A stretch of 64,000 bases of DNA from NCBI GenBank assembly GCA_016793465.1, contig JAEUJW010000039.1:62001-126000 (forward strand). Reading direction: 5' to 3'. The DNA is from Myxococcales bacterium (GTDB lineage: Bacteria > Myxococcota > Polyangia > Nannocystales > Nannocystaceae). The notes under the pieces are model-generated. The model searched no databases. It saw only the letters and a program-made list of their open reading frames with translations, and was not told the DNA's origin. Both the position numbers and the translations under genes were made by a program. This document shows positions 1 through 64,000 of this stretch, in pieces (position 1 is the first letter of the stretch; every line of letters starts with the position of its first letter).

Positions 1-792
1 GACGCGGCGCTCGGCCAGCCAGATCAGGCGCCGCGCGGCCTCGTAGGTGTGCTCGCCCCGCCTCTCGATCATGCGGTCGCGGCGCTCTGCCAGCATGGCG
101 CGCAGGGCGTCCAGGTTCTTGCGCGCGCGGGCGGCGAGCTCGGGCGAACGGGTGCGCTCGAGCTCCTTGCCCCGCAGCGGGCCGACCAGCGCGCGTGCGC
201 GTGGCCCGGCGGCGGGATCGACGTCGGCGATGTAATCGGCGATCGCGGCGCCGCAGTGGAAGGTCATGCACACGTCGACGCCGTAGATGTGGATCCGCCG
301 CCCGGGCGGGGCGTCGCGGTTGTGCTCGCGGATCCACGTGTACAGCGCGCGCGACTCCTCGACCGCGCCGAGCCAGCCGCTGGCGAGCAGCCGGGGATCG
401 TCGAGCACGGCCGCGCGCAGCCCGGGATCCGGTGACCACCCGTGGCCGGCCCAGGCGTCGAGCGCGAGGACCATGTCGAACGGCAGCTCGACCGCCAGCG
501 CCAGCGGGCCGGGCTCGCGCGCGGCGTGCACGACGAGCGCGTGGAGCAGGCGGCGAAACTCGCGGGTGCCGTGGGTGCCCTCGCCGACGCCGATCACGGG
601 GACGTCGCGGACCATCGCCCACACCGGGGCCGCGTCCGGGACGGCGGCGCCGAGCCCCTCGAGGGGCCGGGCGCGGGCCGCCAGCTCCTTCGTGATCGCG
701 GGCTGCTGCGCGGCCCAGGCGCGCGCGTCGGCTCGCCACGGGGAGCAGGCGGCGACGAACGCCAGGGCCGCGACGAGCGTGACGAGCTGCAT
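1..792 (-). CDS. Erythromycin-esterase-family lipoprotein (partial)
   Basis: Reads leftward off the window edge, so only the first 264 residues are seen. The N-terminus is a lipoprotein signal with lipobox VAAC (Cys16). Residues 69-79 read VGEGTHGTREF, the hallmark of the erythromycin esterase family, where the Glu (71) and His (74) belong to the active site. Characterised Ere enzymes are cytoplasmic and open macrolide lactone rings; most environmental homologues have no known substrate, and a lipid-anchored form would act in the envelope. The ATG at 790-792 is the only Met directly before the signal. It is divergent from the propeller lipoprotein at 1052. Family assignment is firm; the substrate cannot be inferred. 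Confidence 0.82.
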   Translation of the reverse strand, partial: MQLVTLVAALAFVAACSPWRADARAWAAQQPAITKELAARARPLEGLGAAVPDAAPVWAMVRDVPVIGVGEGTHGTREFRRLLHALVVHAAREPGPLALAVELPFDMVLALDAWAGHGWSPDPGLRAAVLDDPRLLASGWLGAVEESRALYTWIREHNRDAPPGRRIHIYGVDVCMTFHCGAAIADYIADVDPAAGPRARALVGPLRGKELERTRSPELAARARKNLDALRAMLAERRDRMIERRGEHTYEAARRLIWLAERRV

Positions 793-1038
793 GCACGGCG
801 GTACCCGGAGCGGCGGGCCGAGCATTCCCTGATGACGGGTCGAGTCGCCGGCGGTCGGGACGGGTCACGCCGGGGTGAGAAAGAATCGGAGCGGTCGGTG
901 ACGGATCTTCGTCGACGCGGCGCGGGCCGTGCGACGCGCCGCGGAGCGAGGTTCACGGCGTGCACGAGATCGGCGCCGTGCCCGCGCGGCGGTCGTCGCG
1001 GCGGGCACGTCCGGTTGCCGCCGCTGACGTCCGGGGCC

Positions 1039-1044
1039 TATCGT
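1039..1044 (+). promoter_or_regulatory. -10 box TATCGT of the 1052 gene
   Basis: TATCGT, preceded by CC, ends 7 nt before the ATG at 1052. There is no Shine-Dalgarno sequence. It fits the leaderless pattern seen at many genes here and favours ATG 1052 over the in-frame GTG at 1043, which overlaps the box. Confidence 0.5.
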
Positions 1045-1051
1045 GGCGACG

Positions 1052-3106
1052 ATGCATGTTCTTGATCTCGATCCGCGGAGTGGTCGTCGTCGCAGTCTGT
1101 CCGGTGTCCTGACGTTCGTCGGCCTGCTCGCCGCGTGTCAGGAGGGGGCGCTCGACAGCGACGATATGGACACGACCGGCGAGCCGCCGGGCAGCTCGTC
1201 CGGGGCCGACACCACGACGGACCCCGCGGAGCCGGTCGAGCCGACGCTCTCCGGCGCGGGCGTCAGCCGCTCGATCGTGGGCCCGATCGGCCTCGACATG
1301 TGCTGCGACGTCGGCTGCAGCGGCACCCTGGTCCAGTCGCACACGGGCGACGTGGTCGTGTCGTTCAACGGCGCGCAGATCTCGACGCAGAGCGGCGGCA
1401 CGCTGCAGCTGTGGGACGCGGTCGACCTCACGCGGATCGCCCGCTTCAGCGTCGAGGACGCCCCGAAGATGGTGGGTGACCGGCTGCTGTACCGCAAGAG
1501 CGGCGTGATCCGCCTGATCGACACGGCCGACGGCGGTGAGATCGCGGCCGTCCCGCTGGGAACCGCCACCAACTACGGCCTGGCGCCCGACGCCGGCTAC
1601 CTGTGGACCGCCGGCGACGCGGGGCTGACGATCCACGAGACCGACGGCAGCGTGCGCTGGTCGGTGGCCGGGGCGTACGCGGGCGCCCGCGTGCACGACC
1701 TGCCCGACGAGCTGCACGTGTACGACGCCGACGTGGCGCCGCAGACGATCCAGCGGTTCACCGCGGCCGCCGGCGCCCTGACGACCCACGGGTTCGTCGG
1801 CGACTACCCGCGGTGGTTCGGCGACAACGGCCGCTTCTGGACCATGTTCAACCAGACCCAGACCCACCGGTTCTTCGCGGCCGACGGCACGCTGCTGTTT
1901 AGCGGCGTCGGCTATCCGTCGCTCGGCTGGGGCACGCGGTTCCTGCTCGCCGGCAAGTTCTACGACGTGTCCGCCCCGAACGTGGCGATCGGGTCGCTGG
2001 GGTTCAGCCCGGTCAACGTGATGGGCCCGATCATCGCCAGCGGCGGCGAATATTCGGGCTACGTGCAGTGGACGCGCATCGACGAGACGCCGATGAAGGT
2101 CCGCAGCATCGATCTGCCCGAGCAGAAGTACGAGCACATGTCGATCGCCATCGCCGGCGAGAAGTGGGTGGTCGGCGGCGAGGACGGCTGGTCGCTCGAG
2201 TCGAAGGGCCGCTCGATCACCCGCGGCGGGCTCGGCGGCCTCGCGGGCGCCGCGTCCGGCCGCCTGGCGTTCGCCTATGACGGCAGGATCCACGCCATGG
2301 AGCTGCTCGACGACTGCACGACCAAGCAGTACCCGCCGTTCCCCGGCGCCGGCGCCTTCCGCATGTCGGCCAACGGCGAGGTGCTCGTCGCCAGGACCAC
2401 GTACTCGAGCAGCCCGCTGCAGAGCCCGAAGCCGGGCACGCGCTTCCACCGCCTGCCGGACGGCAAGGTGGTGGCGCAGACGCAGCCGGGGCTCACGTCC
2501 GACATGATCGTCGACCACGACATCTCCGACGAGGGCACGGTGTGGTCGCGCTACTGGTTCAACACGACCCCGGCGGGCCACGCCCACTCGGCGAGCCTGC
2601 CGTTCGGCGTCAACTACACCTCGGCGGTCAGCGACGTGCTGCCCAAGGTCTCGCCCGACGGCATGCACGTGGTCGAGAGCGATGGCGTCACCACGCTGTT
2701 CGACGACTGGGTCGGCGACAAGAGCCGGATCTACGTCAACGACCTCATGAACGAGGACCCGATCGCGGAGTTCGACGGCATCGCCCACGGCTTCATCGAC
2801 GACGAGCACATCCTCGTCGGCGTGTACGTCGACCCGGACGACACGTTCGCCGGCATGCGCATCGTCGGGCTCGACGGCCTCGACGTCCAGGACGTGCCGC
2901 TGCCCGACCTCCGCCGCTTCCTCCGCCTCGGCACCGGCGAGATCCTGGCCCACGTGCCGTGGCCGGTGAGCAAGTCGATCATCTACGACCCGTGGACCGG
3001 CGCCGAGCTGTGGGTCTCGCCGGACGGCGCGCCGGCCGAGCTCGCCGGCGACGACTTCCTGCTGTTCAACCTCGGCGACCGCATCGAGGTGCTGCGCTGG
3101 CGCTGA
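1052..3106 (+). CDS. Beta-propeller-like surface lipoprotein
   Basis: A 684-residue protein with lipobox LLAAC (Cys29), a short acidic Ser/Thr-rich stalk (about 30-65), then about 600 residues of strand-rich sequence with recurring DG, W and GE patterns resembling WD40/PQQ-type propeller blades. A Cys cluster (MCCDVGCSG) starts the globular part. No catalytic motif is visible, so it is probably an exported binding or scaffold protein held on the outer membrane. An in-frame GTG at 1043 is the alternative start. Its stop is 22 nt from the stop of the convergent lipoprotein gene. Function unknown. Confidence 0.75.
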   Translation: MHVLDLDPRSGRRRSLSGVLTFVGLLAACQEGALDSDDMDTTGEPPGSSSGADTTTDPAEPVEPTLSGAGVSRSIVGPIGLDMCCDVGCSGTLVQSHTGDVVVSFNGAQISTQSGGTLQLWDAVDLTRIARFSVEDAPKMVGDRLLYRKSGVIRLIDTADGGEIAAVPLGTATNYGLAPDAGYLWTAGDAGLTIHETDGSVRWSVAGAYAGARVHDLPDELHVYDADVAPQTIQRFTAAAGALTTHGFVGDYPRWFGDNGRFWTMFNQTQTHRFFAADGTLLFSGVGYPSLGWGTRFLLAGKFYDVSAPNVAIGSLGFSPVNVMGPIIASGGEYSGYVQWTRIDETPMKVRSIDLPEQKYEHMSIAIAGEKWVVGGEDGWSLESKGRSITRGGLGGLAGAASGRLAFAYDGRIHAMELLDDCTTKQYPPFPGAGAFRMSANGEVLVARTTYSSSPLQSPKPGTRFHRLPDGKVVAQTQPGLTSDMIVDHDISDEGTVWSRYWFNTTPAGHAHSASLPFGVNYTSAVSDVLPKVSPDGMHVVESDGVTTLFDDWVGDKSRIYVNDLMNEDPIAEFDGIAHGFIDDEHILVGVYVDPDDTFAGMRIVGLDGLDVQDVPLPDLRRFLRLGTGEILAHVPWPVSKSIIYDPWTGAELWVSPDGAPAELAGDDFLLFNLGDRIEVLRWR

Positions 3107-3128
3107 GCGGCCCGTCTTCCGGGCGCGC

Positions 3129-3995
3129 TCAGTCGAGGGTGAAGGAGATGCCCTCGTAGCAGCCGGCGAAGCTGGTCAGCTGCAGGCCGGTGAGGCCCTC
3201 GGCCGCGGCGACGTTGCCGGGGGTGTCGCAGCCGCCGTCGTTCATCGGCCAGAAGTAGCCGCAGGCGACCCAGAACGGGTCGCCGAAGTCGCCGCTGATG
3301 TCGCTGACCATGGCCGCGCCCTGGCCCTGCACGGTGTGCATGTTGTAGCCGTCGAGGATGACGTGCTCGAGCTGGACGCCGGGGGCGACGTCGAGGGTGA
3401 AGGCGACGGGCTCGTAGGACGAGAGGAACAGGGTCAGGGGGACGCCGGTGCGCGTGAGCGAGATCGTCGCGGCGCCGGCGGTGGCCTGGTACATGGCGAC
3501 GATGTGCAGCTCCTCGACCTGCGGCGTCGGCTCGACGAACGTGGTGAGCTCGCCCTGTCCGGCGTTGCAGCTGCCGTCGGGGACGGGCGGGACGACCACC
3601 TCGGATCCGGTCGAGCTCTCGGACGACGAGCCGTCGGAGGACGAGCCGTCGGAGGTCGAGGAGGAGGATGTGTCGGCGCCGGTGGTGTCGGCGCTCGTCG
3701 TGCCGGTGGTGGCGTCGCTCGTCGACGCGGCGGCGGTGGTGGCGTCGCCGCTCGAGCTGTCGCCGAGGCCCTGGGTCGTGCCGCTCGTGGCGGTCGCGGC
3801 GGCGGTGGTGCCGGTGGCGGAGTCGCTGGCCGACGAGGTCGCGCTGCTCGAGGACGACGCGTCGCCGGTGGTGGGCTGCGTGCCGGTGGTCGAGGTCCCG
3901 CCGGTGCCGGTGGTCGAGGAGCCGGAGGCGGTGCCGACGGTCTCGTCGCCGCAGGCGGCGAGCAGGAGCGCGAAGGAGAGGGCGAGGCGTCGCAT
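3129..3995 (-). CDS. Ser/Thr-rich stalk lipoprotein, unknown function
   Basis: A 288-residue protein with lipobox LLAAC (Cys15). Residues 16 to about 150 are almost pure Ser, Thr, Ala, Gly and Asp, a flexible stalk. The C-terminal part (about 155-288) is globular, with Cys residues in GSCNAG, VACGYFWP, GGCDTPG and FAGCYEG that could form disulfides outside the cytoplasm. The start is the ATG whose complement is at 3993-3995, 6 nt from a TACCGT box. The DNA of the stalk contains short direct repeats (near 3626-3660). One of about a dozen stalked lipoproteins in the window; no domain recognised. Confidence 0.72.
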   Translation of the reverse strand: MRRLALSFALLLAACGDETVGTASGSSTTGTGGTSTTGTQPTTGDASSSSSATSSASDSATGTTAAATATSGTTQGLGDSSSGDATTAAASTSDATTGTTSADTTGADTSSSSTSDGSSSDGSSSESSTGSEVVVPPVPDGSCNAGQGELTTFVEPTPQVEELHIVAMYQATAGAATISLTRTGVPLTLFLSSYEPVAFTLDVAPGVQLEHVILDGYNMHTVQGQGAAMVSDISGDFGDPFWVACGYFWPMNDGGCDTPGNVAAAEGLTGLQLTSFAGCYEGISFTLD

Positions 3996-4001
3996 CGGCG
4001 G

Positions 4002-4007
4002 ACGGTA
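4002..4007 (-). promoter_or_regulatory. -10 box TACCGT, leaderless, for the 3995 gene
   Basis: On the minus strand GTTACCGT is followed by 6 nt and then the ATG. No ribosome-binding site could fit between a start point 6-7 nt downstream of the box and the start codon. Confidence 0.5.
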
Positions 4008-4216
4008 ACACGGCGCCGTGGGTCGGCCGCAAAACTGCGCCGCGGCGGGTGAGCACGACGATGCACACGCCGACGCGGCGAGGCGGCCAGCCGCGGGCGC
4101 GCGGCGAGCCGTATCCGCGGCCGGACGGCGCCGACGGCGAAACCTGACCGTTCGGCAGCGTCGCCGCCGGCCGTGCACCCTGGCGCGGCGGCTTGTGGCA
4201 TAAGTGAGGGTGAGCG

Positions 4217-5551
4217 ATGCGCGGCTCCTGGCTCATCCGTACCATCGATCGGTCGATCCCGGCGGCGCTGCACCTCGAGCCCGAGGCGCAGCTGCGCAGC
4301 CGCGTGCTCGTCGCCTCCTGCGCGACGATCGTCGGCTTCGCCTTCGCGGGGCTGCTGGTCCGGCTGGCCACCGCGCCGTTCGATCGCGGGGCGGTGGTCG
4401 GCTTCGTGGTCCTGGTCTGCATCGCCGGGCTGCCGTACGTCCAGTGGGCCACGCGCTCGTACCGCGTCGCCGGCGTGCTGCTGGTCGGCATCGTCATGGT
4501 CGCCCTGCCGAGCTTCCACCTGCTGCTGTGGATGTTCCCGGCGCCGGCGCTGACGCTGTTCCCGATGCTCACGCTGATGGGCTCGTTCCTCGTCGGCGCG
4601 CGCGTCGGGCTGCTGCTGGCGGCGCTCGGCTCGCTCATCATCGTCGGCCTGCGCCTCGGGCTGCCGCCGCCGGACCTCGGCCAGCTCGGCGGGCTGTCGT
4701 GGACGTTCGCCGCGCTCGGCTCGGCGATGTGCATGATCTCCGCGATGGTCGCGATCGCCTACGAGTCGGCGCGCGCGCGCAGCCAGGCCCGCCTGCAGGC
4801 GGCGGTCATCGCGTTCGAACAGGCGCACGCGCGGGCCGAGGCCGAGAGCCACAGCAAGACCGAGTTCCTGCGCAACGTCAGCCACGAGCTGCGCACCCCG
4901 CTCAACGCGATCCTCGGCTACGGCGAGCTCGTGCGCGAGGCCCTCGCCGACGAGGGCAACCACCGCCACGCCGAGGACATCGACAGCATCCGCGACGCCA
5001 GCGAGCAGCTGCTGGCGCTGATCAACGACCTGCTCGACATCTCGCGCATCGAGGCCGGCGTCATCGACCTCGAGTTCAAGGCGGTCGCGCCGCACGAGCT
5101 GCTGCGCCGCGTGGTCGCCACGGCGCTCCCGCTGGCCGCCGCCAACGGCGACGCGCTGACCCTCGAGGCCGCGCCGGGGCTGCCGACGGTCATCACCGAC
5201 GCGCAGCGGCTGCACCAGATCGTGCTCAACCTCGTCGGCAACGCCTGCAAGTTCACGCGGGGCGGGACGATCGTGGTCGCCGCGACGACCGAGGACGAGG
5301 CGCTGGTGATCCGCGTGCGCGACGACGGCGTCGGCATGACGCCCGCCGAGTGCGCGCGGCTGTTCGAGCCGTTCGTGCAGGTCCACGCGTCGCCGGCGGT
5401 CCGCCGCCAGGGCAGCGGCCTCGGCCTCGCGCTCAGCCGCCGGCTGGTCGAGCAGCTCGGCGGCGGCATCGCGGTGCGCAGCGAGCCCGGCAAGGGCAGC
5501 GAGTTCACGGTCCGCCTGCCGCTGCGCCGCGCCGCCCTGCCCGCGGTCTGA
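4217..5551 (+). CDS. Membrane sensor histidine kinase
   Basis: A 444-residue protein. Residues about 30-180 hold five or six hydrophobic membrane segments with no recognisable periplasmic domain, followed by a short coiled linker. The HisKA box NVSHELRTPLNA places the phospho-acceptor at His223; the ATPase domain shows the N box (NLVGNACKF), G1 (DDGVGMT) and G2 (GSGLGLALS). It would autophosphorylate and pass phosphate to a response regulator, but none is encoded nearby, so it is an orphan kinase. The start ATG is preceded by GAGGG at 4206-4210. Signal unknown. Confidence 0.93.
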   Translation: MRGSWLIRTIDRSIPAALHLEPEAQLRSRVLVASCATIVGFAFAGLLVRLATAPFDRGAVVGFVVLVCIAGLPYVQWATRSYRVAGVLLVGIVMVALPSFHLLLWMFPAPALTLFPMLTLMGSFLVGARVGLLLAALGSLIIVGLRLGLPPPDLGQLGGLSWTFAALGSAMCMISAMVAIAYESARARSQARLQAAVIAFEQAHARAEAESHSKTEFLRNVSHELRTPLNAILGYGELVREALADEGNHRHAEDIDSIRDASEQLLALINDLLDISRIEAGVIDLEFKAVAPHELLRRVVATALPLAAANGDALTLEAAPGLPTVITDAQRLHQIVLNLVGNACKFTRGGTIVVAATTEDEALVIRVRDDGVGMTPAECARLFEPFVQVHASPAVRRQGSGLGLALSRRLVEQLGGGIAVRSEPGKGSEFTVRLPLRRAALPAV

Positions 5552-5611
5552 GCCCCGGCGGGCGGCGCCCGGGCGGGCGTCCGGGTCGCGTGGGTGCGCC
5601 CGGGATCGTGG

Positions 5612-5617
5612 TAGCGT
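5612..5617 (+). promoter_or_regulatory. -10 box TAGCGT, leaderless, for the YciI gene
   Basis: GGTAGCGT is followed by exactly 6 nt (gcgggc) and the ATG at 5624. No Shine-Dalgarno is possible in that space. One of the clearest examples of the leaderless pattern in the window. Confidence 0.55.
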
Positions 5618-5623
5618 GCGGGC

Positions 5624-5920
5624 ATGTTCTTCGTGCTGCGCTACGAACTGGTCGACGACTACGTGGTCCGCCGCGCGCCGCTGCGGCCCGAGCACCTGGC
5701 GCTGGCGCGGGCGGCCGCCGAGCGCGGGGAGCTGCGCCTCGGCGGGGCGCTCGACGAGCCGGTCGACGAGGCGCTGCTGGTGTTCGCGGGCGAGGACCGC
5801 GGCGTCGCCGAGGCGTTCGTGGCGGCGGACCCGTACGTGCGCGCGGGGCTGGTGAAGCGCTGGACGGTGCGGCCCTGGCGGGTCGTCGTCGGGGCCGACG
5901 CGCCCGACGCTCAGCCCTGA
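5624..5920 (+). CDS. YciI-like protein
   Basis: A 98-residue protein. It shows the YciI/YCII layout of a small ferredoxin-like fold: FFVLRYELVDDY at the N-terminus, RPEHLALARAAAERGEL and LGGALDEP in the middle, and FVAADPYVRAGLVKRWTVRPW near the end. The family has a conserved His/Asp pair; here His (in RPEH) and Asp (in ADPY) are present. Biochemical roles of YciI proteins are mostly unknown. It stands alone between the histidine kinase and the convergent STAS gene. Confidence 0.85.
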   Translation: MFFVLRYELVDDYVVRRAPLRPEHLALARAAAERGELRLGGALDEPVDEALLVFAGEDRGVAEAFVAADPYVRAGLVKRWTVRPWRVVVGADAPDAQP

Positions 5921-5966
5921 GGCCGCGTCCGGGCGCGCGCTGTTCGTCCCGTTTCTTCGTTCGTGG

Positions 5967-7841
5967 TCAGCGGCGGCGGGCGAGGGCGAGGGCGGCTTGC
6001 AGGGTGCCGACGGCGTGGACGCCGTCGAGGTCGAGGTCGCTGGCGGCGAGCGACCAGGCGACGTCGGGGCGGAGGCCGCTGAAGAGGGTGAGCACGCCGC
6101 GCAGGCGCAGGCCGCGGGCGGCGGCGAGCAGCACGGCGGTGCCGGCGGCGTCGAGGGAGGGCACGCCGGTGAGGTCGAGGATGGTGGTCTTGACGCCGGC
6201 GCGGCTGCCTTGCTCGAGCAGCGCGGCGAGCAGCGGTTCGCCGCGCTCGGGGTCGATGCTGCCGACCAGGGGGACCACGAGGATGTCGTCGGTGAGGGGG
6301 ATGACGGGGGCCTGGCGCTCGGCGAGGGCGGCGGCCTGGGCCGCGAGCATGGCGGCGTGCATGCGGTCGCGCTCGCGGGCGAGGTGGATCCGGCGGGTGA
6401 TGTCCTGGAACAGCAGGATGCAGCCGTTGACCGCGCCGTCGTCGTCGCGGGTGGGGATGGCGGTGCAGTGGGCGACGATGCGGCGGCCGTCGCGGTGCTC
6501 GATCTCGAGTTCGTTGGCCCGGATCTCGCCCGAGCGCATGGCGAGGATCGACACGCGCTCGTGGCGTTCGATCTTGCGGTCGGTGCCGAGGTGGAACGTG
6601 CGGATGTCGGAGTCGGTGACGCTGCGGTGCTTGCCCTCGTCGAGGTCGTGGAGCGCGAGGCCGGCGCGGTTGATGCGCAGGCGCGTGCCGTCGAGGCCGT
6701 AGACGGTGACGCCGAGCGGCAGGTGGTCGAGCAGGGCCTCGAGGGTCTGCTCCTGGGTGCGGTTGTCGTGCACGGCCTGGTGGGTGCGCTCGAACAGCAG
6801 GCGGTTGTCGAGCACGGCGGAGGCCTGGCGGGCCAGGCCGCGGAACAGCCGGCGCTCGCCGTCGCTGAAGCGGTGGGGCTCGTGCCAGGCCAGGTGGATG
6901 TAGCCGAGCACGCGGGCCTGCCAGCGCAGCGGCAGCAGCAGCAGCGAGCGCGCGCCGGGCGGCGAGGGGAAGGCGCGCTCGAGGCTGGGGGCGCGCGGGT
7001 CGGCGAGGTCGTCGAGGGTCGCGGGGGCGTCGGGGTCGGCGCGCCAGCCGTCGAACTGCGGCAGCTCGCCGGCGCGGCCGAGCGCGAGGCGGTCGGGCGC
7101 GGGGTGCTGGGCGGCGACGCGGACGGTCGGCGGGTCGCCGCGCTCGACGAGCAGCAGGGTGCCGCCGGATGCGCCGGCGCTGAGCGCCAGCTCGGTGACG
7201 ACGGCGAGGATGTCGGCGGGGGTGGCGGCCTCGTTGATGCGGGCGGACACGCGGTAGAGCGCGCGGGCCTCGGCGAGCGCGGCCTCGAAGGCGATGCTGC
7301 TGCGGTGGCCGGCGACCACGGCGGCGGCGACGTGCTGCACGGCGCGGTAGACCAGCAGCTCCTCGGCGCTCGGGGTGTGGGGGTCGGTCCAGTGCAGGAC
7401 CACGAGGCCCTGCCAGCCGGCGGGGTGGCTGCTGTACAGCGGCAGGGCCACGAGGCCGCGGCAGGGGGCGATCAGCGCGCGGATGTGATCGTCGCAGCGC
7501 GGGTCGTAGGCGACGTCCTCGACGACGAGCACGTCGTACGGGGCCGCGATCCACTGGCGCGAGATCGCGGTGTCGGAGGCGCGGGCGCGGCGGGTCAGGA
7601 ACGGGTGGTCGAGCACGAGGCGGCCGCCCTGCCACACCGCCAGCGGCTGCATGACCTCGGGCTGGCCGCGCGCGTCGAGGTGGAGGTAGCGCAGGTCGAT
7701 GTCGTGCGGGGCGTACGGCGCGACGATCGCGGCGATCGAGGTCACGACCTCGTGCACGTCGCGGGCGTGGCTGAGGCGCAGGTGGGCGGCGGCCAGGCGC
7801 GCGCTCAGCGGGTCGACGGGCGGCGAGGCGGCCGCGGTCAC
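5967..7841 (-). CDS. GAF-GAF-PAS-STAS sensor protein (second of tandem pair)
   Basis: A 624-residue soluble protein: two GAF-like regions (about 20-180 and 185-340), a PAS-like region (about 360-470, with NRLLFERTHQ before it), a short helix, and a C-terminal STAS domain (about 500-620) with ILDLTGVPSLD and SGLRPDVAWSL. STAS domains of RsbR type act as anti-anti-sigma or stressosome subunits regulated by Ser/Thr phosphorylation; Thr in DLTG and Ser in AWSL lie where RsbR phosphorylation sites are usually found. The GTG start (7839-7841) overlaps the upstream stop as GTGA, so it is translationally coupled to its paralogue. No cognate kinase or sigma factor adjoins it. Confidence 0.85.
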   Translation of the reverse strand: MTAAASPPVDPLSARLAAAHLRLSHARDVHEVVTSIAAIVAPYAPHDIDLRYLHLDARGQPEVMQPLAVWQGGRLVLDHPFLTRRARASDTAISRQWIAAPYDVLVVEDVAYDPRCDDHIRALIAPCRGLVALPLYSSHPAGWQGLVVLHWTDPHTPSAEELLVYRAVQHVAAAVVAGHRSSIAFEAALAEARALYRVSARINEAATPADILAVVTELALSAGASGGTLLLVERGDPPTVRVAAQHPAPDRLALGRAGELPQFDGWRADPDAPATLDDLADPRAPSLERAFPSPPGARSLLLLPLRWQARVLGYIHLAWHEPHRFSDGERRLFRGLARQASAVLDNRLLFERTHQAVHDNRTQEQTLEALLDHLPLGVTVYGLDGTRLRINRAGLALHDLDEGKHRSVTDSDIRTFHLGTDRKIERHERVSILAMRSGEIRANELEIEHRDGRRIVAHCTAIPTRDDDGAVNGCILLFQDITRRIHLARERDRMHAAMLAAQAAALAERQAPVIPLTDDILVVPLVGSIDPERGEPLLAALLEQGSRAGVKTTILDLTGVPSLDAAGTAVLLAAARGLRLRGVLTLFSGLRPDVAWSLAASDLDLDGVHAVGTLQAALALARRR

Positions 7842-9745
7842 GGGCTGGCCTCCGGGACAGGTGGCCGCAGCAGCGCCTCGGCGCGGGCGATCGCGGACTG
7901 CAGGGTGGCGGCGACCGGGAGGTCGTGGAGGTCGACGCCGAGGGCGGTGAGCACGGTGGCGGCCTCGGGGCGCACGCCGCTGAGGATCGACCGCACGCCG
8001 CGCAGGCGCAGGGCCCGGGCGGCGCCGACGAGCGCGTCGGCGGCGGGGGCGTCGAGGTCGCGGGCGCCGGTGAGGTCGAGGATGGCGACGCGCGCGCGCG
8101 TGCGGCCGCCGAGGCCGACCAGCGTCTCGAGGATCAGGTGGCCGCGCTGGGGGTCGACCGAGCCGACGATCGGCATGACGACGATCTCGTCGGCGACGGG
8201 GATCAGCGGGGCGCCGCGCTCGGCCAGGGCGGCGGCCTGCAGGCGCACGAGGTCGTCCTGCAGGCGCGCGCGCTCGCGGTCGGCGCGGCGGGGCTCGCTG
8301 ATGTCGTGGTACACGCTGACGACGCGGGCGACCTGGCCGCGCTCGTCGAACATCGGCACCGACACGACGTCGACGGTGGTGCGCAGGCCGCTGCGGTGCA
8401 GCAGGTCGTACTCGCCGGTGGCCAGGCGGGCGCTGCGGGCGGCGCGGACGACGGTGCGCTCGTCGGGGTCGGCGGGCAGGTCGCTGTCGCAGCGCAGCAC
8501 GCCGGGGTCGGCGAGCTCGGCGGTCAGCGCGTCGGCGGCGCGGTTGCGCAGGACGGCCTCGCCGCTGGCGGCGTCGTGCACGAACACGCCGACGGGGAGG
8601 TTGTCGAGCAGGGCCTCGAGGGTGCCGCGGCGCTCGCGGTGCTCGGCGAGCGCGCGGCGGGCCTGGGCCAGCAGCAGGCGGTTGTCGAGCACGACCGCGG
8701 CCTGGCGGGCGAGGGCGGCGTAGAGGCGCTGCTCGCCGGGGCGGACGGCGTGGACGTCGGGCCAGGCGAGCACGATGACGGCGAGGAACCGGCCGCGCCA
8801 GGCCAGCGGCAGCACGGTGGCGCTGCGCAGGCCGAGGGCGGCGGCGAGGCCGCGCGAGGCGGGGTCGAGGCGGCGGTCGTCGGCGACGTCGGCGACGTGC
8901 ACGGGCACCAGGCCCTCGCGCTGCCACAGCTCGACCAGCGGGTGGGCGGCGACGTCGTGGCGGGCCGCGGTGGCGGGGTCCGGCGGGTCGGGCCAGGCGG
9001 CCTCGAGGGTCAGCGTGGTCGTCGCGGCCGGGCCGCGCGCGGGGCGGGCCTCGGGGTCGTCGTCGACGCTGAACAGCCACGCGCGCGTCGACCCGTGCGA
9101 GGCGGCGGCGCGGCCGAGCACGCGCAGCAGGTCGGGCAGGCCGTGGGCCTGGTTGATCTCGGCCGACGCCCCGTAGAGCGTGTGCGTCTCGGCGAGCGCG
9201 TCGGCGTGGGCCTGCAGGGTCCGGCGCGCCGAGACCGCGGCGGTCACGGCCCGCACCAGCGCCCCGACCACGAACTCCTCCTCGGGCCCGGCGCTGTGCG
9301 GCGCGGACCACCCGAGGTACAGCACGCCCTGCCAGGCGCCGAGGCGATCGTCGCGCAGCGGGACCACGGTGACGGCGCCGAGGCCACCCAGGCGCGCGCG
9401 CGCGGCCGGGTCGACGCGTGGGTCGTGGTCGAGGTCGGCGACGGCGAGCGGCTCGGCGGCGCCGCGCAGCCACAGGTTGGCGAGCGGCAGCTCGCCGAGG
9501 GGCACGCGGCGGGTGGGGGCGTCGTCCTCTTCGGGCCAGCGGGCCACGCGTTCGCCCTCGCGGGGTCGGCCGCGCTCGTCGCTGAGGACGTGCACGAGGC
9601 GCAGCTCGGCGAGCCCGTAGGGCCGGCAGGCGGCGGCCACGGCGGCGAGGATCGCGGGGTCGTCGGCGGCGCGGGCGAGGGCCACGTAGAGGTCGGCGAG
9701 CCGTGTCGCGAGCGGCGCGGGCGCGGCTGGGCTCGGCTCGACCAT
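7838..9745 (-). CDS. GAF-GAF-PAS-STAS sensor protein (first of tandem pair)
   Basis: A 635-residue protein with the same architecture as the next gene: GAF (about 15-170), second GAF (about 190-350), PAS (about 370-490), STAS (about 515-625, ILDLTGARDLD and SGVRPEAATVL). The two are clearly duplicates that have diverged. The gene ends with PVPEASP encoded by a copy of the CTGGCC..GGGACAGGT repeat (7846-7862), just before the GTGA overlap. The start ATG lies 8 nt after a TATCCT box. Probably a cytoplasmic multi-input signal integrator; ligands unknown. Confidence 0.85.
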   Translation of the reverse strand: MVEPSPAAPAPLATRLADLYVALARAADDPAILAAVAAACRPYGLAELRLVHVLSDERGRPREGERVARWPEEDDAPTRRVPLGELPLANLWLRGAAEPLAVADLDHDPRVDPAARARLGGLGAVTVVPLRDDRLGAWQGVLYLGWSAPHSAGPEEEFVVGALVRAVTAAVSARRTLQAHADALAETHTLYGASAEINQAHGLPDLLRVLGRAAASHGSTRAWLFSVDDDPEARPARGPAATTTLTLEAAWPDPPDPATAARHDVAAHPLVELWQREGLVPVHVADVADDRRLDPASRGLAAALGLRSATVLPLAWRGRFLAVIVLAWPDVHAVRPGEQRLYAALARQAAVVLDNRLLLAQARRALAEHRERRGTLEALLDNLPVGVFVHDAASGEAVLRNRAADALTAELADPGVLRCDSDLPADPDERTVVRAARSARLATGEYDLLHRSGLRTTVDVVSVPMFDERGQVARVVSVYHDISEPRRADRERARLQDDLVRLQAAALAERGAPLIPVADEIVVMPIVGSVDPQRGHLILETLVGLGGRTRARVAILDLTGARDLDAPAADALVGAARALRLRGVRSILSGVRPEAATVLTALGVDLHDLPVAATLQSAIARAEALLRPPVPEASP

Positions 9746-9753
9746 GGACGGCC

Positions 9754-9759
9754 AGGATA
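9754..9759 (-). promoter_or_regulatory. -10 box TATCCT for the 9745 gene
   Basis: On the minus strand CCTATCCT ends 8 nt before the ATG (complement of 9743-9745). No ribosome-binding site is visible, suggesting a leaderless or nearly leaderless transcript. Confidence 0.45.
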
Positions 9760-10079
9760 GGCCAAAGGGCGGCGCGCGTGGTGCAGGGCCGGCTGCGGCC
9801 CGCGGGACCGGGGCCGCGTGTCGACGGCGACGCGGGCGGACGCGGGCGCGCGGCGTCCGGTCGACGGGGCCGCGTGCGCCGCGGGTCCGGCCGGCGGCGA
9901 CGCGCCGCGGCATGCGTGGCGCGGCCGGGCGTGCAGCGGGCAGCGCGGGGGCGTGCGGGCCGGCGGCGCGGATCGCGGGCGGCGGATCGGCGGCGGCGGG
10001 GCGATCGGCGGCGGCCGGCGCCTGCAGGAACACGTCGTTCGGCTGCGCGGGGACGTTGTGGTCGGGGGCCCGCGGCGGC

Positions 10080-10085
10080 TAAATT
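10080..10085 (+). promoter_or_regulatory. Promoter with -10 TAAATT for the Ser/Thr kinase
   Basis: TAAATT stands out in otherwise GC-only DNA; a TTGTGG at 10056-10061 lies 18 nt upstream as a possible -35. Unlike most promoters here it leaves a leader, with GGAGAGG at 10098-10104 placed 8 nt before ATG 10113. That decides the start against the in-frame GTG at 10107, which is too close. Confidence 0.5.
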
Positions 10086-10112
10086 CGCCGACGACTTGGA
10101 GAGGCGGTGCAG

Positions 10113-11913
<1,801 letters not shown>

Positions 11914-11927
<14 letters not shown>

Positions 11928-14286
11928 GGCGCTGGCGCTGGCGCTGGCGCTGGCCGGGTGCGCGACGCGGGCGGCGACGGCGACCACGAGCCCGGCGGCG
12001 GTCGAGACCACGCCGAGCACCGGGGCCGAGCGCGTGTGCCTCGAGCAGGCCGACGTCGTCGACGACGCGACCACGCGGCTGGCCGACCCGTACCTGTGGG
12101 AGGAGCTCGACCGGCTGGTCACGCTGTACCGCCTGGCGCGCCACCAGGCCGACGCGGCGGCCTGCGCCGCGGCGACGCGCGCGCTGCTGGCGGCGACGGC
12201 CAGGCGCTGGGCCGAGGAGGCGATCGCGAGCGGCGGCTCGCGCACGGCGGACCTGGCCCGGCGGGCCCTCCGCGCGCTGTCGGAGGAGTTCTCGCCGGTC
12301 CCGGGCCCGCTGCGCCACACGTTCGGGCGGCTGGCGTGGACGCAGGGCGCGCGGCTGGTCCAGGAGATCGGCGAGCCGACGCTGGCGGCCGAGCACTTCT
12401 TCGCGGCGCACGAGCACCACGTGGCGGCGCTGCGCTCGGGGCAGCTCGGCGAGGCGGAGGCGAGGATCTCGGCGAGCGAGCAGGTCGAGGCGCTGCGGCG
12501 GGCGCTCGACTACCTCAACCTGACGTGGGACCCGGCGCAGTGGGTGTGCGAGCCGGGGCCGACCGGCGAGTGCGCGCGGCCGCCGGAGCCGGTGGTGCTG
12601 GCCATGTCGGCGGCCGAGGTGCAGATGCTCGCGGCCTACTCGACCTACCTCGCGGTGCCGGCCACGCGCGGGCAGCCGGAGACGCGGACGTACGCGCTGG
12701 CGCGGGCGTCGCTGCTGCTGCGCCACGGGCGGTTCGCCGAGGCCGAGCCCGACCTGCAGCTGGCCCTGCGCATGAGCGGGGGCACCGCCACCGACGCCGC
12801 GCTGTGGTGGCTGCGCTCGCTGCAGGCGCGCTGGCAGGACCCCGCGGCGCCGGCGAGCGAGCGCGCGGCGGCGCGGCGCGGCCTGCTCGCGGCGACGCCC
12901 TTGCTGCGCGAGGTGCCGACGTCGAGCCCCGGCCTCGACCCGCGGGGCGCCGAGCTGCAGGCCGCGCTGCCGCGGCTGCGCGCGGCGGCGCTGCGCCAGG
13001 ACGCCGGCGAGGCGCGGGCCGAGCGCGACTGGGCCCGCTGCGCCCGGGAGTTCGAGCAGCTGGCCGAAGAGACAGGCGGCGACGCGGCCGCCGAGCACGC
13101 GTTCGAGGCGGTGGTCTGCGCCGAGCAGGCGGGCGCGTACGTCAAGGCGATCGAGGGCTACAAGCAGTGGCTGGCGCGCCACCCCGGCCACCGGCTGGCG
13201 CCCGACGTCGAGGTCCGCCTCGGCAAGACGCACGAGCGGGTGCTCAACCCCGAGGCCGCGCGCGACGCCTACATCCGCTTCCTCGCGCTGGCGCCGGGCG
13301 ACCTGCGGGCGGGCGACGTGCGCCGGCGGTCGATCACGCTGGCGCTGGTGACCGGCACGCTGGAGGACGCGCAGGTCGAGCAGCTGGCCCGGACCGGCGA
13401 GCGCAACCTGGCGGCGATCCTCCGCTTTCGCACCGAGGTGCGCCAGGGGAGCCCGCTGCCGCGGATCCTCGGCTACATCCAGCGGTTCGGGCGCGACGGC
13501 GGGTCGGCCCGCCTGGCGATCGCCCACGTGCGCGCGGCGGCGGCGCTGATGCGCAGCTCGTGCCCGGTGCCGGCCCACGACGGGCTGTGCGTCGAGGTGA
13601 CCCGCGAGAAGACGCTCGGGCGGGTGGTCGCGCGCAACCAGCAGCAGCTGACCGAGGCCCGCGCGCACCTCGAGGCGGCGGCCGGGCTGCTGGCCGCGGA
13701 CGTGTCGGCGCGCGAGGCCGAGGGCCCGCCGCTGGCGATCGAGCCCGGCGAGCTGGCGCGGGCGCGGCGGATCCTCAGCCTGCTGCGCGGCGACCTCGGG
13801 GCCGAGGCGGCGCTGTCGACCAAGCCGCCGGCCTCGCTCGACCCCCAGCGCTCGCGCGAGTGGTTCGTGCGCCGCACCAACGAGGTCGCGCGCATGCAGG
13901 TGGTCTACGAGAGCGTGAACCCGGGGGCGGGCCGCGAGGTCGCGCTGGCGGAGTCGGTGGTGGCGACGGCGCGCGACGAGTTCGCGGCGGTCGTCGAGGC
14001 GCGCAAGGCCCAGGTCTACGAGGCCGACGTCGGCCTGCTCGAGGAGGTCGCGCGCGCGCTGGTCGCCAAGAACAAGCCGGGCAGCGACGGCGCGGCCCTG
14101 GCGGCGACCATGCGGGCCCAGGCCGACGAGCGGCGCTCGCAGGTGTTCGCGGCCTACCACCGCTGCGTCGAGCTGGTGGCGGCGTGGGGCCACGACCCCG
14201 ACGGCCAGGCCGAGACCTGCCGCGCCGGGCTCGGGCGCCTGGTCCAGCGCTACGAGGGCCGGCTCGAGTACGTGCCGCCGGCGTGA
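11914..14286 (+). CDS. TPR-repeat lipoprotein coupled to the kinase
   Basis: A 790-residue protein. Signal with lipobox ALAGC (Cys15), encoded by a perfect GCGCTG hexamer run at 11931-11954. The rest is Ala/Leu/Arg/Glu-rich helices in pairs of about 34 residues, typical of degenerate tetratricopeptide repeats (for example around RYGRFAEAEPDL-like and KAIEGYKQWLARHPGHRLAPD segments), and a late helical region. Likely an outer-membrane-anchored scaffold facing the periplasm. It begins inside the kinase gene (14-nt overlap), so the two products should be made in step. A degenerate palindrome copy lies at 13061-13077. Partner and role unknown. Confidence 0.8.
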
Positions 14287-14560
14287 GGGCCGCGGCTGTC
14301 GCCGGGGACAGGTCGCGCGGACCTGTCCCCCGGGGCAGGTGCCACGGCCGGTTCGCGTCGCCGGAGCCCGGCGTCGGGCGTACGCGCCGCGCGACGTGCG
14401 CGCCCGGTGTCCGCCCGCTCCGCGGGCGCACGTCGCAACAGCTGCGGGGTGGCGCAGGCGCGGCGAGACGGCCGCCGCGACGGCGAGACGCGCGGGGCCG
14501 CGGCCGCGGGCCGCCGGCGCGGCTTGCCGGACCGGACGGTCGCATCAATGTTCGGCGCCC
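14287..14560. repeat. Intergenic palindromes 14296-14313 and 14321-14340
   Basis: Two members of the dispersed palindrome lie back to back directly after the TPR lipoprotein stop: CTGTC-gccg-GGGACAGGT and ACCTGTCCCC-CGGGGCAGGT. Either could fold into an RNA hairpin and serve as a transcript end, though no T-run follows. The remaining roughly 220 nt contain no gene that I can support. Confidence 0.6.
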
Positions 14561-15364
14561 ATGCCCGCCCTGCACTCGCCGGACGCGATCTTCAGCGCGC
14601 GTCACCTGCCGAGCTGGTTGATGCTGACGTTCGCGGCCGGCTGCGTCAACGCCACCGCGGTGCTGGCCTGCGACCGCTTCGTCACCCACGTCACCGGCAC
14701 GGTCACGCGCATCGGCATGGACCTCGCGAACCTCGCGCTGCTGCTCGACCTCCTGCTCGTGCTGACGTGCTTCATCGGCGGGGCGATGGTCTCGGGTCTG
14801 CTGATCAACGCCCGCGCGAGCGCGGGCAAGCGGCCGTGGTTCGCGCTGCCGCTGCTCGGGGTGGCGCTCATCGACATCACCGTCGCCGTGCTCGGCTGGC
14901 TGGGGTGGTTCGGGCCGTTCGGCCAGGCCATCGACCAGAACAGCGACTTCTGGATGCTGGCCCTGCTGAGCTTCTCGATGGGCCTGCAGAACGGCGCGGT
15001 GGCCACGAGCACCGGCATGCTGGTGCGCACGACCCACCTGACCGGGCCGTCCACCGACCTCGGCATCCACCTCGCCGAGCTGACGTTCCTCAGCGGGCCG
15101 GCGCGCACGCGGGCCGGGCAGCACGCGCTGCTGCGCTTCGGCAAGATCATGGCGTTCGCCTGCGGGGCGGCGCTGCCGATCGCCGTGGTCTCGCGGACCG
15201 GCCACCTGGTGCTGCTGGTGCCGGCCGCGATCACGCTGCTTGCCATGTGGACCAGCTTCTACTATTCGGACGAGGCGATCGCGCGTCGCCTCGCCCGTCG
15301 CTCGCCGGACGCGGCCCGCAAGCTGCTGACCGACCGGCTCCACACCGATCCCTACGTCGAGTAA
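14561..15364 (+). CDS. DUF1275 (YoaK-like) membrane protein
   Basis: A 267-residue protein with about six hydrophobic segments. It shows the family signature at the N-terminus (AAGCVNATAVL, THVTGTVTRIGMDLA) and SFSMGLQNGAVATSTGMLVRTTHLTG in the middle, then STDLGIHLAEL. DUF1275 proteins are inner-membrane proteins of unknown, probably transport-like, function. The ATG at 14561 gives the normal family length. The stop is only 5 nt from the carbonic anhydrase start, so the two form an operon; pairing with carbonic anhydrase hints at anion or bicarbonate handling, which is inference only. Confidence 0.9.
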   Translation: MPALHSPDAIFSARHLPSWLMLTFAAGCVNATAVLACDRFVTHVTGTVTRIGMDLANLALLLDLLLVLTCFIGGAMVSGLLINARASAGKRPWFALPLLGVALIDITVAVLGWLGWFGPFGQAIDQNSDFWMLALLSFSMGLQNGAVATSTGMLVRTTHLTGPSTDLGIHLAELTFLSGPARTRAGQHALLRFGKIMAFACGAALPIAVVSRTGHLVLLVPAAITLLAMWTSFYYSDEAIARRLARRSPDAARKLLTDRLHTDPYVE

Positions 15365-15369
15365 ACACC

Positions 15370-16041
15370 ATGGCCGACTGTCCCGACCCCGTGACCGCGC
15401 TGCGCCGGCTGATCGCCGGCAACGAGCGCTACAGGAACGACCTGCGCAGCGTCAACTCGCTGGCCAGCCAGCTGCTGCGCGGCGACATGACCGAGGGCCA
15501 GCGCCCGTTCGCGATCGTGCTGTCGTGCTCCGACTCGCGGGCGCCGGCGGAGATCCTGTTCGATGTGGGCGTCGGCGACCTGTTCGTCATCCGCGTGGCC
15601 GGCAACATCGTCGCGCCCTCGGGCATCGGCAGCGTCGAGTTCGCGGCGGCGACCTTCGGCACGCGCCTCGTCGTCGTCATGGGCCACACCGGCTGCGGGG
15701 CGGTCACGGCCACGCTCGACGTGCTGCAGGGCGAGGGCACGGTCGTCAGCGACAACCTCCGCGACATCGTCAACCGCATCCGCCCGTCGGCGCGCACCGT
15801 GCTCGAGCTGACGACCGGGCGGCCGCGCGAGGAGCAGCTGGCGGCGGCGGTCCGCGCCAACGTGCGGCTGGCCGTCGACCGCCTGCGCCGCGGCAGCACC
15901 ATCCTCGAGGAGCTGGCCGACAGCCGCCAGATCGCGATCGTCGGGGCCATCTACGACCTCGCCGACCGCCGGGTCGAGCTGCTCGACGTGCCCGAGATGC
16001 TGCGGCCGGCGCTCGAGCCCGAGGCCCCGGGCGCCGGCTGA
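15370..16041 (+). CDS. Beta-class carbonic anhydrase
   Basis: A 223-residue enzyme of the usual length for the family. Interconverts CO2 and bicarbonate. Zinc ligands are visible: Cys53 and the Asp55/Arg57 dyad in SCSDSR, then His106 and Cys109 in GHTGCGA. FDVGVGDLFVIRVAGNI and SVEFAAATFG are also classic. No signal peptide, so cytoplasmic. It follows the DUF1275 gene by 5 nt and is followed by a perfect hairpin (16043-16064). The presence of both the Asp-Arg dyad and all ligands indicates an active enzyme. Confidence 0.96.
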   Translation: MADCPDPVTALRRLIAGNERYRNDLRSVNSLASQLLRGDMTEGQRPFAIVLSCSDSRAPAEILFDVGVGDLFVIRVAGNIVAPSGIGSVEFAAATFGTRLVVVMGHTGCGAVTATLDVLQGEGTVVSDNLRDIVNRIRPSARTVLELTTGRPREEQLAAAVRANVRLAVDRLRRGSTILEELADSRQIAIVGAIYDLADRRVELLDVPEMLRPALEPEAPGAG

Positions 16042-16042
16042 C

Positions 16043-16064
16043 GACCTGACCTTCGGGTCAGGTC
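16043..16064. terminator. Hairpin between convergent genes (repeat-family copy)
   Basis: GACCTGACC-TTCG-GGTCAGGTC: a perfect 9-bp stem with the stable TTCG tetraloop, placed between the carbonic anhydrase stop and the convergent gene stop, which it overlaps by 2 nt. It is the dispersed palindrome with T to A and A to T changes on opposite arms, so pairing is kept. No T-run on either side, so it may stop transcription or block 3' decay in both directions. Confidence 0.65.
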
Positions 16065-16728
16065 ACTTGACCGCGCGGGCCTGGCTGACGACCGCCGGCT
16101 CGAGCCCGCGGGTGCCCTTGATCTGGTACTGGTGCCCGTTGAGGCCGGCCGGCTTCTCGAGCAGGATCACCGGGGTCAGGCCGGCGACGTTGTTGAACGT
16201 CTGGGCGTAGTTGGGGCTGCTCGGGTTGACCTGGAAGCTGGCCTCGGGCATCGCCATGTTGCCGTCGCTGTCGAGGAAGCAGATCGTGCCCTTCATGTTG
16301 TTCTTGGCCTTGCCGCCGGTGCGCTGGACCTCGAGGCGCCAGGTGTCGGACAGGATCGGCACGCCCGCGAAGGTGCGCTCGACCAGCAGGGTGCCGGTCG
16401 CCCACACGGCCTCGGGCAGGCCGCGCGGGCCGATCTTGGCCGAGGAGTCGCCGGCGGTGGCGTTGTAGCGGCCGATCGTCTCGTTGATCTTCTTGGAGGC
16501 GGCCTCGAAGTCGGACACGCACTTCTGGGCGGCGGCGGCGTCCTTGGAGTTGATGAGCTGACACACGCCCTTGGCGATCTTGGCGCCGTTCTGGTCGAAG
16601 AAGGACTTGAACTTGACCCACTCGGACTGGCAGGGGTTACCGGCCTGGGCGGCGGCGGGCGCGAAGGCGGCGACGGCGGCGAGGGCGAGGGTGGCGGTGC
16701 GGGCGGCGATTTGGTTGCGAACGGACAT
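16063..16728 (-). CDS. Small secreted protein of unknown function
   Basis: A 221-residue protein with a classical Sec signal peptide (positively charged start, hydrophobic core, AAAQA before GNPCQSEW). The mature part has three early Cys (NPCQSEW, KGVCQL, QKCVSDF) and a helical segment, then a strand-rich C-terminal half with ERTFAGVPILSDTWRLEV and GTICFLDSDGNM. No known domain. The start ATG (16726-16728) is the second Met of the frame and is where the signal begins. It stands alone between the carbonic anhydrase hairpin and the WD40 kinase gene. Confidence 0.75.
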   Translation of the reverse strand: MSVRNQIAARTATLALAAVAAFAPAAAQAGNPCQSEWVKFKSFFDQNGAKIAKGVCQLINSKDAAAAQKCVSDFEAASKKINETIGRYNATAGDSSAKIGPRGLPEAVWATGTLLVERTFAGVPILSDTWRLEVQRTGGKAKNNMKGTICFLDSDGNMAMPEASFQVNPSSPNYAQTFNNVAGLTPVILLEKPAGLNGHQYQIKGTRGLEPAVVSQARAVK

Positions 16729-16801
16729 GCGGCGTAGATTGACCGCACGACGTGGGGGCCACATCCCACGAGGATCCAACAGCGCGCGAGCGCGCCGCGC
16801 A

Positions 16802-19800
16802 TCAGCGGGCGAGCACGTCTTCGAGGTCGAGGCCCCACGCGGCCTCGGCCTCGCGCAGCAGCGCGGCGGCCGGGGCGTCGAGCGTGGCGAGGTCCCACAG
16901 GCGGACGGTGCCGTCCCAGCTGCCGGTCGCGAGCAGGGCGCCGTCGGGGCTGAACTCGACGACGGCGACGCGGGCGTCGTGGCCGGTGAGCTCGGCGACG
17001 AGGCGGCCGTCGTCGGCGCGCCACAGGCGGGCGCCGTCGTCGGGGCCGGCGGTGGCGATCCAGCGCTCGTCGGGCGAGAGCGCGACGTCGAGGGGCGCGG
17101 GGCCGGGGTGCGCGACGGTCCAGACCTCGCCGCCCGGGCCGGTGCGCATCAGGCTGCGGGCCGCGCCGACGACCACGAGGCCGGCGTCGGCGGACACGTC
17201 GGCGGCGACGGCGGTCGACGGCGCGGGCACCTGGCGGCAGCGCATGCGCGGGCCGTCGGTGAGCAGGTGGACGGAGGCGTCGACGTTGACGAGCGCGGCG
17301 TGCCGGCCGTGCGGGTCGGTCGCGAGGTCCTGCCACTCCTGGACGGGGCAGTCGTCGACGACGACGTCGCGGCCCCGCGCGAGGTCGTGGACCAGCATGG
17401 TGACGCCGTAGCTGGGGGCGACGAGGGTGGCGTCGCCGAGCACGGCGACGCGGCGGTGGATGCTGGCGAGCTCGCGGGGCGCGGTCCACAGGCGCTCGCC
17501 GGTGGCGGTCGAGAGCACGTGGGGGCCGAGCGGGCCGCGGTCGGACTGCACGACCGCGAGGCGGTCGCCGGCGGGGAAGAACGCGACGCCCTTGATCGTG
17601 CCGCTGCCGATCGTGTGGGTCAGGCGGCGCTCGCCGGTCGCGAGCTCCCAGAGGTTGACGCGGCCCTCGCCGTGGGCGGAGGCGAGGAGGCGGCCGTCGG
17701 GCGAGAAGGCCAGGTTGGCGACGCCGTGCTCGTCGACCAGCAGGTCGGGCTCGGCGGGCGCGGGCAGCAGCCAGCGGGTCGCGGCGGCGCCGTCGGTCAC
17801 GATCACGCTGCCGTCCCAGTCGAGCCGCAGGTCGCGGACGTCGGAGACGGCGATGGTGCCGACGGGGTGCAGCGCCGGCAGCTCGTAGACCTCGACGCCG
17901 CCGCGCTCGCGGGCCACGGCGACGTGCTGGCCGTCGGGGCCGACCACCAGGCGGCGCACCGGGTCGGGCTGCGGGGGGCCCAGCGACCAGGTCTCGCGCG
18001 TCTCGAGGTCGTGCACGGCGACGCGCCCGCGGCTGCCGGCGACCACGGCCCGGGTGGCGTCGGGGCTGAGCGCCATGTGGGTGAACGTGACGAAGCCGGC
18101 GCCTTCGAAGCCCGGGGCGAGGATGGCCGGCTCGAGGCGGTCGGCGCGGCCGATGCGGCCGTCGGCGCACAGCACCACGTGGGGTCCGTCGATCAGGCCG
18201 GCCACGCCGACGAGGAAGCCGCCGGCGCACTCCTCGTGCATCATCGCCTGCGGGATGCCGATCTGCCGGTCGCTGCGCAGCGGCCACGCGTCGCCGACGT
18301 TGAAGTCGATGTTGTCCCAGGGGTCGGGGTCGGGGGCGCCGGTCTCGAGGTCGAGGGTGGCGAGGCCGAAGCCGCGCTGCACGGCCCACACGCGCCCGGC
18401 CTCGACGCGCAGCTCGCGGATCTGCCGCTCGACCGCGGCGCGCCAGCGGACCGCGCCGCGGACCACCCGGCGCGCCTCGGAGCCGTCGGCGCACACCACG
18501 TCGTCGACGTCGAGGGCGACGATCGGGTGGCACGTGGGCACCGGCGCGGAGGCCATGCGCAGCGGCCGGGCGGCGGCGCGGGCCCCCGCGAGCAGGCCGC
18601 GGGCGGCGGGCGTGTCGGCGAGGCGCAGCGCGTGGGCGGCGAGCACCTCGGTGACGGCGCGCGCGCCGTGGTCGTCGACGGCGCGGGCCTGGGCGACGAG
18701 CGCGGCGGCGAGGTTGCGGTCGGCGTCGGCCAGCGCGAGGCGCAGCGAGTGCTCGGCGGCGACGGCCCGGTCGCGCTCGCTGCGCAGGTTGAGGGTGCCG
18801 AGCACGACGAGCGCGGCGATGACGACGAGCGCCGCGCCGCCGACGAGCACCGGCACGCGCCAGGCCCGGTAGAAGCGCAGGGCGACCTCGAGGGCGGTGT
18901 AGCGGTGGGCCTCGACGCGGCGGCCGTCGAGGTAGGCGGCGACGTCGGCCGCGAGCGCGCCGGCGTCGGCGTAGCGGTCGGCCGGATCGCGGGCGCCGGC
19001 GCGGGCGACGATCGCCGCGAGCTCGGGTGGGGTCGTCGACGGCAGCGCGGCCGCCGGCGAGCCGGCGAGCAGCTCGCGCAGCACCACGCCGAGGCTCCAC
19101 ACGTCGGCGCGGCGATCGCCGGGCTCGCCGCGGGCCTGCTCGGGGCTCATGTACGCGGGCGTGCCGACGATCGCGCCGGGCGGGTCGTCGGGCGCGTCGG
19201 CGAGCCGGCGCGCGAGGCCCCAGTCGACCACCTGGGTGTCGTCGAAGGCGCCGAGCACGATGTTGGCGGGCTTCAGGTCGCGGTGCAGCACGCCCTGGGC
19301 GTGGGCGTAGGCGACGGCCTGGCAGGCGCCGAGGAAGCGGCCGAGCAGGCCGAGGCGGGCCTGCAGGTCCGGCCGCTCGGCGATCGTCTGCGACAGCGGC
19401 CGGCCGCGCATGAGCCGCATGGTGTAGAACACGCGGCCGTCGGCGGCGCGGTCCTCGTCGTAGACGGTGATGACGCCGGGGTGCTCGAGGCCGGCGGTCA
19501 CGCGCGCCTCGCGGGCCAGGCGGCGGGCGTGGCGGTCGTCGTGCGGCTCCTTCAGGGCGACCATGCGGCCGAGCCGGCGGTCGCGCGCGAGCCACACGCG
19601 GCCCATGCCGCCGGCGCCGATCAGGCCGAGCCGCTCGTAGCGCTCGCCGGGCGGGGGCTCGCTCGCGGGCGCGGCCAGCGGCTCGGAGGCGCCGCTGGCG
19701 TCGGCGGGCCAGCTGTCCTCGGGGACAGGCAGCGTGTCCGGCTCGCGCCGGGGGTCGAACGGGTCGGCGCGGTCGGCGGGCCAGCTGTCCTCGGGGACAG

Positions 19801-20077
19801 GCGCGCGCCGGGGCTCGCGCCGCGGGGCGACCGGGCCGGCGGCGTCGGGCCAGCTGTCCTCGGGGACAGGCGCGCGCCGGGGCTCGCGCCGCGGGGCGAC
19901 CGGGCCGGCGGCGTCGGACCAGCTGTCCTCGGGGACATGCGCGCGCCGGGGCTCGCGCCGCGGGGCGACCGGGCCGGCGTCGGGCCAGCTGTCCTCGGGG
20001 ACAGGCGCGCGCCGGGGCTCGATCGGGCCGGCGGCGTCGGCGGGGTCGCTCGCGCCGGCGGCGAGCGTGCCGCTCAC
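16802..20077 (-). CDS. WD40-repeat Ser/Thr protein kinase with repeat-derived N-terminus
   Basis: A 1091-residue protein. Residues 1-145 are a low-complexity tail with five copies of PVPEDSW (about every 22-24 residues) encoded by tandem palindromes. The kinase domain (about 148-370) has GAGGMG (154-159), Lys176, HRDLKPAN and GTPAYMSPEQ; the DFG motif is DWG, as in some myxobacterial and planctomycete kinases. One membrane span (about 393-415), then about 650 residues of WD40-like beta-propeller ending in the well-formed repeat FSPDGALLATGSWDGTVRLWDL. The GTG start overlaps the FHA gene stop as GTGA, so the two are coupled. Probably phosphorylates or docks the FHA partner. Confidence 0.9.
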   Translation of the reverse strand: MSGTLAAGASDPADAAGPIEPRRAPVPEDSWPDAGPVAPRREPRRAHVPEDSWSDAAGPVAPRREPRRAPVPEDSWPDAAGPVAPRREPRRAPVPEDSWPADRADPFDPRREPDTLPVPEDSWPADASGASEPLAAPASEPPPGERYERLGLIGAGGMGRVWLARDRRLGRMVALKEPHDDRHARRLAREARVTAGLEHPGVITVYDEDRAADGRVFYTMRLMRGRPLSQTIAERPDLQARLGLLGRFLGACQAVAYAHAQGVLHRDLKPANIVLGAFDDTQVVDWGLARRLADAPDDPPGAIVGTPAYMSPEQARGEPGDRRADVWSLGVVLRELLAGSPAAALPSTTPPELAAIVARAGARDPADRYADAGALAADVAAYLDGRRVEAHRYTALEVALRFYRAWRVPVLVGGAALVVIAALVVLGTLNLRSERDRAVAAEHSLRLALADADRNLAAALVAQARAVDDHGARAVTEVLAAHALRLADTPAARGLLAGARAAARPLRMASAPVPTCHPIVALDVDDVVCADGSEARRVVRGAVRWRAAVERQIRELRVEAGRVWAVQRGFGLATLDLETGAPDPDPWDNIDFNVGDAWPLRSDRQIGIPQAMMHEECAGGFLVGVAGLIDGPHVVLCADGRIGRADRLEPAILAPGFEGAGFVTFTHMALSPDATRAVVAGSRGRVAVHDLETRETWSLGPPQPDPVRRLVVGPDGQHVAVARERGGVEVYELPALHPVGTIAVSDVRDLRLDWDGSVIVTDGAAATRWLLPAPAEPDLLVDEHGVANLAFSPDGRLLASAHGEGRVNLWELATGERRLTHTIGSGTIKGVAFFPAGDRLAVVQSDRGPLGPHVLSTATGERLWTAPRELASIHRRVAVLGDATLVAPSYGVTMLVHDLARGRDVVVDDCPVQEWQDLATDPHGRHAALVNVDASVHLLTDGPRMRCRQVPAPSTAVAADVSADAGLVVVGAARSLMRTGPGGEVWTVAHPGPAPLDVALSPDERWIATAGPDDGARLWRADDGRLVAELTGHDARVAVVEFSPDGALLATGSWDGTVRLWDLATLDAPAAALLREAEAAWGLDLEDVLAR
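19711..20006 (-). repeat. Palindrome array A: five in-frame copies in the kinase gene
   Basis: Five copies of AGCTGTCCTCGGGGACAGGC begin at 19711, 19783, 19852, 19921 (ends GGGGACATGC) and 19987, spaced 72, 69, 69 and 66 nt. All spacings are multiples of three. Each encodes PVPEDSW on the minus strand, and the sequence between copies is also repeated (APRREPRR). The unit has clearly multiplied as a 66-72-bp block around the palindrome. Confidence 0.9.
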
Positions 20078-20973
20078 CCGCGGTCCTCCACGACGTCGTG
20101 GCGGCGCAGCACCAGCTCGACCTGGCCGGTGCCGACGGCGCGCACGAGGTCGGTGCGGATGCCGGCCTCGCGCAGGCGGGCGCGCAGGCGGCCGAGGTTG
20201 ACGTCCCAGCGCTTGCGCAGGGCCCAGGTGTCGTCCTCGTCGGGCCAGACCTCGCGGGCGACCACGTCCCAGGCCGCGGGCCCGCCGAGCGCGACGAGCT
20301 CGGAGAGGATGCGGGCGTGCACGCCGCCGAACACCGCCGGCGGGCTGTCGCCGCTCTGGACCTGCGCGGTGTCCCAGGCGGCGACGATGCGCAGCGGCGG
20401 GTCGATGCCGCCGGTCACGCGGGTCGGCGAGAGGCCGGCGCCGCGCACGGCCATGGTGAGGGCCGCGAACGGCACGCCGTCGACGGTCCAGCTGTCGCCG
20501 GCGTGCAGCGGGCTGACGCGACCGCCCTGCATGCGCCGCCAGCCGTCGCCGCTGTCCCACAGGATGCAGGGCGCGTCGGGGTCGTGGCGGGCCGACAGCA
20601 CCACCTGCGGGCGCACGTGCAGCGAGCACACGCCGGGCAGCATGGTGGTCGGCAGTCCGGGGGCCGCGAGCGCGAGCACGACGTCGGGCAGCTCGACCGC
20701 CTCGACGACGATCTCGAGGCCCTGGGCGAGGGCGATGCGCTGGCCGACGGCGAGGCGGACCTCGGCGAGGCTGCGCCCGTCGAGCGCGAGGCGGCGGCGC
20801 AGCGCCAGCAGCCAGAGGTCGCCGCCGCGCAGGCTGAGCAGGGCGTGGCCCTCGGACACGCGCGGGTCGTCGATCTGGATGGCCGCGCTCCACAGGCGGC
20901 CGACGAGGTCGCCGGGCGCGACGGTCCGCGACGAACCATCCGGCAGGCGAAACACCGCGAACGCTCGATCCAC
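20074..20973 (-). CDS. FHA-domain protein with winged-helix C-terminus
   Basis: A 299-residue soluble protein. The N-terminal 100 residues resemble a forkhead-associated phosphothreonine-binding domain: VGRLWSAAIQIDDPRVSEGHALLSLRG, then LWLLALRRRLALDGR. The C-terminal 80 residues (WDVVAREVWPDED..RKRWDVNLGRLRARLREAGI) look like an OmpR/SARP-type winged helix. It would bind a phosphorylated protein, probably its partner kinase, whose start overlaps this stop (GTGA). Start: ATG 20982 overlaps the TACAAT -10 box, so the GTG at 20971-20973, 7 nt after the box, is more likely. DNA binding is inferred only. Confidence 0.8.
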   Translation of the reverse strand: MDRAFAVFRLPDGSSRTVAPGDLVGRLWSAAIQIDDPRVSEGHALLSLRGGDLWLLALRRRLALDGRSLAEVRLAVGQRIALAQGLEIVVEAVELPDVVLALAAPGLPTTMLPGVCSLHVRPQVVLSARHDPDAPCILWDSGDGWRRMQGGRVSPLHAGDSWTVDGVPFAALTMAVRGAGLSPTRVTGGIDPPLRIVAAWDTAQVQSGDSPPAVFGGVHARILSELVALGGPAAWDVVAREVWPDEDDTWALRKRWDVNLGRLRARLREAGIRTDLVRAVGTGQVELVLRRHDVVEDRG

Positions 20974-20980
20974 GGCCGGC

Positions 20981-20986
20981 ATTGTA
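20981..20986 (-). promoter_or_regulatory. -10 box TACAAT; decides GTG start of the FHA gene
   Basis: TACAAT on the minus strand overlaps the upstream in-frame ATG (complement 20980-20982), so that ATG would not be in the mRNA. The next start, GTG at 20973, lies 7 nt after the box, matching the leaderless spacing elsewhere. Confidence 0.5.
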
Positions 20987-21074
20987 CGCGGCCCGCGGCG
21001 ACGGATCCGCGGTGACGTGGGTGATCGCAGGCGCCCGGACGCGCGGCCGGGCGCCGCCTCGACCTGTGCGGGTG

Positions 21075-21080
21075 TAGACT
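21075..21080 (+). promoter_or_regulatory. -10 box TAGACT for the ATP-grasp gene
   Basis: TGTAGACT ends 8 nt before GTG 21089. No Shine-Dalgarno sequence; consistent with the leaderless set. Confidence 0.45.
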
Positions 21081-21088
21081 CGCGGGCC

Positions 21089-21877
21089 GTGCCCAGGGTG
21101 GTGTTGTCGCCGCGGTACTCCGCGGACTCGATCGCGGTGTGGCAGGCCGCGCTGGCGCTCGGGTGGTCGACCGCGCGGGTGCGCCACGCCGAGGCGCGGG
21201 CGCTGGTCGGCGCGATCGATGCCGGCGAGGTCGTGATCTACGGCGAGACGCTGCTCGCGGACGCGGTCGCGGGGGCGCTCGACCTGGGGCTGTTCGAACC
21301 GCCGGCGGACTGGCTGCCGGGGCTGCCCGCGGAGCTGCGGCTGCGCGAGGTGACGCTGACGACCCTGGCCGAGGCGCGGCGCGGGGGCGCGGGCCGCTTC
21401 ATCAAGCCGGTCGACGACAAGTTCTTCCCGGCGCGGGTCTACGAGGCGGTCGACATCGACGCCGGCATCGACGACGCGCTGCCGGTGCTGGTGGCCGAGC
21501 CGGTGCGGTTCGGGCTCGAGGTGCGGGCGTTCGTCGGCGACGGGCAGGTGGTCGGGCTGTCGGCGTACATCCGCGACGGCGGGCTCGCCCGCGGGGCCGG
21601 CGACTGGCCGCTCGCGCCGGCCGAGGAGGAGGCGGCGCGCGCGTGCCTCGACCGGGTGATCGCCGCGGTCCCGCTGCCGCCGGCGGTGGTGATCGACGTC
21701 GGCGAGATCGTCGGCCGCGGCTGGGCGGTGGTCGAGGCCAACCCGGCGTGGGCGTCGGGGCTGTGCGGGGTCGACGCGCGCGACGTGCTGCCGCTGCTGC
21801 GCCGGGCCTGCGCGCCGCGCCACGCGATCGACCCGGCAGAGCAGCGGTGGGTGCGGCCGGTCGCGCGGGTCGAGTGA
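21089..21877 (+). CDS. ATP-grasp-like protein
   Basis: A 262-residue protein resembling ATP-grasp proteins of the DUF4343 type. Features seen: RFIKPVDDKFFPARVYEAV, where the Lys would bind ATP; VLVAEPVRFGLEVRAFVGDGQVVGLSAYIRDG in the middle; and VIDVGEIVGRGWAVVEANPAWASGL near the end, with the Glu and Asn expected to bind Mg2+. Such proteins ligate an acid to an amine or thiol at the cost of ATP. The GTG start at 21089 fits the -10 box. It has no obvious pathway neighbours; the substrate is unknown. Confidence 0.78.
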   Translation: MPRVVLSPRYSADSIAVWQAALALGWSTARVRHAEARALVGAIDAGEVVIYGETLLADAVAGALDLGLFEPPADWLPGLPAELRLREVTLTTLAEARRGGAGRFIKPVDDKFFPARVYEAVDIDAGIDDALPVLVAEPVRFGLEVRAFVGDGQVVGLSAYIRDGGLARGAGDWPLAPAEEEAARACLDRVIAAVPLPPAVVIDVGEIVGRGWAVVEANPAWASGLCGVDARDVLPLLRRACAPRHAIDPAEQRWVRPVARVE

Positions 21878-21976
21878 GCGCGACGAACGGCGTATCGAGG
21901 CCGTCTCGCGCGCCGCGTCCGCGTCCGCCGGCGACGACGGCCGCGCCGCGAGATTCCGTTGCGCGCGCGGCCCTGG

Positions 21977-21982
21977 TAGGGT
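21977..21982 (+). promoter_or_regulatory. -10 box TAGGGT, leaderless, for the DUF4259 gene
   Basis: GGTAGGGT is followed by 6 nt and then GTG 21989, the same geometry as the YciI gene promoter. Confidence 0.5.
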
Positions 21983-21988
21983 GCCGGC

Positions 21989-22834
21989 GTGGGCACCTGG
22001 GACGACGGGATCTACGACAACGACAGCGCCCTCGACACGCTGTGGTCGCTGGTGAAGCTCGACGGCGACGAGCCCGACGCGGTCCGCCTGGTCGCGCGCA
22101 TCGGCCTGCTCGCGTGGCTCAACCCGGTCAGCGTGCGCGCGGCCGGGCCGCTGCGCGAGCGCGTCGCGGCGCTCGGCGCGGACGAACTGGCCCGCGTGCC
22201 GGCGGCCTCGCGCGCGGCGCTGGAGCGGCTGCTCGACGATCCGGAGGTTGCGACCGCGGACGGGTCGCGCTCGCGGGCGGCGGAGGCGGCGATCGGCGGC
22301 TACTCGGACGGGCCGCGGATCGACGCGCTGCTGCGCTTCCCGGGGGCCCAGGCGACCATCGAGGCGCTGGCCGACCGCTGCGCCGGCGCGCTCGACCGCG
22401 TGATGCGTGCGGACCGCGACGGCTACGAGCTGGCCGGCGAGCTGGCGGCGCTCGGCGTCCTGATCGAGCTGGCCGAGGCCGGGCTGTGGCGACCCGAGGC
22501 GGCCCGCGTGCAGCGCTGGCGCGACGGGCTGGCGGCGATCGACCGGCGCACGCGAGAGGAGCGCAGCTTCTGGTGGAAGTACTTCAGGCGGGTGCGCGTG
22601 GGGCTCGACCTGCTGGCCCCGGCGCCGCCCGGGGCGGCGCGGCCGAGCGTGCGCGAGCCGGCGGCCCCGGTCCCGGCGGGCCCGGAGGAGCGCTACGCGC
22701 ACGCGAAGTTCGGCGTGGGCGTGCTCGTCGGGCGCAGCGGAGCGGGCGACACGGCCGCGGTCGAGCTCCGCTTCGCCGACGGCGAGGTGCGCAAGATTTT
22801 GGCCCGCTTCGTCACCGCGGTCGACGGCGCGTGA
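21989..22834 (+). CDS. DUF4259 protein with C-terminal Tudor-like extension
   Basis: A 281-residue soluble protein. The N-terminus MGTWDDGIYDNDSALDTLW is the DUF4259 signature. A second DUF4259-like stretch (GGYSDGPRIDALLRF) suggests internal duplication. The last 50 residues, ERYAHAKFGVGVLVGRSGAG..AAVELRFADGEVRKILARFV, match the small SH3/Tudor-like module found at C-termini of UvrD/PcrA helicases and CarD-like proteins, which binds RNA polymerase or nucleic acid in those families. The fusion may point to a role near transcription, but that is inference. Confidence 0.78.
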   Translation: MGTWDDGIYDNDSALDTLWSLVKLDGDEPDAVRLVARIGLLAWLNPVSVRAAGPLRERVAALGADELARVPAASRAALERLLDDPEVATADGSRSRAAEAAIGGYSDGPRIDALLRFPGAQATIEALADRCAGALDRVMRADRDGYELAGELAALGVLIELAEAGLWRPEAARVQRWRDGLAAIDRRTREERSFWWKYFRRVRVGLDLLAPAPPGAARPSVREPAAPVPAGPEERYAHAKFGVGVLVGRSGAGDTAAVELRFADGEVRKILARFVTAVDGA

Positions 22835-22846
22835 GCGGGTCCGGCG

Positions 22847-23350
22847 TCAGGCCGGGTGGCTCCCTAGCCACTTGTGCATGAACGGCACGCTGGCGTCCCA
22901 GCCCTCGCGCAGCTGCTTCTCGAGCGAGCTCTCGATCAGGCCGCCGACCCCGAACACCTTGGCCTCGACGAAGATCTCGGCGATCCGCCGCACGCGATCG
23001 GCGCCGACGGGCTCGACCCGCAGGCTGCCCTCGTTGCGCGTCTTCTCGGCGAGCGCGCTCGGGGTGACCTTCCACTTCCACAGCCGGGTCGCGCGGTCGA
23101 AGCTGCCGTCCTCGATGTAGCTGAAGCTGCTGCCGAGCAGCTTGGCGATCGGGCCCGGCACGTTCATCTTCGGCGTGCCCTTGACCTTGCGGGTGATCGT
23201 CTCCGGGGTCTCGCGCTGCTCGAGGATCTCGTAGGCGCTGAAGCCGAGCCCGTCGAGGTAGAGGCGCCTGTTGTATTCCTGGTCGAAGAACACGCGCCAG
23301 AAGGTGTCGACGTCGCACTTGATCTCGTGTTGGATGGCGAACTTGCCCAT
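22847..23350 (-). CDS. DUF2505 (SRPBCC fold) protein
   Basis: A 167-residue protein matching DUF2505 over its whole length: KFAIQHEIKCDVDTFWRVFFDQEYNRRLY at the start, then YIEDGSFDRATRLWKWKVTPSAL and a C-terminal helix ESSLEKQLREGWDASVPFMHKWL. The START/SRPBCC fold forms a cavity for hydrophobic ligands; function unknown. The start is preceded by GAGGGAG (23357-23363) 6 nt away and a TATAGT box at 23379-23384, so this gene has a normal leader, unlike many neighbours. Confidence 0.85.
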   Translation of the reverse strand: MGKFAIQHEIKCDVDTFWRVFFDQEYNRRLYLDGLGFSAYEILEQRETPETITRKVKGTPKMNVPGPIAKLLGSSFSYIEDGSFDRATRLWKWKVTPSALAEKTRNEGSLRVEPVGADRVRRIAEIFVEAKVFGVGGLIESSLEKQLREGWDASVPFMHKWLGSHPA

Positions 23351-23378
23351 GAGCTGCTCCCTCGCGCTTGCCGGCCGG

Positions 23379-23384
23379 ACTATA
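23379..23384 (-). promoter_or_regulatory. -10 box TATAGT of the DUF2505 gene (leadered)
   Basis: TATAGT on the minus strand with about 28 nt to the ATG, leaving room for the GAGGGAG ribosome-binding site at 23357-23363. It is a useful contrast to the leaderless promoters. Confidence 0.5.
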
Positions 23385-23452
23385 CCAGGCGGGCGCCGCG
23401 ACGACGGGCCGACCCGGGCCGCGCGCGCGCGAAAAGAGGGCGACCGGCGGCG

Positions 23453-24550
23453 TCACCACGGGTCCGCGTGGGCGGGGTCGGCGAGGAACTGCTCGTCGGT
23501 GAGGCTCTCGAGGAAGGCGATCACGTCGGCGCGCTCGGCCTCCGTCAGCTCGAAGCCGCGGATGAAGCTGCTCTTGAACGGGTTGTCGCGGCCGACGCCG
23601 GCGTGCGGACCGTCGGCGATCGTGCGCCCGCCGGCGGCGTAGTGGTCGAGCACCGCGGACAGGCTGGCGACGCTGCCGTCGTGCATGTACGGCCCGGTCA
23701 CCGCGACGTTGCGCAGCGTCGGCACGCGGAAGCGGCCCATGTCGGCGGCGGCGCCGGTGAACTCGTAGAGGCCGCGGTTGCCCGGCGGGTAGCCGCCCAC
23801 GCCGTCGACGTTGTAGAGGCCGGTGTTGTGGAAGATGCCGCTGCGCAGCGGCTTGCCCTCGTAGGCCACGCTGTCCTGGAAGTTGAAGCCGGCGTGGCAG
23901 TGGAAGCACTCGAGGCGCTCCGAGTTGAACAGCGCCAGGCCTCGCCGGGCCGAGGCCGACAGCGCCTGCTCGTCGCCGCGGGTGTAGCGGTCGTAGGCGG
24001 AGTTCGCCGACAGCAGCGAGCGCTCGAACGAGGTCAGGGCCCGCGAGACGTTGTTGAGGGTGAACGGGTCGGCGTCGTCGGGGAAGGCGTCGGCGAACAG
24101 CCGGGCGTACGTCGGCTCGGCGCGCAGGCGGTCGATCAGCTCGTCCTCGCGGCCGCGCATGCCGAGCTCGACCGGATCGTCGCCGAACAGCGGGACCAGC
24201 ATCTGCTGCTCGAGCGTGACGAGCACCGGGTTGGCCCAGGTGTAGGTCGTCGCGTAGGCGACGTTGGCCAGGCTCATCGAGTTGCGCGGCGTGGTCTGGC
24301 CGGTCGAGCCCAGCGCCAGCGCCTCGTCGGTGGCGAACGCCAGCTCCTGCAGGTGGCAGGTCGCGCACGCCTGGGTCTGGTTGCCCGACAGGCGCGTGTC
24401 GTAGAACAGGTGGCGGCCGAGCTCGACCTTCTCGGCCGTCATCGGGTTGTCCTCCGGGACCAGCGGGACCGGCAGGCCCTCCGGCACCCACGCGTACGGG
24501 GCGTCCGCGTCGCAGGCGGCGAGGGCGGCGAGGAGGACGAGGCGCCGCAT
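23453..24550 (-). CDS. MbnH-like di-heme enzyme (cytochrome c peroxidase family)
   Basis: A 365-residue lipoprotein (lipobox LAAC, Cys13) with two c-type heme sites: CATCH at 62-66 and CFHCH at 215-219, plus VELGRHLFYDTRLSG and the C-terminal YMHDGSV typical of the MauG/CcpA superfamily. The gene directly follows an MbnP-like gene (TGATG overlap), the gene pair in which MbnH oxidises a Trp of MbnP to kynurenine and creates a copper site. So it most likely modifies its neighbour in the periplasm rather than destroying peroxide. Confidence 0.88.
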   Translation of the reverse strand: MRRLVLLAALAACDADAPYAWVPEGLPVPLVPEDNPMTAEKVELGRHLFYDTRLSGNQTQACATCHLQELAFATDEALALGSTGQTTPRNSMSLANVAYATTYTWANPVLVTLEQQMLVPLFGDDPVELGMRGREDELIDRLRAEPTYARLFADAFPDDADPFTLNNVSRALTSFERSLLSANSAYDRYTRGDEQALSASARRGLALFNSERLECFHCHAGFNFQDSVAYEGKPLRSGIFHNTGLYNVDGVGGYPPGNRGLYEFTGAAADMGRFRVPTLRNVAVTGPYMHDGSVASLSAVLDHYAAGGRTIADGPHAGVGRDNPFKSSFIRGFELTEAERADVIAFLESLTDEQFLADPAHADPW

Positions 24551-25452
24551 CACTGCACCCGGAACACGCTCTGGCCGCCCGCGTCGGCGCCGCTGGTCCA
24601 GTCGAGGCCGAGCGGCGCGAACATCTTGGAGCACAGGGCCTCGGGGCCGAACGAGTGGCACGCGCACGACGTCTCGCCGTCCATCTCGGCGCAGTCGGCC
24701 GCGGGCGCGGCCAGCGGGAGCTGCGACCACACCGCGCCCCAGTCGACCACGACCGTGTTGGCGTCGAGGTCGAAGCCGTCGAGCGCGACCTCCGGGCGGT
24801 TCGGGTTGGTGCACGACACGACCTCGCCGGCCACCGCGTCGCCGGCGCAGCCGGTGCTGCCGACGTGCACGCCGGCGGCGTACGGCGCGTCGCCGCCGAA
24901 CTCGCCCCAGGCGGCGAAGAAGATGTGGCCGGCGTTCCACGACCACGACATCGTGGTGTCGTTGAGCGGCGCGGGCAGGGTGGTCAGGTCGCCGTGGTTC
25001 GAGTCCTCGGGCACGCCGACGCGGAAGCGCAGGCCGACGAACTCGTTGACGTAGCCGCCGCCGTGGCGCGGGGCGGCGCGCACGGTCCCGGTGATGTTGG
25101 TGTGGATCGATCGGGTGCCGTTGAGGCAGCCGCCGGTGCCGTTCTCGAAGTCGAGCAGGGCCACGCCGCCGCCCTGGTAGTCGCCGTCGTCCTCGATGTC
25201 GAGCGGGTGCTCGGCGCCGTCCTCGCCGATCAGGCGGACGTCGTGCACGAAGAACCGGAAGTCCTGCGGCGTGCCGGTCGAGCCGTCGGCGCCGAGGCCG
25301 GCGTAGTCCTTGCCGCACTCGAACGGCTCGCCGCCGACGCGGGCGTCGAACGTGATGGTCACGCGCTCCTCGACGAACCCGCCGTCGTCGTGGTCGTCGC
25401 AGGAGGTGAGCAGGCAGAGGGCGAGCGGGGCGAGGATACGGAGCGGATGCAT
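24550..25452 (-). CDS. MbnP-like copper-binding lipoprotein
   Basis: A 300-residue lipoprotein (lipobox LLTSC, Cys18). It has the MbnP layout: a strand-rich start ITFDARVGGEPFECG, DFRFFVHDVRLIGEDG, the WxW motif in MSWSWNAGHIFFAAWGEF, and several Cys pairs (GGCLNG, TGCAGD, VVSCTN, DCAEMDGETSCACH, LCSKMF). In characterised MbnP one Trp is converted to kynurenine by MbnH and helps bind copper. Start chosen with AAGGAG 7 nt upstream. Overlaps the MbnH-like gene as TGATG, so both are made together. Methanobactin genes are absent, so the role is probably copper handling independent of methanobactin. Confidence 0.85.
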   Translation of the reverse strand: MHPLRILAPLALCLLTSCDDHDDGGFVEERVTITFDARVGGEPFECGKDYAGLGADGSTGTPQDFRFFVHDVRLIGEDGAEHPLDIEDDGDYQGGGVALLDFENGTGGCLNGTRSIHTNITGTVRAAPRHGGGYVNEFVGLRFRVGVPEDSNHGDLTTLPAPLNDTTMSWSWNAGHIFFAAWGEFGGDAPYAAGVHVGSTGCAGDAVAGEVVSCTNPNRPEVALDGFDLDANTVVVDWGAVWSQLPLAAPAADCAEMDGETSCACHSFGPEALCSKMFAPLGLDWTSGADAGGQSVFRVQ

Positions 25453-25483
25453 GGTGGTTCTCCTTGGGGGGCGGGGGTGAGGG

Positions 25484-26062
25484 TCAGTCGACGCACGGGT
25501 CGGCGCCCATGGCGGCTTCGCAGGCGCCGGCCACGTCGTGGCCCATGGCGCAGAAGTGCAGGCGGCACTCGATCGAATTGCCGCTGGTCGCCGGCGCGCC
25601 GACGCTCGGCACGGCCTCGGCGGCGGCCATGCACATGGCCTCGGACTGCTCGTGATCCTCGCCCCAGGTGCCGTGGTAGAGGTCGTGGCAGCTGTCGAGC
25701 ATGCACAGGCAGTAGTCCTCGGCGAGGCTGCCGCCGGCGGTCGTGCCGGCCTCGGAGGTCGCGTGGTCGGTGGTGCCGTGGTCCGCGTGGGTGTCGGCGG
25801 TGGTGCCCGTCTCGTGGCCGGTGCTCGCGTCGCCGCTGCTCGAGTGGTCGTGGTCGCTGTCGTGCGTGTGGGTGGTGGCGCCGCCGGTCGTGACCGTCGC
25901 GTCGCCCGTGGTCGCGGCCCCGGACGTGCTCGTGCCCGGAGGGGTCGTCGCCGCGGTCGCGTCGGTCGTGTCGGAGGCCGGCGTGTCGGTGCCGGAGTCC
26001 GAGCCGCCGCACGCGCCGAGCAGGAGGGAGAGCATGAAGGGAGATAATTTCAGGGTGTGCAT
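25484..26062 (-). CDS. His- and Cys-rich stalk lipoprotein
   Basis: A 192-residue lipoprotein (lipobox LLGAC, Cys18). After a Thr/Ser stalk comes a segment with many His (THTHDSDHDH, TGHETGTTADTHADHGTTDH), then a compact Cys-rich domain (YCLCMLDSCHDLYHGTW, AMCMAAA, ECRLHFCAMGH, GACEAA, DPCVD) with eight Cys. His clusters of this kind commonly bind Cu, Zn or Ni. It lies directly upstream of the MbnP/MbnH pair (31-nt gap), so it may deliver or hold the metal. No known family recognised. Confidence 0.75.
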   Translation of the reverse strand: MHTLKLSPFMLSLLLGACGGSDSGTDTPASDTTDATAATTPPGTSTSGAATTGDATVTTGGATTHTHDSDHDHSSSGDASTGHETGTTADTHADHGTTDHATSEAGTTAGGSLAEDYCLCMLDSCHDLYHGTWGEDHEQSEAMCMAAAEAVPSVGAPATSGNSIECRLHFCAMGHDVAGACEAAMGADPCVD

Positions 26063-26094
26063 CGGACGGTCGCGAACGGGTGCGCGCCGGGTCC

Positions 26095-26100
26095 ACTGTA
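26095..26100 (-). promoter_or_regulatory. Possible internal promoter TACAGT
   Basis: TACAGT on the minus strand, 32 nt upstream of the His-rich lipoprotein ATG, in the 165-nt gap that also holds a strong hairpin. It could drive the lipoprotein-MbnP-MbnH genes separately from the upstream genes. Confidence 0.35.
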
Positions 26101-26165
26101 GGGAATTGGCGAAGGGCCGGCGGGGCTGCGACACGGGGTCGCAACGACGGAGGTGACGGGACATC

Positions 26166-26190
26166 CCCGTGCGACCGACGGTCGCACGGG
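26166..26190. terminator. Strong hairpin inside the metal/redox gene group
   Basis: CCCGTGCGACC-GAC-GGTCGCACGGG: a perfect 11-bp inverted repeat with a 3-nt loop, 38 nt after the barrel gene stop (minus strand). No T-run follows. Likely a transcript end or RNA stabiliser separating the barrel/cytochrome genes from the His-rich lipoprotein; an operator is possible. Confidence 0.55.
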
Positions 26191-26227
26191 CGGAGCACCC
26201 GTGGGCTCGTCGCGGCGCGGCGCCCGA

Positions 26228-27070
26228 TCACGGCGCGTGGCGGTGGTGCTCGTGGTGCGCGTGGGGGCGGCGGCGGCGGCGGAGCTCGAAGCGGTAGCCG
26301 ACCTGCAGCACGCCGCGCGCGAGGAACGGCGCGCCGGCCAGCGGGGCCTGCAGCTCGGCGCTGATCTCGAGGCCGCGGACCGCCACCACGAGGCCGCTGC
26401 CGGCGAGGATGCGGGTCACGCCCTCCGCGTTCACGGTGCCGACGGGCATCGCGCCGAACATGCCGAGCTTCAGCCACACCTTGTCGTGCACGCGGACGAA
26501 CGAGTTCAGCGAGGCGTCGACCTCGGACAGGTTCATCGGGTTGACGATCGGCCGCGGGCCGTGGTCGTGGTGGCCGGCGCCGGCGCTGGCGAGCGCGCGG
26601 GCGAAGCCGACGGTGCCGACCAGCTGCACGCGCTCCTGCTCGTGCCCGAACCAGAACTCGGGCATCAGCATGACGTGGCCCATGCCGAGGTCGGCGCCGG
26701 CCTTGCCGGTCGGCAGGGTCGCCGACAGGCCGAGGCCGCCCGACCAGGTGCCGCGCGAGAGCGCCGGGATCGGCACGCGCACCGCGAGCGCGAGGTCGCC
26801 GAGGCCGTAGCCGGTGCGGCCGTTGCGGGTCAGGCGGTAGGCCGGCAGCAGCGCCATGACGGCGACGCGCGGGTGGTTGAAGCCGAGCGTGGGGGCGAGG
26901 CCCTGGTAGTCGCCCTCGTAGCTGCTGTTGCGGTAGCCGGCCGCGTCGAGGCGCACGCCGGTCAGCAGGCCGGGGTTGCGCCACACGCTGCCCGCGAGCG
27001 GGTGACACTGCTGGGAGGCGGCGGCCGGGCGGGCCGCCAGCAGGAGCAGGCCGATCAGGGCGCGCCGCAT
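26228..27070 (-). CDS. Putative outer-membrane barrel protein, His-rich tail
   Basis: A 280-residue protein with a Sec signal (LIGLLLLAARPAAA before SQQCHPL). The mature part is alternating strands with aromatic girdles typical of outer-membrane channels of the transporter/meta-pathway-phenol type: GLGDLALAVRVPIP, GLGLSATLPTGKAGADLG, KVWLKLGMFGAMPVG and a terminal strand GVLQVGYRFEL. The C-terminus is extended by RRRRRPHAHHEHHRHAP, a metal-binding-like His tail. Another His group (GAGHHDHGP) sits in a loop. Its start overlaps the cytochrome gene by 16 nt. Likely an envelope component of metal handling. Confidence 0.72.
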   Translation of the reverse strand: MRRALIGLLLLAARPAAASQQCHPLAGSVWRNPGLLTGVRLDAAGYRNSSYEGDYQGLAPTLGFNHPRVAVMALLPAYRLTRNGRTGYGLGDLALAVRVPIPALSRGTWSGGLGLSATLPTGKAGADLGMGHVMLMPEFWFGHEQERVQLVGTVGFARALASAGAGHHDHGPRPIVNPMNLSEVDASLNSFVRVHDKVWLKLGMFGAMPVGTVNAEGVTRILAGSGLVVAVRGLEISAELQAPLAGAPFLARGVLQVGYRFELRRRRRPHAHHEHHRHAP

Positions 27071-27438
27071 GCGATCCACTCGCCGAGCTTGCGGCGCTCG
27101 TCCTCGGTCGGCGTCGGGCCGCCGATCGGCATCGACGTGTTGACCGCGTCGGGTCCGGCGGCGGCGGCCTCGTCGGTGTGCTCGAGCTCCGCGCGCACCG
27201 CCTGGACGGTGTCGAAGTTGTGGTCGTTCGGCGCGCCCTGGCGCTGCGCGCCGCTCAGCTCGCTGCTGTGGCAGCGCGTGCAGTAGTCGGCGAAGAACTT
27301 GTGCCCGAACGTGTCCCAGGTCAGCGTCGAGTCGTCGGGGCACACGGCGCCCGACGGAGCGCCCTCGGCCTCGCCGTCGCACGCGAGCGGCAGCGCGAGC
27401 CAGAGGGCGAGGAGCCGACGCGGGGCGGGCCGTTGCAT
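27055..27438 (-). CDS. Single-heme c-type cytochrome lipoprotein
   Basis: A 127-residue lipoprotein (LALPLAC, Cys20) with one heme site CTRCH at 53-57 (in FADYCTRCHSSEL) and a distal candidate Met in NTSMPIGG, the arrangement of small periplasmic cytochromes that carry electrons to membrane enzymes. The final WIACGAP overlaps the barrel gene start by 16 nt. It could supply or remove electrons for the di-heme MbnH-like enzyme encoded downstream, which is an inference from position. Confidence 0.85.
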   Translation of the reverse strand: MQRPAPRRLLALWLALPLACDGEAEGAPSGAVCPDDSTLTWDTFGHKFFADYCTRCHSSELSGAQRQGAPNDHNFDTVQAVRAELEHTDEAAAAGPDAVNTSMPIGGPTPTEDERRKLGEWIACGAP

Positions 27439-27554
27439 GCCTCGACCATGCCCGAGTCGCGCGGCGAGCAGCGCGGCGCGGCGCGCCTGCGTCAGCCGGT
27501 CGCATGCGCAACGACCGGAGCGCCCGCGGCGCGGCGCAGGGGCCCGCGGGCGGG

Positions 27555-28640
27555 TCAGAAGGCGGCCTGGACCTGGACCTGGACCTGGCCCTCCCACGCG
27601 TGGTGCGCCGGCAGGTAGGCCGGCCCGCCGCTGAGCTGCAGCTTCAGGTCGTGGCCGCCGAGCAGCGTCGTGACGTCGAGGTCGAGGTCGGTGCGCGTGC
27701 GCGAGGGGTCGTCGAGGCCGACGATCTGCGAGGCGCGCAGGCCGAAGGCGGTGCGCGCGGGCCGGACGAAGTAGTTGGCGCGGGCGTAGCCGGCGGCCAC
27801 GCGCTCGCGCAGGCTGCCGTCGTCGCGGTCGCGGAGCGCGACCTCCACGGCCGCGTCGAGGCCGCGGGCCCGCACGGCGAGCTCGACGCCGCCGAGCAGC
27901 TCGCGCGGGCGCCGGCCGCCGACGAGCGGGCGGAACGCGGCGTAGCCCGAGGCGCCGAGCGAGACGGCGAGCGGGCTGCGCTGCAGGTCGACCTCCCCCT
28001 CGATCGTGCGGCCGGTGGTGTTCCAGACCACGCGGCCGGCGGCGACCGGGAGCGGGCCGGGCTCGGGCGCCGGCTGGCCCGCGCCGCCGAACACGCCGAG
28101 CCAGTACTCGACGGCGTCGTCGGCGAGGCCGCCGCTGAGCATCACGCCGGGGTGGCGCCCGGGGCTGAGCAGCTGGGCGCTCGCCGAGCGCTCGACCGAG
28201 CCGAGCAGGCGCGCCGACTCGACCCACTCGCGCAGCACGGGGATCTTGAAGTAGCCGCCGCGCACGCGGACGCCCGGGCGGGCCCACCACTCGACGTAGG
28301 CGTCGAAGAGCTCGACCGCGGTCGCGTAGGGCGCCGTGCCGAGCATCAGGCGGTAGCGAATGTCGCGGGAGAACAGCCGGCCGAACACGTAGAGGCGCGT
28401 GCGCGGGACGCCGAAGCGCGACGACAGGAGGGCGCGCGCCGTGAACTCGGCCGCGTAGCGGGCCTGCAGGAAGCCGCCCACGGCGACCGAGAAGCGGCCG
28501 TCCTTGGAGGCGACCTCGAGGCGCGGGTGGGTCTGCCGCTCCTTCATCGCCGGCGGCTCGGCGCGCGCGCTGCCGCCGGGCAGCAGGGTCAGGGCCGCGG
28601 CGAACAGGGGGACCAGCAGGCGTAGTTGCGGGTGGGGCAC
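27555..28640 (-). CDS. Porin (phosphate-selective porin O/P-like)
   Basis: A 361-residue protein with a Sec signal ending SARAEPP. The mature part has the porin pattern: SVAVGGFLQARYAAEF, RLYVFGRLFSRDIRYRLMLG, ELFDAYVEWWARPGVRVRGGYFKIPVLREW, then further strands to the C-terminal Phe (QVQVQAAF), the usual insertion signal for outer-membrane barrels. The end is encoded by a CTGGAC hexamer repeat (27567-27590). The start is GTG 28640 with CAGGAG upstream. An ATGTCGCGACAT palindrome lies 80 nt upstream. Confidence 0.82.
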   Translation of the reverse strand: MPHPQLRLLVPLFAAALTLLPGGSARAEPPAMKERQTHPRLEVASKDGRFSVAVGGFLQARYAAEFTARALLSSRFGVPRTRLYVFGRLFSRDIRYRLMLGTAPYATAVELFDAYVEWWARPGVRVRGGYFKIPVLREWVESARLLGSVERSASAQLLSPGRHPGVMLSGGLADDAVEYWLGVFGGAGQPAPEPGPLPVAAGRVVWNTTGRTIEGEVDLQRSPLAVSLGASGYAAFRPLVGGRRPRELLGGVELAVRARGLDAAVEVALRDRDDGSLRERVAAGYARANYFVRPARTAFGLRASQIVGLDDPSRTRTDLDLDVTTLLGGHDLKLQLSGGPAYLPAHHAWEGQVQVQVQAAF

Positions 28641-28719
28641 GGCGGACTCCTGCCGCGGCCGGTTGCAGCATCGAGACCGGGGGCCCGGCCCCGACATCAC
28701 ACGGGAATTCGTCGCGCCG

Positions 28720-28731
28720 ATGTCGCGACAT
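28720..28731. promoter_or_regulatory. Operator-like palindrome ATGTCGCGACAT
   Basis: A perfect 12-bp palindrome 80 nt upstream of the porin start, in the gap after the persulfide dioxygenase gene. The same 12-mer occurs at 30310-30321 upstream of the YHS gene. Shared position before both leftward transcripts suggests a common regulator. Confidence 0.5.
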
Positions 28732-28823
28732 GGTGGGTGCACGGCGCGCGACAGGCGGCGGCGGCGTGCCGGCGCGCACGGGCCGGGGCGGCGGCGCGGT
28801 CGAGGTCCACGCCGCCGCCCGCG

Positions 28824-29573
28824 TCAGCCCTGCGGGCTCGCGGTCATCTGCCGGCAGTAGGCCTGCATCTTGTCCGGCAGGTCGGTCGGGCACACGCCGC
28901 ACTGGCGGTTGCCGGGCACGGCGTAGTCGATGAACTTCGGGTAGGCGAGGTCGAGGCCGTTCATGATGGCCACGAACTGCTCGAGCGTCTTGCCCGCGCC
29001 GAGCCGCGGGTTGCGCTGCTTCTCCTGGGCGATCGTCGAGACCCGGCGGTGCTGGTAGTCGTGCGCCGGGTAGACCAGGCTGTCGTCGGGCAGCGTGAAC
29101 AGCTTGTCGGTGACGCTGCGGTACAGCGTCGGCGCGTCGCCGTTCTGGAAGTCGGTGCGGCCGCAGCCGTCGATCAGCAGGGCGTCGCCGGTGAACACGC
29201 GGTCGGCCAGCGCGTAGGCGAAGTGGCCGTCGGTGTGACCCGGGGTGTGCAGCGGGCGCAGCTCGAGGCCGCCGACGCGCAGCGGCGTGCCCTCGACCAC
29301 GCCGACGTCGGCGCACGGCAGGCGGTCGATCGCCGGGGCGGCGATCTTGCTGCCGACGCGCTGCTTCAGGTGCAGCGCCGCGGTGATGTGGTCGGCGTGG
29401 ATGTGCGTGTCGAGGGTGTACGCGAGCGTCAGGCCGAGCCCGGACAGCGCCTCGAGGTCGCGGTCGATGGCGTTGACGACCGGGTCGACGAGCACGGCCT
29501 GGCCGGTCTGCTCGCACCCGAGCAGGTAGGTGTACGTGCTCGACAGCGGCTCGAACAGCTGGCGGAAGATCAT
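28824..29573 (-). CDS. ETHE1-type persulfide dioxygenase (MBL fold)
   Basis: A 249-residue enzyme. Metal site THIHADH gives His57, His59, Asp61 and His62; further ligands are in HTPGHTDGH and FTGDALLIDGCGRTDFQNGD, and YPAHDYQHR follows. This is the ETHE1/persulfide dioxygenase pattern, which uses one Fe(II) to oxidise glutathione persulfide to sulfite. No signal peptide, so cytoplasmic. The C-terminal extension with CGVC and YCR is usual for bacterial members. One nt separates it from the DUF302 gene. With YHS and YeeE-type genes around, it belongs to a sulfide/polysulfide detoxification locus. Confidence 0.93.
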   Translation of the reverse strand: MIFRQLFEPLSSTYTYLLGCEQTGQAVLVDPVVNAIDRDLEALSGLGLTLAYTLDTHIHADHITAALHLKQRVGSKIAAPAIDRLPCADVGVVEGTPLRVGGLELRPLHTPGHTDGHFAYALADRVFTGDALLIDGCGRTDFQNGDAPTLYRSVTDKLFTLPDDSLVYPAHDYQHRRVSTIAQEKQRNPRLGAGKTLEQFVAIMNGLDLAYPKFIDYAVPGNRQCGVCPTDLPDKMQAYCRQMTASPQG

Positions 29574-29574
29574 G

Positions 29575-29973
29575 TCAGCCCCCCTCGCCCGCGAGCGCGT
29601 CGCGGACGCGGCGCAGCCGCGCGTCGGCGTCGTCGGCGACCTCGCGCACCTGCGGGTTGTCGGTCAGCGCGACCATGGTCCGCGGATCGATGAAGGCGAC
29701 CGTGACCCGCCCGGGCGCGTCCTCGCGGACCACCACGTTGCAGGGCAGGAGCAGGCCGATGTCGGGCTCGGCGGTCAGGGCCTTGTGCGCGAGCGGCGGG
29801 TTGCAGGCGCCGAGGATGCGGTACGGCCGCATCTCGGCCCCGAGCTTGGCCTTCATGGTCGCCTGGACGTCGATGTCGCTGAGGACGCCGAAGCCCTCGC
29901 GCTTGAGGGCGTCGACGACGCTGCGCACCGCGTCGTCGAACGTCGCGGTCAATGTGGCGTGAGATCCGTACAT
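29575..29973 (-). CDS. DUF302 protein
   Basis: A 132-residue protein matching DUF302: [70 protein letters not shown], then VAFIDP. The two Cys (GACNPP, LPCNV) are conserved in many members and are suited to thiol or metal chemistry. Start ATG preceded by AGGAGG in the leader. It sits between the YHS gene (62-nt gap) and the persulfide dioxygenase (1-nt gap); DUF302 genes often occur in sulfur or metal-stress loci. Confidence 0.88.
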
Positions 29974-30035
29974 GTTGCTGTCCTCCTGGTCGTTCGCGGG
30001 TTGTAACACTGAAACGTGGGCGGCCGCGCGGGCCG

Positions 30036-30212
30036 TCACGGCGCGGGGGCGTCGAGGTACTGCTCCGGCGACGCGGCCACCGCGTCGCGGGCCTGCTCGC
30101 TGCAGAACACGTAGCTGCGGCCCCGGTGATCGAGGCGCCAGACGGCGCTCGCCAGCAGCGCGCGGTCGAGGTCGACGCGGAGCTGATGCATCATGGAATC
30201 GAGGGTCGACAT
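30036..30212 (-). CDS. Small YHS-domain protein
   Basis: A 58-residue protein dominated by a YHS-like motif: [29 protein letters not shown], a small metal-binding module often fused to or next to heavy-metal ATPases and sulfur enzymes. The start is uncertain: ATG 30212 (MSTLDSMM) is used, with ATG 30224 four codons upstream also possible. First gene of the YHS-DUF302-persulfide dioxygenase group. Palindromes at 30291-30321 lie about 80 nt upstream. Confidence 0.7.
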
Positions 30213-30224
30213 GCCGCGGTGCAT

Positions 30225-30672
30225 TGCACTCGACGTGCCAGGGACCCGCGGCGTGGTGTCGGCGCGCCGTCGCCGGCGCGGCGCGGCCCGATGTCGCGAG
30301 CTGCGCGACATGTCGCGACATCGACCGCCGATCGCCGCGCCCGGGGCACAGGGCTCGCTGCGCCCGCGCGACGCGGCCCCGGCCGACCGATCCGGGGTGC
30401 ACGAACCCCAGGCCCGTGTCACCCGCCGAAGATCCACGCGTTCGCGTGGCCGCCGACCTCGCGGCAAACACAGCGCGGGCCGCGGTCGGGCGGGCGCTCT
30501 CGGAGCTGGTAAGAGTCCACGGCGTCCGCGTCGAGGTCCGCGCGGAGGGCACGAAGAAGCACGGGCTCGCCCCGGCGAACCTGCACCCGTGCGTGCACCC
30601 GACGGCCAGCGCCTCGTTTGCCGTCACCGGCTGGCAAGGCCGGACACGCCCCGCTCTCGCCCGAGTCGTCGC
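30225..30672. other. Divergent intergenic region with palindromes
   Basis: About 450 nt between the YHS gene (leftward) and the small membrane-protein gene (rightward). It holds the operator-like sites at 30291-30321. The part from 30440 to 30672 is open in one plus-strand frame without a credible start; I see no recognisable protein there and do not call it. Confidence 0.5.
30291..30321. promoter_or_regulatory. Tandem operator-like sites ATGTCGCGAG / ATGTCGCGACAT
   Basis: A perfect ATGTCGCGACAT (30310-30321) next to ATGTCGCGAG (30291-30300) and CGCGACAT (30304-30311), making two overlapping dyads centred about 15 nt apart. The same perfect 12-mer is found at 28720-28731. Probably binding sites for a dimeric regulator of the sulfur and porin genes. 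Confidence 0.5.
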
Positions 30673-30924
30673 ATGCACACGATCCGTCGCTCGCTCCCCC
30701 AGATCGCCCTCGTCGCCAGCGTCGCCTGGCTGGCGTGCGCGCGGGCGGCGGCCGCGTGCCCCGATTGCGTGCCGATCCGCGAGGCGCGCGCGGCGATCGC
30801 GGCCGACCCCAACTTCTGGTCCTACGTGCTGTTCACCGGCCTGCCGTTCCTCATCGTCACGCCCGTGGCGGTGCTGGTCCACCGGCTCGGTCCTCCACCG
30901 CCGAGAAAGACCCCGACCCCATGA
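30673..30924 (+). CDS. Small membrane protein preceding DUF2243 gene
   Basis: An 83-residue protein: signal peptide ([20 protein letters not shown]), a short [14 protein letters not shown] segment with a CxxC pair, and one membrane span ([26 protein letters not shown]). Its last codons overlap the DUF2243 start as ATGA, so it is cotranslated with it. Possibly a subunit of the same membrane complex. No family recognised. Confidence 0.7.
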
Positions 30925-31394
30925 ACGAGCGCCCACGACACGACGGCCCCCTGCTTGCTTCCGGCATCTTCATGGGCGTGGGCCTCGGCGGGTTCGTCGA
31001 TGGCATCCTGCTGCACCAGCTGCTGCAGTGGCACAACATGATCTCCTCGTGGGTCCCGCCGACCGACCTGGTGGCGATGAAGATCAACATGGTGTGGGAC
31101 GGCCTGTTCCACACGCTGACGTGGATCATGACGGTCACCGGCCTCGCCCTGCTGTGGCGCGCCGGTCGCCGCCCCGACGTGCCGTGGGCGGGCCGGGCGT
31201 TCGTCGGCGCGCTGCTCGGCGGCTGGGGCCTGTTCAACTTCGTCGAGGGCGTCGTCGATCACCAGATCCTCGGCGTGCACCACGTGCACCCCGGGGCCCA
31301 CGAGCTCGCGTGGGACCTCGGCTTCATCGCCTCCGGCGCGGTGCTCATGGCGCTCGCCGTACTGCTCGTGCGGGCCGCTCGCCGCTCGTACTGA
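30921..31394 (+). CDS. DUF2243 membrane protein
   Basis: A 157-residue protein with four membrane segments. The family signature is clear: [70 protein letters not shown], with many conserved His that may bind metal. Role unknown; it is often found in metal and redox loci. Translationally coupled to the small membrane protein before it. Convergent with the YeeE pair 15 nt away. Confidence 0.9.
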
Positions 31395-31409
31395 CCGCGG
31401 CGCCCGGCC

Positions 31410-31946
31410 TCACGCCCGCGCGCGGGCGGCGACGAGCGCGACGGCGCCGGCGACGACGAGACCGCCGACCCACCACCACGGCGACGTCCCGGTCAGCCCG
31501 GGCAGCGTGAGCTCGCCGTGGTCGCCGAGGCTCACGGCCAGGCGGTCGAGCGCGGGCCGGGCGGCGACGAACGTCAGCGCCCCGCACAGCATGCCGAGGA
31601 TCCCCGTCCACGCGTCGCGCCGGCCCTCGGCCGCGGCGGCGAGGCTGGTGCCGGGGCAGTAGCCGAGCAGCGCCATGCCGGAGCCGAACACCAGCGAGCC
31701 GAGCAGCACGCCGGCGACCCGCATCGGCTTGACCGCGAGCTCGGCCTCGCCGAGGGCGACGAGCGCGTGCACGCCGACCGCGCCGACGATGACCGCGGTG
31801 CCCATGACCCTGGCGACGGTCCAGTCGCGGAACAGCAGCTGGCCGAGGATGACGCGGTACTTGGCGACCTGGCCCTTCTGCAGCAGCCAGCCGAACACGA
31901 GGCCGGTGACCAGGCCGAGCAGCAGCGTGGCGGGCGGGTCAAACAC
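31410..31946 (-). CDS. YeeE/YedE-type membrane protein, second half
   Basis: A 178-residue membrane protein of the YeeE/YedE (TsuA/PmpB-like) family. Motifs: GLVTGLVFGWLLQKGQVAKYRVILGQLLFRDW and GSGMALLGYCPGTSLAAAAEG, where the Cys is the conserved sulfur-relay residue. These proteins import thiosulfate or other sulfur species. The GTG start overlaps the preceding half-gene by 8 nt (GTGTTTGA), so the two half-size products are made together and probably form one transporter. Confidence 0.88.
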   Translation of the reverse strand: MFDPPATLLLGLVTGLVFGWLLQKGQVAKYRVILGQLLFRDWTVARVMGTAVIVGAVGVHALVALGEAELAVKPMRVAGVLLGSLVFGSGMALLGYCPGTSLAAAAEGRRDAWTGILGMLCGALTFVAARPALDRLAVSLGDHGELTLPGLTGTSPWWWVGGLVVAGAVALVAARARA

Positions 31947-32457
31947 GACGACCTGCTTCGCCGCGGAACATCAGCCGCGCGACCAGCCCGCCGGACACGA
32001 ACAGCCCGACCAGGAACACCCAGCTCGAGACCGCGAGCTGCAGCGCGCCGGTGATGCCGTGGCCGCTGGTGCAGCCGCGGGCCAGGCGGGCCCCGAACAT
32101 CAGCAGGAAGCCGCCGACGAACGCGACGGCGAGCCGCGGCCCGGGGCGCTCGCCGAACCTCGCGGCCCACATCGCGGGCACCGACTCGCGCGCGTGATCG
32201 CCGGACAGGCGCGCGCTGATCCAGGCGCCGGCGAGCAGGCCGAGCAGCAGCGTCCACTCCCAGCCGATCTTCGGCGCGTCGCCGCCGTCGTCCGCCAGCC
32301 CGAGCGCGCGGAGGATCAGGGTCGCCGCCGCCTCGAACGCCCCGGTGACGCCGATGCCGTGGTCGACGGTGGCGAACGCGAACCAGCTCAGCAGGCCGAT
32401 GCCGGCACCGACCACGAACGGCGACCAGCGCACGCGCGTGAGCGGGTTGTCAGGCAC
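31939..32457 (-). CDS. YeeE/YedE-type membrane protein, first half
   Basis: A 172-residue membrane protein, partner of the next gene. WEWTLLLGLLAGAWISARLSGD, then AFVGGFLLMFGARLARGCTSGHGITGALQLAVSSWVFL: the GCTSGHGITG block is the family hallmark with the conserved Cys. GTG start with GGAGG 7 nt upstream. With persulfide dioxygenase, DUF302 and YHS genes close by, it likely moves thiosulfate or sulfide equivalents. Confidence 0.88.
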   Translation of the reverse strand: MPDNPLTRVRWSPFVVGAGIGLLSWFAFATVDHGIGVTGAFEAAATLILRALGLADDGGDAPKIGWEWTLLLGLLAGAWISARLSGDHARESVPAMWAARFGERPGPRLAVAFVGGFLLMFGARLARGCTSGHGITGALQLAVSSWVFLVGLFVSGGLVARLMFRGEAGRRV

Positions 32458-32593
32458 GGTCCGGCCTCCGCGCGCCGTGGCGGGGACCCGCGCCGATCGT
32501 CATGGGCTGCGGTCGCATGCTCCCGTTGCAGTAGCACCGCGTCGGCACGGCGCCTGCGCCAGTTGTGCGGCATCTGTGCGGCGCGATCGACGG

Positions 32594-34045
32594 TCAGGCC
32601 GCGCGCGGGCTGGCGAGCATCCTGAAGCCCTCCGCCGGCCGCAGCGTGGACAGGGCGGCGAGCGTCGGGGCCGGGCCGGCGGGGGCGAAGCGGAGGCGAC
32701 GCAGGAGGGTGGCGAGCACCACGGGGCCCTCGAGCAGCGCGAAGTGCAGGCCGATGCAGGTGCGGGGCCCGGCGCCGAAGGGCAGCCAGGCGGCGCGCGG
32801 GCGCCGGGACTCGGCTTCGGCGGTGAAGCGGGACGGGTCGAAGCGGGTCGGCTCGGGCCACAGCGTCGGATCGCGGTGGAGGGTGTACGGCGAGATGTAC
32901 ACGGTCGTGCCGCGCGGGAGGGCGTGCGGGCCGAGCTCGGCGTCGCGGATCGACTCGCGGGTGAAGGTGTAGATCGGCGGGTAGAGGCGCGTGGCCTCCT
33001 TGAAGACCCGGGTGACGAGCGCGAGGCGCGGCAGGTCGGCGGCGGTCGGCGGCGAGGCGAGCGCGAGCGCCTCGGCGGCGGCGGCCTGCTGCACCTCGGG
33101 GTGGAGGGCGAGCAGGTGCAGCGACCAGGTGAGGGCGATGGCGGTGGTCTCGTGGCCGGCGACGAACAGGGTGACGGCCTCGTCGCGGACCTGGCGGTCG
33201 GTCATCGCCTCGTCGCCGTCCCGCGCCTGTAATAGGCGGGCGAGCAGGTCGTCGCGCGGCGGGTCGGCCCGCTCGGCGCGGCGGTCGGCGATCACGCGGC
33301 CGATCGTGCGGTCGATGATCGCCAGCGACTCGCGGAACCGCCGCGTCTCGCGGCCGGGCAGGAGGGCGGGGCCGCGGAGGCGGCCCAGCAGGCCGGCGGC
33401 GGCGGGCCGCAGCAGCTCGGGGCCGCGCAGCGAGAGGCGGCGCAGCAGGCCGACGGCGAGCAGCTGGCCGATCACCAGCAGCGAGCCGGCCTGCTTGCCC
33501 GACCACTGCAGGGCGTCGTGCAGCGCGGCCCCGAGGTCGCCGTGCAGGCCGAAGGTGTCGATGCCGAACAGCGTGGAGCCGGCGACGGCCATGGCGACGC
33601 GGGTCATCGCCAGCGCGGGGTCGAAGGCGACGGGCCCGGCGGTCGCGCCCAGCTCGTCGGCGACGCGGGCGGCGGCGGCGTGCATCGCGGGGGCGTAGGC
33701 CGCGACCTGGGCCGGGGTGAACAGCGGGGCCATGAGGCGTCGCTGGCGGCGCCACAGCTCGCCCTCGCTGATGAACAGGCCGTCGCCGAGCAGCGGCTGC
33801 AGCAGCAGGCGGGTCGAGCGGGCGTGCTCGTAGGCGGCGGCGTGCTCGACGAGCACGGCGTGGAGCAGGGCGGGGTCGTGCACGCACACGATCTCGCGGC
33901 CGAACACGCGCAGGCGCGACACCCCGGCGGACGCCTCGGCGGCGGCGCGGGTGAGCAGGCCGAGGCGGTCGCGGCGCAGCTCGCCGACGTGGCCGCCGAC
34001 GCCGGACGCGCCCGAGACGAGGGGGATCGAGGCGAGCGCGGACAT
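32594..34045 (-). CDS. Cytochrome P450
   Basis: A 483-residue soluble P450. I-helix AGHETT (296-301), ExxR as EATR (350-353), PERF-like region EPTRFDPSRF, heme loop FGAGPRTCIG with Cys430 as thiolate ligand. The acid/Thr pair (HETT) supports a normal oxygen-activating monooxygenase, not a CYP74-type hydroperoxide rearranging enzyme. The ATG shares bases with the flavoenzyme stop (TGATG). Last gene of a kinase-lipoxygenase-flavoenzyme-P450 operon, so it may act on lipoxygenase products. Substrate unproven. Confidence 0.95.
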   Translation of the reverse strand: MSALASIPLVSGASGVGGHVGELRRDRLGLLTRAAAEASAGVSRLRVFGREIVCVHDPALLHAVLVEHAAAYEHARSTRLLLQPLLGDGLFISEGELWRRQRRLMAPLFTPAQVAAYAPAMHAAAARVADELGATAGPVAFDPALAMTRVAMAVAGSTLFGIDTFGLHGDLGAALHDALQWSGKQAGSLLVIGQLLAVGLLRRLSLRGPELLRPAAAGLLGRLRGPALLPGRETRRFRESLAIIDRTIGRVIADRRAERADPPRDDLLARLLQARDGDEAMTDRQVRDEAVTLFVAGHETTAIALTWSLHLLALHPEVQQAAAAEALALASPPTAADLPRLALVTRVFKEATRLYPPIYTFTRESIRDAELGPHALPRGTTVYISPYTLHRDPTLWPEPTRFDPSRFTAEAESRRPRAAWLPFGAGPRTCIGLHFALLEGPVVLATLLRRLRFAPAGPAPTLAALSTLRPAEGFRMLASPRAA

Positions 34046-35400
34046 CAGGGCGCGAGCTGCAGGACCTCGCGCTCGAGGTAGCGGTTGAGGAACACGCGGT
34101 CCGGGTCGTGGGCGGCGCGCACGGCCTCGAAGGCGGCCATGTCGGCGCCGTAGTCGGCCTTCAGGCGCTGGGGGTGGTAGAGCATCTTCCCCCAGTGCGG
34201 TCGACCGCCGACCTCGTCGGCCCAGGCGGCGGCGAGGCGGGCGTAGAACTCGTCGCGGCCGGGGGTGCCGATGGCGGTGACGCACTCGATCATGCACATG
34301 ATCGTGTCGGGGTCGCGGTGGTGGGCGGGGCTCATGAGGGCCTCGCTGGCGCGGATGTAGCGGGCGTGGAGCACGAAGTTGACGGGGTAGCGGCCGCGCG
34401 CGCCGTAGTCGCGGACCATGTCGATGCCGATCTGCCAGGCTCGGGCGGCGTTCACCAGCGGGACCGCGTACTCCATGTCGTACATCATCGGGTAGGCCGT
34501 GACGTAGTGGAACTCGAGGGCCGAGGGCTCGACCGTCACGCCCTCGCGGAACTGGAACGACGGGGCGATCTTCATCATCGCCGGGGTCAGGCGCGGGGCG
34601 TGGCGGGCGATCAGCGGGATGAACACGTAGCCGGCGGCGTAGGCGAGGGCCGAGTCGACGCCGGTGCGCACGAGGTCGGCGACGCTCGGCCAGTCGCGCG
34701 GCAGGTCGGTGCGGTCGATGGCCATGAGCCACATGTCGTCGTCGTAGGGGAACCAGTACATCTCGACGTACTCGTAGGTGTTCACGGCGTCGACGATGCC
34801 GCGCAGCATGGTCTCGATCGGGAAGCGCTTCTCCTCGACGGAGACGTTGAAGGCGCGCTCGGCCCGCAGCTGCACGCTGTAGAGCGGGCCGAACGCGCCG
34901 AGGCCGACGGCGGCGGCCGGCCACGCGGGGTCGCCGCGGCGCACGGTCCACAGCTCGCCGTCGGGTCGCACGAAGGTGAGGGCGAGGGCGTCGTCGCTGA
35001 AGGTGCGGACGTCGCGGCCGGTGCCGTGCGAGCCGGTGTTGACGACGCCGCCGATCGAGACGCGCGGGAAGATCGTCGGCGAGATCAGGGTGAGGCCCTG
35101 CTGGCTGGCGATCTTGGTCAGCTCCTTCATCGAGATGCCGGCCTCGACGGTGATCGAGGGCTCGGGGCCGCCGGCGTCGATCGCGAGCACGTTCTTCAGG
35201 TGCGTCAGGGCGATCAGGGTGTCGCCGGTGGGGATGAGCGGGCTCCAGGCGTAGCTGTTGCCGACCGGGCGGATCCTGCCGCGGGTCGCCGCGGCGCGCA
35301 CGGTCGACTGCAGCTCCTCGCAGGTGCGCGGGCGGTGGAGGTTGGCGACGGCGTCCTGGTTGCCGACCCAGTTGTGCCAAAACTGCGGATTTCGAGGCAT
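34045..35400 (-). CDS. FAD-linked oxidoreductase (lactone oxidase / VAO type)
   Basis: A 451-residue enzyme. FAD-binding region about 20-185: RPVGNSYAWSPLIPT, SITVEAGISMKELTKIASQQGLTL, SIGGVVNTGSHGTG. The C-terminal part has GRPHWGKMLY, characteristic of the D-arabinono-1,4-lactone / aldonolactone oxidase group. The usual His that binds FAD covalently (GxGHS) is replaced (VGNSYAW), so FAD is probably non-covalent. Such enzymes oxidise an alcohol using O2 or a dehydrogenase acceptor. It follows lipoxygenase by 18 nt and overlaps P450; it could oxidise a hydroxy-fatty acid, which is inference. Confidence 0.88.
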   Translation of the reverse strand: MPRNPQFWHNWVGNQDAVANLHRPRTCEELQSTVRAAATRGRIRPVGNSYAWSPLIPTGDTLIALTHLKNVLAIDAGGPEPSITVEAGISMKELTKIASQQGLTLISPTIFPRVSIGGVVNTGSHGTGRDVRTFSDDALALTFVRPDGELWTVRRGDPAWPAAAVGLGAFGPLYSVQLRAERAFNVSVEEKRFPIETMLRGIVDAVNTYEYVEMYWFPYDDDMWLMAIDRTDLPRDWPSVADLVRTGVDSALAYAAGYVFIPLIARHAPRLTPAMMKIAPSFQFREGVTVEPSALEFHYVTAYPMMYDMEYAVPLVNAARAWQIGIDMVRDYGARGRYPVNFVLHARYIRASEALMSPAHHRDPDTIMCMIECVTAIGTPGRDEFYARLAAAWADEVGGRPHWGKMLYHPQRLKADYGADMAAFEAVRAAHDPDRVFLNRYLEREVLQLAP

Positions 35401-35418
35401 GGTGGTCGCTCGCGGGGG

Positions 35419-37320
35419 TCAGATGTTGATGCTGTTGGGGATGTTGCTCGGCAGCAGGTACACGTAGGGGCGCGCGCGGGCGGCGGGGTCGTTGTTGTCG
35501 CGCTCGATGTCCTGCTGGACGCGCCCGAGGTCGCGGTCGAACGCGGCGATGGCCTCGGGCACGCCGGGGACCTTCGACCTGCCGAGGCGGTAGCGGCTGT
35601 AGTCGCCGAAGCGGTCGTAGCGGTAGTTGCCGATCTGGTCGGTCTGGAACTGGACGATCGCGTGGTGCTCGGGCGGCAGGGTGGCGAGCGTGCGGTCGGG
35701 GCGGACCGGCTGGTCGCCGATCGGCGGCGGCTGGTAGGCGGCGCCGGGCGAGGCGGGCACGTAGGTGAAGTACTCGAGCTGGGGGTAGTGCACGGCGGCG
35801 TGCTGCGGGCCGCAGGTGAACACGAACTCGGCCACGATCTCGACCAGCTCGTCGACGGTGGCGAGGCGGGGGCCGGCGAGCAGGCCGCGCACGTTGCCGC
35901 GGGCGGGGTCGACGAGCTCGTCGACGAACGCCTGCAGGTACGCGTCGCTGACGACGTCGACGTCGGACCTGTAGAAGATGCGGAGGTAGCGGTCGACGAA
36001 CGCGAAGGTGACGGCCCACAGGCGGCGGGCGTCCTCGCGGTAGGGGTAGCGGCCGGGGTAGGTGTCCATGCCGCGGGCCTGCAGGTCGCGCTCGAGCGCG
36101 AGCTCGCGGAAGCTCCAGCGCGCGTGGGTGTCGATCATGATCTGCCGCGTCTCCTGCAGGGTGCCGGCGTAGATCGTCGAGAAGATCTTGCCGGGCACGG
36201 TGATCAGCGGGATCGTGGTCTGGTTGACGGCGAGCGTGAAGCGGATGTGCGGCTCGGCGAGCAGGTAGAGCGGGTGGTCGGGCGGCAGCTGGCGCGGCAC
36301 GGCCAGCGCGAACGGCTCGATCAGCCAGTGCGTGCGGCCGACGTGGGTGCTGTTGACCTGGATGTTCTGGTCGGCGCACTGCACGAGCGTGCGGGCCAGG
36401 GGCCAGCGCTCGCTCATGTCGGGGGTGACGAGCGCCGGCGGCACGGCGACCGCGGGGCGGCGAAAGTCGGGCTGGTCCCAGGTGACGGCGTCGGGCTGGT
36501 CGAGCTGGATCGCCACCGGCACGAGGTCGGAGCCGCGCAGGCGCCCGGGGCCGTACCACAGCAGCAGGATCGGCGCGGGCAGGTAGGTCTCGCGCCAGCG
36601 CGAGTCGCGTCGGGCCCGCGGGCGCAGGCTGGCCTGCAGCAGCTCGTAGTCGCAGGCGTAGACGTTGCCGGCGGCGAGCTCGGCGTCGAGGTCGTGGCCG
36701 GTGGCGGCGGCGAACTGCGCCGGCGTGTAGGCGGGCAGCTTGCGCGTGACCCAGTCGCGGTCGGGCACGCGGGCGATCTGCACCGGGTTGGGGCCGTCGA
36801 GGCGCTGGCTGGCGAACGCGGCGTCCTCGAAGTAGTCGTGCACGGGCGGGGGCACCGGCAGGTCGCCGCACGGCAGCACGCCGTCGTAGATCTGGCGGTA
36901 GGCGGCGAAGCGGTCGTAGGTGCCGCGGAGGCGCTGCCAGGCGAAGCGCGCGCGGCTGGCGAGCACGTGGCCGAGCACCGGCAGCAGCACCGGCATGTAG
37001 CGGGCGGCCCAGCGCAGGTCGTAGTTGGCGGTCAGCGGCACGCGGGCGGCCAGGGCGATGGGGGCGACCGGGTTGTCCGCGGGCGCGGCGTAGCGGTAGC
37101 GGCGGCGCTCGAGCGCCAGCCAGGCGTCGTGCGGCGAGCGCGAGCCGGCGGGGTAGCGGTTCATGTCCTCGAGGACAGGTGGGTCGTCGTCCGGGGCCGA
37201 CGGGTGGAGCCGGGCGATCGGGGTCGCGATCGCGGCGGCGACGGAGCCCGGCAGGACCGCGGTGAAGAACCCGTGGTCGGTGAGCAGGTTGGTCTGATCG
37301 CGGCGGTTGTCGTAGGCCAT
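35419..37320 (-). CDS. Lipoxygenase
   Basis: A 633-residue iron lipoxygenase without the N-terminal PLAT domain, the usual bacterial size. Iron ligands complete: His326 and His331 (STHVGRTHWLIEP), His507 and His511 (CGPQHAAVHYPQLEYF), and the C-terminal Ile633 (NSINI). His at the fourth position resembles mammalian 15-lipoxygenase, not the plant Asn. It inserts O2 into polyunsaturated fatty acids to give hydroperoxides. No signal peptide seen. A palindrome copy (37164-37180) encodes residues near VLEDM. Follows the regulatory kinase by 7 nt and precedes the flavoenzyme and P450. Confidence 0.95.
   Translation of the reverse strand: MAYDNRRDQTNLLTDHGFFTAVLPGSVAAAIATPIARLHPSAPDDDPPVLEDMNRYPAGSRSPHDAWLALERRRYRYAAPADNPVAPIALAARVPLTANYDLRWAARYMPVLLPVLGHVLASRARFAWQRLRGTYDRFAAYRQIYDGVLPCGDLPVPPPVHDYFEDAAFASQRLDGPNPVQIARVPDRDWVTRKLPAYTPAQFAAATGHDLDAELAAGNVYACDYELLQASLRPRARRDSRWRETYLPAPILLLWYGPGRLRGSDLVPVAIQLDQPDAVTWDQPDFRRPAVAVPPALVTPDMSERWPLARTLVQCADQNIQVNSTHVGRTHWLIEPFALAVPRQLPPDHPLYLLAEPHIRFTLAVNQTTIPLITVPGKIFSTIYAGTLQETRQIMIDTHARWSFRELALERDLQARGMDTYPGRYPYREDARRLWAVTFAFVDRYLRIFYRSDVDVVSDAYLQAFVDELVDPARGNVRGLLAGPRLATVDELVEIVAEFVFTCGPQHAAVHYPQLEYFTYVPASPGAAYQPPPIGDQPVRPDRTLATLPPEHHAIVQFQTDQIGNYRYDRFGDYSRYRLGRSKVPGVPEAIAAFDRDLGRVQQDIERDNNDPAARARPYVYLLPSNIPNSINI
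37164..37180. repeat. Palindrome copy in the lipoxygenase gene
   Basis: TGTCCTCGAGGACAGGT, near-perfect arms, in frame near residues 47-52 of lipoxygenase (VLEDM), in the region before the conserved core. Confidence 0.7.
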
Positions 37321-37327
37321 GACGCTC

Positions 37328-41107
<3,780 letters not shown>

Positions 41108-41348
41108 TTAAGCGGGCACGGTAGCCCGGGTGCGTTCGGGCTGTAAAGGCGGACGCTCGGGCAGGATCGAACGCGCTCCCGGGCGCCATGGGGGCGGATG
41201 GCGGGCGGCGCCGACGGACGTGGGGGGCCCGCGGCGCCGGTCCGGGGCCGGCGCTCGCCGCGAGTCGTCGCGGCGCGCCCGGCGAACGATGCGCGCGCCC
41301 TCGGGGATCGCGTTGCCGGCAGGTCGGCGGCGAACTCGGGCGGACAGC
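41108..41348. other. Intergenic region upstream of the kinase operon
   Basis: 241 nt of GC-rich sequence. The only element I can name is the TACCGT box at 41118-41123 for the leftward kinase operon. No gene or repeat copy seen. Confidence 0.5.
41118..41123 (-). promoter_or_regulatory. -10 box TACCGT of the kinase-lipoxygenase operon
   Basis: On the minus strand CTACCGT ends 10 nt before the ATG (complement 41105-41107). Only promoter candidate for the four-gene operon that ends at 32594. Confidence 0.45.
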
Positions 41349-42920
41349 TCAGCCGTGGAGCTCGCGGAGCAGCTGCTGGCAGCGCAGGCGGCGTTGCTGG
41401 TCGGCGTCGGGGTGGACGAGGTAGGCCTGCAGCAGGGCGCGGGCCTCGGCGCGGCCGCGCGGGTCGTCGGAGCCGGCGAGCAGGCTGCCGAGGTTGAACT
41501 GCAGCTCGGGCGGGTAGGTGGTCGGCGGGTCGCGCGGGTCGAGGCCGCGGGCGGCCGCGGCGGCGCGGTAGGCCGCCTCGGCGCCGACGCGATCGTGGAG
41601 GCGGACGCGGGCGACGCCGAGGCCGAGGCCGGCCGTGTAGCGGTCGCGCGCGGCGGGGGCCTCGGCGGCGGCGACGGCGTAGAGCTCGGCGGCGGACGGG
41701 TCGTTGCCGGCGGCCAGCTCGACGCCGGCCCAGCGCAGGCGGGTGGCGATGTCGTCGGGCGCGAGCTCGAGGGCGAGGGCGAAGCGGCGGCGGGCCTCGC
41801 CGGGGTCGCCCGCCAGCAGGGCGACGCGGGCGCAGGTCGAGGCGAGCACGGCGGCGCCGAGGCGCTCGGCGGCGGCGGGGTCGGGCGCGGGGCTGGCCTG
41901 CGGGACAGGTGAGGGTGGGCTGGCCCTCGGGGCAGGTGAGGATGGGCTGGCCTGCGGGACAGGTGAGGATGGGCTGGCTCTCGGGACAGGTGAGGGTGGG
42001 CTGGCCTGCGGGACAGGTGAGGATGGGCTGGCCCTCGGGACAGGTGAGGGTGGTCTGGCCTGCGGGACAGGTGAGGCGAGCGCGGTGAGGCTGGCCTGCG
42101 GGACAGGTGAGGCGAGCGCGGTGAGGCTGGCCTGCGGGACAGGTGAGGTGGTCGCGGGGCTGGCCTGCGGGACAGGTGAGGCGAGCGCGGTGAGGCTGGC
42201 CCGTGGGACAGGTGAGGCGAGCGCGGCGGGGCTGGACTGCGGGACAGGTGAGGCGGTGCTCGGGTCGGGCGTGACGGCCGAGGGCGGGCGGGGCCTCGGG
42301 ACGCCGCTCGCGGCGCTGTCCTGGGGGACGGGGTCGCGCGGCGGGGGGCGCGTGGGCAGGCGGTCGCGGCACACGGCGGCGGCGAGGGTGAGGCGCTCGG
42401 GCTCGCTGGCGGTCACGGCGAGGGCGTGGCGCAGGGCGACGCCGAGGGCGTGGGGGTCGTCGGGGGCGCGGGCGAGGGCGGCCTGGAAGTTCTCGCGGGC
42501 CTGGGCGAGCTCGCGGACCTCGCCGCGGCGCTCGTAGGCGTCGATGGCGAGCAGGGCCAGGCCGACCGGGCGGGCCGGGCTGCCCGGGTCGAGCGCGACG
42601 AGGGCGGCGCGGGCGACGTCGGGGGCGCCCTCGGCGATCGCCAGGCTGGCGAGCGCGTGGGCCCACTGCGGGCGGGGGTCCCGGCCCATGCCGTCGGCGT
42701 AGACGGCGAGGGCGCGGGCCCCGTCGCCGCAGCGCAGCAGCGCGGCCACGCGGGCGCGGGCGGCCGGGAAGTCGGCCGGCGCGGGGGCGTCGGCGCAGGG
42801 GTCGGCGGCGGCGACCGGCGGCGCGGGCGCGGGCGTCGGGGCCGGCGCGGGCGCGACGGACGGGGCGGGGCGGCAGGCGAGCAGGCAGGCTGCCCCGAGG
42901 GACAGGAGGACGGCGTGCAC
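41349..42920 (-). CDS. TPR lipoprotein with repeat-derived Pro-rich insert
   Basis: About 523 residues from GTG 42920. Lipobox LLAC, then a Pro/Ala stalk, TPR-like helices (about 50-170), a long Pro/Ser/Val/Gln/Ala insert made of SPVPQAS and SPVPRAS units (encoded by the 12-copy array at 41893-42253), and a second TPR-like region with RRRFALALELAPDD and QFNLGSLLAGSDDPRGRAEARALL. Likely an outer-membrane scaffold split by the insert. The start is doubtful: in-frame ATGs at 43052 and 43184 exist, but the DNA between is rich in palindromes and has weaker third-position GC, so I prefer 42920. Confidence 0.65.
   Translation of the reverse strand: MHAVLLSLGAACLLACRPAPSVAPAPAPTPAPAPPVAAADPCADAPAPADFPAARARVAALLRCGDGARALAVYADGMGRDPRPQWAHALASLAIAEGAPDVARAALVALDPGSPARPVGLALLAIDAYERRGEVRELAQARENFQAALARAPDDPHALGVALRHALAVTASEPERLTLAAAVCRDRLPTRPPPRDPVPQDSAASGVPRPRPPSAVTPDPSTASPVPQSSPAALASPVPRASLTALASPVPQASPATTSPVPQASLTALASPVPQASLTALASPVPQARPPSPVPRASPSSPVPQASPPSPVPRASPSSPVPQASPSSPAPRASPPSPVPQASPAPDPAAAERLGAAVLASTCARVALLAGDPGEARRRFALALELAPDDIATRLRWAGVELAAGNDPSAAELYAVAAAEAPAARDRYTAGLGLGVARVRLHDRVGAEAAYRAAAAARGLDPRDPPTTYPPELQFNLGSLLAGSDDPRGRAEARALLQAYLVHPDADQQRRLRCQQLLRELHG
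41893..42253. repeat. Palindrome array B: twelve copies, coding
   Basis: Twelve copies of CTGGCCTGCGGGACAGGTGA (with CTC, CCG and similar variants) start at 41893, 41920, 41947, 41974, 42001, 42028, 42055, 42091, 42127, 42160, 42196 and 42232. The first six steps are exactly 27 nt, the others 36, 36, 33, 36 and 36. Every spacing is a multiple of three, so the host gene stays open; two sub-blocks with different spacers show two rounds of amplification. Confidence 0.93.
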
Positions 42921-43209
42921 GGACGGCGCGAGGCGCAGGCGGGTCGCGGGCGCTGGGGCTGTCCCGGGGGACAGGTGAGTCGCGCGCGGGGGCCGGCCGG
43001 CGGTTGTCCCCGGGGACAGATCGGACGCGCACGGGGGCCGGCCGGCGGGCATGACGAGAGACAGGAGGTTCGCACACGTGGCCCGATCGCCGGGCGGTGC
43101 GGGGGACAGGCGAGCCGCGCGCGCGAGCCGGTCGGCGGATGCGGTGGCTGTCCTTCGGGACAGGTGGTGGGAGGCTGGGGGCATGCGCGTGGCTGTCCGG
43201 AGGGACAGG
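42889..43209. repeat. Cluster of dispersed palindromes upstream of the TPR lipoprotein
   Basis: Six copies in about 320 nt: 42889-42906 (within the signal peptide), 42958-42976, 43004-43019, 43098-43106 (half), 43148-43164 (CTGTCC-TTCG-GGACAGG) and 43193-43209 (CTGTCC-GGAG-GGACAGG). They differ in loop and flank, so they are dispersed copies rather than one tandem block. Most of the interval 42921-43259 is otherwise empty of genes. Confidence 0.85.
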
Positions 43210-43242
43210 TGTCGAGGCGCGGGGTCGCCTCGGGCGGTGTTT

Positions 43243-43260
43243 ATCGAATGATTAAATTAT
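43243..43260 (-). promoter_or_regulatory. AT-rich patch, candidate promoter
   Basis: Eighteen nt that are nearly all A/T, very unusual in this DNA, directly after the CobA-HemD stop. On the minus strand it includes TAATTT and TAATCAT, suitable -10 hexamers for the TPR lipoprotein transcript. It may also help end the upstream transcript. Confidence 0.35.
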
Positions 43261-44819
43261 CAGGGGCGGCCGAGGGTGGTGAGCACGGCGGCGAGCATGG
43301 CCTGGTCGGTCAGGTCGTCGGCGACGGCGTCGACGCGGATGTCGAGGGCGCGCACGGCCGCGGCGGTGACGGGGCCGAGGGCGAGGACCTTGGCGCGGGC
43401 GAGCAGCTCGCGGGCGGCCGCCTCGCCGTGGGCCTCGCCGAGGGTCTCGACGAAGTGGCGGGCGGTCTTGCCGCTGGCGAGGCACACGGCGTCGCAGCCC
43501 TCGCCGCCCTGCTCGGGCGGGAGCAGCGAGCGGACCAGCAGGGCCGGCACGCGCGGGCGGACCACGCGGTAGCCGACCACCAGCGCGTAGGTGCCGCCGG
43601 CGGCGTGGATGGCCTCGCCGACGAGGTCGCGGCCCTCGTCGGCGCGCACGTGCAGCCAGCGCCGATTGAGGATGTTGCGCGCGCGCAGCTCGTGCACGAG
43701 GCCCTCGGAGCGGGCGGCGGTCGGGACGATGTCGGCCCGGATCCCGCGCTCCCAGCAGGCGTTGGCGGTGCCGGTGCCGATGGCGGCGACGCACTTGCCG
43801 TGGAGGATGCGGACGTCGACCCCGACGCCGGCGAGCGCGTCGAACCACGCGCGCACGCCGTTGGGGCTCGAGAGGATCACGCCGTCGTAGTCCTCGGGGC
43901 TGCGGGCGGCGCGGGTGAGGGCGTCGAGGTCGTGCGGCGGGGCGATCGCCAGGCAGGGGAAGTGGACCGCGTCGGCGCCCTGGGCGGCCAGCAGATTCAA
44001 TAATTCGCCGGCGTGGTCGGCGGCGCGGGTGACGACCACGCGGCGGCCGAACAGCGGGCGGCGCTCGTACCACTGGATCGCGCCGCGCAGGTCGACCACG
44101 CTGCCGACGATCATGACGGCGGGCGGGCGCAGGCCCTCGGCGTCGGCGCGGTCGGCCAGCTGGGCCAGAGGGGCGACGATCGTGCGCATGATCCCGCGCG
44201 TGCCCCAGCGGACCAGCGCGGCCGGGGTCGCGGGGTCGCGGCCGGCGGCGATCAGGCGCTCGGCGTTGTCGCGGCAGTTGCGGACCGACATCATGAGCAC
44301 GAGCGTGCCTGTCCCGCGGGCCAGGTGCTGCCAGTCGACGCCGCGGCCGCCCTTCTCGTAGGCCTCGTAGCCGGACACCAGCGTGACGCTCGGGGTGTGG
44401 TCGCGGTGGGTGACGGGGATGCCGGCGGCCTCGGGCGCGGCGATGGCGGCGCTGACCCCGGGCACGAACTCGTAGTCGATGCCGGCGTCGCGCAGGACCT
44501 GGGCCTCCTCGCCGCCGCGGCCGAACACCATGGGGTCGCCGCCCTTCAGCCGGACCACGCGCAGGCCGGCGCGGGCCTTGTCGACGATCACGGCGTGGAT
44601 CTCGTCCTGGCTGGCGACGGCGTCGCCGTGGGTCTCGGCGTGCGGGCTCTGGCTGCGCTGGTACACGTGCACGTCGGGGCGGCAGTGCATGAGCAGCGCG
44701 GGGTTGACGAGGTAGTCGGCGACCACGACGTCGGCGCGGGCGAGGCGGTCGCGCCCGGCGAGGGTCAACAGTTCGGGGTCCCACGGACCCGCGCCGACGA
44801 TGGAGACGAATCCGGCCAC
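43260..44819 (-). CDS. cobA-hemD: Uroporphyrinogen-III C-methyltransferase / synthase fusion
   Basis: A 519-residue fusion. Residues 1-250 are SUMT (CobA): VSIVGAGPWDPELLTLAGRDRL, the YLVNPALL stretch, RLKGGDPMVFGRGGEE, VPGVSAAIAAPEAAGIPVTHR. Residues about 260-519 are uroporphyrinogen-III synthase (HemD), with GRRVVVTRAADHAGELLNLL, VILSSPNGVRAWFDAL and CLASGKTARHF. HemD closes the tetrapyrrole ring; CobA then methylates it with S-adenosylmethionine to precorrin-2, for siroheme or B12. GTG 44819 gives the normal SUMT N-terminus. No other tetrapyrrole genes are nearby; the divergent neighbour is MnmG. Confidence 0.93.
   Translation of the reverse strand: MAGFVSIVGAGPWDPELLTLAGRDRLARADVVVADYLVNPALLMHCRPDVHVYQRSQSPHAETHGDAVASQDEIHAVIVDKARAGLRVVRLKGGDPMVFGRGGEEAQVLRDAGIDYEFVPGVSAAIAAPEAAGIPVTHRDHTPSVTLVSGYEAYEKGGRGVDWQHLARGTGTLVLMMSVRNCRDNAERLIAAGRDPATPAALVRWGTRGIMRTIVAPLAQLADRADAEGLRPPAVMIVGSVVDLRGAIQWYERRPLFGRRVVVTRAADHAGELLNLLAAQGADAVHFPCLAIAPPHDLDALTRAARSPEDYDGVILSSPNGVRAWFDALAGVGVDVRILHGKCVAAIGTGTANACWERGIRADIVPTAARSEGLVHELRARNILNRRWLHVRADEGRDLVGEAIHAAGGTYALVVGYRVVRPRVPALLVRSLLPPEQGGEGCDAVCLASGKTARHFVETLGEAHGEAAARELLARAKVLALGPVTAAAVRALDIRVDAVADDLTDQAMLAAVLTTLGRP
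44307..44326. repeat. Palindrome-like copy in cobA-hemD
   Basis: GCCTGTCCCGCGGGCCAGGT within the methyltransferase part (residues around LARGTGTL). The right arm has GGCC instead of GGAC, the same asymmetric change as in arrays B and C but on the other arm. Confidence 0.55.
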
Positions 44820-44854
44820 GGCCTGGAGTTTTAACAAAGCCGGCGGGTCTTTGG

Positions 44855-44860
44855 TATGGT
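44855..44860 (+). promoter_or_regulatory. -10 box TATGGT of mnmG
   Basis: GGTATGGT ends 10 nt before ATG 44871. The ATG inside the box (44856) cannot be the start if this is the -10, which fixes the start at 44871. Confidence 0.5.
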
Positions 44861-44870
44861 GCGCGCCGCC

Positions 44871-46661
44871 ATGACGAGGACAGCGACGGTGGTGGTGGTC
44901 GGGGCGGGCCACGCGGGGCTCGAGGCGGCGTTCGCGGCGGCCCGCGTCGGCGCGCGCGTGCAGGTGGTGACCGGGCGCGTCGACACGATCGGGCAGACGC
45001 CGTGCAACCCGAGCGTCGGCGGGGTCGCGAAGGGCCACCTGGTCAAGGAGATCGAGGCGCTCGGCGGGTTCATGGGGCGGGCGGCCGACGCCTGCGCGAT
45101 CCACGGGCGGATCCTCAACCGCAGCAAGGGGCCGGCGGTCCGCGCGACCCGCGTGCAGGTCGACAAGGCGCGCTACGGGGCCTACGCCCGGGCGGCGCTC
45201 ACGACGCCGGAGGGCCGGCTTCGCCACGGCGGGGGCGGCACGATCGCGGTGGTCGAGGGGCTGGTCGCGCGCGTGCGCGTGGCCGGGGGCCGCGCCGTCG
45301 GGGTGGAGCTGGCCGACGGGTCCTGTCTCGAAGGCCAGGCGGTGGTCGTGACCACGGGCACGTTCCTCGGCGGGGTGCTGCACACCGGGGCCGCGCGCAC
45401 GCCGGGCGGGCGCGTCGACGAGGCGCCGGCGCTGGCGCTGTCGCACGACCTGCGGGCGCTGGGCTTCGCGCTGCGGCGCCTGAAGACGGGCACGCCGGCG
45501 CGGCTCGACGGGCGCACGATCGACTACGACAGCCCGGGCGTCGAGCTGCAGCCGGGGGAGGAGCCGCTGCCGCGGTTCGTCTCGCCCGACGACGATCCGC
45601 CGGCGATCCTGCCGCAGGTGCCGTGCCACCTGACGTGGACGACCGGGGCCACGCACGAGCTGGTGCGCGCGCACCTGCAAGAGTCGCCGATGTACTCGGG
45701 GGCGATCACCGGACGCGGGCCGCGCTACTGCCCGTCGCTCGAGGACAAGGTGGTGCGCTTCGCCCAGCGCGAGCGCCACCAGGTGTTCCTCGAGCCGGAG
45801 GGGCTGGACACGCACAGCGTGTACCCCAACGGGGTGTCGACGAGCCTGCCGGCGGCGGTGCAGGCGGCCTTCCTCGCGACCATCCCGGGGCTCGAGCGGG
45901 CGGTGATGCTGCGCCCGGGCTACGCGGTCGAGTACGACGCCGTCGACGCGCGGGCGCTCGGGCACACGCTGGCCAGCAAGGACGTCGCGGGGCTGTACTT
46001 CGCGGGCCAGATCAACGGCACGTCGGGCTACGAGGAGGCGGGCGCGCAGGGGCTGATCGCGGGGGCCAACGCGGCGCTGGCGGCCCTCGGGCGCGCGCCG
46101 CTGGTGATCGGGCGCGAGCAGGGCTACCTCGGGGTGCTGATCGACGACCTCGTCACCCAGGGCTGCGACGAGCCGTACCGCATGTTCACGGCGCGCGCGG
46201 AGTACCGCATGCTGCTGCGCGAGGACAACGCCGACGCGCGGCTCAGCGACCTGGCCTTTCGGGCAGGTCTGATCGATGAGCAGCGGCACGCGCGGGCGAC
46301 GGCGCGGGCCGAGGCGGTGGCGGCGCTCGTGCGGCGCAAGCGGGGCGACCCGGAGGCGCCGGCGTGGCTGCGCGAGAAGGCCGAGGCGGAGGCGTGCTAC
46401 GCCGGCTACATCGTGCGTCAGCAGCGGGAGATCGACCGCCTGCGCGGCGAGGCGGCCGACATCCCGATCGATCCGGACACCGACTACAGGGCGCTCGGCG
46501 GGCTCACGACCGAGGCGGCCGAGCGGCTGGCCCGGGTGCGCCCGACCAGCACGGGGCAGGTGGCGCGCATCCCCGGCATCACCCCGGCGGCGCTGATGTG
46601 CGTGTGGGCCCACGCGCGCGCGGCCCGGCGGCGCGCGAGCGAGGCGCAGGAGCAGGCATGA
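44871..46661 (+). CDS. mnmG: tRNA uridine 5-carboxymethylaminomethyl modification enzyme MnmG
   Basis: A 596-residue flavoprotein that, with MnmE, modifies the wobble uridine of certain tRNAs. FAD site [21 protein letters not shown], then [82 protein letters not shown], and C-terminal [28 protein letters not shown], all classic. Slightly shorter than the E. coli protein. Two repeat-like stretches fall inside (45322-45339 and 46249-46268), using codons such as TGT and GAA that are rare here. The stop overlaps the thioesterase start (ATGA). Confidence 0.97.
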
Positions 46662-47572
46662 GCGACGAGCGCGGTGACGGGGAGCTCGGCGGACCGGACA
46701 CGCGCGACGCGGGCGTGCCGGCCGACCTGGCGGCGGACACGGCGGTGACGCCGACGGGCGCGGGGCGCTACGCGTGCGACCTGCCGCGGCACTGGGACTA
46801 CTTCACGCCGTCGGGCGGGGTGCTGATGACGATCGCGCTGCGGGCCATCGCGGCCGAGCTGGCGCTGCGGCCGGAGCAGGCGGCCCAGCGGGCGGTCTCG
46901 GCGACGACGGTGTTCTGCGCGCCGGTGCTGGCCGGCGCGATCGAGGTCGACGTCACGGTGCTGCGCCGCGGCACGCTGGCCTCGCAGGCGCGCGCGGCCC
47001 TGCGGATGGCCGGCGGCGAGACCGGGCTCGAGGTGGTGGCGACGTGGGCCCGCGAGCGCAGCTCCGCCGAGGCGACCATGACGACGGCGCCGCCGGTGCC
47101 CGACCCGCAGGCGCTGCCGCCGATCGACGCGAGCGACCAGCGCCTGGCGCCGAACTTCATCCGCAACCTCGACCACCGACGGGCCATCGGCACGCCGTGG
47201 TGGAGGCCCGACGAGTGGGTCCGCGGCGACCGCAGCGGCTACTGGTACCGGTACCTGCGGCCGCAGGCGCTGGCAGACGGGCGCCTCGACCCGCTGGCCC
47301 TGCCGCCGCTGATCGACACCATGCCGCCGGCGATGTGCGCGATGCTCGGGCCCGACGCGCGCTCGTTCCTCGCGCCGAGCCTCGACCTCACGGTCCACTT
47401 CGTGCGCGACACGACCAGCCAGTGGTTGCTGACGCACGTGCGCTGCCGCGAGGCGCGGGCCGGCTTCGCCACCGCCGACATCGAGGTGTGGGACGAGGCG
47501 CGCCGGCTGGTGGCGGTCGGCACCCAGGTGATGGTGCTGCGGCGGCGCCGCGAGCTGCCGCCGTCGCTGTGA
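46658..47572 (+). CDS. Acyl-CoA thioesterase-like double-hotdog protein
   Basis: A 304-residue protein resembling TesB-like thioesterases (acyl-CoA thioesterase family, two hotdog halves). First half: [19 protein letters not shown] and [25 protein letters not shown]; second half: [60 protein letters not shown], which is the usual ending with the GTQ stretch. It would hydrolyse acyl-CoA. Starts within the mnmG stop (ATGA), so co-translated, though no functional link with tRNA modification is evident. Confidence 0.85.
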
Positions 47573-47675
47573 CGCGGTCCCGGCCGCGCGCGCGCCCCCG
47601 CGATCGGCCCGCCGCCGAACGCACCGGGCCGCGGCCCCGCTCGCCTCGCCCGCCGCGCCTGCGAGGCCGCGCGCG

Positions 47676-49073
47676 TCAGGAGCCCGCGGCGCGGGGCTCG
47701 ACGCGGGCCTCGCCGTGCACCTGCGTGGTGCCGTCGGGCCGCCACTCGACGAGCCGGGCGACCGCGCCGCCGCGCGGGTGGGGGTCGATGACGAGGCCGG
47801 TGAAGCGGTTGAACAGCGCCGGCGCGGGGCCGCGGGCGGGGTCGAGGCCGGGGTTCTCGCGGCACTGCTCGATGAAGGTGGTCCACGCCTCGTCGCCGGC
47901 GTCGGCGGCGGGCAGCTGCATGAGGTGGATCCACGTGCCGGTGTTGACGTAGGTGAGCGGGCCCTCCTGCTTGAAGCGGGCGGCGTGGGTGTGGCCGAGG
48001 ACCACCGCGTCGACGGCGAACTTCTCGGCGAGGCGCTGCGCCTCGGTCCACTCGGCGGGGTCGGGCGTGAAGGCGAAGAACGCCGCCGCCTCGCCGCCGA
48101 CGAGGCGGCGCTGCACCGCCGCGTAGGCGCGCAGGCCGGCGCGGGCGAGCTTCAGCCTGGCGCTGCCGAGCAGGCCGCCGTCGAACAGGCCGAAGTTCAC
48201 GGCGGCGGCCGACGGGTCGATGGCGGCGATCAGGGCCTCGCGCTCGGCCGGGTCGAGGCCGGCGTCGTCGACGGCGCGGGCGAGGTCGTTCTCGGCGAGG
48301 GCGGCCAGCGGGGCGGCCTCCTCGGCGGGGGCGGGGTCGAAGCTCGGGGCCTCGTCGAGGCGGCGCATGAGGTGCCACAGCAGCCTGGCGGTCGAGCCCT
48401 GGAACAGCACGCGCAGGGCGCCCGGATCGACGGCCAGCACGGTGAGCACGCCGCCCTGGAAGTCGGGCTTCAGGAGGTCGGCGAAGCGCAGGCCGAAGCG
48501 GCGCTTCAGCGGGTTTAGCAGGGTCTTGACGAGGTTGGAGCCGGGCGGGTAGCGAAAGCCGGCGGCCCGGGCGGGGTCGCCGAGGTTGTCGTAGTCGAGG
48601 CGGTTCCACGGGTCGTTGTGCTCGCCGTGCGCGAGCAGGAAGCGGGCGCCGCCGACCTCGAGCACGCCGGGGGCGTCGCCGCGGGTGAACACCAGGCGGG
48701 CGGCGACCTCGGGCGGCTGGCCGAGCGCGCCGCGGACGACGTCCTGGACGGCGGTGAGGGCCAGCTCGGCGTCGTGGTTGCCCATGCGGATCTCGACCGA
48801 GCCGCCGGCCGCGAGCACGCGGCCGAGGGCGGCCAGCACGGCGGCCGTGCCGGGGTAGGCGACGGTGGCGTCGGCCTGGGCGACGGCGCGGCGCACGTCG
48901 AGCTCGAGCGGGTCCTCGTTCATCAGGAAGTCGATCGAGTCGCCGTTGAGGATCACGTGGCTGCGCGCGGCCGCGGCGGCGTCGAGCACGCCGGGCAGCA
49001 CGGCCTCGCCGGCGAAGATGTCGAAGCCGCCGCCGTTGCCGAGGTGGATGTCGCTGAGGACCAACGTGTGCAT
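47676..49073 (-). CDS. Calcineurin-like metallophosphoesterase
   Basis: A 465-residue protein. Metal-binding motifs in order: LVLSDIHLGN (DxH), ILNGDSIDFL (GDxxD variant), RMGNHD (GNHD), LLAHGEH and VVLGHTHAARF (GHxH). These five blocks define dinuclear calcineurin-like phosphoesterases; the size and insert resemble UDP-2,3-diacylglucosamine hydrolase-like or unknown bacterial members. A 200-residue insert between GNHD and GHTH is helical. Start ATG 6 nt after a TATCAT box. Substrate unknown. Confidence 0.88.
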   Translation of the reverse strand: MHTLVLSDIHLGNGGGFDIFAGEAVLPGVLDAAAAARSHVILNGDSIDFLMNEDPLELDVRRAVAQADATVAYPGTAAVLAALGRVLAAGGSVEIRMGNHDAELALTAVQDVVRGALGQPPEVAARLVFTRGDAPGVLEVGGARFLLAHGEHNDPWNRLDYDNLGDPARAAGFRYPPGSNLVKTLLNPLKRRFGLRFADLLKPDFQGGVLTVLAVDPGALRVLFQGSTARLLWHLMRRLDEAPSFDPAPAEEAAPLAALAENDLARAVDDAGLDPAEREALIAAIDPSAAAVNFGLFDGGLLGSARLKLARAGLRAYAAVQRRLVGGEAAAFFAFTPDPAEWTEAQRLAEKFAVDAVVLGHTHAARFKQEGPLTYVNTGTWIHLMQLPAADAGDEAWTTFIEQCRENPGLDPARGPAPALFNRFTGLVIDPHPRGGAVARLVEWRPDGTTQVHGEARVEPRAAGS

Positions 49074-49079
49074 CGCGCC

Positions 49080-49085
49080 ATGATA
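49080..49085 (-). promoter_or_regulatory. -10 box TATCAT, leaderless, for the phosphoesterase gene
   Basis: GGTATCAT on the minus strand is followed by 6 nt and the ATG. Same spacing as the YciI, DUF4259 and M23-peptidase genes. Confidence 0.5.
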
Positions 49086-49168
49086 CCTGCGAACCGCGGG
49101 GCGCCGCCGCGGGCGCGGGCGCGCCGGCCGGCGCGGGCGGACGCGGCGGCGCTGCGCGGCGACGATAG

Positions 49169-49188
49169 ACCTGTCCTTCGAGACATGT
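49169..49188. repeat. Dispersed palindrome copy, intergenic
   Basis: ACCTGTCCTTCGAGACATGT: a full-length family member with a TTCG loop and one mismatch in the right arm, in the 248-nt divergent gap between the phosphoesterase and the propeller lipoprotein. The rest of the gap shows only the two -10 boxes. Confidence 0.75.
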
Positions 49189-49309
49189 GACGTCCGGGCA
49201 GCGGCGGCGCGCAGCGGCGGGGTCCGGGCGCGAAGACGCGCGATGGTCGTGTGATAAGTCTCGGGTAGATCCACCCGTTTTGTCAGCCACGAGCCGAGGG
49301 AAATACCTG

Positions 49310-49315
49310 TATCTT
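49310..49315 (+). promoter_or_regulatory. -10 box TATCTT, leaderless, for the 49322 gene
   Basis: TGTATCTT followed by cggagg and ATG 49322. GGAGG directly abuts the ATG, too close to act as a ribosome-binding site, so initiation is probably leaderless. Confidence 0.5.
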
Positions 49316-49321
49316 CGGAGG

Positions 49322-50881
49322 ATGAATCTGCATCGCTTTCGGCTGTTGTCGGTGGTGTTCCCGGTGCTCGGAGCTGTCGCGTGCGGCGACGACGGCACCA
49401 CGTCGGCGTCGGGCACGACGAGCGCGACGGTGACGGCGACGAACACGACGCCGTCGGGGCCGACCTCGGATCCGACGAGCGAGACGACGCCGACCAGCGA
49501 CGCCACCGAAGCGACCATGGGCGGCAGCATGAGCATGTCGGAGGGGCAGACCACGGAGGCGACGACGGGGCCCGGGCCGACGTCGACGACCGTGGACGTG
49601 ACGTCGACGGGGCCGGTCACGCTGACCTCGTCGGGCTCGACCGGCACGACCGAGGGGGCCGACGCCACGGCCGCGGGCACGTCGACCACGACCGGTGACG
49701 ACACCACCACGACCGACCCGTCGACCACGACCACCGGCCAGCCGTGCATGCCGGGCGACACCATGGGCATGGGCGACGTCGAGAAGAGCTACCTGTGGGT
49801 CGCCAACTCGGACGAGGGCACGGTCTCGAAGGTCAACACGCAGACGCTGATCGAGGAGGGCCGCTACCGCACGGGCCCGCTCGGGGGCGGCTACGCCGAG
49901 AACCCGTCGCGCACGGCGGTCAGCCTCGACGGTCGCTTCGTGGTCGTCAACGGCCGCCAGTCGGGCGCCTCGACGGTGATCGCGGCCAACCTCGAGGACT
50001 GCGACGACAAGAACAACAACGGCATGATCGACACCTCGCAGAACAAGAACGACATCCGTCCGTGGGGCCAGGACGAGTGCATGAAGTGGACGATCAACCA
50101 CCCCAAGTGCGCCGGCATCGGCTGCGGGCCGCGCGGGGTGACGTGGACGCCGGGCACGTTCAACCAGGACACCTGCCAGTTCGACGACCCCAAGATCTGG
50201 GTCGGCTACCTGCCGCAGAACGGCTTCGGCGTGGCCCACATGGCCCGCCTCGACGGCCTCACCGGCACGCTCGAGGAGACGGTGATCATCAACAACTGGT
50301 CGCAGGGCTGGACCGACTACGGGCCCTACGGCGCGGCGCTCGACAAGAACCAGAACGTGTGGTTCACCGGCCTGCGCGGCGAGCTGTTCCGCATCAACAC
50401 CGCCAACAACCCGGCGACGTTCGACCGCTGGCTGCCGCCGTTCGGCACCGAGTCGTACGGCATGACGGTCGACCCCGACGGCGACCCGTGGATGGCCGGC
50501 TGCTCGGGCCCGGTCACGACCTTCGACCCCGACACCAACACGTTCACGGCGGTCCCGGGGACCAACGCGTGCTACCGCGGGATCGCGGCCGACAAGGACG
50601 GCGGCATGTGGGTGGCCTCGAACGGGACCTGCGGGGTCATGCAGATCGACCACGTGACCAACACGGTGATCCAGTTCCACAACTTCCCGCAGTGCCTGAC
50701 GCCGGTCGGGGTCAGCACCGACCTCGAGGGCTTCGTGTGGGTCGTCGACGAGAACCTCGGGGCGTGGAAGATCGACCCGATGGCGCCGAACAACAAGCAG
50801 CTCGTCAACATCACCGGCGATCACTACACCTACTCGGACATGACCGGCGGTCAGCTGAAGAGCGTGATCCTGCCGCAGTGA
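49322..50881 (+). CDS. Thr-rich stalk lipoprotein with Vgb/YncE-like propeller
   Basis: A 519-residue lipoprotein (lipobox GAVAC). Residues about 22-140 are a Thr/Ser/Gly/Asp stalk. The rest is a beta-propeller of the streptogramin-lyase/NHL type: KSYLWVANSDEGTVSKVNTQTL, GVTWTPGTF, IWVGYLPQNGFGVAHMARLDG, AALDKNQNVWFTGLRGELFRINT, MTVDPDGDPWMAGC, IAADKDGGMWVASNGTCGVMQID, VSTDLEGFVWVVDENLGAWKID. Contains DxNxxG calcium-like loop (DKNNNGMIDT). A display protein on the cell surface; enzymatic activity is not implied. Confidence 0.82.
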   Translation: MNLHRFRLLSVVFPVLGAVACGDDGTTSASGTTSATVTATNTTPSGPTSDPTSETTPTSDATEATMGGSMSMSEGQTTEATTGPGPTSTTVDVTSTGPVTLTSSGSTGTTEGADATAAGTSTTTGDDTTTTDPSTTTTGQPCMPGDTMGMGDVEKSYLWVANSDEGTVSKVNTQTLIEEGRYRTGPLGGGYAENPSRTAVSLDGRFVVVNGRQSGASTVIAANLEDCDDKNNNGMIDTSQNKNDIRPWGQDECMKWTINHPKCAGIGCGPRGVTWTPGTFNQDTCQFDDPKIWVGYLPQNGFGVAHMARLDGLTGTLEETVIINNWSQGWTDYGPYGAALDKNQNVWFTGLRGELFRINTANNPATFDRWLPPFGTESYGMTVDPDGDPWMAGCSGPVTTFDPDTNTFTAVPGTNACYRGIAADKDGGMWVASNGTCGVMQIDHVTNTVIQFHNFPQCLTPVGVSTDLEGFVWVVDENLGAWKIDPMAPNNKQLVNITGDHYTYSDMTGGQLKSVILPQ

Positions 50882-51131
50882 GGCGCGCGGAGCGAGGCGC
50901 CCGTCCGCGGCCCGCGGGCGGGCGTTTTGCGTTCGTCGCGGCGATCTCGCGGGCGGGCGGCGCGGCGACCCTCGACTCGAGTCGATGTCGCGTCCGGGCG
51001 ACAGGCGCACGCGCGGGGGGCGGCGCGGGTCGCGGCGGCGAGCGGCGGCGCGGGCGGCCCGACGCGGGCGGACGGCGCGGACGGAGCGCTGGCCTTGACT
51101 CGAGTCGATGTCGCCGCGGGGCGTCGCCACG

Positions 51132-51151
51132 ACCTGTCCGCGGGGACAGGT
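51132..51151. repeat. Full-length intergenic palindrome copy
   Basis: ACCTGTCC-GCGG-GGACAGGT: perfect 8-bp arms, the cleanest full-length member outside genes, 45 nt upstream of ATG 51197. Confidence 0.8.
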
Positions 51152-51183
51152 CGGTCGGGTTGACGCTCGCGCGGCCCGGCCAT

Positions 51184-51189
51184 TACGGT
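51184..51189 (+). promoter_or_regulatory. -10 box TACGGT for the 51197 gene
   Basis: ATTACGGT ends 7 nt before ATG 51197, with no ribosome-binding site. Confidence 0.48.
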
Positions 51190-51196
51190 CGGGCGC

Positions 51197-53377
51197 ATGC
51201 AGCATGTTCGGGGATGGAGGGGGGCGCTCGCGCTGACGGCCTGGTGCGCGTGCGGGGGCGACGGCGGCGGCGAGACGACGGCGGCGACCGAGGGCACCGG
51301 CGGCCCCGACACCGGCGCCGCGAGCGAGACCGGCGGGGGACCCACCGGCGAGACCGGCGAGACCACGAACCCGCCGACCGGCGGCGAGACCGACGAGCCG
51401 CCGACCTCGTCGGCGCCGACGACGTCGCCGAGCGAGGCCGAGACCGGGGCGACGACCGCGGGTGAGACCGGCCCGGGCGACACCGGGGACACCGGCGACA
51501 CCGGCGACACCGGGGACACGACCGACACCGGCGGCGGGCTGGCGAGCTGCGACGACGGGGCGAAGAACCAGGACGAGACCGCGGTCGACTGCGGCGGCGC
51601 GTGCGGTCCGTGCGCCGACGGGCTGGCCTGCTTCGCCGACGCCGACTGCGCGGCGGGCACCTGCGACGACCTGGTGTGCGGCAAGAAGCTGTACGGCACC
51701 TGGGGGCTCGGGCTGATCGGCAACAAGATGGCCTACCAGGCGTTCGTGCCGGCGCTGCACGGCTACCACTTCCGCTTCGCGTGGGCCGACTGGGAGACCA
51801 CCGCGGGCGGGTTCGACGACGCGTACCTGCTGGACGACATCCAGACCGTGGTCGACGACGACCTGCCGTTCGGGCTGATGATGATCGTCGCGCCGTCGAC
51901 CGCCGGCAACACGCCCGACTGGCTGTTCCAGGCCCCGTACTCGGTGCCCAAGGTGACGACCACCAACAACCAGACGTTCCCCTACTACTTCGCGCCGGCC
52001 TACGAGCAGCGCTACTTCGCCATGCTCGACGCGCTGCGCGCCGAGGCGGCCGGCTGGGCGCCGGCGATCCGTGAGAAGTTCATGTTCTGGCAGAGCGCCG
52101 AGGGCAGCACCGGCGACGAGGGGCCGTACAAGGGCGACCCGAACAACGCCAACTACGCGATCGACGACGCCGAGTGGACGGCGTTCAAGCGCGACGAGGT
52201 GTGGACGCCGATGTTCGCGGACATCGGCGCCGAGCTCGACGGCGTGCGCTTCATGGTCAACCAGGGCAACGACGGCGAGAACTTCCAGTGGTCGCTCGAC
52301 AACCTGCCGGGCGCGTGGCTGAAGGCCGGCAAGTTCACGCACTACTACAACTTCGCGGGCGAGCGGCAGTACGCGGCGCGGCTGGAGCAGCTGCGCGACT
52401 CGCCGGCCGACGAGCACCGGGTGCGCGGCGAGAACGAGGGCACGACCGAGACGCCGTGGTGGCAGGGCGCGCCGGCGCAGAACCTGTTCGCGCTGGCGGG
52501 CTCGTGCCTGCACGCGGGGGTCGACATCTTGAACATCGCGCCCGCCAAGGCGCTGGCCGACCACGGGGTCTACGAGTTCTTCAACCGCTACGCCGGGATC
52601 CGCCGGCCGCAGGACGGCAACGTCGGCTTCGCGGCGCTGCGCGACGCGGTCGACTTCGCCGACACCGACCGCTTCCCCGAGGCCGACTTCGGGCCGCTGG
52701 TGGCCGCCGGCGACAAGCAGGCGTACATGAGCCGCCTCGCCATGATCGACGATTCGAACGACCCGGAGGCGCTGAAGGAGACCAAGCGGACGCGCCTGCT
52801 GACCGCGGGCAAGATGGGCCAGCCGTACCTCAACGCCGCGCGCATCGCCGCGATCGTCGACGCGGTGCCCGGGGCCAGCTACCTGTCGATCGCCGACGAC
52901 GACGTCGACAGCTACAACATGGACTTCGGGGTCCACCTGATCCCCGGCAACTACGCGCTGTGGGTCACGCAGGTCGACCCGCACGCGACCAGCGTCGGGG
53001 CCTGGCGGACCGGGCCCAAGAGCCAGATGTACGGGCGCTTCGGCCGGCGCTTCGCCGCCGCCGAGGGCAAGGACCGCATGACCTTCGCCGTCGACCCCGG
53101 GCTGATCGGCGCGCACACCCACGCGGCGCGCGTGCTCGTCACCTACCTCGACGGCGACGGCGAGTGGTCGCTGCGCTACTGGGACGGCGCGGCCGAGCAG
53201 ACGGCGGCGACCGTGCAGGGCGGCGGCACCGACGCGCCGATCACCAGGGAGTTCGTGATCGACGACCTCGTCGGCGGGGCCCAGCTCGGCGGCGGTGACC
53301 TCGCGCTGCAGCACGAGGGCGGCGCGGACACGGTGTTCTACCTGGTCGAGGTCGAGCGGCGCGCGCAGCTCGACTGA
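51197..53377 (+). CDS. Stalked lipoprotein with glycosidase-like domain
   Basis: A 726-residue lipoprotein (signal then CACGGDGGG; lipobox imperfect, Cys19 likely). Stalk to about 115, including a DTG repeat (GDTGDTGDTGDTGD), then a Cys-knot-like piece (DDGAKNQDETAVDCGGACGPCADGLAC..DADCAAGTC) of the kind often found in myxobacterial surface proteins. The remaining 570 residues resemble a TIM-barrel glycoside hydrolase with a C-terminal beta-sandwich: GYHFRFAWADWETTAGGFDDAYLLDDIQ, then PNNANYAIDDAEW, RGENEGTTETPWW and NIAPAKALADHGVYEFFNRYAG. Catalytic residues cannot be assigned; family uncertain. Confidence 0.72.
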   Translation: MQHVRGWRGALALTAWCACGGDGGGETTAATEGTGGPDTGAASETGGGPTGETGETTNPPTGGETDEPPTSSAPTTSPSEAETGATTAGETGPGDTGDTGDTGDTGDTTDTGGGLASCDDGAKNQDETAVDCGGACGPCADGLACFADADCAAGTCDDLVCGKKLYGTWGLGLIGNKMAYQAFVPALHGYHFRFAWADWETTAGGFDDAYLLDDIQTVVDDDLPFGLMMIVAPSTAGNTPDWLFQAPYSVPKVTTTNNQTFPYYFAPAYEQRYFAMLDALRAEAAGWAPAIREKFMFWQSAEGSTGDEGPYKGDPNNANYAIDDAEWTAFKRDEVWTPMFADIGAELDGVRFMVNQGNDGENFQWSLDNLPGAWLKAGKFTHYYNFAGERQYAARLEQLRDSPADEHRVRGENEGTTETPWWQGAPAQNLFALAGSCLHAGVDILNIAPAKALADHGVYEFFNRYAGIRRPQDGNVGFAALRDAVDFADTDRFPEADFGPLVAAGDKQAYMSRLAMIDDSNDPEALKETKRTRLLTAGKMGQPYLNAARIAAIVDAVPGASYLSIADDDVDSYNMDFGVHLIPGNYALWVTQVDPHATSVGAWRTGPKSQMYGRFGRRFAAAEGKDRMTFAVDPGLIGAHTHAARVLVTYLDGDGEWSLRYWDGAAEQTAATVQGGGTDAPITREFVIDDLVGGAQLGGGDLALQHEGGADTVFYLVEVERRAQLD

Positions 53378-53398
53378 CGCGGCCGCCGACGCGCCGCG

Positions 53399-53758
53399 CT
53401 ACGGCAGGCGCAGGCCGCGACGGACCGCCCGGGCGGCGCGGCGACGCAGGCGCTCGACCACGCCGGCGGGCCGCTCGCTGTCCTCGAGGACAGGTCGCTG
53501 CGGGCCGGTCATGCGGGCCAGGGCGGCCTGGAACGGGGCGGCGACGAGGGCGCGCAGCAGCTTGCCGGCGAGCTCGGCCGGGGTGTCGCCGCTGGCCTCG
53601 ACGCCGACGCGCTCGCCGAGGTTGGTGTCCTCGAGCGCGCCGCGGGCGAGCGTGCGGCTGCCGTCGGAGCGGATCTCGACGACGAGGCGGGCGACCACCG
53701 GCAGCTCGTCCGCCGGCGCCGCGTCCTTGCCCTGCTTGCGGTCGATCGCGTCGGTCAT
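53399..53758 (-). CDS. Small protein of unknown function
   Basis: A 119-residue, basic, soluble protein. The start has low complexity (MTDAIDRKQGKDAAPADEL), then VVARLVVEIRSDGSRTLARGALED and GDTPAELAGKLLRALVAAPFQAALARM, and a C-terminal Arg-rich helix. A perfect palindrome copy (53478-53494, CTGTCC-TCGA-GGACAGG) encodes RPVLEDSE. The start is 7 nt after a TAGCCT box (53766-53771). No family recognised. Confidence 0.65.
   Translation of the reverse strand: MTDAIDRKQGKDAAPADELPVVARLVVEIRSDGSRTLARGALEDTNLGERVGVEASGDTPAELAGKLLRALVAAPFQAALARMTGPQRPVLEDSERPAGVVERLRRRAARAVRRGLRLP
53478..53494. repeat. Perfect palindrome copy in the 53758 gene
   Basis: CTGTCC-TCGA-GGACAGG in frame in the small hypothetical gene. 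Perfect arms; fully palindromic through the TCGA centre. Confidence 0.75.
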
Positions 53759-53765
53759 GCCCGCG

Positions 53766-53771
53766 AGGCTA
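53766..53771 (-). promoter_or_regulatory. -10 box TAGCCT for the 53758 gene
   Basis: GTTAGCCT on the minus strand ends 7 nt before the ATG. It is identical to the box of the M23 peptidase gene (61908-61913). Confidence 0.48.
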
Positions 53772-53786
53772 ACACCGGCGCGCGCG

Positions 53787-54707
53787 TCACGGGGCGGCCA
53801 GCGCGGCGACTTCGTCGGCGTCGAGGGCGCGGCCGAAGATCCGCAGCTCGTCGAGCCGACCGGTGTAGGGGTAGTTGCCGGTCTCCGAGTTCTTGCCGAG
53901 CGCGAGCGGGGCCTTGTTGCCGGCGCGCAGCAGGCCGCTGTTCTCGTCGCCGACGAACACGCCGTCGACGTAGAGCGACGAGCTCCCGAGCGGGAAGGCC
54001 GCGCGCACGCAGGCCACGTGGGTCCAGCGCCCGGGCTCGATCGGCGCGTACACGCCGGGATCCGTGCCGTCCATGTAGGCGCAGCCGACGCCCTCGTCGT
54101 CGAGGTAGATGGTGTACTCGTCGTCCTTCTCGACGAGGATCATGAGGTTGAACCCGGGCCCGGGCCACGCCTCGGCGTAGAACCACACGGCGACGGTCAG
54201 GTCCTGGCCGGGCGAGAGGTGGTCGGCGTGCTGGGCGCTGGCCTTCGACGCGAGCGAGAGGTCGACGGCCTGGCCGGACGCGCCGTCGACGAGGTCGAGC
54301 TGGTCGGCGGCGAGGTGGTGGGCGTACGGGCTCTCGTCGATCAGGGCGCCGCCGGCGAGCTGCTCGAAGCGGAAGCAGGCGCGCAGCTCGGGGTCGTCGC
54401 CGCACGGCGAGGCGGGCGCGCCGGTGGTGCTGTCGCCGCCGCCGGTGGTGTCGCCGGTGGTGGCGGCGGGCTCGCCGGTGGTCGTGCTGGCGTCGACGCC
54501 GGTGATCTCGGCGGCGCTGGTCGAGCCGGCGCCGGTCGAGCCGGCGCCCGTGGTCGCGGCGAGCGTGGGGTCGGGCGCCGAGGTGGCGCCGGTGCTCGTC
54601 GCCGGCGCGCCGGTGCTGCCGGGCCCGCCGGCGGTCACGCCCGGGCCCGGGTCGGTGAAGCAGGCCGCGAGGGCGAGGCAGCAGAGGGGCGACACACGGG
54701 CCATCAT
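53787..54707 (-). CDS. Stalked lipoprotein with LamG/concanavalin-like domain
   Basis: A 306-residue lipoprotein (lipobox LAAC, Cys16). Stalk of Thr/Ser/Gly/Ala to about 100, then a LamG-like jelly roll: LRACFRFEQLAGGALIDESPYAHHLAA, LTVAVWFYAEAWPGPGFNLMILVEKDDEYTIYLDDEG, GRWTHVACVRAAFPLGSSSLYVDGVFVGDEN, and the closing GRLDELRIFGRALDADEVAAL, which is the standard end of this fold. It probably binds a carbohydrate or protein on the surface. ATG 54707 or 54704 can start it. Confidence 0.83.
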   Translation of the reverse strand: MMARVSPLCCLALAACFTDPGPGVTAGGPGSTGAPATSTGATSAPDPTLAATTGAGSTGAGSTSAAEITGVDASTTTGEPAATTGDTTGGGDSTTGAPASPCGDDPELRACFRFEQLAGGALIDESPYAHHLAADQLDLVDGASGQAVDLSLASKASAQHADHLSPGQDLTVAVWFYAEAWPGPGFNLMILVEKDDEYTIYLDDEGVGCAYMDGTDPGVYAPIEPGRWTHVACVRAAFPLGSSSLYVDGVFVGDENSGLLRAGNKAPLALGKNSETGNYPYTGRLDELRIFGRALDADEVAALAAP

Positions 54708-54786
54708 GACCGCAGCGTCGCACGGACCGGGCGCGCGCGGACGGGGCGGGGCCGTGACGTCGCGCGCGGCGGGCGGAGGTCGGCGC

Positions 54787-57225
54787 TCAGCCGGGCATCG
54801 GGCACTGACCGGACCCCGACGCCCGGTTGTTGTCGGTGCGGCACTCGTGCCACACGTGCGCGGGCATGGCGTCGTCGACGACGACCCAGACCACGGACGT
54901 GCCATCGACGACCCCCTGCGGGGCGTTGGGCAGGACGAGCGGGACGTCCTCGGCCTCGGCGGGGTAGAGCACCTTGCCGGTCTTGTTGAGGCCGAGCAGG
55001 CTGCCGCCGTCGTCGGGGTCGCCCTCGTAGTAGTAGACGGGCACGCCGGCGGGCACGGCGGCCTGGCCGATGTTGCGCACGCGGGCGACGAGGCCGTAGT
55101 CCTCGGGCGCGCACTGCAGGCGGAGGTCGACGATGAGGTCGGGGGCCGAAAATTCGCCCTCGGGCTGGACGTTCTGGCGGAAGTTGTTGAGCCCCGGGAG
55201 GGTCCAGTTGCTGGCCTCGAGCGCCGGGATGGCGCCGCCCTCCTCGACGTTGGTGACGTGGTAGCTGTGCTCGTTCCACACCCGGCGGGTGCGCACCCAG
55301 TTGCCGGCGCTGTCGCCGAAGATGCGCACGCCGGTCTGCTTGGTGCCCATGCAGTTGATGCTCGAGTAGTTGTTGGACACGGCGACGATGTCGGCGTGGC
55401 CGTCGCTGTCGACGTCGGCGACGAGCGGGTACTCGACGAGCGTGCCGGTGGTGTTGCAGGTCTCCCACAGCACGGTGCCGTCGTTGCCGTTGTAGATCCG
55501 CAGGCGGATCTCGTCGGAGTAGACGACCTCGGCCGAGCCGTCGCCGTTGAAGTCGAACACGGAGGAGCCGGTCGCGGCCGACGAACAGTCCTGGGTCTGC
55601 TTGATCCACAGGAAGGTGTCGATGTCGGCGACCGCGGGGTCCATCAGCTTCTTGCCGTCGAACACGGCGTAGCCGACGCCGCCGGCGACCGCGACGTCGG
55701 GGTGGCCGTCGCCGTTGAAGTCGGCGATGGTCGGCGGGCCGCCGCCGCGGGTGTTGCCGGCCGAGCCCATCGGGCACAGCGCCGGCGAGAGCATGCCGTT
55801 GATGTCGATGCCGCTGCGGATGACCTTCGACTTGTTCGGCGCGGCGGCGTCGTACTGCCAGACCACCAGGTGGTGCTTCAGGGTCGCGCCGTTGTTGCTG
55901 ATGGCCGCGACCTCGGCCTTGCCGTCGAGGTCGAAGTCGCCGACCGCGGGGTAGAGGCCGTCGACGCCGGTGCTGGCCAGCATGCCGCCGGCGGCGTTGT
56001 AGGCGAAGCGGGCCTGGACGATGTCGAGCTGGCCGTCGTTGTCGAGGTCGGCCGGGGTGTTGAAGCCGGCGGGGAAGGTCAGCTCGGTCATGCCGGTCGC
56101 GCCGTCGAGGGTGCCGCCGGGCACGACGACCTCGACGTTGCCGTCCTGGTCGAGGTCGGCGAGCGAGACGAACGCGCAGCCGCCGGGGATCGCGGCCGAG
56201 GTCCACAGCAGGGCGCCGTCGCCGGCGAACGCCTTGACCTTGCCGGTGGTGGTGCAGGCGACGACCTCGTTGCCGGGCAGGCCGTCGATGTCGCCGCCGG
56301 CGAGCTCGCGCCCGGGCGCGATCGGGTCGACCATGCCGGCGTTGTAGGTCCACTTCTCGACGATCGCGCCGTCGACGATCGAGATCACGCGGATGGTGCC
56401 GTTGTCCTGGTAGACGCCGCCGACGAACGTGGTGAACACGATCTCGGGGATGTCGCGCTCGTCGATCGCCTCGTCGCAGCTGTCGTCGTCGAGCTGGATG
56501 ACGATCGGCGCCATCATCACGGTGCCCTTGTCCCAGTGGTGCTTGACCTCGGGCTCGAACGGGCCGGCGACCGGGATGTACTCGCACTTGGCGAGGCAGG
56601 TCGGCGGGTCGCCCGGGTCCTCGCCGTCCATGCACTCGGGCGGCGCGGGCAGGCACTTGCCGGTGGCCGGGGTGACGCCGCCGGCGCACATGCCCCCCGG
56701 CATCTCCGGCTCGCCGAGGCTGTACTCGCAGTACTCGTCGTCGGCGCAGGCGCTGGCGTCGATGCACACGCTGCCCGGGGTGACGCAGGTGTTGAACGAG
56801 CAGAAGTCGCCGTCGTCGCAGCAGACGTCGCCGCAGGCCTGGTCCTCGGTGGGGCAGCAGGTGTCGCCGACGCACACGCCGCCCTGGTCCGCGCAGTCGC
56901 GCCCGCACTGCACGCCGCTGGTGGTGCCGCTCGAGGCGGTGCCGGTGTCGCCGGTGTCGCCGGTCGGGTCGCCGGTGGGGGCGGCGGTGGTCGGGGCGCC
57001 GGTCGAGGTCGCGGCGGTGGAGTCGCTGGTGGCGGTGCCGCTGGCGCTCTCGCTGGCGGTGACGTCGTCGCCGGTGTCGCTGGTCGGCAAGGTGGCGCTG
57101 GTCGGACCGGGCGTGGTGACGGTCGAGCTGCTGCTGCTGCTGCCGCCCTCGGCGGTGGTCTGCCCGTCGTCGCCGCACGCGGCGCACACGGCCGCTCCCA
57201 GGATAATCCAGCGCTGCATGGTCAT
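54787..57225 (-). CDS. Stalked lipoprotein with FG-GAP/VCBS propeller
   Basis: An 812-residue lipoprotein (lipobox CAAC). Ser/Thr stalk to about 105, a Cys-rich section (CADQGGVCVGDTCCPTEDQACGDVCCDDGDFC..) with many CC pairs, then an integrin-like propeller with repeated calcium loops: GGDIDGLPGNEVV, LADLDQDGNVEVV, PADLDNDGQLDIV, VGDFDLDGKAEVA, IADFNGDGHPDVA, VFDFNGDGSAEVV, VADVDSDGHADIV. A CARDB-like beta-sandwich follows (DLIVDLRLQCAPEDYGLVARVRNIG). Likely calcium-dependent adhesin on the cell surface. Confidence 0.88.
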   Translation of the reverse strand: MTMQRWIILGAAVCAACGDDGQTTAEGGSSSSSSTVTTPGPTSATLPTSDTGDDVTASESASGTATSDSTAATSTGAPTTAAPTGDPTGDTGDTGTASSGTTSGVQCGRDCADQGGVCVGDTCCPTEDQACGDVCCDDGDFCSFNTCVTPGSVCIDASACADDEYCEYSLGEPEMPGGMCAGGVTPATGKCLPAPPECMDGEDPGDPPTCLAKCEYIPVAGPFEPEVKHHWDKGTVMMAPIVIQLDDDSCDEAIDERDIPEIVFTTFVGGVYQDNGTIRVISIVDGAIVEKWTYNAGMVDPIAPGRELAGGDIDGLPGNEVVACTTTGKVKAFAGDGALLWTSAAIPGGCAFVSLADLDQDGNVEVVVPGGTLDGATGMTELTFPAGFNTPADLDNDGQLDIVQARFAYNAAGGMLASTGVDGLYPAVGDFDLDGKAEVAAISNNGATLKHHLVVWQYDAAAPNKSKVIRSGIDINGMLSPALCPMGSAGNTRGGGPPTIADFNGDGHPDVAVAGGVGYAVFDGKKLMDPAVADIDTFLWIKQTQDCSSAATGSSVFDFNGDGSAEVVYSDEIRLRIYNGNDGTVLWETCNTTGTLVEYPLVADVDSDGHADIVAVSNNYSSINCMGTKQTGVRIFGDSAGNWVRTRRVWNEHSYHVTNVEEGGAIPALEASNWTLPGLNNFRQNVQPEGEFSAPDLIVDLRLQCAPEDYGLVARVRNIGQAAVPAGVPVYYYEGDPDDGGSLLGLNKTGKVLYPAEAEDVPLVLPNAPQGVVDGTSVVWVVVDDAMPAHVWHECRTDNNRASGSGQCPMPG

Positions 57226-57231
57226 CGGGGC

Positions 57232-57237
57232 AGGGTA
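57232..57237 (-). promoter_or_regulatory. -10 box TACCCT, leaderless, for the VCBS lipoprotein
   Basis: GTTACCCT on the minus strand, 6 nt before the ATG at 57225. Decides this start over ATG 57219. Confidence 0.5.
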
Positions 57238-57322
57238 ACGAAGCCGTGGCCGATCGGACAGGCTCGTTTGCACGCTTGCGCGCTTCCGCCGAGGCCAGGT
57301 GAAACCCCGGCGTCCGGATCGT

Positions 57323-57328
57323 TACACT
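57323..57328 (+). promoter_or_regulatory. -10 box TACACT, leaderless, for the 57335 gene
   Basis: GTTACACT followed by 6 nt and GTG 57335. A GTGAAA at 57299-57304, 18 nt upstream, could serve as -35. It places the start at GTG rather than at the upstream in-frame ATG, which lies before the box. Confidence 0.5.
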
Positions 57329-57334
57329 CGTCCG

Positions 57335-59161
57335 GTGCGACGACCCGGGCCCCCGCTGCGCGCGCCGTGCTTGCCGGCGCAGGCGCTGGCCCGCTGGTCG
57401 GCGCTGCTGCAGGAGCCGCCGGCGACGGATCCGCTGGCCGCGGTGACGGCGTGGATCGAGCTGCTGGCGGCCCGCATGGTCTGCACGGGGGGCCGCCTCG
57501 GACGTCTGCTGATCGCGGCCGGGCTGTGCGAGGTGCACGACATCGCGGCCTGCCTGGCGGCGCAGCTGGCGGCGGGGCCGCTGGCGGACGACGCCCTGCG
57601 GTACGACGTCACGGCCGACCTCGACGTGGTGGTCGAGCTCGGGCCGGTCGAGGATCTGGCGGGGCTGTCGCGGCGGATCGCGGGCGACCCGGGGCATGGC
57701 GACGTCGAGTCCGTGCACGGGGCGATCGCCGCGCGGCTGCTGGCGGCCGGGCGCGAGGCCGAGGCGCTGGCGGCGATCCGGCGCAGCGACTGGCACCGAC
57801 CGGCGCTCGCGCTGCTCGAGCGGCACGGCGCGCGGATGGGTCCGGAGCTGCGGGCGGCGGTGGTCGAGCACGCGGCCCGCACGATCCGCGAGACCCACCT
57901 GCCGCTCGAGTACCACGTCGGGCTGTGGGTGGAGCTGGCGGCGGCGAGCGGCGAGTCGCGCTGGCTGGCCCCGGCGCGGCGGGTGCTGGCGTCGCTGCCG
58001 GACGCGTCGATGGCGGGCACGCCGGACGTCGAGCACCCGGTGATCACGCTGGCCTGGGGGCTGGCGCGCTTCGGCGGGTTCGCGGAGGCGGTCGGGCTGG
58101 TGCTGCCGCTCGACCCGCGCGACCGCTGGCTGGCGTTCCACAGGCTGCTGCCGCTGGCGCCGGCGGCGGCGCGCGCGGGGCTGGTGGCGGCGATGACGGC
58201 GATGGTCGAGCCGCTCGAGCTGCCGTGGGCGTGGCTGGTCGAGGCGGCGCCGGAGACGGCCGACGCGGCGCTGCGGGCGATCGCGGCGATCGCCGACGAG
58301 GACGCCCGGGGCGAGCAGCTCGGCGCGGTGGCCCGCGTGCTGCGCGGGCCGGCGGCGCGGCTGGCGTGCGCGCAGCTGCTGACGAGCGTCGAGGGGCTCG
58401 CGCCGGGATCGCCGCGCTGGGTCGATCGCTGGCAGGCGCTGCTCGACGCGCTGGTCGCGACCGGGTGCGAGGACCTGCTGGCGGTCGAGCGGCGCGAGCG
58501 GCTGATCGCGGCGCTGCTGCGGCGCCCGGACCTGGCCGTGTGGGCCGAGGCGGCGCCGTTCGTGCCGCCGAGCCGCGCGGCGGCGGTGCTCGAGCACTCG
58601 CGCGCGGCGCTGGCGGCGGCGGATCACTACACGCTGCGCGACGGGTGGATCGCGGTCGGGCTGCCGCTGCTGCCGCAGGTCGAGCCGGCGCAGGCGGAGC
58701 GGTGGCTGGCGGCGGCGGCCCGGCAGTTGCGGTGGACCAGCGTCGAGGAGCTCGACTGGCGGTGGTTTCGCCCGTGGTCGCCGGCGCAGCGCCGGGCGAT
58801 CGTGGCGGACCGTCTGGCGCAGCATCAGCACGAGTTCCTGCCGCGGCAGCTGCTCGAGCGCTGGCTGGTGACGCTGGTGTGGACGCTGCCCCCGCGGCTG
58901 TGGCCCGACTGGCGCGGGTGCGTCGAGGCGGAGGTGCTGGCGCGGGCGCGGGCGGCGGGGCGCGAGCTCTCGATCGGGCCGGCGAGCGCCGACGAGGTCC
59001 CGGGGATCACGCAGGCGCTGGTGCGGCTGACCTCGGGCTGGCCGACGCCCGAGCAGGTGGGCTGGGTGTTCGCCGCGCTCGGTCGACTCGCGGGCGAGGC
59101 GGCGCTCACGGCCGGGGCCTCGCGGCTCGTCGAGGTGGTTCGCCGGCAGATCGCGCCGTGA
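57335..59161 (+). CDS. Helical-repeat protein of unknown function
   Basis: A 608-residue soluble protein, almost all helix, rich in Ala, Leu, Arg and Trp. The middle and C-terminal parts look like HEAT- or TPR-like pairs (ALAAIRRSDWHRPALALLERHG, ITLAWGLARFGGFAEAVGLVLPL, LLDALVATGCEDLLAVERRERLIAALLRRPDLAVWAEAAPF). No catalytic motif, signal or membrane span. GTG start chosen by the -10 box. Stands alone between divergent VCBS lipoprotein and convergent wax-synthase-like gene. I do not recognise a family. Confidence 0.7.
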   Translation: MRRPGPPLRAPCLPAQALARWSALLQEPPATDPLAAVTAWIELLAARMVCTGGRLGRLLIAAGLCEVHDIAACLAAQLAAGPLADDALRYDVTADLDVVVELGPVEDLAGLSRRIAGDPGHGDVESVHGAIAARLLAAGREAEALAAIRRSDWHRPALALLERHGARMGPELRAAVVEHAARTIRETHLPLEYHVGLWVELAAASGESRWLAPARRVLASLPDASMAGTPDVEHPVITLAWGLARFGGFAEAVGLVLPLDPRDRWLAFHRLLPLAPAAARAGLVAAMTAMVEPLELPWAWLVEAAPETADAALRAIAAIADEDARGEQLGAVARVLRGPAARLACAQLLTSVEGLAPGSPRWVDRWQALLDALVATGCEDLLAVERRERLIAALLRRPDLAVWAEAAPFVPPSRAAAVLEHSRAALAAADHYTLRDGWIAVGLPLLPQVEPAQAERWLAAAARQLRWTSVEELDWRWFRPWSPAQRRAIVADRLAQHQHEFLPRQLLERWLVTLVWTLPPRLWPDWRGCVEAEVLARARAAGRELSIGPASADEVPGITQALVRLTSGWPTPEQVGWVFAALGRLAGEAALTAGASRLVEVVRRQIAP

Positions 59162-59371
59162 CGCCGGCGGGCCGCGAGGGCAGGCGCGCGCGCGTCGAAC
59201 ATGCGTTTGCCGGGGGTCGCGGCGCGGGGCTGCCGCGGCTGACGGCGGACGGGTGGCGGCCGAGCCTGGTGCGTCGCGCTCGCGGGGCGCGAGCCGGCGG
59301 TCGTCACGGCGCGTGCTCGTCGCCGGGTGCGTCGCCCCGGGCGGCGTCGGTGGTGCGCCCGGCCGCGGCGA

Positions 59372-60229
59372 TCAGACGAGCACGGCCCCGCCTTCGAACG
59401 CGCGGAGCAGCGGCTCGGTGAACAGCGGGGAGGGCGCGAGGATGGTGATCATCGTCCAGGCCCAGGCGGCGGGCTCGGGCCAGCGGTCGACGCCGAGGGC
59501 GACCTCGAGGCCGACCAGCAGGGCCTGGAGGAGGAAGAAGGCGCCCATGCTGGCGGCCATCCACGGGCCTAGCGCGACGCCGGCGGCCCAGGCGTGCAGG
59601 CCGGCGCTGGCGAGGAAGGCGAGGGCGAGGCCGAGGCGCGGGCGGCGACGGCGGGCGAACGGCAGGAAGAAGTGGGCGCGCAGCCAGCGGTGCACGGTGA
59701 GGTTCCAGCGCTCGCCCCAGAACTCGCGCAGCGAGCGGGCGGCGATCGGGCGGCGGTGCAGCGGGGGGGCGCGCAGGCCGAGGGCCGACAGCGCGGTGAC
59801 GAGCAGGTTGTTGGCGGCCTCGGCGGCGCCGTAGACGAACAGGGCGCCGAGCGACCAGCGGGCGAGCGGCCAGGCGTGGCTGTGTTCGGCGTGGCGGAGG
59901 GCGAACACGCCGACGGTCAGCCAGGCGGCGCCGGCCAGCAGGGCGCGGCGGTCGAGCGCGGGCGGCACGCGGGTGAGCTGGCGGGTGTCGACGACGGCGA
60001 GCACGTGGGCGACGCGGCGCGGGGCCGGGTAGGAGCGCGGGTCGCGGCCGAGGTCGAGGACGCGGCCGGCGCCCCAGAAGGTGAAGAGGGCGAGCAGGCC
60101 GCGGGTCAGCGGGTGGGCGTCGACGGCGAGCGGCCACAGCACCAGCGCCAGGGCGAGCGCGAGGCCGAGGGCGCGGCGCCAGGTCGGGCCGGTGGTGACG
60201 AGGGCGGCGAGGATGAGGAGGGCGAGCAC
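59372..60229 (-). CDS. Wax-synthase-like membrane O-acyltransferase (MBOAT)
   Basis: A 285-residue protein with seven or eight membrane segments. The family core is visible: SLREFWGERWNLTVHRWLRAHFFLPF (the FWxxRWN signature) and LAFLASAGLHAWAAGVALGPWM, whose His is the expected catalytic residue. These enzymes esterify long-chain alcohols or sterol-like acceptors with fatty acyl-CoA. GTG start 60229; the first copy of palindrome array C abuts it, and the rest of its upstream region is that array. Confidence 0.82.
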   Translation of the reverse strand: MLALLILAALVTTGPTWRRALGLALALALVLWPLAVDAHPLTRGLLALFTFWGAGRVLDLGRDPRSYPAPRRVAHVLAVVDTRQLTRVPPALDRRALLAGAAWLTVGVFALRHAEHSHAWPLARWSLGALFVYGAAEAANNLLVTALSALGLRAPPLHRRPIAARSLREFWGERWNLTVHRWLRAHFFLPFARRRRPRLGLALAFLASAGLHAWAAGVALGPWMAASMGAFFLLQALLVGLEVALGVDRWPEPAAWAWTMITILAPSPLFTEPLLRAFEGGAVLV

Positions 60230-60551
60230 GTGACCGATGGGACAGGTTGTGGGCGGGTGGCCGAAGGGACAGGTTACACCGCGGGCAGGAGTGGGGCGGG
60301 TGACCGAAGGGACAGGTCGGGGTGGGTGGCCGAAGGGACAGGTCGGGGTGGGTGGCCGAAGGGACAGGTGGGGGGCGGGTGGCCGAAGGGACAGGTCGGG
60401 GCGGGTGGCCGAGGGGACAGGTCGGGGCGGGTGGCCGAAGGGACAGGTCGGGGCGGCGAGGCGCGCGCGGCGGGGCGGCGCGCGCGGGACGCTGACGGTA
60501 CACGAAGCGGCCGCGCGGGGGCAGAGGCGGGCGCCGGCGGGGCGGGCGCTC
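60230..60551. repeat. Palindrome array C: eight copies, intergenic
   Basis: Eight copies of TGGCCGAAGGGACAGGT (first and third begin TGACC; seventh has GAGGGG) start at 60231, 60258, 60301, 60327, 60353, 60380, 60406 and 60432, mostly 26-27 nt apart, with nearly identical G-rich spacers. Spacing is not a multiple of three, unlike the coding arrays. It fills 60231-60448 upstream of the acyltransferase gene; 60449-60551 holds nothing I can identify. Confidence 0.92.
60271..60276 (-). promoter_or_regulatory. Candidate -10 TAACCT inside array C
   Basis: On the minus strand TGTAACCT occurs at the edge of the second array copy, about 41 nt before the acyltransferase start. The 43-nt step between copies two and three, the only irregular one, surrounds it. 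It may be the promoter interrupting the array. Confidence 0.35.
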
Positions 60552-61901
60552 TCAGGGGCAGTAGACGCCGGTCGGGTTGACCGAGGCGCAGGAATTGAGC
60601 ACCCCGTTCTGACCCTTGGGCACCGAGGCGGTCTCGATGTGGATGTGGGGGCCGGAGGAGCAGCCGGAGTTGCCGCTGTAGGCGGCGAGCTGGCCCTGAT
60701 CGAGGTGGGTGCCGTCGGCGACGCCGGGGGCGAGGCCGTCGATGTGGAGGTAGTAGATGAAGAGGTCGTTGTTCGGGTCGTCGGGGTCGCCGCAGTCGGA
60801 CTTCAGCTTGAGGTAATTGAAGGCGTTCCAGCACTGCTGCGAGCAGCCGTTGTTGTAGCAGTTGGGGTAGCCGAGCGCCGAGCCGACGACGGTGCCGGAG
60901 ATGCCGGCGTAGATCGGCGTGCCGACGGCGGTGCCGTAGTCGATGCCGTAGTGGCCGCCGCCCTGGCCGCAGGCCGAGTAGTTCTGGGTGACGGTGCCGG
61001 GCGGGGTGTCGACGCAGCACTCGCCGCCGTTCGGCGGCGGGTTGCACTCGTCGGGCACGCCGGGGTTGTTCTGCTTGCAACCGTCGGCGCAGGTCTCGCT
61101 GCCGGCGGTCGCCTCGCCCGCGCAGTCGTAGAGCACGTTGGGGTCGCCGCCGAGGCCGGCGCCGCAGTAGAGGCCGTCGCCCGAGGAGGCGTTCTGGCAC
61201 GGGTCGCCCTCGGGGTTGCAGGTGTCGGCGATGCCGGGCGGGTTGACCTTGCAGCCGGCCGGGCACGCCTGCTTGCCGGCCGTGGACCCGTCGCTGCAGG
61301 TGTAGAGGCTGCCGGCGTCGCCGCCCATGAGCGTGCCGCCGCAGTAGTCGCCGTTGCCGCTCATGGCGTAGGCGCAGGGGTCGGCCTGGGGGACCTTGCA
61401 GGCGCCGCCCTCGCAGCCGGCGGGGCAGGGCGTGGCGCCGCTCGTGAGGCCGCCGCTGCAGGTGTAGAGGCTGTTGTGATCGGCGAGGCCGCCGAGCTCG
61501 CCGCCGCAGTGCGGGCCGTCGGCGACGCCGGCGCAGGGGTCGTCCTGGGGCGGGTCGGCGGTCGGATCGCCGGTGGTCGGGTCCTGGGTCGTGGGGCTCG
61601 TGGTCGTCGGATCGGTGGTCGGCGGGGCGGTCGTGTGGGTGGTCGTGTCGGGGCAGAGGGTGAGCTCGGCGCACGGCGGATCGGTGGATACCGAAGTCGA
61701 CGTCGGGGCGCTCGTGCTCGTGGTGCCGTCCGCTCCGCCGGTGGGCTCGGGGCCGGTGGTCGCGCTCGACTGGCTGGCGCCGGTGGGCGCCGGGTCGCTG
61801 CCGAAGCCGGAGTCGTCGTCGTCGCCGCACGCGGGTGCGAGGCCGAAGATCCCCGCGACGCAGACGCGCAGGAGGTGCGGACGGACGGGGGGGAGAGACA
61901 T
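60552..61901 (-). CDS. M23 peptidase lipoprotein with Cys-rich repeats
   Basis: A 449-residue lipoprotein (lipobox LAPAC). Thr-rich stalk to about 110, then three Cys-rich units of about 60 residues (DPCAGVADGPHCGGELGG.., DPCAYAMSGNGDYCGGTLMGG.., DPCQNASSGDGLYCGAGLGG..), each with SLYTC or VLYDC and CPAGC or CADGC. The C-terminal M23 (LytM) domain has HYGIDYG (HxxxD) and HIHIE (HxH) zinc ligands, so it should be an active peptidoglycan endopeptidase. Start ATG 6 nt after a TAGCCT box. Perhaps used for cell-wall remodelling or prey lysis. Confidence 0.9.
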   Translation of the reverse strand: MSLPPVRPHLLRVCVAGIFGLAPACGDDDDSGFGSDPAPTGASQSSATTGPEPTGGADGTTSTSAPTSTSVSTDPPCAELTLCPDTTTHTTAPPTTDPTTTSPTTQDPTTGDPTADPPQDDPCAGVADGPHCGGELGGLADHNSLYTCSGGLTSGATPCPAGCEGGACKVPQADPCAYAMSGNGDYCGGTLMGGDAGSLYTCSDGSTAGKQACPAGCKVNPPGIADTCNPEGDPCQNASSGDGLYCGAGLGGDPNVLYDCAGEATAGSETCADGCKQNNPGVPDECNPPPNGGECCVDTPPGTVTQNYSACGQGGGHYGIDYGTAVGTPIYAGISGTVVGSALGYPNCYNNGCSQQCWNAFNYLKLKSDCGDPDDPNNDLFIYYLHIDGLAPGVADGTHLDQGQLAAYSGNSGCSSGPHIHIETASVPKGQNGVLNSCASVNPTGVYCP

Positions 61902-61907
61902 CGCGCA

Positions 61908-61913
61908 AGGCTA
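61908..61913 (-). promoter_or_regulatory. -10 box TAGCCT, leaderless, for the M23 peptidase
   Basis: GTTAGCCT, 6 nt, ATG on the minus strand; no ribosome-binding site. Confidence 0.52.
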
Positions 61914-62010
61914 ACGTGTCCGCGGCGACGCGGGCAATCGCCGGCGCGCGGGCGCGAACGACCGCGGCGCGTGCGAGGGCGCGTGCGTGCCTTCGGCCGC
62001 GGGCCTCGGG

Positions 62011-62016
62011 TATGGT
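62011..62016 (+). promoter_or_regulatory. -10 box TATGGT for the anchor-L lipoprotein
   Basis: GGTATGGT ends 9 nt before ATG 62026. Matches the box of mnmG. Confidence 0.45.
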
Positions 62017-62025
62017 CGGCCGTAT

Positions 62026-63372
62026 ATGCGATTCATGGCGTGGACGGCGGTGCTGGGGCTGGTGGCCTGCAACGGGGGCGGCGGGGACGGCAGCGGGGGC
62101 TTCACCGTGACCACGCCGGAGACGGACCCGGGCACGTCGACGACGATGGCGACGTCGACCACGGCGCCGCCGACGTCGTCGACGTCGAGCCCGACCGAGA
62201 CGACGGCGACGCCGACGACGACGGAGATCGCGGACACGACCGCCGGCGAGACGGCGAGCGAGACGACCGGCCCGCCGCCGACGACGGGGCCGGACGACAC
62301 CAGCACGGGCGAGTCGTCGTCGAGCGGGGCCGACGATACGACCGCCGGCGAGGTGTGCGAGGCGCCGGGGCTGCTCAACGTGTGCGACGAGGGCTCGGAC
62401 GACCCGTTCCACGCGCTCGGCCTCAACTGCGCGGGGGCGCCGGAGAACACCCTGCCGATCAGCAACGAGAAGTTCACCTCGATGCCGGTGGCGTACACGG
62501 TGGCGACCGGGTTCGGCAGCGCCGAGGACCCGATGGCGCCGGGCGAGCTGCTGTTCCGCCCGCGCGAGGGCAAGAAGCTGCTGGTCATCAGTACCGGGCG
62601 GGTCGGCGCGCTCGACGACGACGGCGTGCTCGTCGAGACCACGCCGCAGTACGACAACGCCAACAACTTCAACCCCGACAACCCCAACGCCCTGCCGGCG
62701 CCGATGAGCCCGCTGCCGGGCAGCAACGGCGGGATGGGCGGCGCGCCGTTCACCGACTGCGACGGGGTCCACGACTGCTCGGACTCGATCGACCCCAACT
62801 GGACGCTCGGCAACGGCGACCCCAACGACCTGCTGTTCGCGCGCTTCGACATCACGGTGCCGGCCGGCACCCACGGGTTCGAGTTCGACGTGGCGTTCTT
62901 CTCGTCGGAGTACCCTGAGTTCGTCGGCGACAAGTTCAACGACATGTTCATCGGCTGGTCGACGAGCGAGGCCTACACCGGCAACGTGACCTTCTACGCC
63001 GATCAGCCGTTCACGGTCACGGCCCTGGCCCAGGCCATGGAGGTCAGCGGCTACGTCGACGCGGCGCCGGAGCTGGCGGGCACCGGCTTCGAGGGCAACG
63101 GGTCGACCGGGTGGACCACCGTGTCGGCGCCGGTGATCCCGGGCGAGACGTTCACGTTCGCCATGGCGATCATGGATATGGGCGACAGCAGCAAGGCCAC
63201 GGTCGCCGTGCTCGACGCCTGGCGCTGGAGCTGCCAGGGCTGCGTGTCCGAGGCCGACGACCCGGCGTGCGGGCAGGACGGCCACCCGCCGTGCTGCGGG
63301 CTGTGCGTGGCCATGCAGGACGACCCCGACTGCGGCATGCCGTTCCACCCGATGTGCTGCATGGCGGGCTGA
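62026..63372 (+). CDS. Stalked lipoprotein with choice-of-anchor-L domain
   Basis: A 448-residue lipoprotein (lipobox GLVAC). Thr-rich stalk to about 105, then a domain with NCAGAPENTLPISN, PREGKKLLVISTGRVGAL, LLFARFDITVPAGTHGFEFDVAFFSSEYPEFVGDKFNDMFIGW and VAVLDAWRW: the SSEYPEFVG..FND stretch is the mark of the choice-of-anchor-L family, found in large bacterial surface proteins. A C-terminal Cys-rich tail (CQGCVSEADDPACGQDG..PCCGLCVAMQDDPDCG..MCCMAG) is odd and may form disulfides or bind metal. Confidence 0.86.
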   Translation: MRFMAWTAVLGLVACNGGGGDGSGGFTVTTPETDPGTSTTMATSTTAPPTSSTSSPTETTATPTTTEIADTTAGETASETTGPPPTTGPDDTSTGESSSSGADDTTAGEVCEAPGLLNVCDEGSDDPFHALGLNCAGAPENTLPISNEKFTSMPVAYTVATGFGSAEDPMAPGELLFRPREGKKLLVISTGRVGALDDDGVLVETTPQYDNANNFNPDNPNALPAPMSPLPGSNGGMGGAPFTDCDGVHDCSDSIDPNWTLGNGDPNDLLFARFDITVPAGTHGFEFDVAFFSSEYPEFVGDKFNDMFIGWSTSEAYTGNVTFYADQPFTVTALAQAMEVSGYVDAAPELAGTGFEGNGSTGWTTVSAPVIPGETFTFAMAIMDMGDSSKATVAVLDAWRWSCQGCVSEADDPACGQDGHPPCCGLCVAMQDDPDCGMPFHPMCCMAG

Positions 63373-63434
63373 GGCCGGGCGGCGCGTCGCTTGCGCGGCG
63401 CGCGGCGGCGGGTCGGACGGGGATCCGACGTCTC

Positions 63435-63440
63435 TAGCGT
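63435..63440 (+). promoter_or_regulatory. -10 box TAGCGT upstream of the last gene
   Basis: TAGCGT about 31 nt before ATG 63472, leaving a leader with TAAGAG (63458-63463) that could weakly serve for ribosome binding. Confidence 0.35.
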
Positions 63441-63471
63441 GCGGCCGGCAGCCGCGCTAAGAGTCCCGGAC

Positions 63472-64000
63472 ATGCGGCGCCTCCTCCCCCTCGTGCTCGT
63501 GCTCGCGGCGTGTCCCCAGGCCAACCCGGTCGATCCGGCGGCCGGCAAGGTCGAGGCGCCGCCGGTCATCGACGGGCGGGTGGTCACCGTCGACGGCGAC
63601 CTGTACCCGACCAAGACCGGGAAGACCGCGGTCGCTCCGCCGCCGCCGTCGCCGGGCACCGGGGTGACCGACGAGACCAACGGCAAGTGCCGGCTGTACG
63701 CGCCGGAGCTGCCCGACCCGACCTGCTGCGCGCGCGAGCTCGGCTTCGACGTGGCCACCGTGCAGGCGGCGTGCGGGCTCAAGATCTACCTCGGCGAGTC
63801 GTTCTACGGCACCTGCGGCTACCACTTCGTGCCCGACGCGGTGGCCGGCGGGGCCGCGGCGCGGTGGTTTCGCATGTCGCTGGTCGCCGAGCCGACCGCG
63901 AAGGAGGCCGCGGAGGCCCACGACCGCCGCGCCCGCAAGCGCGGCGCGGGCGTCACGGCCGCGCCGTTCCCCGGGGTCGACGGCGTGTACTGGAGCTCGC
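63472..64000 (+). CDS. Lipoprotein, unknown function (partial)
   Basis: The first 176 residues of a gene that leaves the window. Lipobox LAAC (Cys14), short linker, TKTGKTAVAPPPPSPGTG Pro-rich piece, then GKCRLYAPELPDPTCCARELGFDVATVQAACGLKIYLGESFYGTCGYHFV with five Cys. After that a basic segment (AHDRRARKRGAG). No family recognised. Confidence 0.65.
   Translation, partial: MRRLLPLVLVLAACPQANPVDPAAGKVEAPPVIDGRVVTVDGDLYPTKTGKTAVAPPPPSPGTGVTDETNGKCRLYAPELPDPTCCARELGFDVATVQAACGLKIYLGESFYGTCGYHFVPDAVAGGAAARWFRMSLVAEPTAKEAAEAHDRRARKRGAGVTAAPFPGVDGVYWSS

What the first reader, a model, noticed from the sequence alone, without database searches (positions are those of the whole stretch)
7846..60448. 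A dispersed palindromic repeat family, nearly fifty copies in 64 kb
Seen directly: a motif of about 17-20 bp, ACCTGTCC-N(3-4)-GGACAGGT, or asymmetric CTGGCC-NNN-GGGACAGGT, recurs at (starts) 7846, 11307, 13061, 14296, 14321, 16044, five in 19711-20006, 37164, 37684, 39326, 40008, 40050, twelve in 41893-42253, 42315, 42889, 42958, 43004, 43098, 43148, 43193, 44307, 45322, 46249, 49169, 51132, 53478 and eight in 60231-60448. Copies lie in intergenic DNA and inside genes, where they keep the frame. Loops such as TTCG and GAAA are favoured. I know of no described element like this in Myxococcota. Known analogues: REP/BIME elements, in-frame Rickettsia palindromic elements, and DNA uptake sequences of Neisseria, which have similar density and form inverted-pair terminators. 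Which of these it resembles functionally is open.
Basis: partly seen in the sequence, partly recalled or inferred. Interest (0 to 1): 0.88.

Follow-up and report, generated by a model that had tools for sequence, protein, structure and literature searches.

The report
Genome-wide phased protein-docking site arrays
The repeated palindrome in this window is real and belongs to a family of hundreds to thousands of mirror-symmetric DNA sites, found in one small group of myxobacteria, where they often line up every 14 bases just after genes as if an unknown protein docks there.

Summary
In detail: 49 two-half sites in the window against 0-4 in ten simulated sequences. Its core is a dyad, ACMTGTCC-N4-GGACAKGT. 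MTGTCC-N4-GGACAK occurs 1,097-1,777 times in each of six unnamed Nannocystaceae genomes, 292 times in the one closest to the window, 48-70 times in four others, and 0-5 times in the remaining 18 of 29.

In those six the dyads form arrays with an exact 14-bp period (420-846 triple-unit matches per genome), mostly just past gene 3' ends and between convergent genes. Spacers turn over while units persist. Inside genes the arrays override codon usage, and the two mnmG copies contain no indel.

The outer stem columns show no compensatory covariation, and RAYT transposases gave no match in seven rich genomes. An RNA-hairpin, REP or insertion origin is therefore unlikely. Best reading: sites of a homodimeric double-stranded-DNA-binding protein that loads at a 14-bp pitch at gene borders. 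The protein and its function (roadblock, insulator, chromosome organisation) are not identified.

The parts
7843..7862 (+). two-half site with strong right half GGGACAGGT
   Evidence: in the last codons of gene 7838-9745(-)
11271..11322 (.). four units in 14-bp phase, the array form, inside a Ser/Thr kinase gene
   Evidence: (score 28.0; none in one simulation)
13058..13077 (+). site inside gene 11914-14286(+)
14294..14340 (.). two neighbouring sites between codirectional genes
16044..16063 (.). symmetric variant ACCTGACC-TTCG-GGTCAGGT in the 21-bp gap between convergent genes
19711..20006 (+). five sites in an in-frame tandem repeat inside a kinase-WD40 gene
37161..37180 (+). site in the lipoxygenase gene
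37681..40068 (+). four sites (37681, 39325, 40007, 40049) in one kinase-AAA gene
41891..42249 (+). twelve sites in tandem repeats of 27-36 bp inside a weak ORF
42888..43210 (+). five sites (42888, 42957, 43002, 43146, 43191) at the start of the weak ORF and in the gap before 43260
44307..44326 (-). site in the HemD/methylase fusion gene
45321..45340 (-). site inside mnmG, no indel within it against orthologues
46249..46268 (.). site inside mnmG where five relatives carry a conserved four-unit 14-bp array
49169..49188 (.). two-unit array between divergent genes
51132..51151 (.). perfect dyad ACCTGTCC-GCGG-GGACAGGT
53476..53495 (+). site in a small ORF
60228..60448 (+). eight sites with weak left half in intergenic tandem repeats of 26-27 bp (one step of 43)

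Best explanation
The palindrome is a double-stranded DNA site with two inverted half-sites (ACMTGTCC / GGACAKGT) around a 4-bp spacer, read by a homodimeric DNA-binding protein not yet identified. In the Nannocystis-like relatives the protein probably loads cooperatively onto arrays in which neighbouring dyads share their outer bases, giving a fixed 14-bp pitch (three units, 42 bp, about four helical turns). Selection keeps such arrays just downstream of genes and between convergent genes while their sequence turns over, building them by point substitution more than by insertion or tandem copying. The likely role is a border complex at gene ends: a roadblock or insulator for transcription, or a chromosome-organising filament. 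Shown: site, symmetry, phase, placement, turnover, clade restriction. Inferred: the protein, its dimer axis, its cooperativity and its function.
For: Period: CATG pairs peak at 14, 28, 42 and 56 bp in all five relatives (66-108 at 14 bp, medians 2-4), not in the window and not at 14 bp in outgroup G022 (3, median 6). In G017, of periods 8-30 only 14 (36 arrays) and its multiple 28 (24) pass the stricter cut. Symmetry without pairing: outer stem pairs z -1.2, -2.3, -1.0, -0.7 on 978 junctions and 1.3, 0.1, 0.6 on 517 distinct junctions chosen by CATG spacing alone. Spacer centre 50-76% AT (one tiny genic sample apart) against 26-31% background. Placement in five syntenic blocks, so not independent: 61 of 110 convergent gaps against 10 of 115 divergent gaps hold an array; 113 array-gene pairs within 60 bp past a 3' end against 11 before a 5' end; two other G017 blocks agree, 34 of 88 convergent against 10 of 122 codirectional 3' ends. 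Constraint: identity between orthologues at CATG columns 79-88% and spacers 36-43% in intergenic arrays, 81-99% and 55-69% in genic ones. GC3 inside genic arrays 0.64-0.68 against 0.95-0.97 in the same genes. Adjacent spacers little more alike than random (0.311 vs 0.280; 23 of 767 identical).
Against: No binding protein found. The innermost pair across the spacer (z +3.1) and the outer spacer bases (z 2.4; 4.4) do correlate, which independent half-sites do not predict. Array density is uneven: 16-21 per 100 kb in the terminus-side blocks, 10-14 at 1, 3 and 12 Mb, 2 at 9 Mb, where 0 of 30 convergent 3' ends have one, so a general gene-end role is not shown. T-run hairpins are as rare with arrays (13 of 164 3' ends) as without (24 of 433), so no replacement of terminators is seen. 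In G009 and G010 the isolated dyads lie near gene starts or inside ORFs, not in convergent gaps. The window has mostly single dyads and tandem clusters.
Confidence: 0.6

Rival explanations
1. RNA hairpins: the transcribed repeat folds into 5-8 bp stems with 4-nt loops that end or stabilise transcripts.
For: 3'-end placement; TTCG and GAAA among the enriched spacers; correlation at the innermost stem pair (z +3.1) and at the outer loop bases (z 4.4).
Against: No covariation at the three variable outer stem pairs in 978 and in 517 junctions; hairpins do not need an exact 14-bp phase; 58 of 224 arrays lie in called genes.
Confidence: 0.1
2. A polar replication or segregation motif (KOPS/AIMS-like) pointing toward the terminus.
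For: In G017 CTGGCC-N4-GGACAGGT is 24 + to 2 - from 3.1 to 5.5 Mb and 24 - to 3 + from 5.67 to 7.8 Mb (18:2 and 19:3 after collapsing copies within 1 kb), but 7:6 at 0-3 Mb although GC skew at 1 and 3 Mb is similar. GC skew changes sign at about 5.67 Mb. 62 of 95 matches of a stricter array pattern lie at 3-8 Mb. Window 44:5. In array units minor G exceeds minor C 1.5-1.7-fold on the G-rich strand, more than the 1.15-1.2 that the intergenic skew alone would give.
Against: The site is basically a dyad; 11.28-12.48 Mb, far from the terminus, is also fully polar (12 -, 0 +), and 8.4-11.2 Mb is mixed; one genome only.
Confidence: 0.12
3. A REP/BIME-type or RPE-type mobile palindrome spread by insertion.
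For: Dispersed, more than 100 copies, 3'-intergenic bias, lineage-specific.
Against: PF01797: no match in G015-G021 (0 of 7), while it rings in 5 of 14 control genomes and 3 of 11 poor relatives; no indel within the mnmG copies; 23 of 767 adjacent spacers identical; the array pattern in viral-contig hit only two simple repeats.
Confidence: 0.04
4. A DNA uptake or methylation motif (DUS-like or HIP1-like) that accumulates by substitution.
For: Substitution origin inside mnmG and very high copy number.
Against: Neither explains the 14-bp phase, the AT-rich 4-bp spacer and the 3'-end placement. Methyltransferases and competence genes were not searched.
Confidence: 0.06
5. Strong gyrase (type II topoisomerase) sites at 3' ends, the 4-bp spacer being the cleavage stagger.
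For: Convergent and 3'-end placement; dyad around N4.
Confidence: 0.06

Closest known systems
Met-box arrays of MetJ and similar tandem operators (recalled; the search found no paper)
   Same: tandem degenerate palindromes at a fixed period, suited to cooperative dimer binding
   Different: period 14 instead of 8; hundreds to thousands of sites; at gene 3' ends and inside genes; protein unknown
REP/BIME elements (PMC2817692, start of abstract seen in the listing)
   Same: dispersed palindromes, over 100 per genome, regularly spaced composites
   Different: no RAYT match, no covariation at outer stem pairs, freely variable spacers, units inside genes without indel
HIP1 of cyanobacteria (PMC4390886, start of abstract seen in the listing)
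   Same: very abundant, lineage-typical palindrome
   Different: HIP1 is one 8-mer; no N4 dyad or phased arrays known to me; its link to methyltransferases was not tested here
KOPS / AIMS (recalled)
   Same: G-rich polar half, strand flip where GC skew flips
   Different: here mainly a symmetric dyad in arrays; polarity regional
E. coli LexA box CTGT-N8-ACAG (recalled)
   Same: same spacing of CTGT and ACAG in the window form
   Different: far too many sites; no such site upstream of lexA in the five rich genomes where that stretch was read

Membership tests
REP/BIME | RAYT (Y1_Tnp, PF01797) partner in the genome | tested here: not met
   no match in 7 of 7 rich genomes; rings in 5 of 14 control genomes
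REP/BIME | stem-loop kept by compensatory change | tested here: not met
   no covariation at outer stem columns; the innermost pair gave z +3.1
Rickettsia palindromic element type | in-frame insertion that adds codons | tested here: not met
   no indel within the two mnmG copies (G022 has 6 extra bases about 22 bp before the first); other genes of the window were not aligned
DNA uptake sequence | promotes uptake in a competent host | not testable with these tools
   competence genes not searched
KOPS/AIMS | strand polarity flipping at the terminus | tested here: inconclusive
   flip seen in one genome for the asymmetric form; another polar region lies elsewhere
HIP1-type iterated palindrome | partner orphan DNA methyltransferase | not tested
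   no search made
LexA operator | site upstream of lexA | tested here: not met
   none in the upstream stretch of lexA in G015, G016, G017, G020, G021 and outgroup G022; the G018 locus did not show its upstream side
Intrinsic terminator | GC hairpin followed by a T run | tested here: not met
   13 of 164 array-bearing 3' ends in five syntenic blocks, against 24 of 433 without array
Tandem cooperative operator array (met-box-like) | dyad units at a fixed period | tested here: met
Tandem cooperative operator array (met-box-like) | a dimeric protein binds the units cooperatively | not testable with these tools
   protein not identified

The most novel reading that the evidence does not exclude
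One myxobacterial lineage has evolved a genome-wide, phase-locked docking code: hundreds to thousands of degenerate dyads at an exact 14-bp pitch mark the downstream borders of genes, are written by substitution even through coding sequence against codon usage, and are bound by a filament- or coat-forming protein that separates transcription units and perhaps organises the terminus half of the chromosome. An ordinary operator with some 50-70 sites, as in four other genomes of the order, may be the ancestral state.
Probability: 0.4. Interest if true: 0.95.

Novelty: new variant of a known kind. Interest (0 to 1): 0.85.

Why it matters
If right, a bacterial lineage uses hundreds to thousands of phased protein-docking arrays at the ends of genes; I know of no bacterium with such a system. 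It would give a tractable case of how a genome-wide DNA code arises, with possible stages side by side: isolated dyads in G009-G012, dyads with rare arrays in the window and G020, full arrays in six relatives. The protein is directly findable by affinity purification.

Tried and rejected
RNA hairpin family: tested by covariation with a symmetric model and without it; not supported at the outer stem pairs. REP: no RAYT match. Insertion: mnmG alignment. LexA: single copy in 7 of 8 genomes (two in G024), no site upstream where read. Arrays replacing intrinsic terminators: T-run hairpins are rare with arrays (13 of 164), without (24 of 433) and in G022 (4 of 151). Head-on gene bias: 52 of 190 against 19 of 187 gaps in the five syntenic blocks, but 4/38 vs 4/23 at 1 Mb, 2/11 vs 4/10 at 3 Mb, 0/8 vs 2/13 at 9 Mb and 3/34 vs 1/27 at 12 Mb, so I do not use it. 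P53 family, because the unit resembles RRRCWWGYYY (recalled): nothing rang, controls included, so uninformative. Viral contigs: two hits, both simple repeats. Hunt for the regulator beside dyads of G009 and G010: 40 neighbouring ORFs scanned, none with a recognised helix-turn-helix domain; 15 of the 40 matched no Pfam family. A -10 box plus Shine-Dalgarno signature fitted only 2 of 47 G009 sites. That units use all three codon phases is no evidence by itself: it follows from 14 not being a multiple of three. Literature: searches listed no paper that its listing shows to describe such elements; I saw listings and abstract starts only, no full text.
Full report
Observation. I read the listed places directly. 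The pattern with up to 3 mismatches gives 79 matches, 5.8 expected; GGGACAGG and GGACAGGT are the most over-represented 8-mers. A two-half-site model finds 49 places against 0-4 in ten second-order Markov simulations; 31 lie in called genes and 18 between them. 25 of the 49 lie in three local tandem clusters, leaving about 27 separate places. Gene calls and Pfam scans of 46 gene products show a 75%-GC chromosome stretch with kinases, mnmG, a hemD fusion and surface proteins; no tRNA and no Rfam match at gathering score.

Where it comes from. The window's own genome is not held. Its best named MnmG relative in the one genome-contig scan is Enhygromyxa salina SWB005 (69%). NCBI places Nannocystis and Enhygromyxa in one family.

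Distribution. CTGTCC-N(3-4)-GGACAGGT occurs 79-198 times in each of G015-G021 and 0-4 times in each of the other 22 of 29 genomes; the backward control gives 0-1. MTGTCC-N4-GGACAK occurs 1,777, 1,749, 1,634, 1,534, 1,343 and 1,097 times in six of them, 292 times in G020 (6.6 Mb), 48-70 times in G009-G012 and 0-5 times in the remaining 18 of 29; control 0-4. The full dyad ACATGTCC-N4-GGACATGT is in 10 of 317 genomes of the class: G009-G011 (1-3 copies) and G015-G021 (6-142), control 0.

Arrays. In 220 kb of G017 the enriched 8-mers are led by ACATGTCC, with ACCTGTCC third, and ATG recurs every 14 bases around the copies. A unit model (RRRCMKGYYY plus 4 free bases) gives 36 arrays at period 14, 24 at its multiple 28 and none at any other period from 8 to 30. 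With a looser cut, five relatives show 6-55 arrays at period 14 (0 in one simulation each) and single ones at a few other periods; G022 (20 kb) shows none, Enhygromyxa one at period 15, and the window two at 14 and three at 26-27 from its tandem clusters. CATG pairs peak at 14, 28, 42 and 56 bp in all five relatives; in 375 kb of G022 there is no peak at 14 (3, median 6; its maximum, 26, is at 42 bp, a multiple of three) and no array. (RCATGY-N8)x3 matches 420-846 times in six genomes and 6 times in G020; 9 others of 317 have 1-7 matches, several being exact tandem repeats, and 301 have none; the control gives 1 in two genomes.

What reads it. From 1,197 units (identical arrays counted once) the composition is mirror-symmetric: G .69, G .71, A .56, C .95, A .78 | T .76, G .96, T .55, C .70, C .68. 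Across the spacer the four outer stem pairs do not covary (z -1.2, -2.3, -1.0, -0.7); the innermost pair does (+3.1), perhaps because arrays differ in their share of CATG. Within the 10-mer z is -0.3 to -2.8. That model was symmetric by construction, so I repeated the test on 517 distinct junctions chosen only by CATG-N10-CATG: the TCC-N4-GGA symmetry reappears and the stem columns give z 1.3, 0.1 and 0.6; the outer spacer columns correlate (z 4.4), which I cannot explain. The spacer centre is 50-76% AT (one sample of a few genic units apart) against 26-31% background. This is the profile of a double-stranded site for a symmetric protein rather than of a hairpin.

Where arrays sit. In five syntenic blocks of 220-240 kb (so not independent), 58 of 224 arrays lie in called genes; convergent gaps hold 66 arrays in 34.5 kb, divergent gaps 14 in 54 kb. 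61 of 110 convergent gaps of at least 60 bp hold an array against 10 of 115 divergent ones, and 113 array-gene pairs lie within 60 bp past a 3' end against 11 before a 5' end. Two other blocks of G017 agree (34 of 88 convergent 3' ends, 10 of 122 codirectional ones), a third at 9 Mb does not: 2 arrays in 100 kb and 0 of 30 convergent ends. Single dyads outside arrays show a weaker bias: 66 within 100 bp of a 3' end, 22 of a 5' end, 173 in genes.

How they evolve. For 46 G017 arrays, 178 of 184 orthologue comparisons could be made. The orthologous place carries an array well above base-shuffled sequence in 93% of 110 intergenic and all 68 genic comparisons. In intergenic arrays CATG columns are 79-88% identical, the other unit columns 50-62% and spacers 36-43%; in genic ones 81-99%, 72-89% and 55-69%. 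The phase was chosen by best score within 150 bp, which inflates unit identity. Adjacent spacers are hardly more alike than random (0.311 vs 0.280; 23 of 767 identical), so most arrays are not recent tandem copies, though some are (for example G017 at 4.478 Mb). In mnmG five relatives carry a four-unit array with no indel there against genomes lacking it; GC3 in it is 0.67 against 0.97 in the rest of the gene, and 0.64-0.68 against 0.95-0.97 over all genic arrays. The drop is partly built in, as CATG carries A and T; the conservation pattern is the stronger evidence.

Replication. GC skew in G017 turns from positive to negative at about 5.67 Mb, which I read as the terminus; mnmG lies about 0.2 Mb from it, so the window may be terminus-proximal in its own genome. 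The asymmetric form flips strand there (24:2, then 24:3; 18:2 and 19:3 without close copies), is unpolar at 0-3 Mb (7:6), and is polar again at 11.28-12.48 Mb (12:0). 62 of 95 matches of a stricter array pattern lie at 3-8 Mb. In array units the strand asymmetry is 1.5-1.7-fold, somewhat above what intergenic skew alone would give. A directional role is possible but unproved.

Possible ancestral state. I examined 47 of the 49 dyads of G009 and 15 of the 62 of G010. Of the first 41, 14 fell between mechanically chosen ORFs: 13 of these have a gene start within 60 bp, 9 also a gene end within 100 bp, 3 are divergent and none convergent; a model-based caller put 26 of 41 between genes. Neighbouring genes often encode surface or secreted proteins (DUF4215, FG-GAP, CAP, OmpA). 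A promoter signature fitted only 2 of 47. I read this, tentatively, as an ordinary operator family from which arrays grew; the order of events was not tested on a tree.

Judgement. Solid: a clade-specific, phase-locked, dyad-symmetric, constrained DNA motif at gene borders. Not known: the protein and what it does. The searches (listings only) showed no paper describing it.

Noticed in passing
window 32594-37320: P450, D-arabinono-lactone-oxidase-like and lipoxygenase genes in a row on the minus strand, a possible oxylipin locus.
   Followed up: no
window 41891-42249 and 60228-60448: Tandem repeats of 27-36 bp and 26-27 bp that each carry one site; the first keeps multiples of three, the second does not.
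   Followed up: partly
spacers of 978 and 517 junctions in relatives: GATC is the commonest excess spacer (40 vs 6.9 expected) and outer spacer bases correlate as a dyad (z 4.4), unexplained.
   Followed up: partly
G009 and G010 loci L250-L309: Isolated dyads near surface-protein genes (DUF4215, FG-GAP, CAP, OmpA, eCIS core), perhaps the regulon of the ancestral factor.
   Followed up: partly
G017 C1 9.0-9.1 Mb (L230-L234): Array-poor stretch, 2 arrays in 100 kb, although it has many convergent genes.
   Followed up: no
window 1-64000: Strong GC skew, +0.109 overall and +0.126 between genes.
   Followed up: partly
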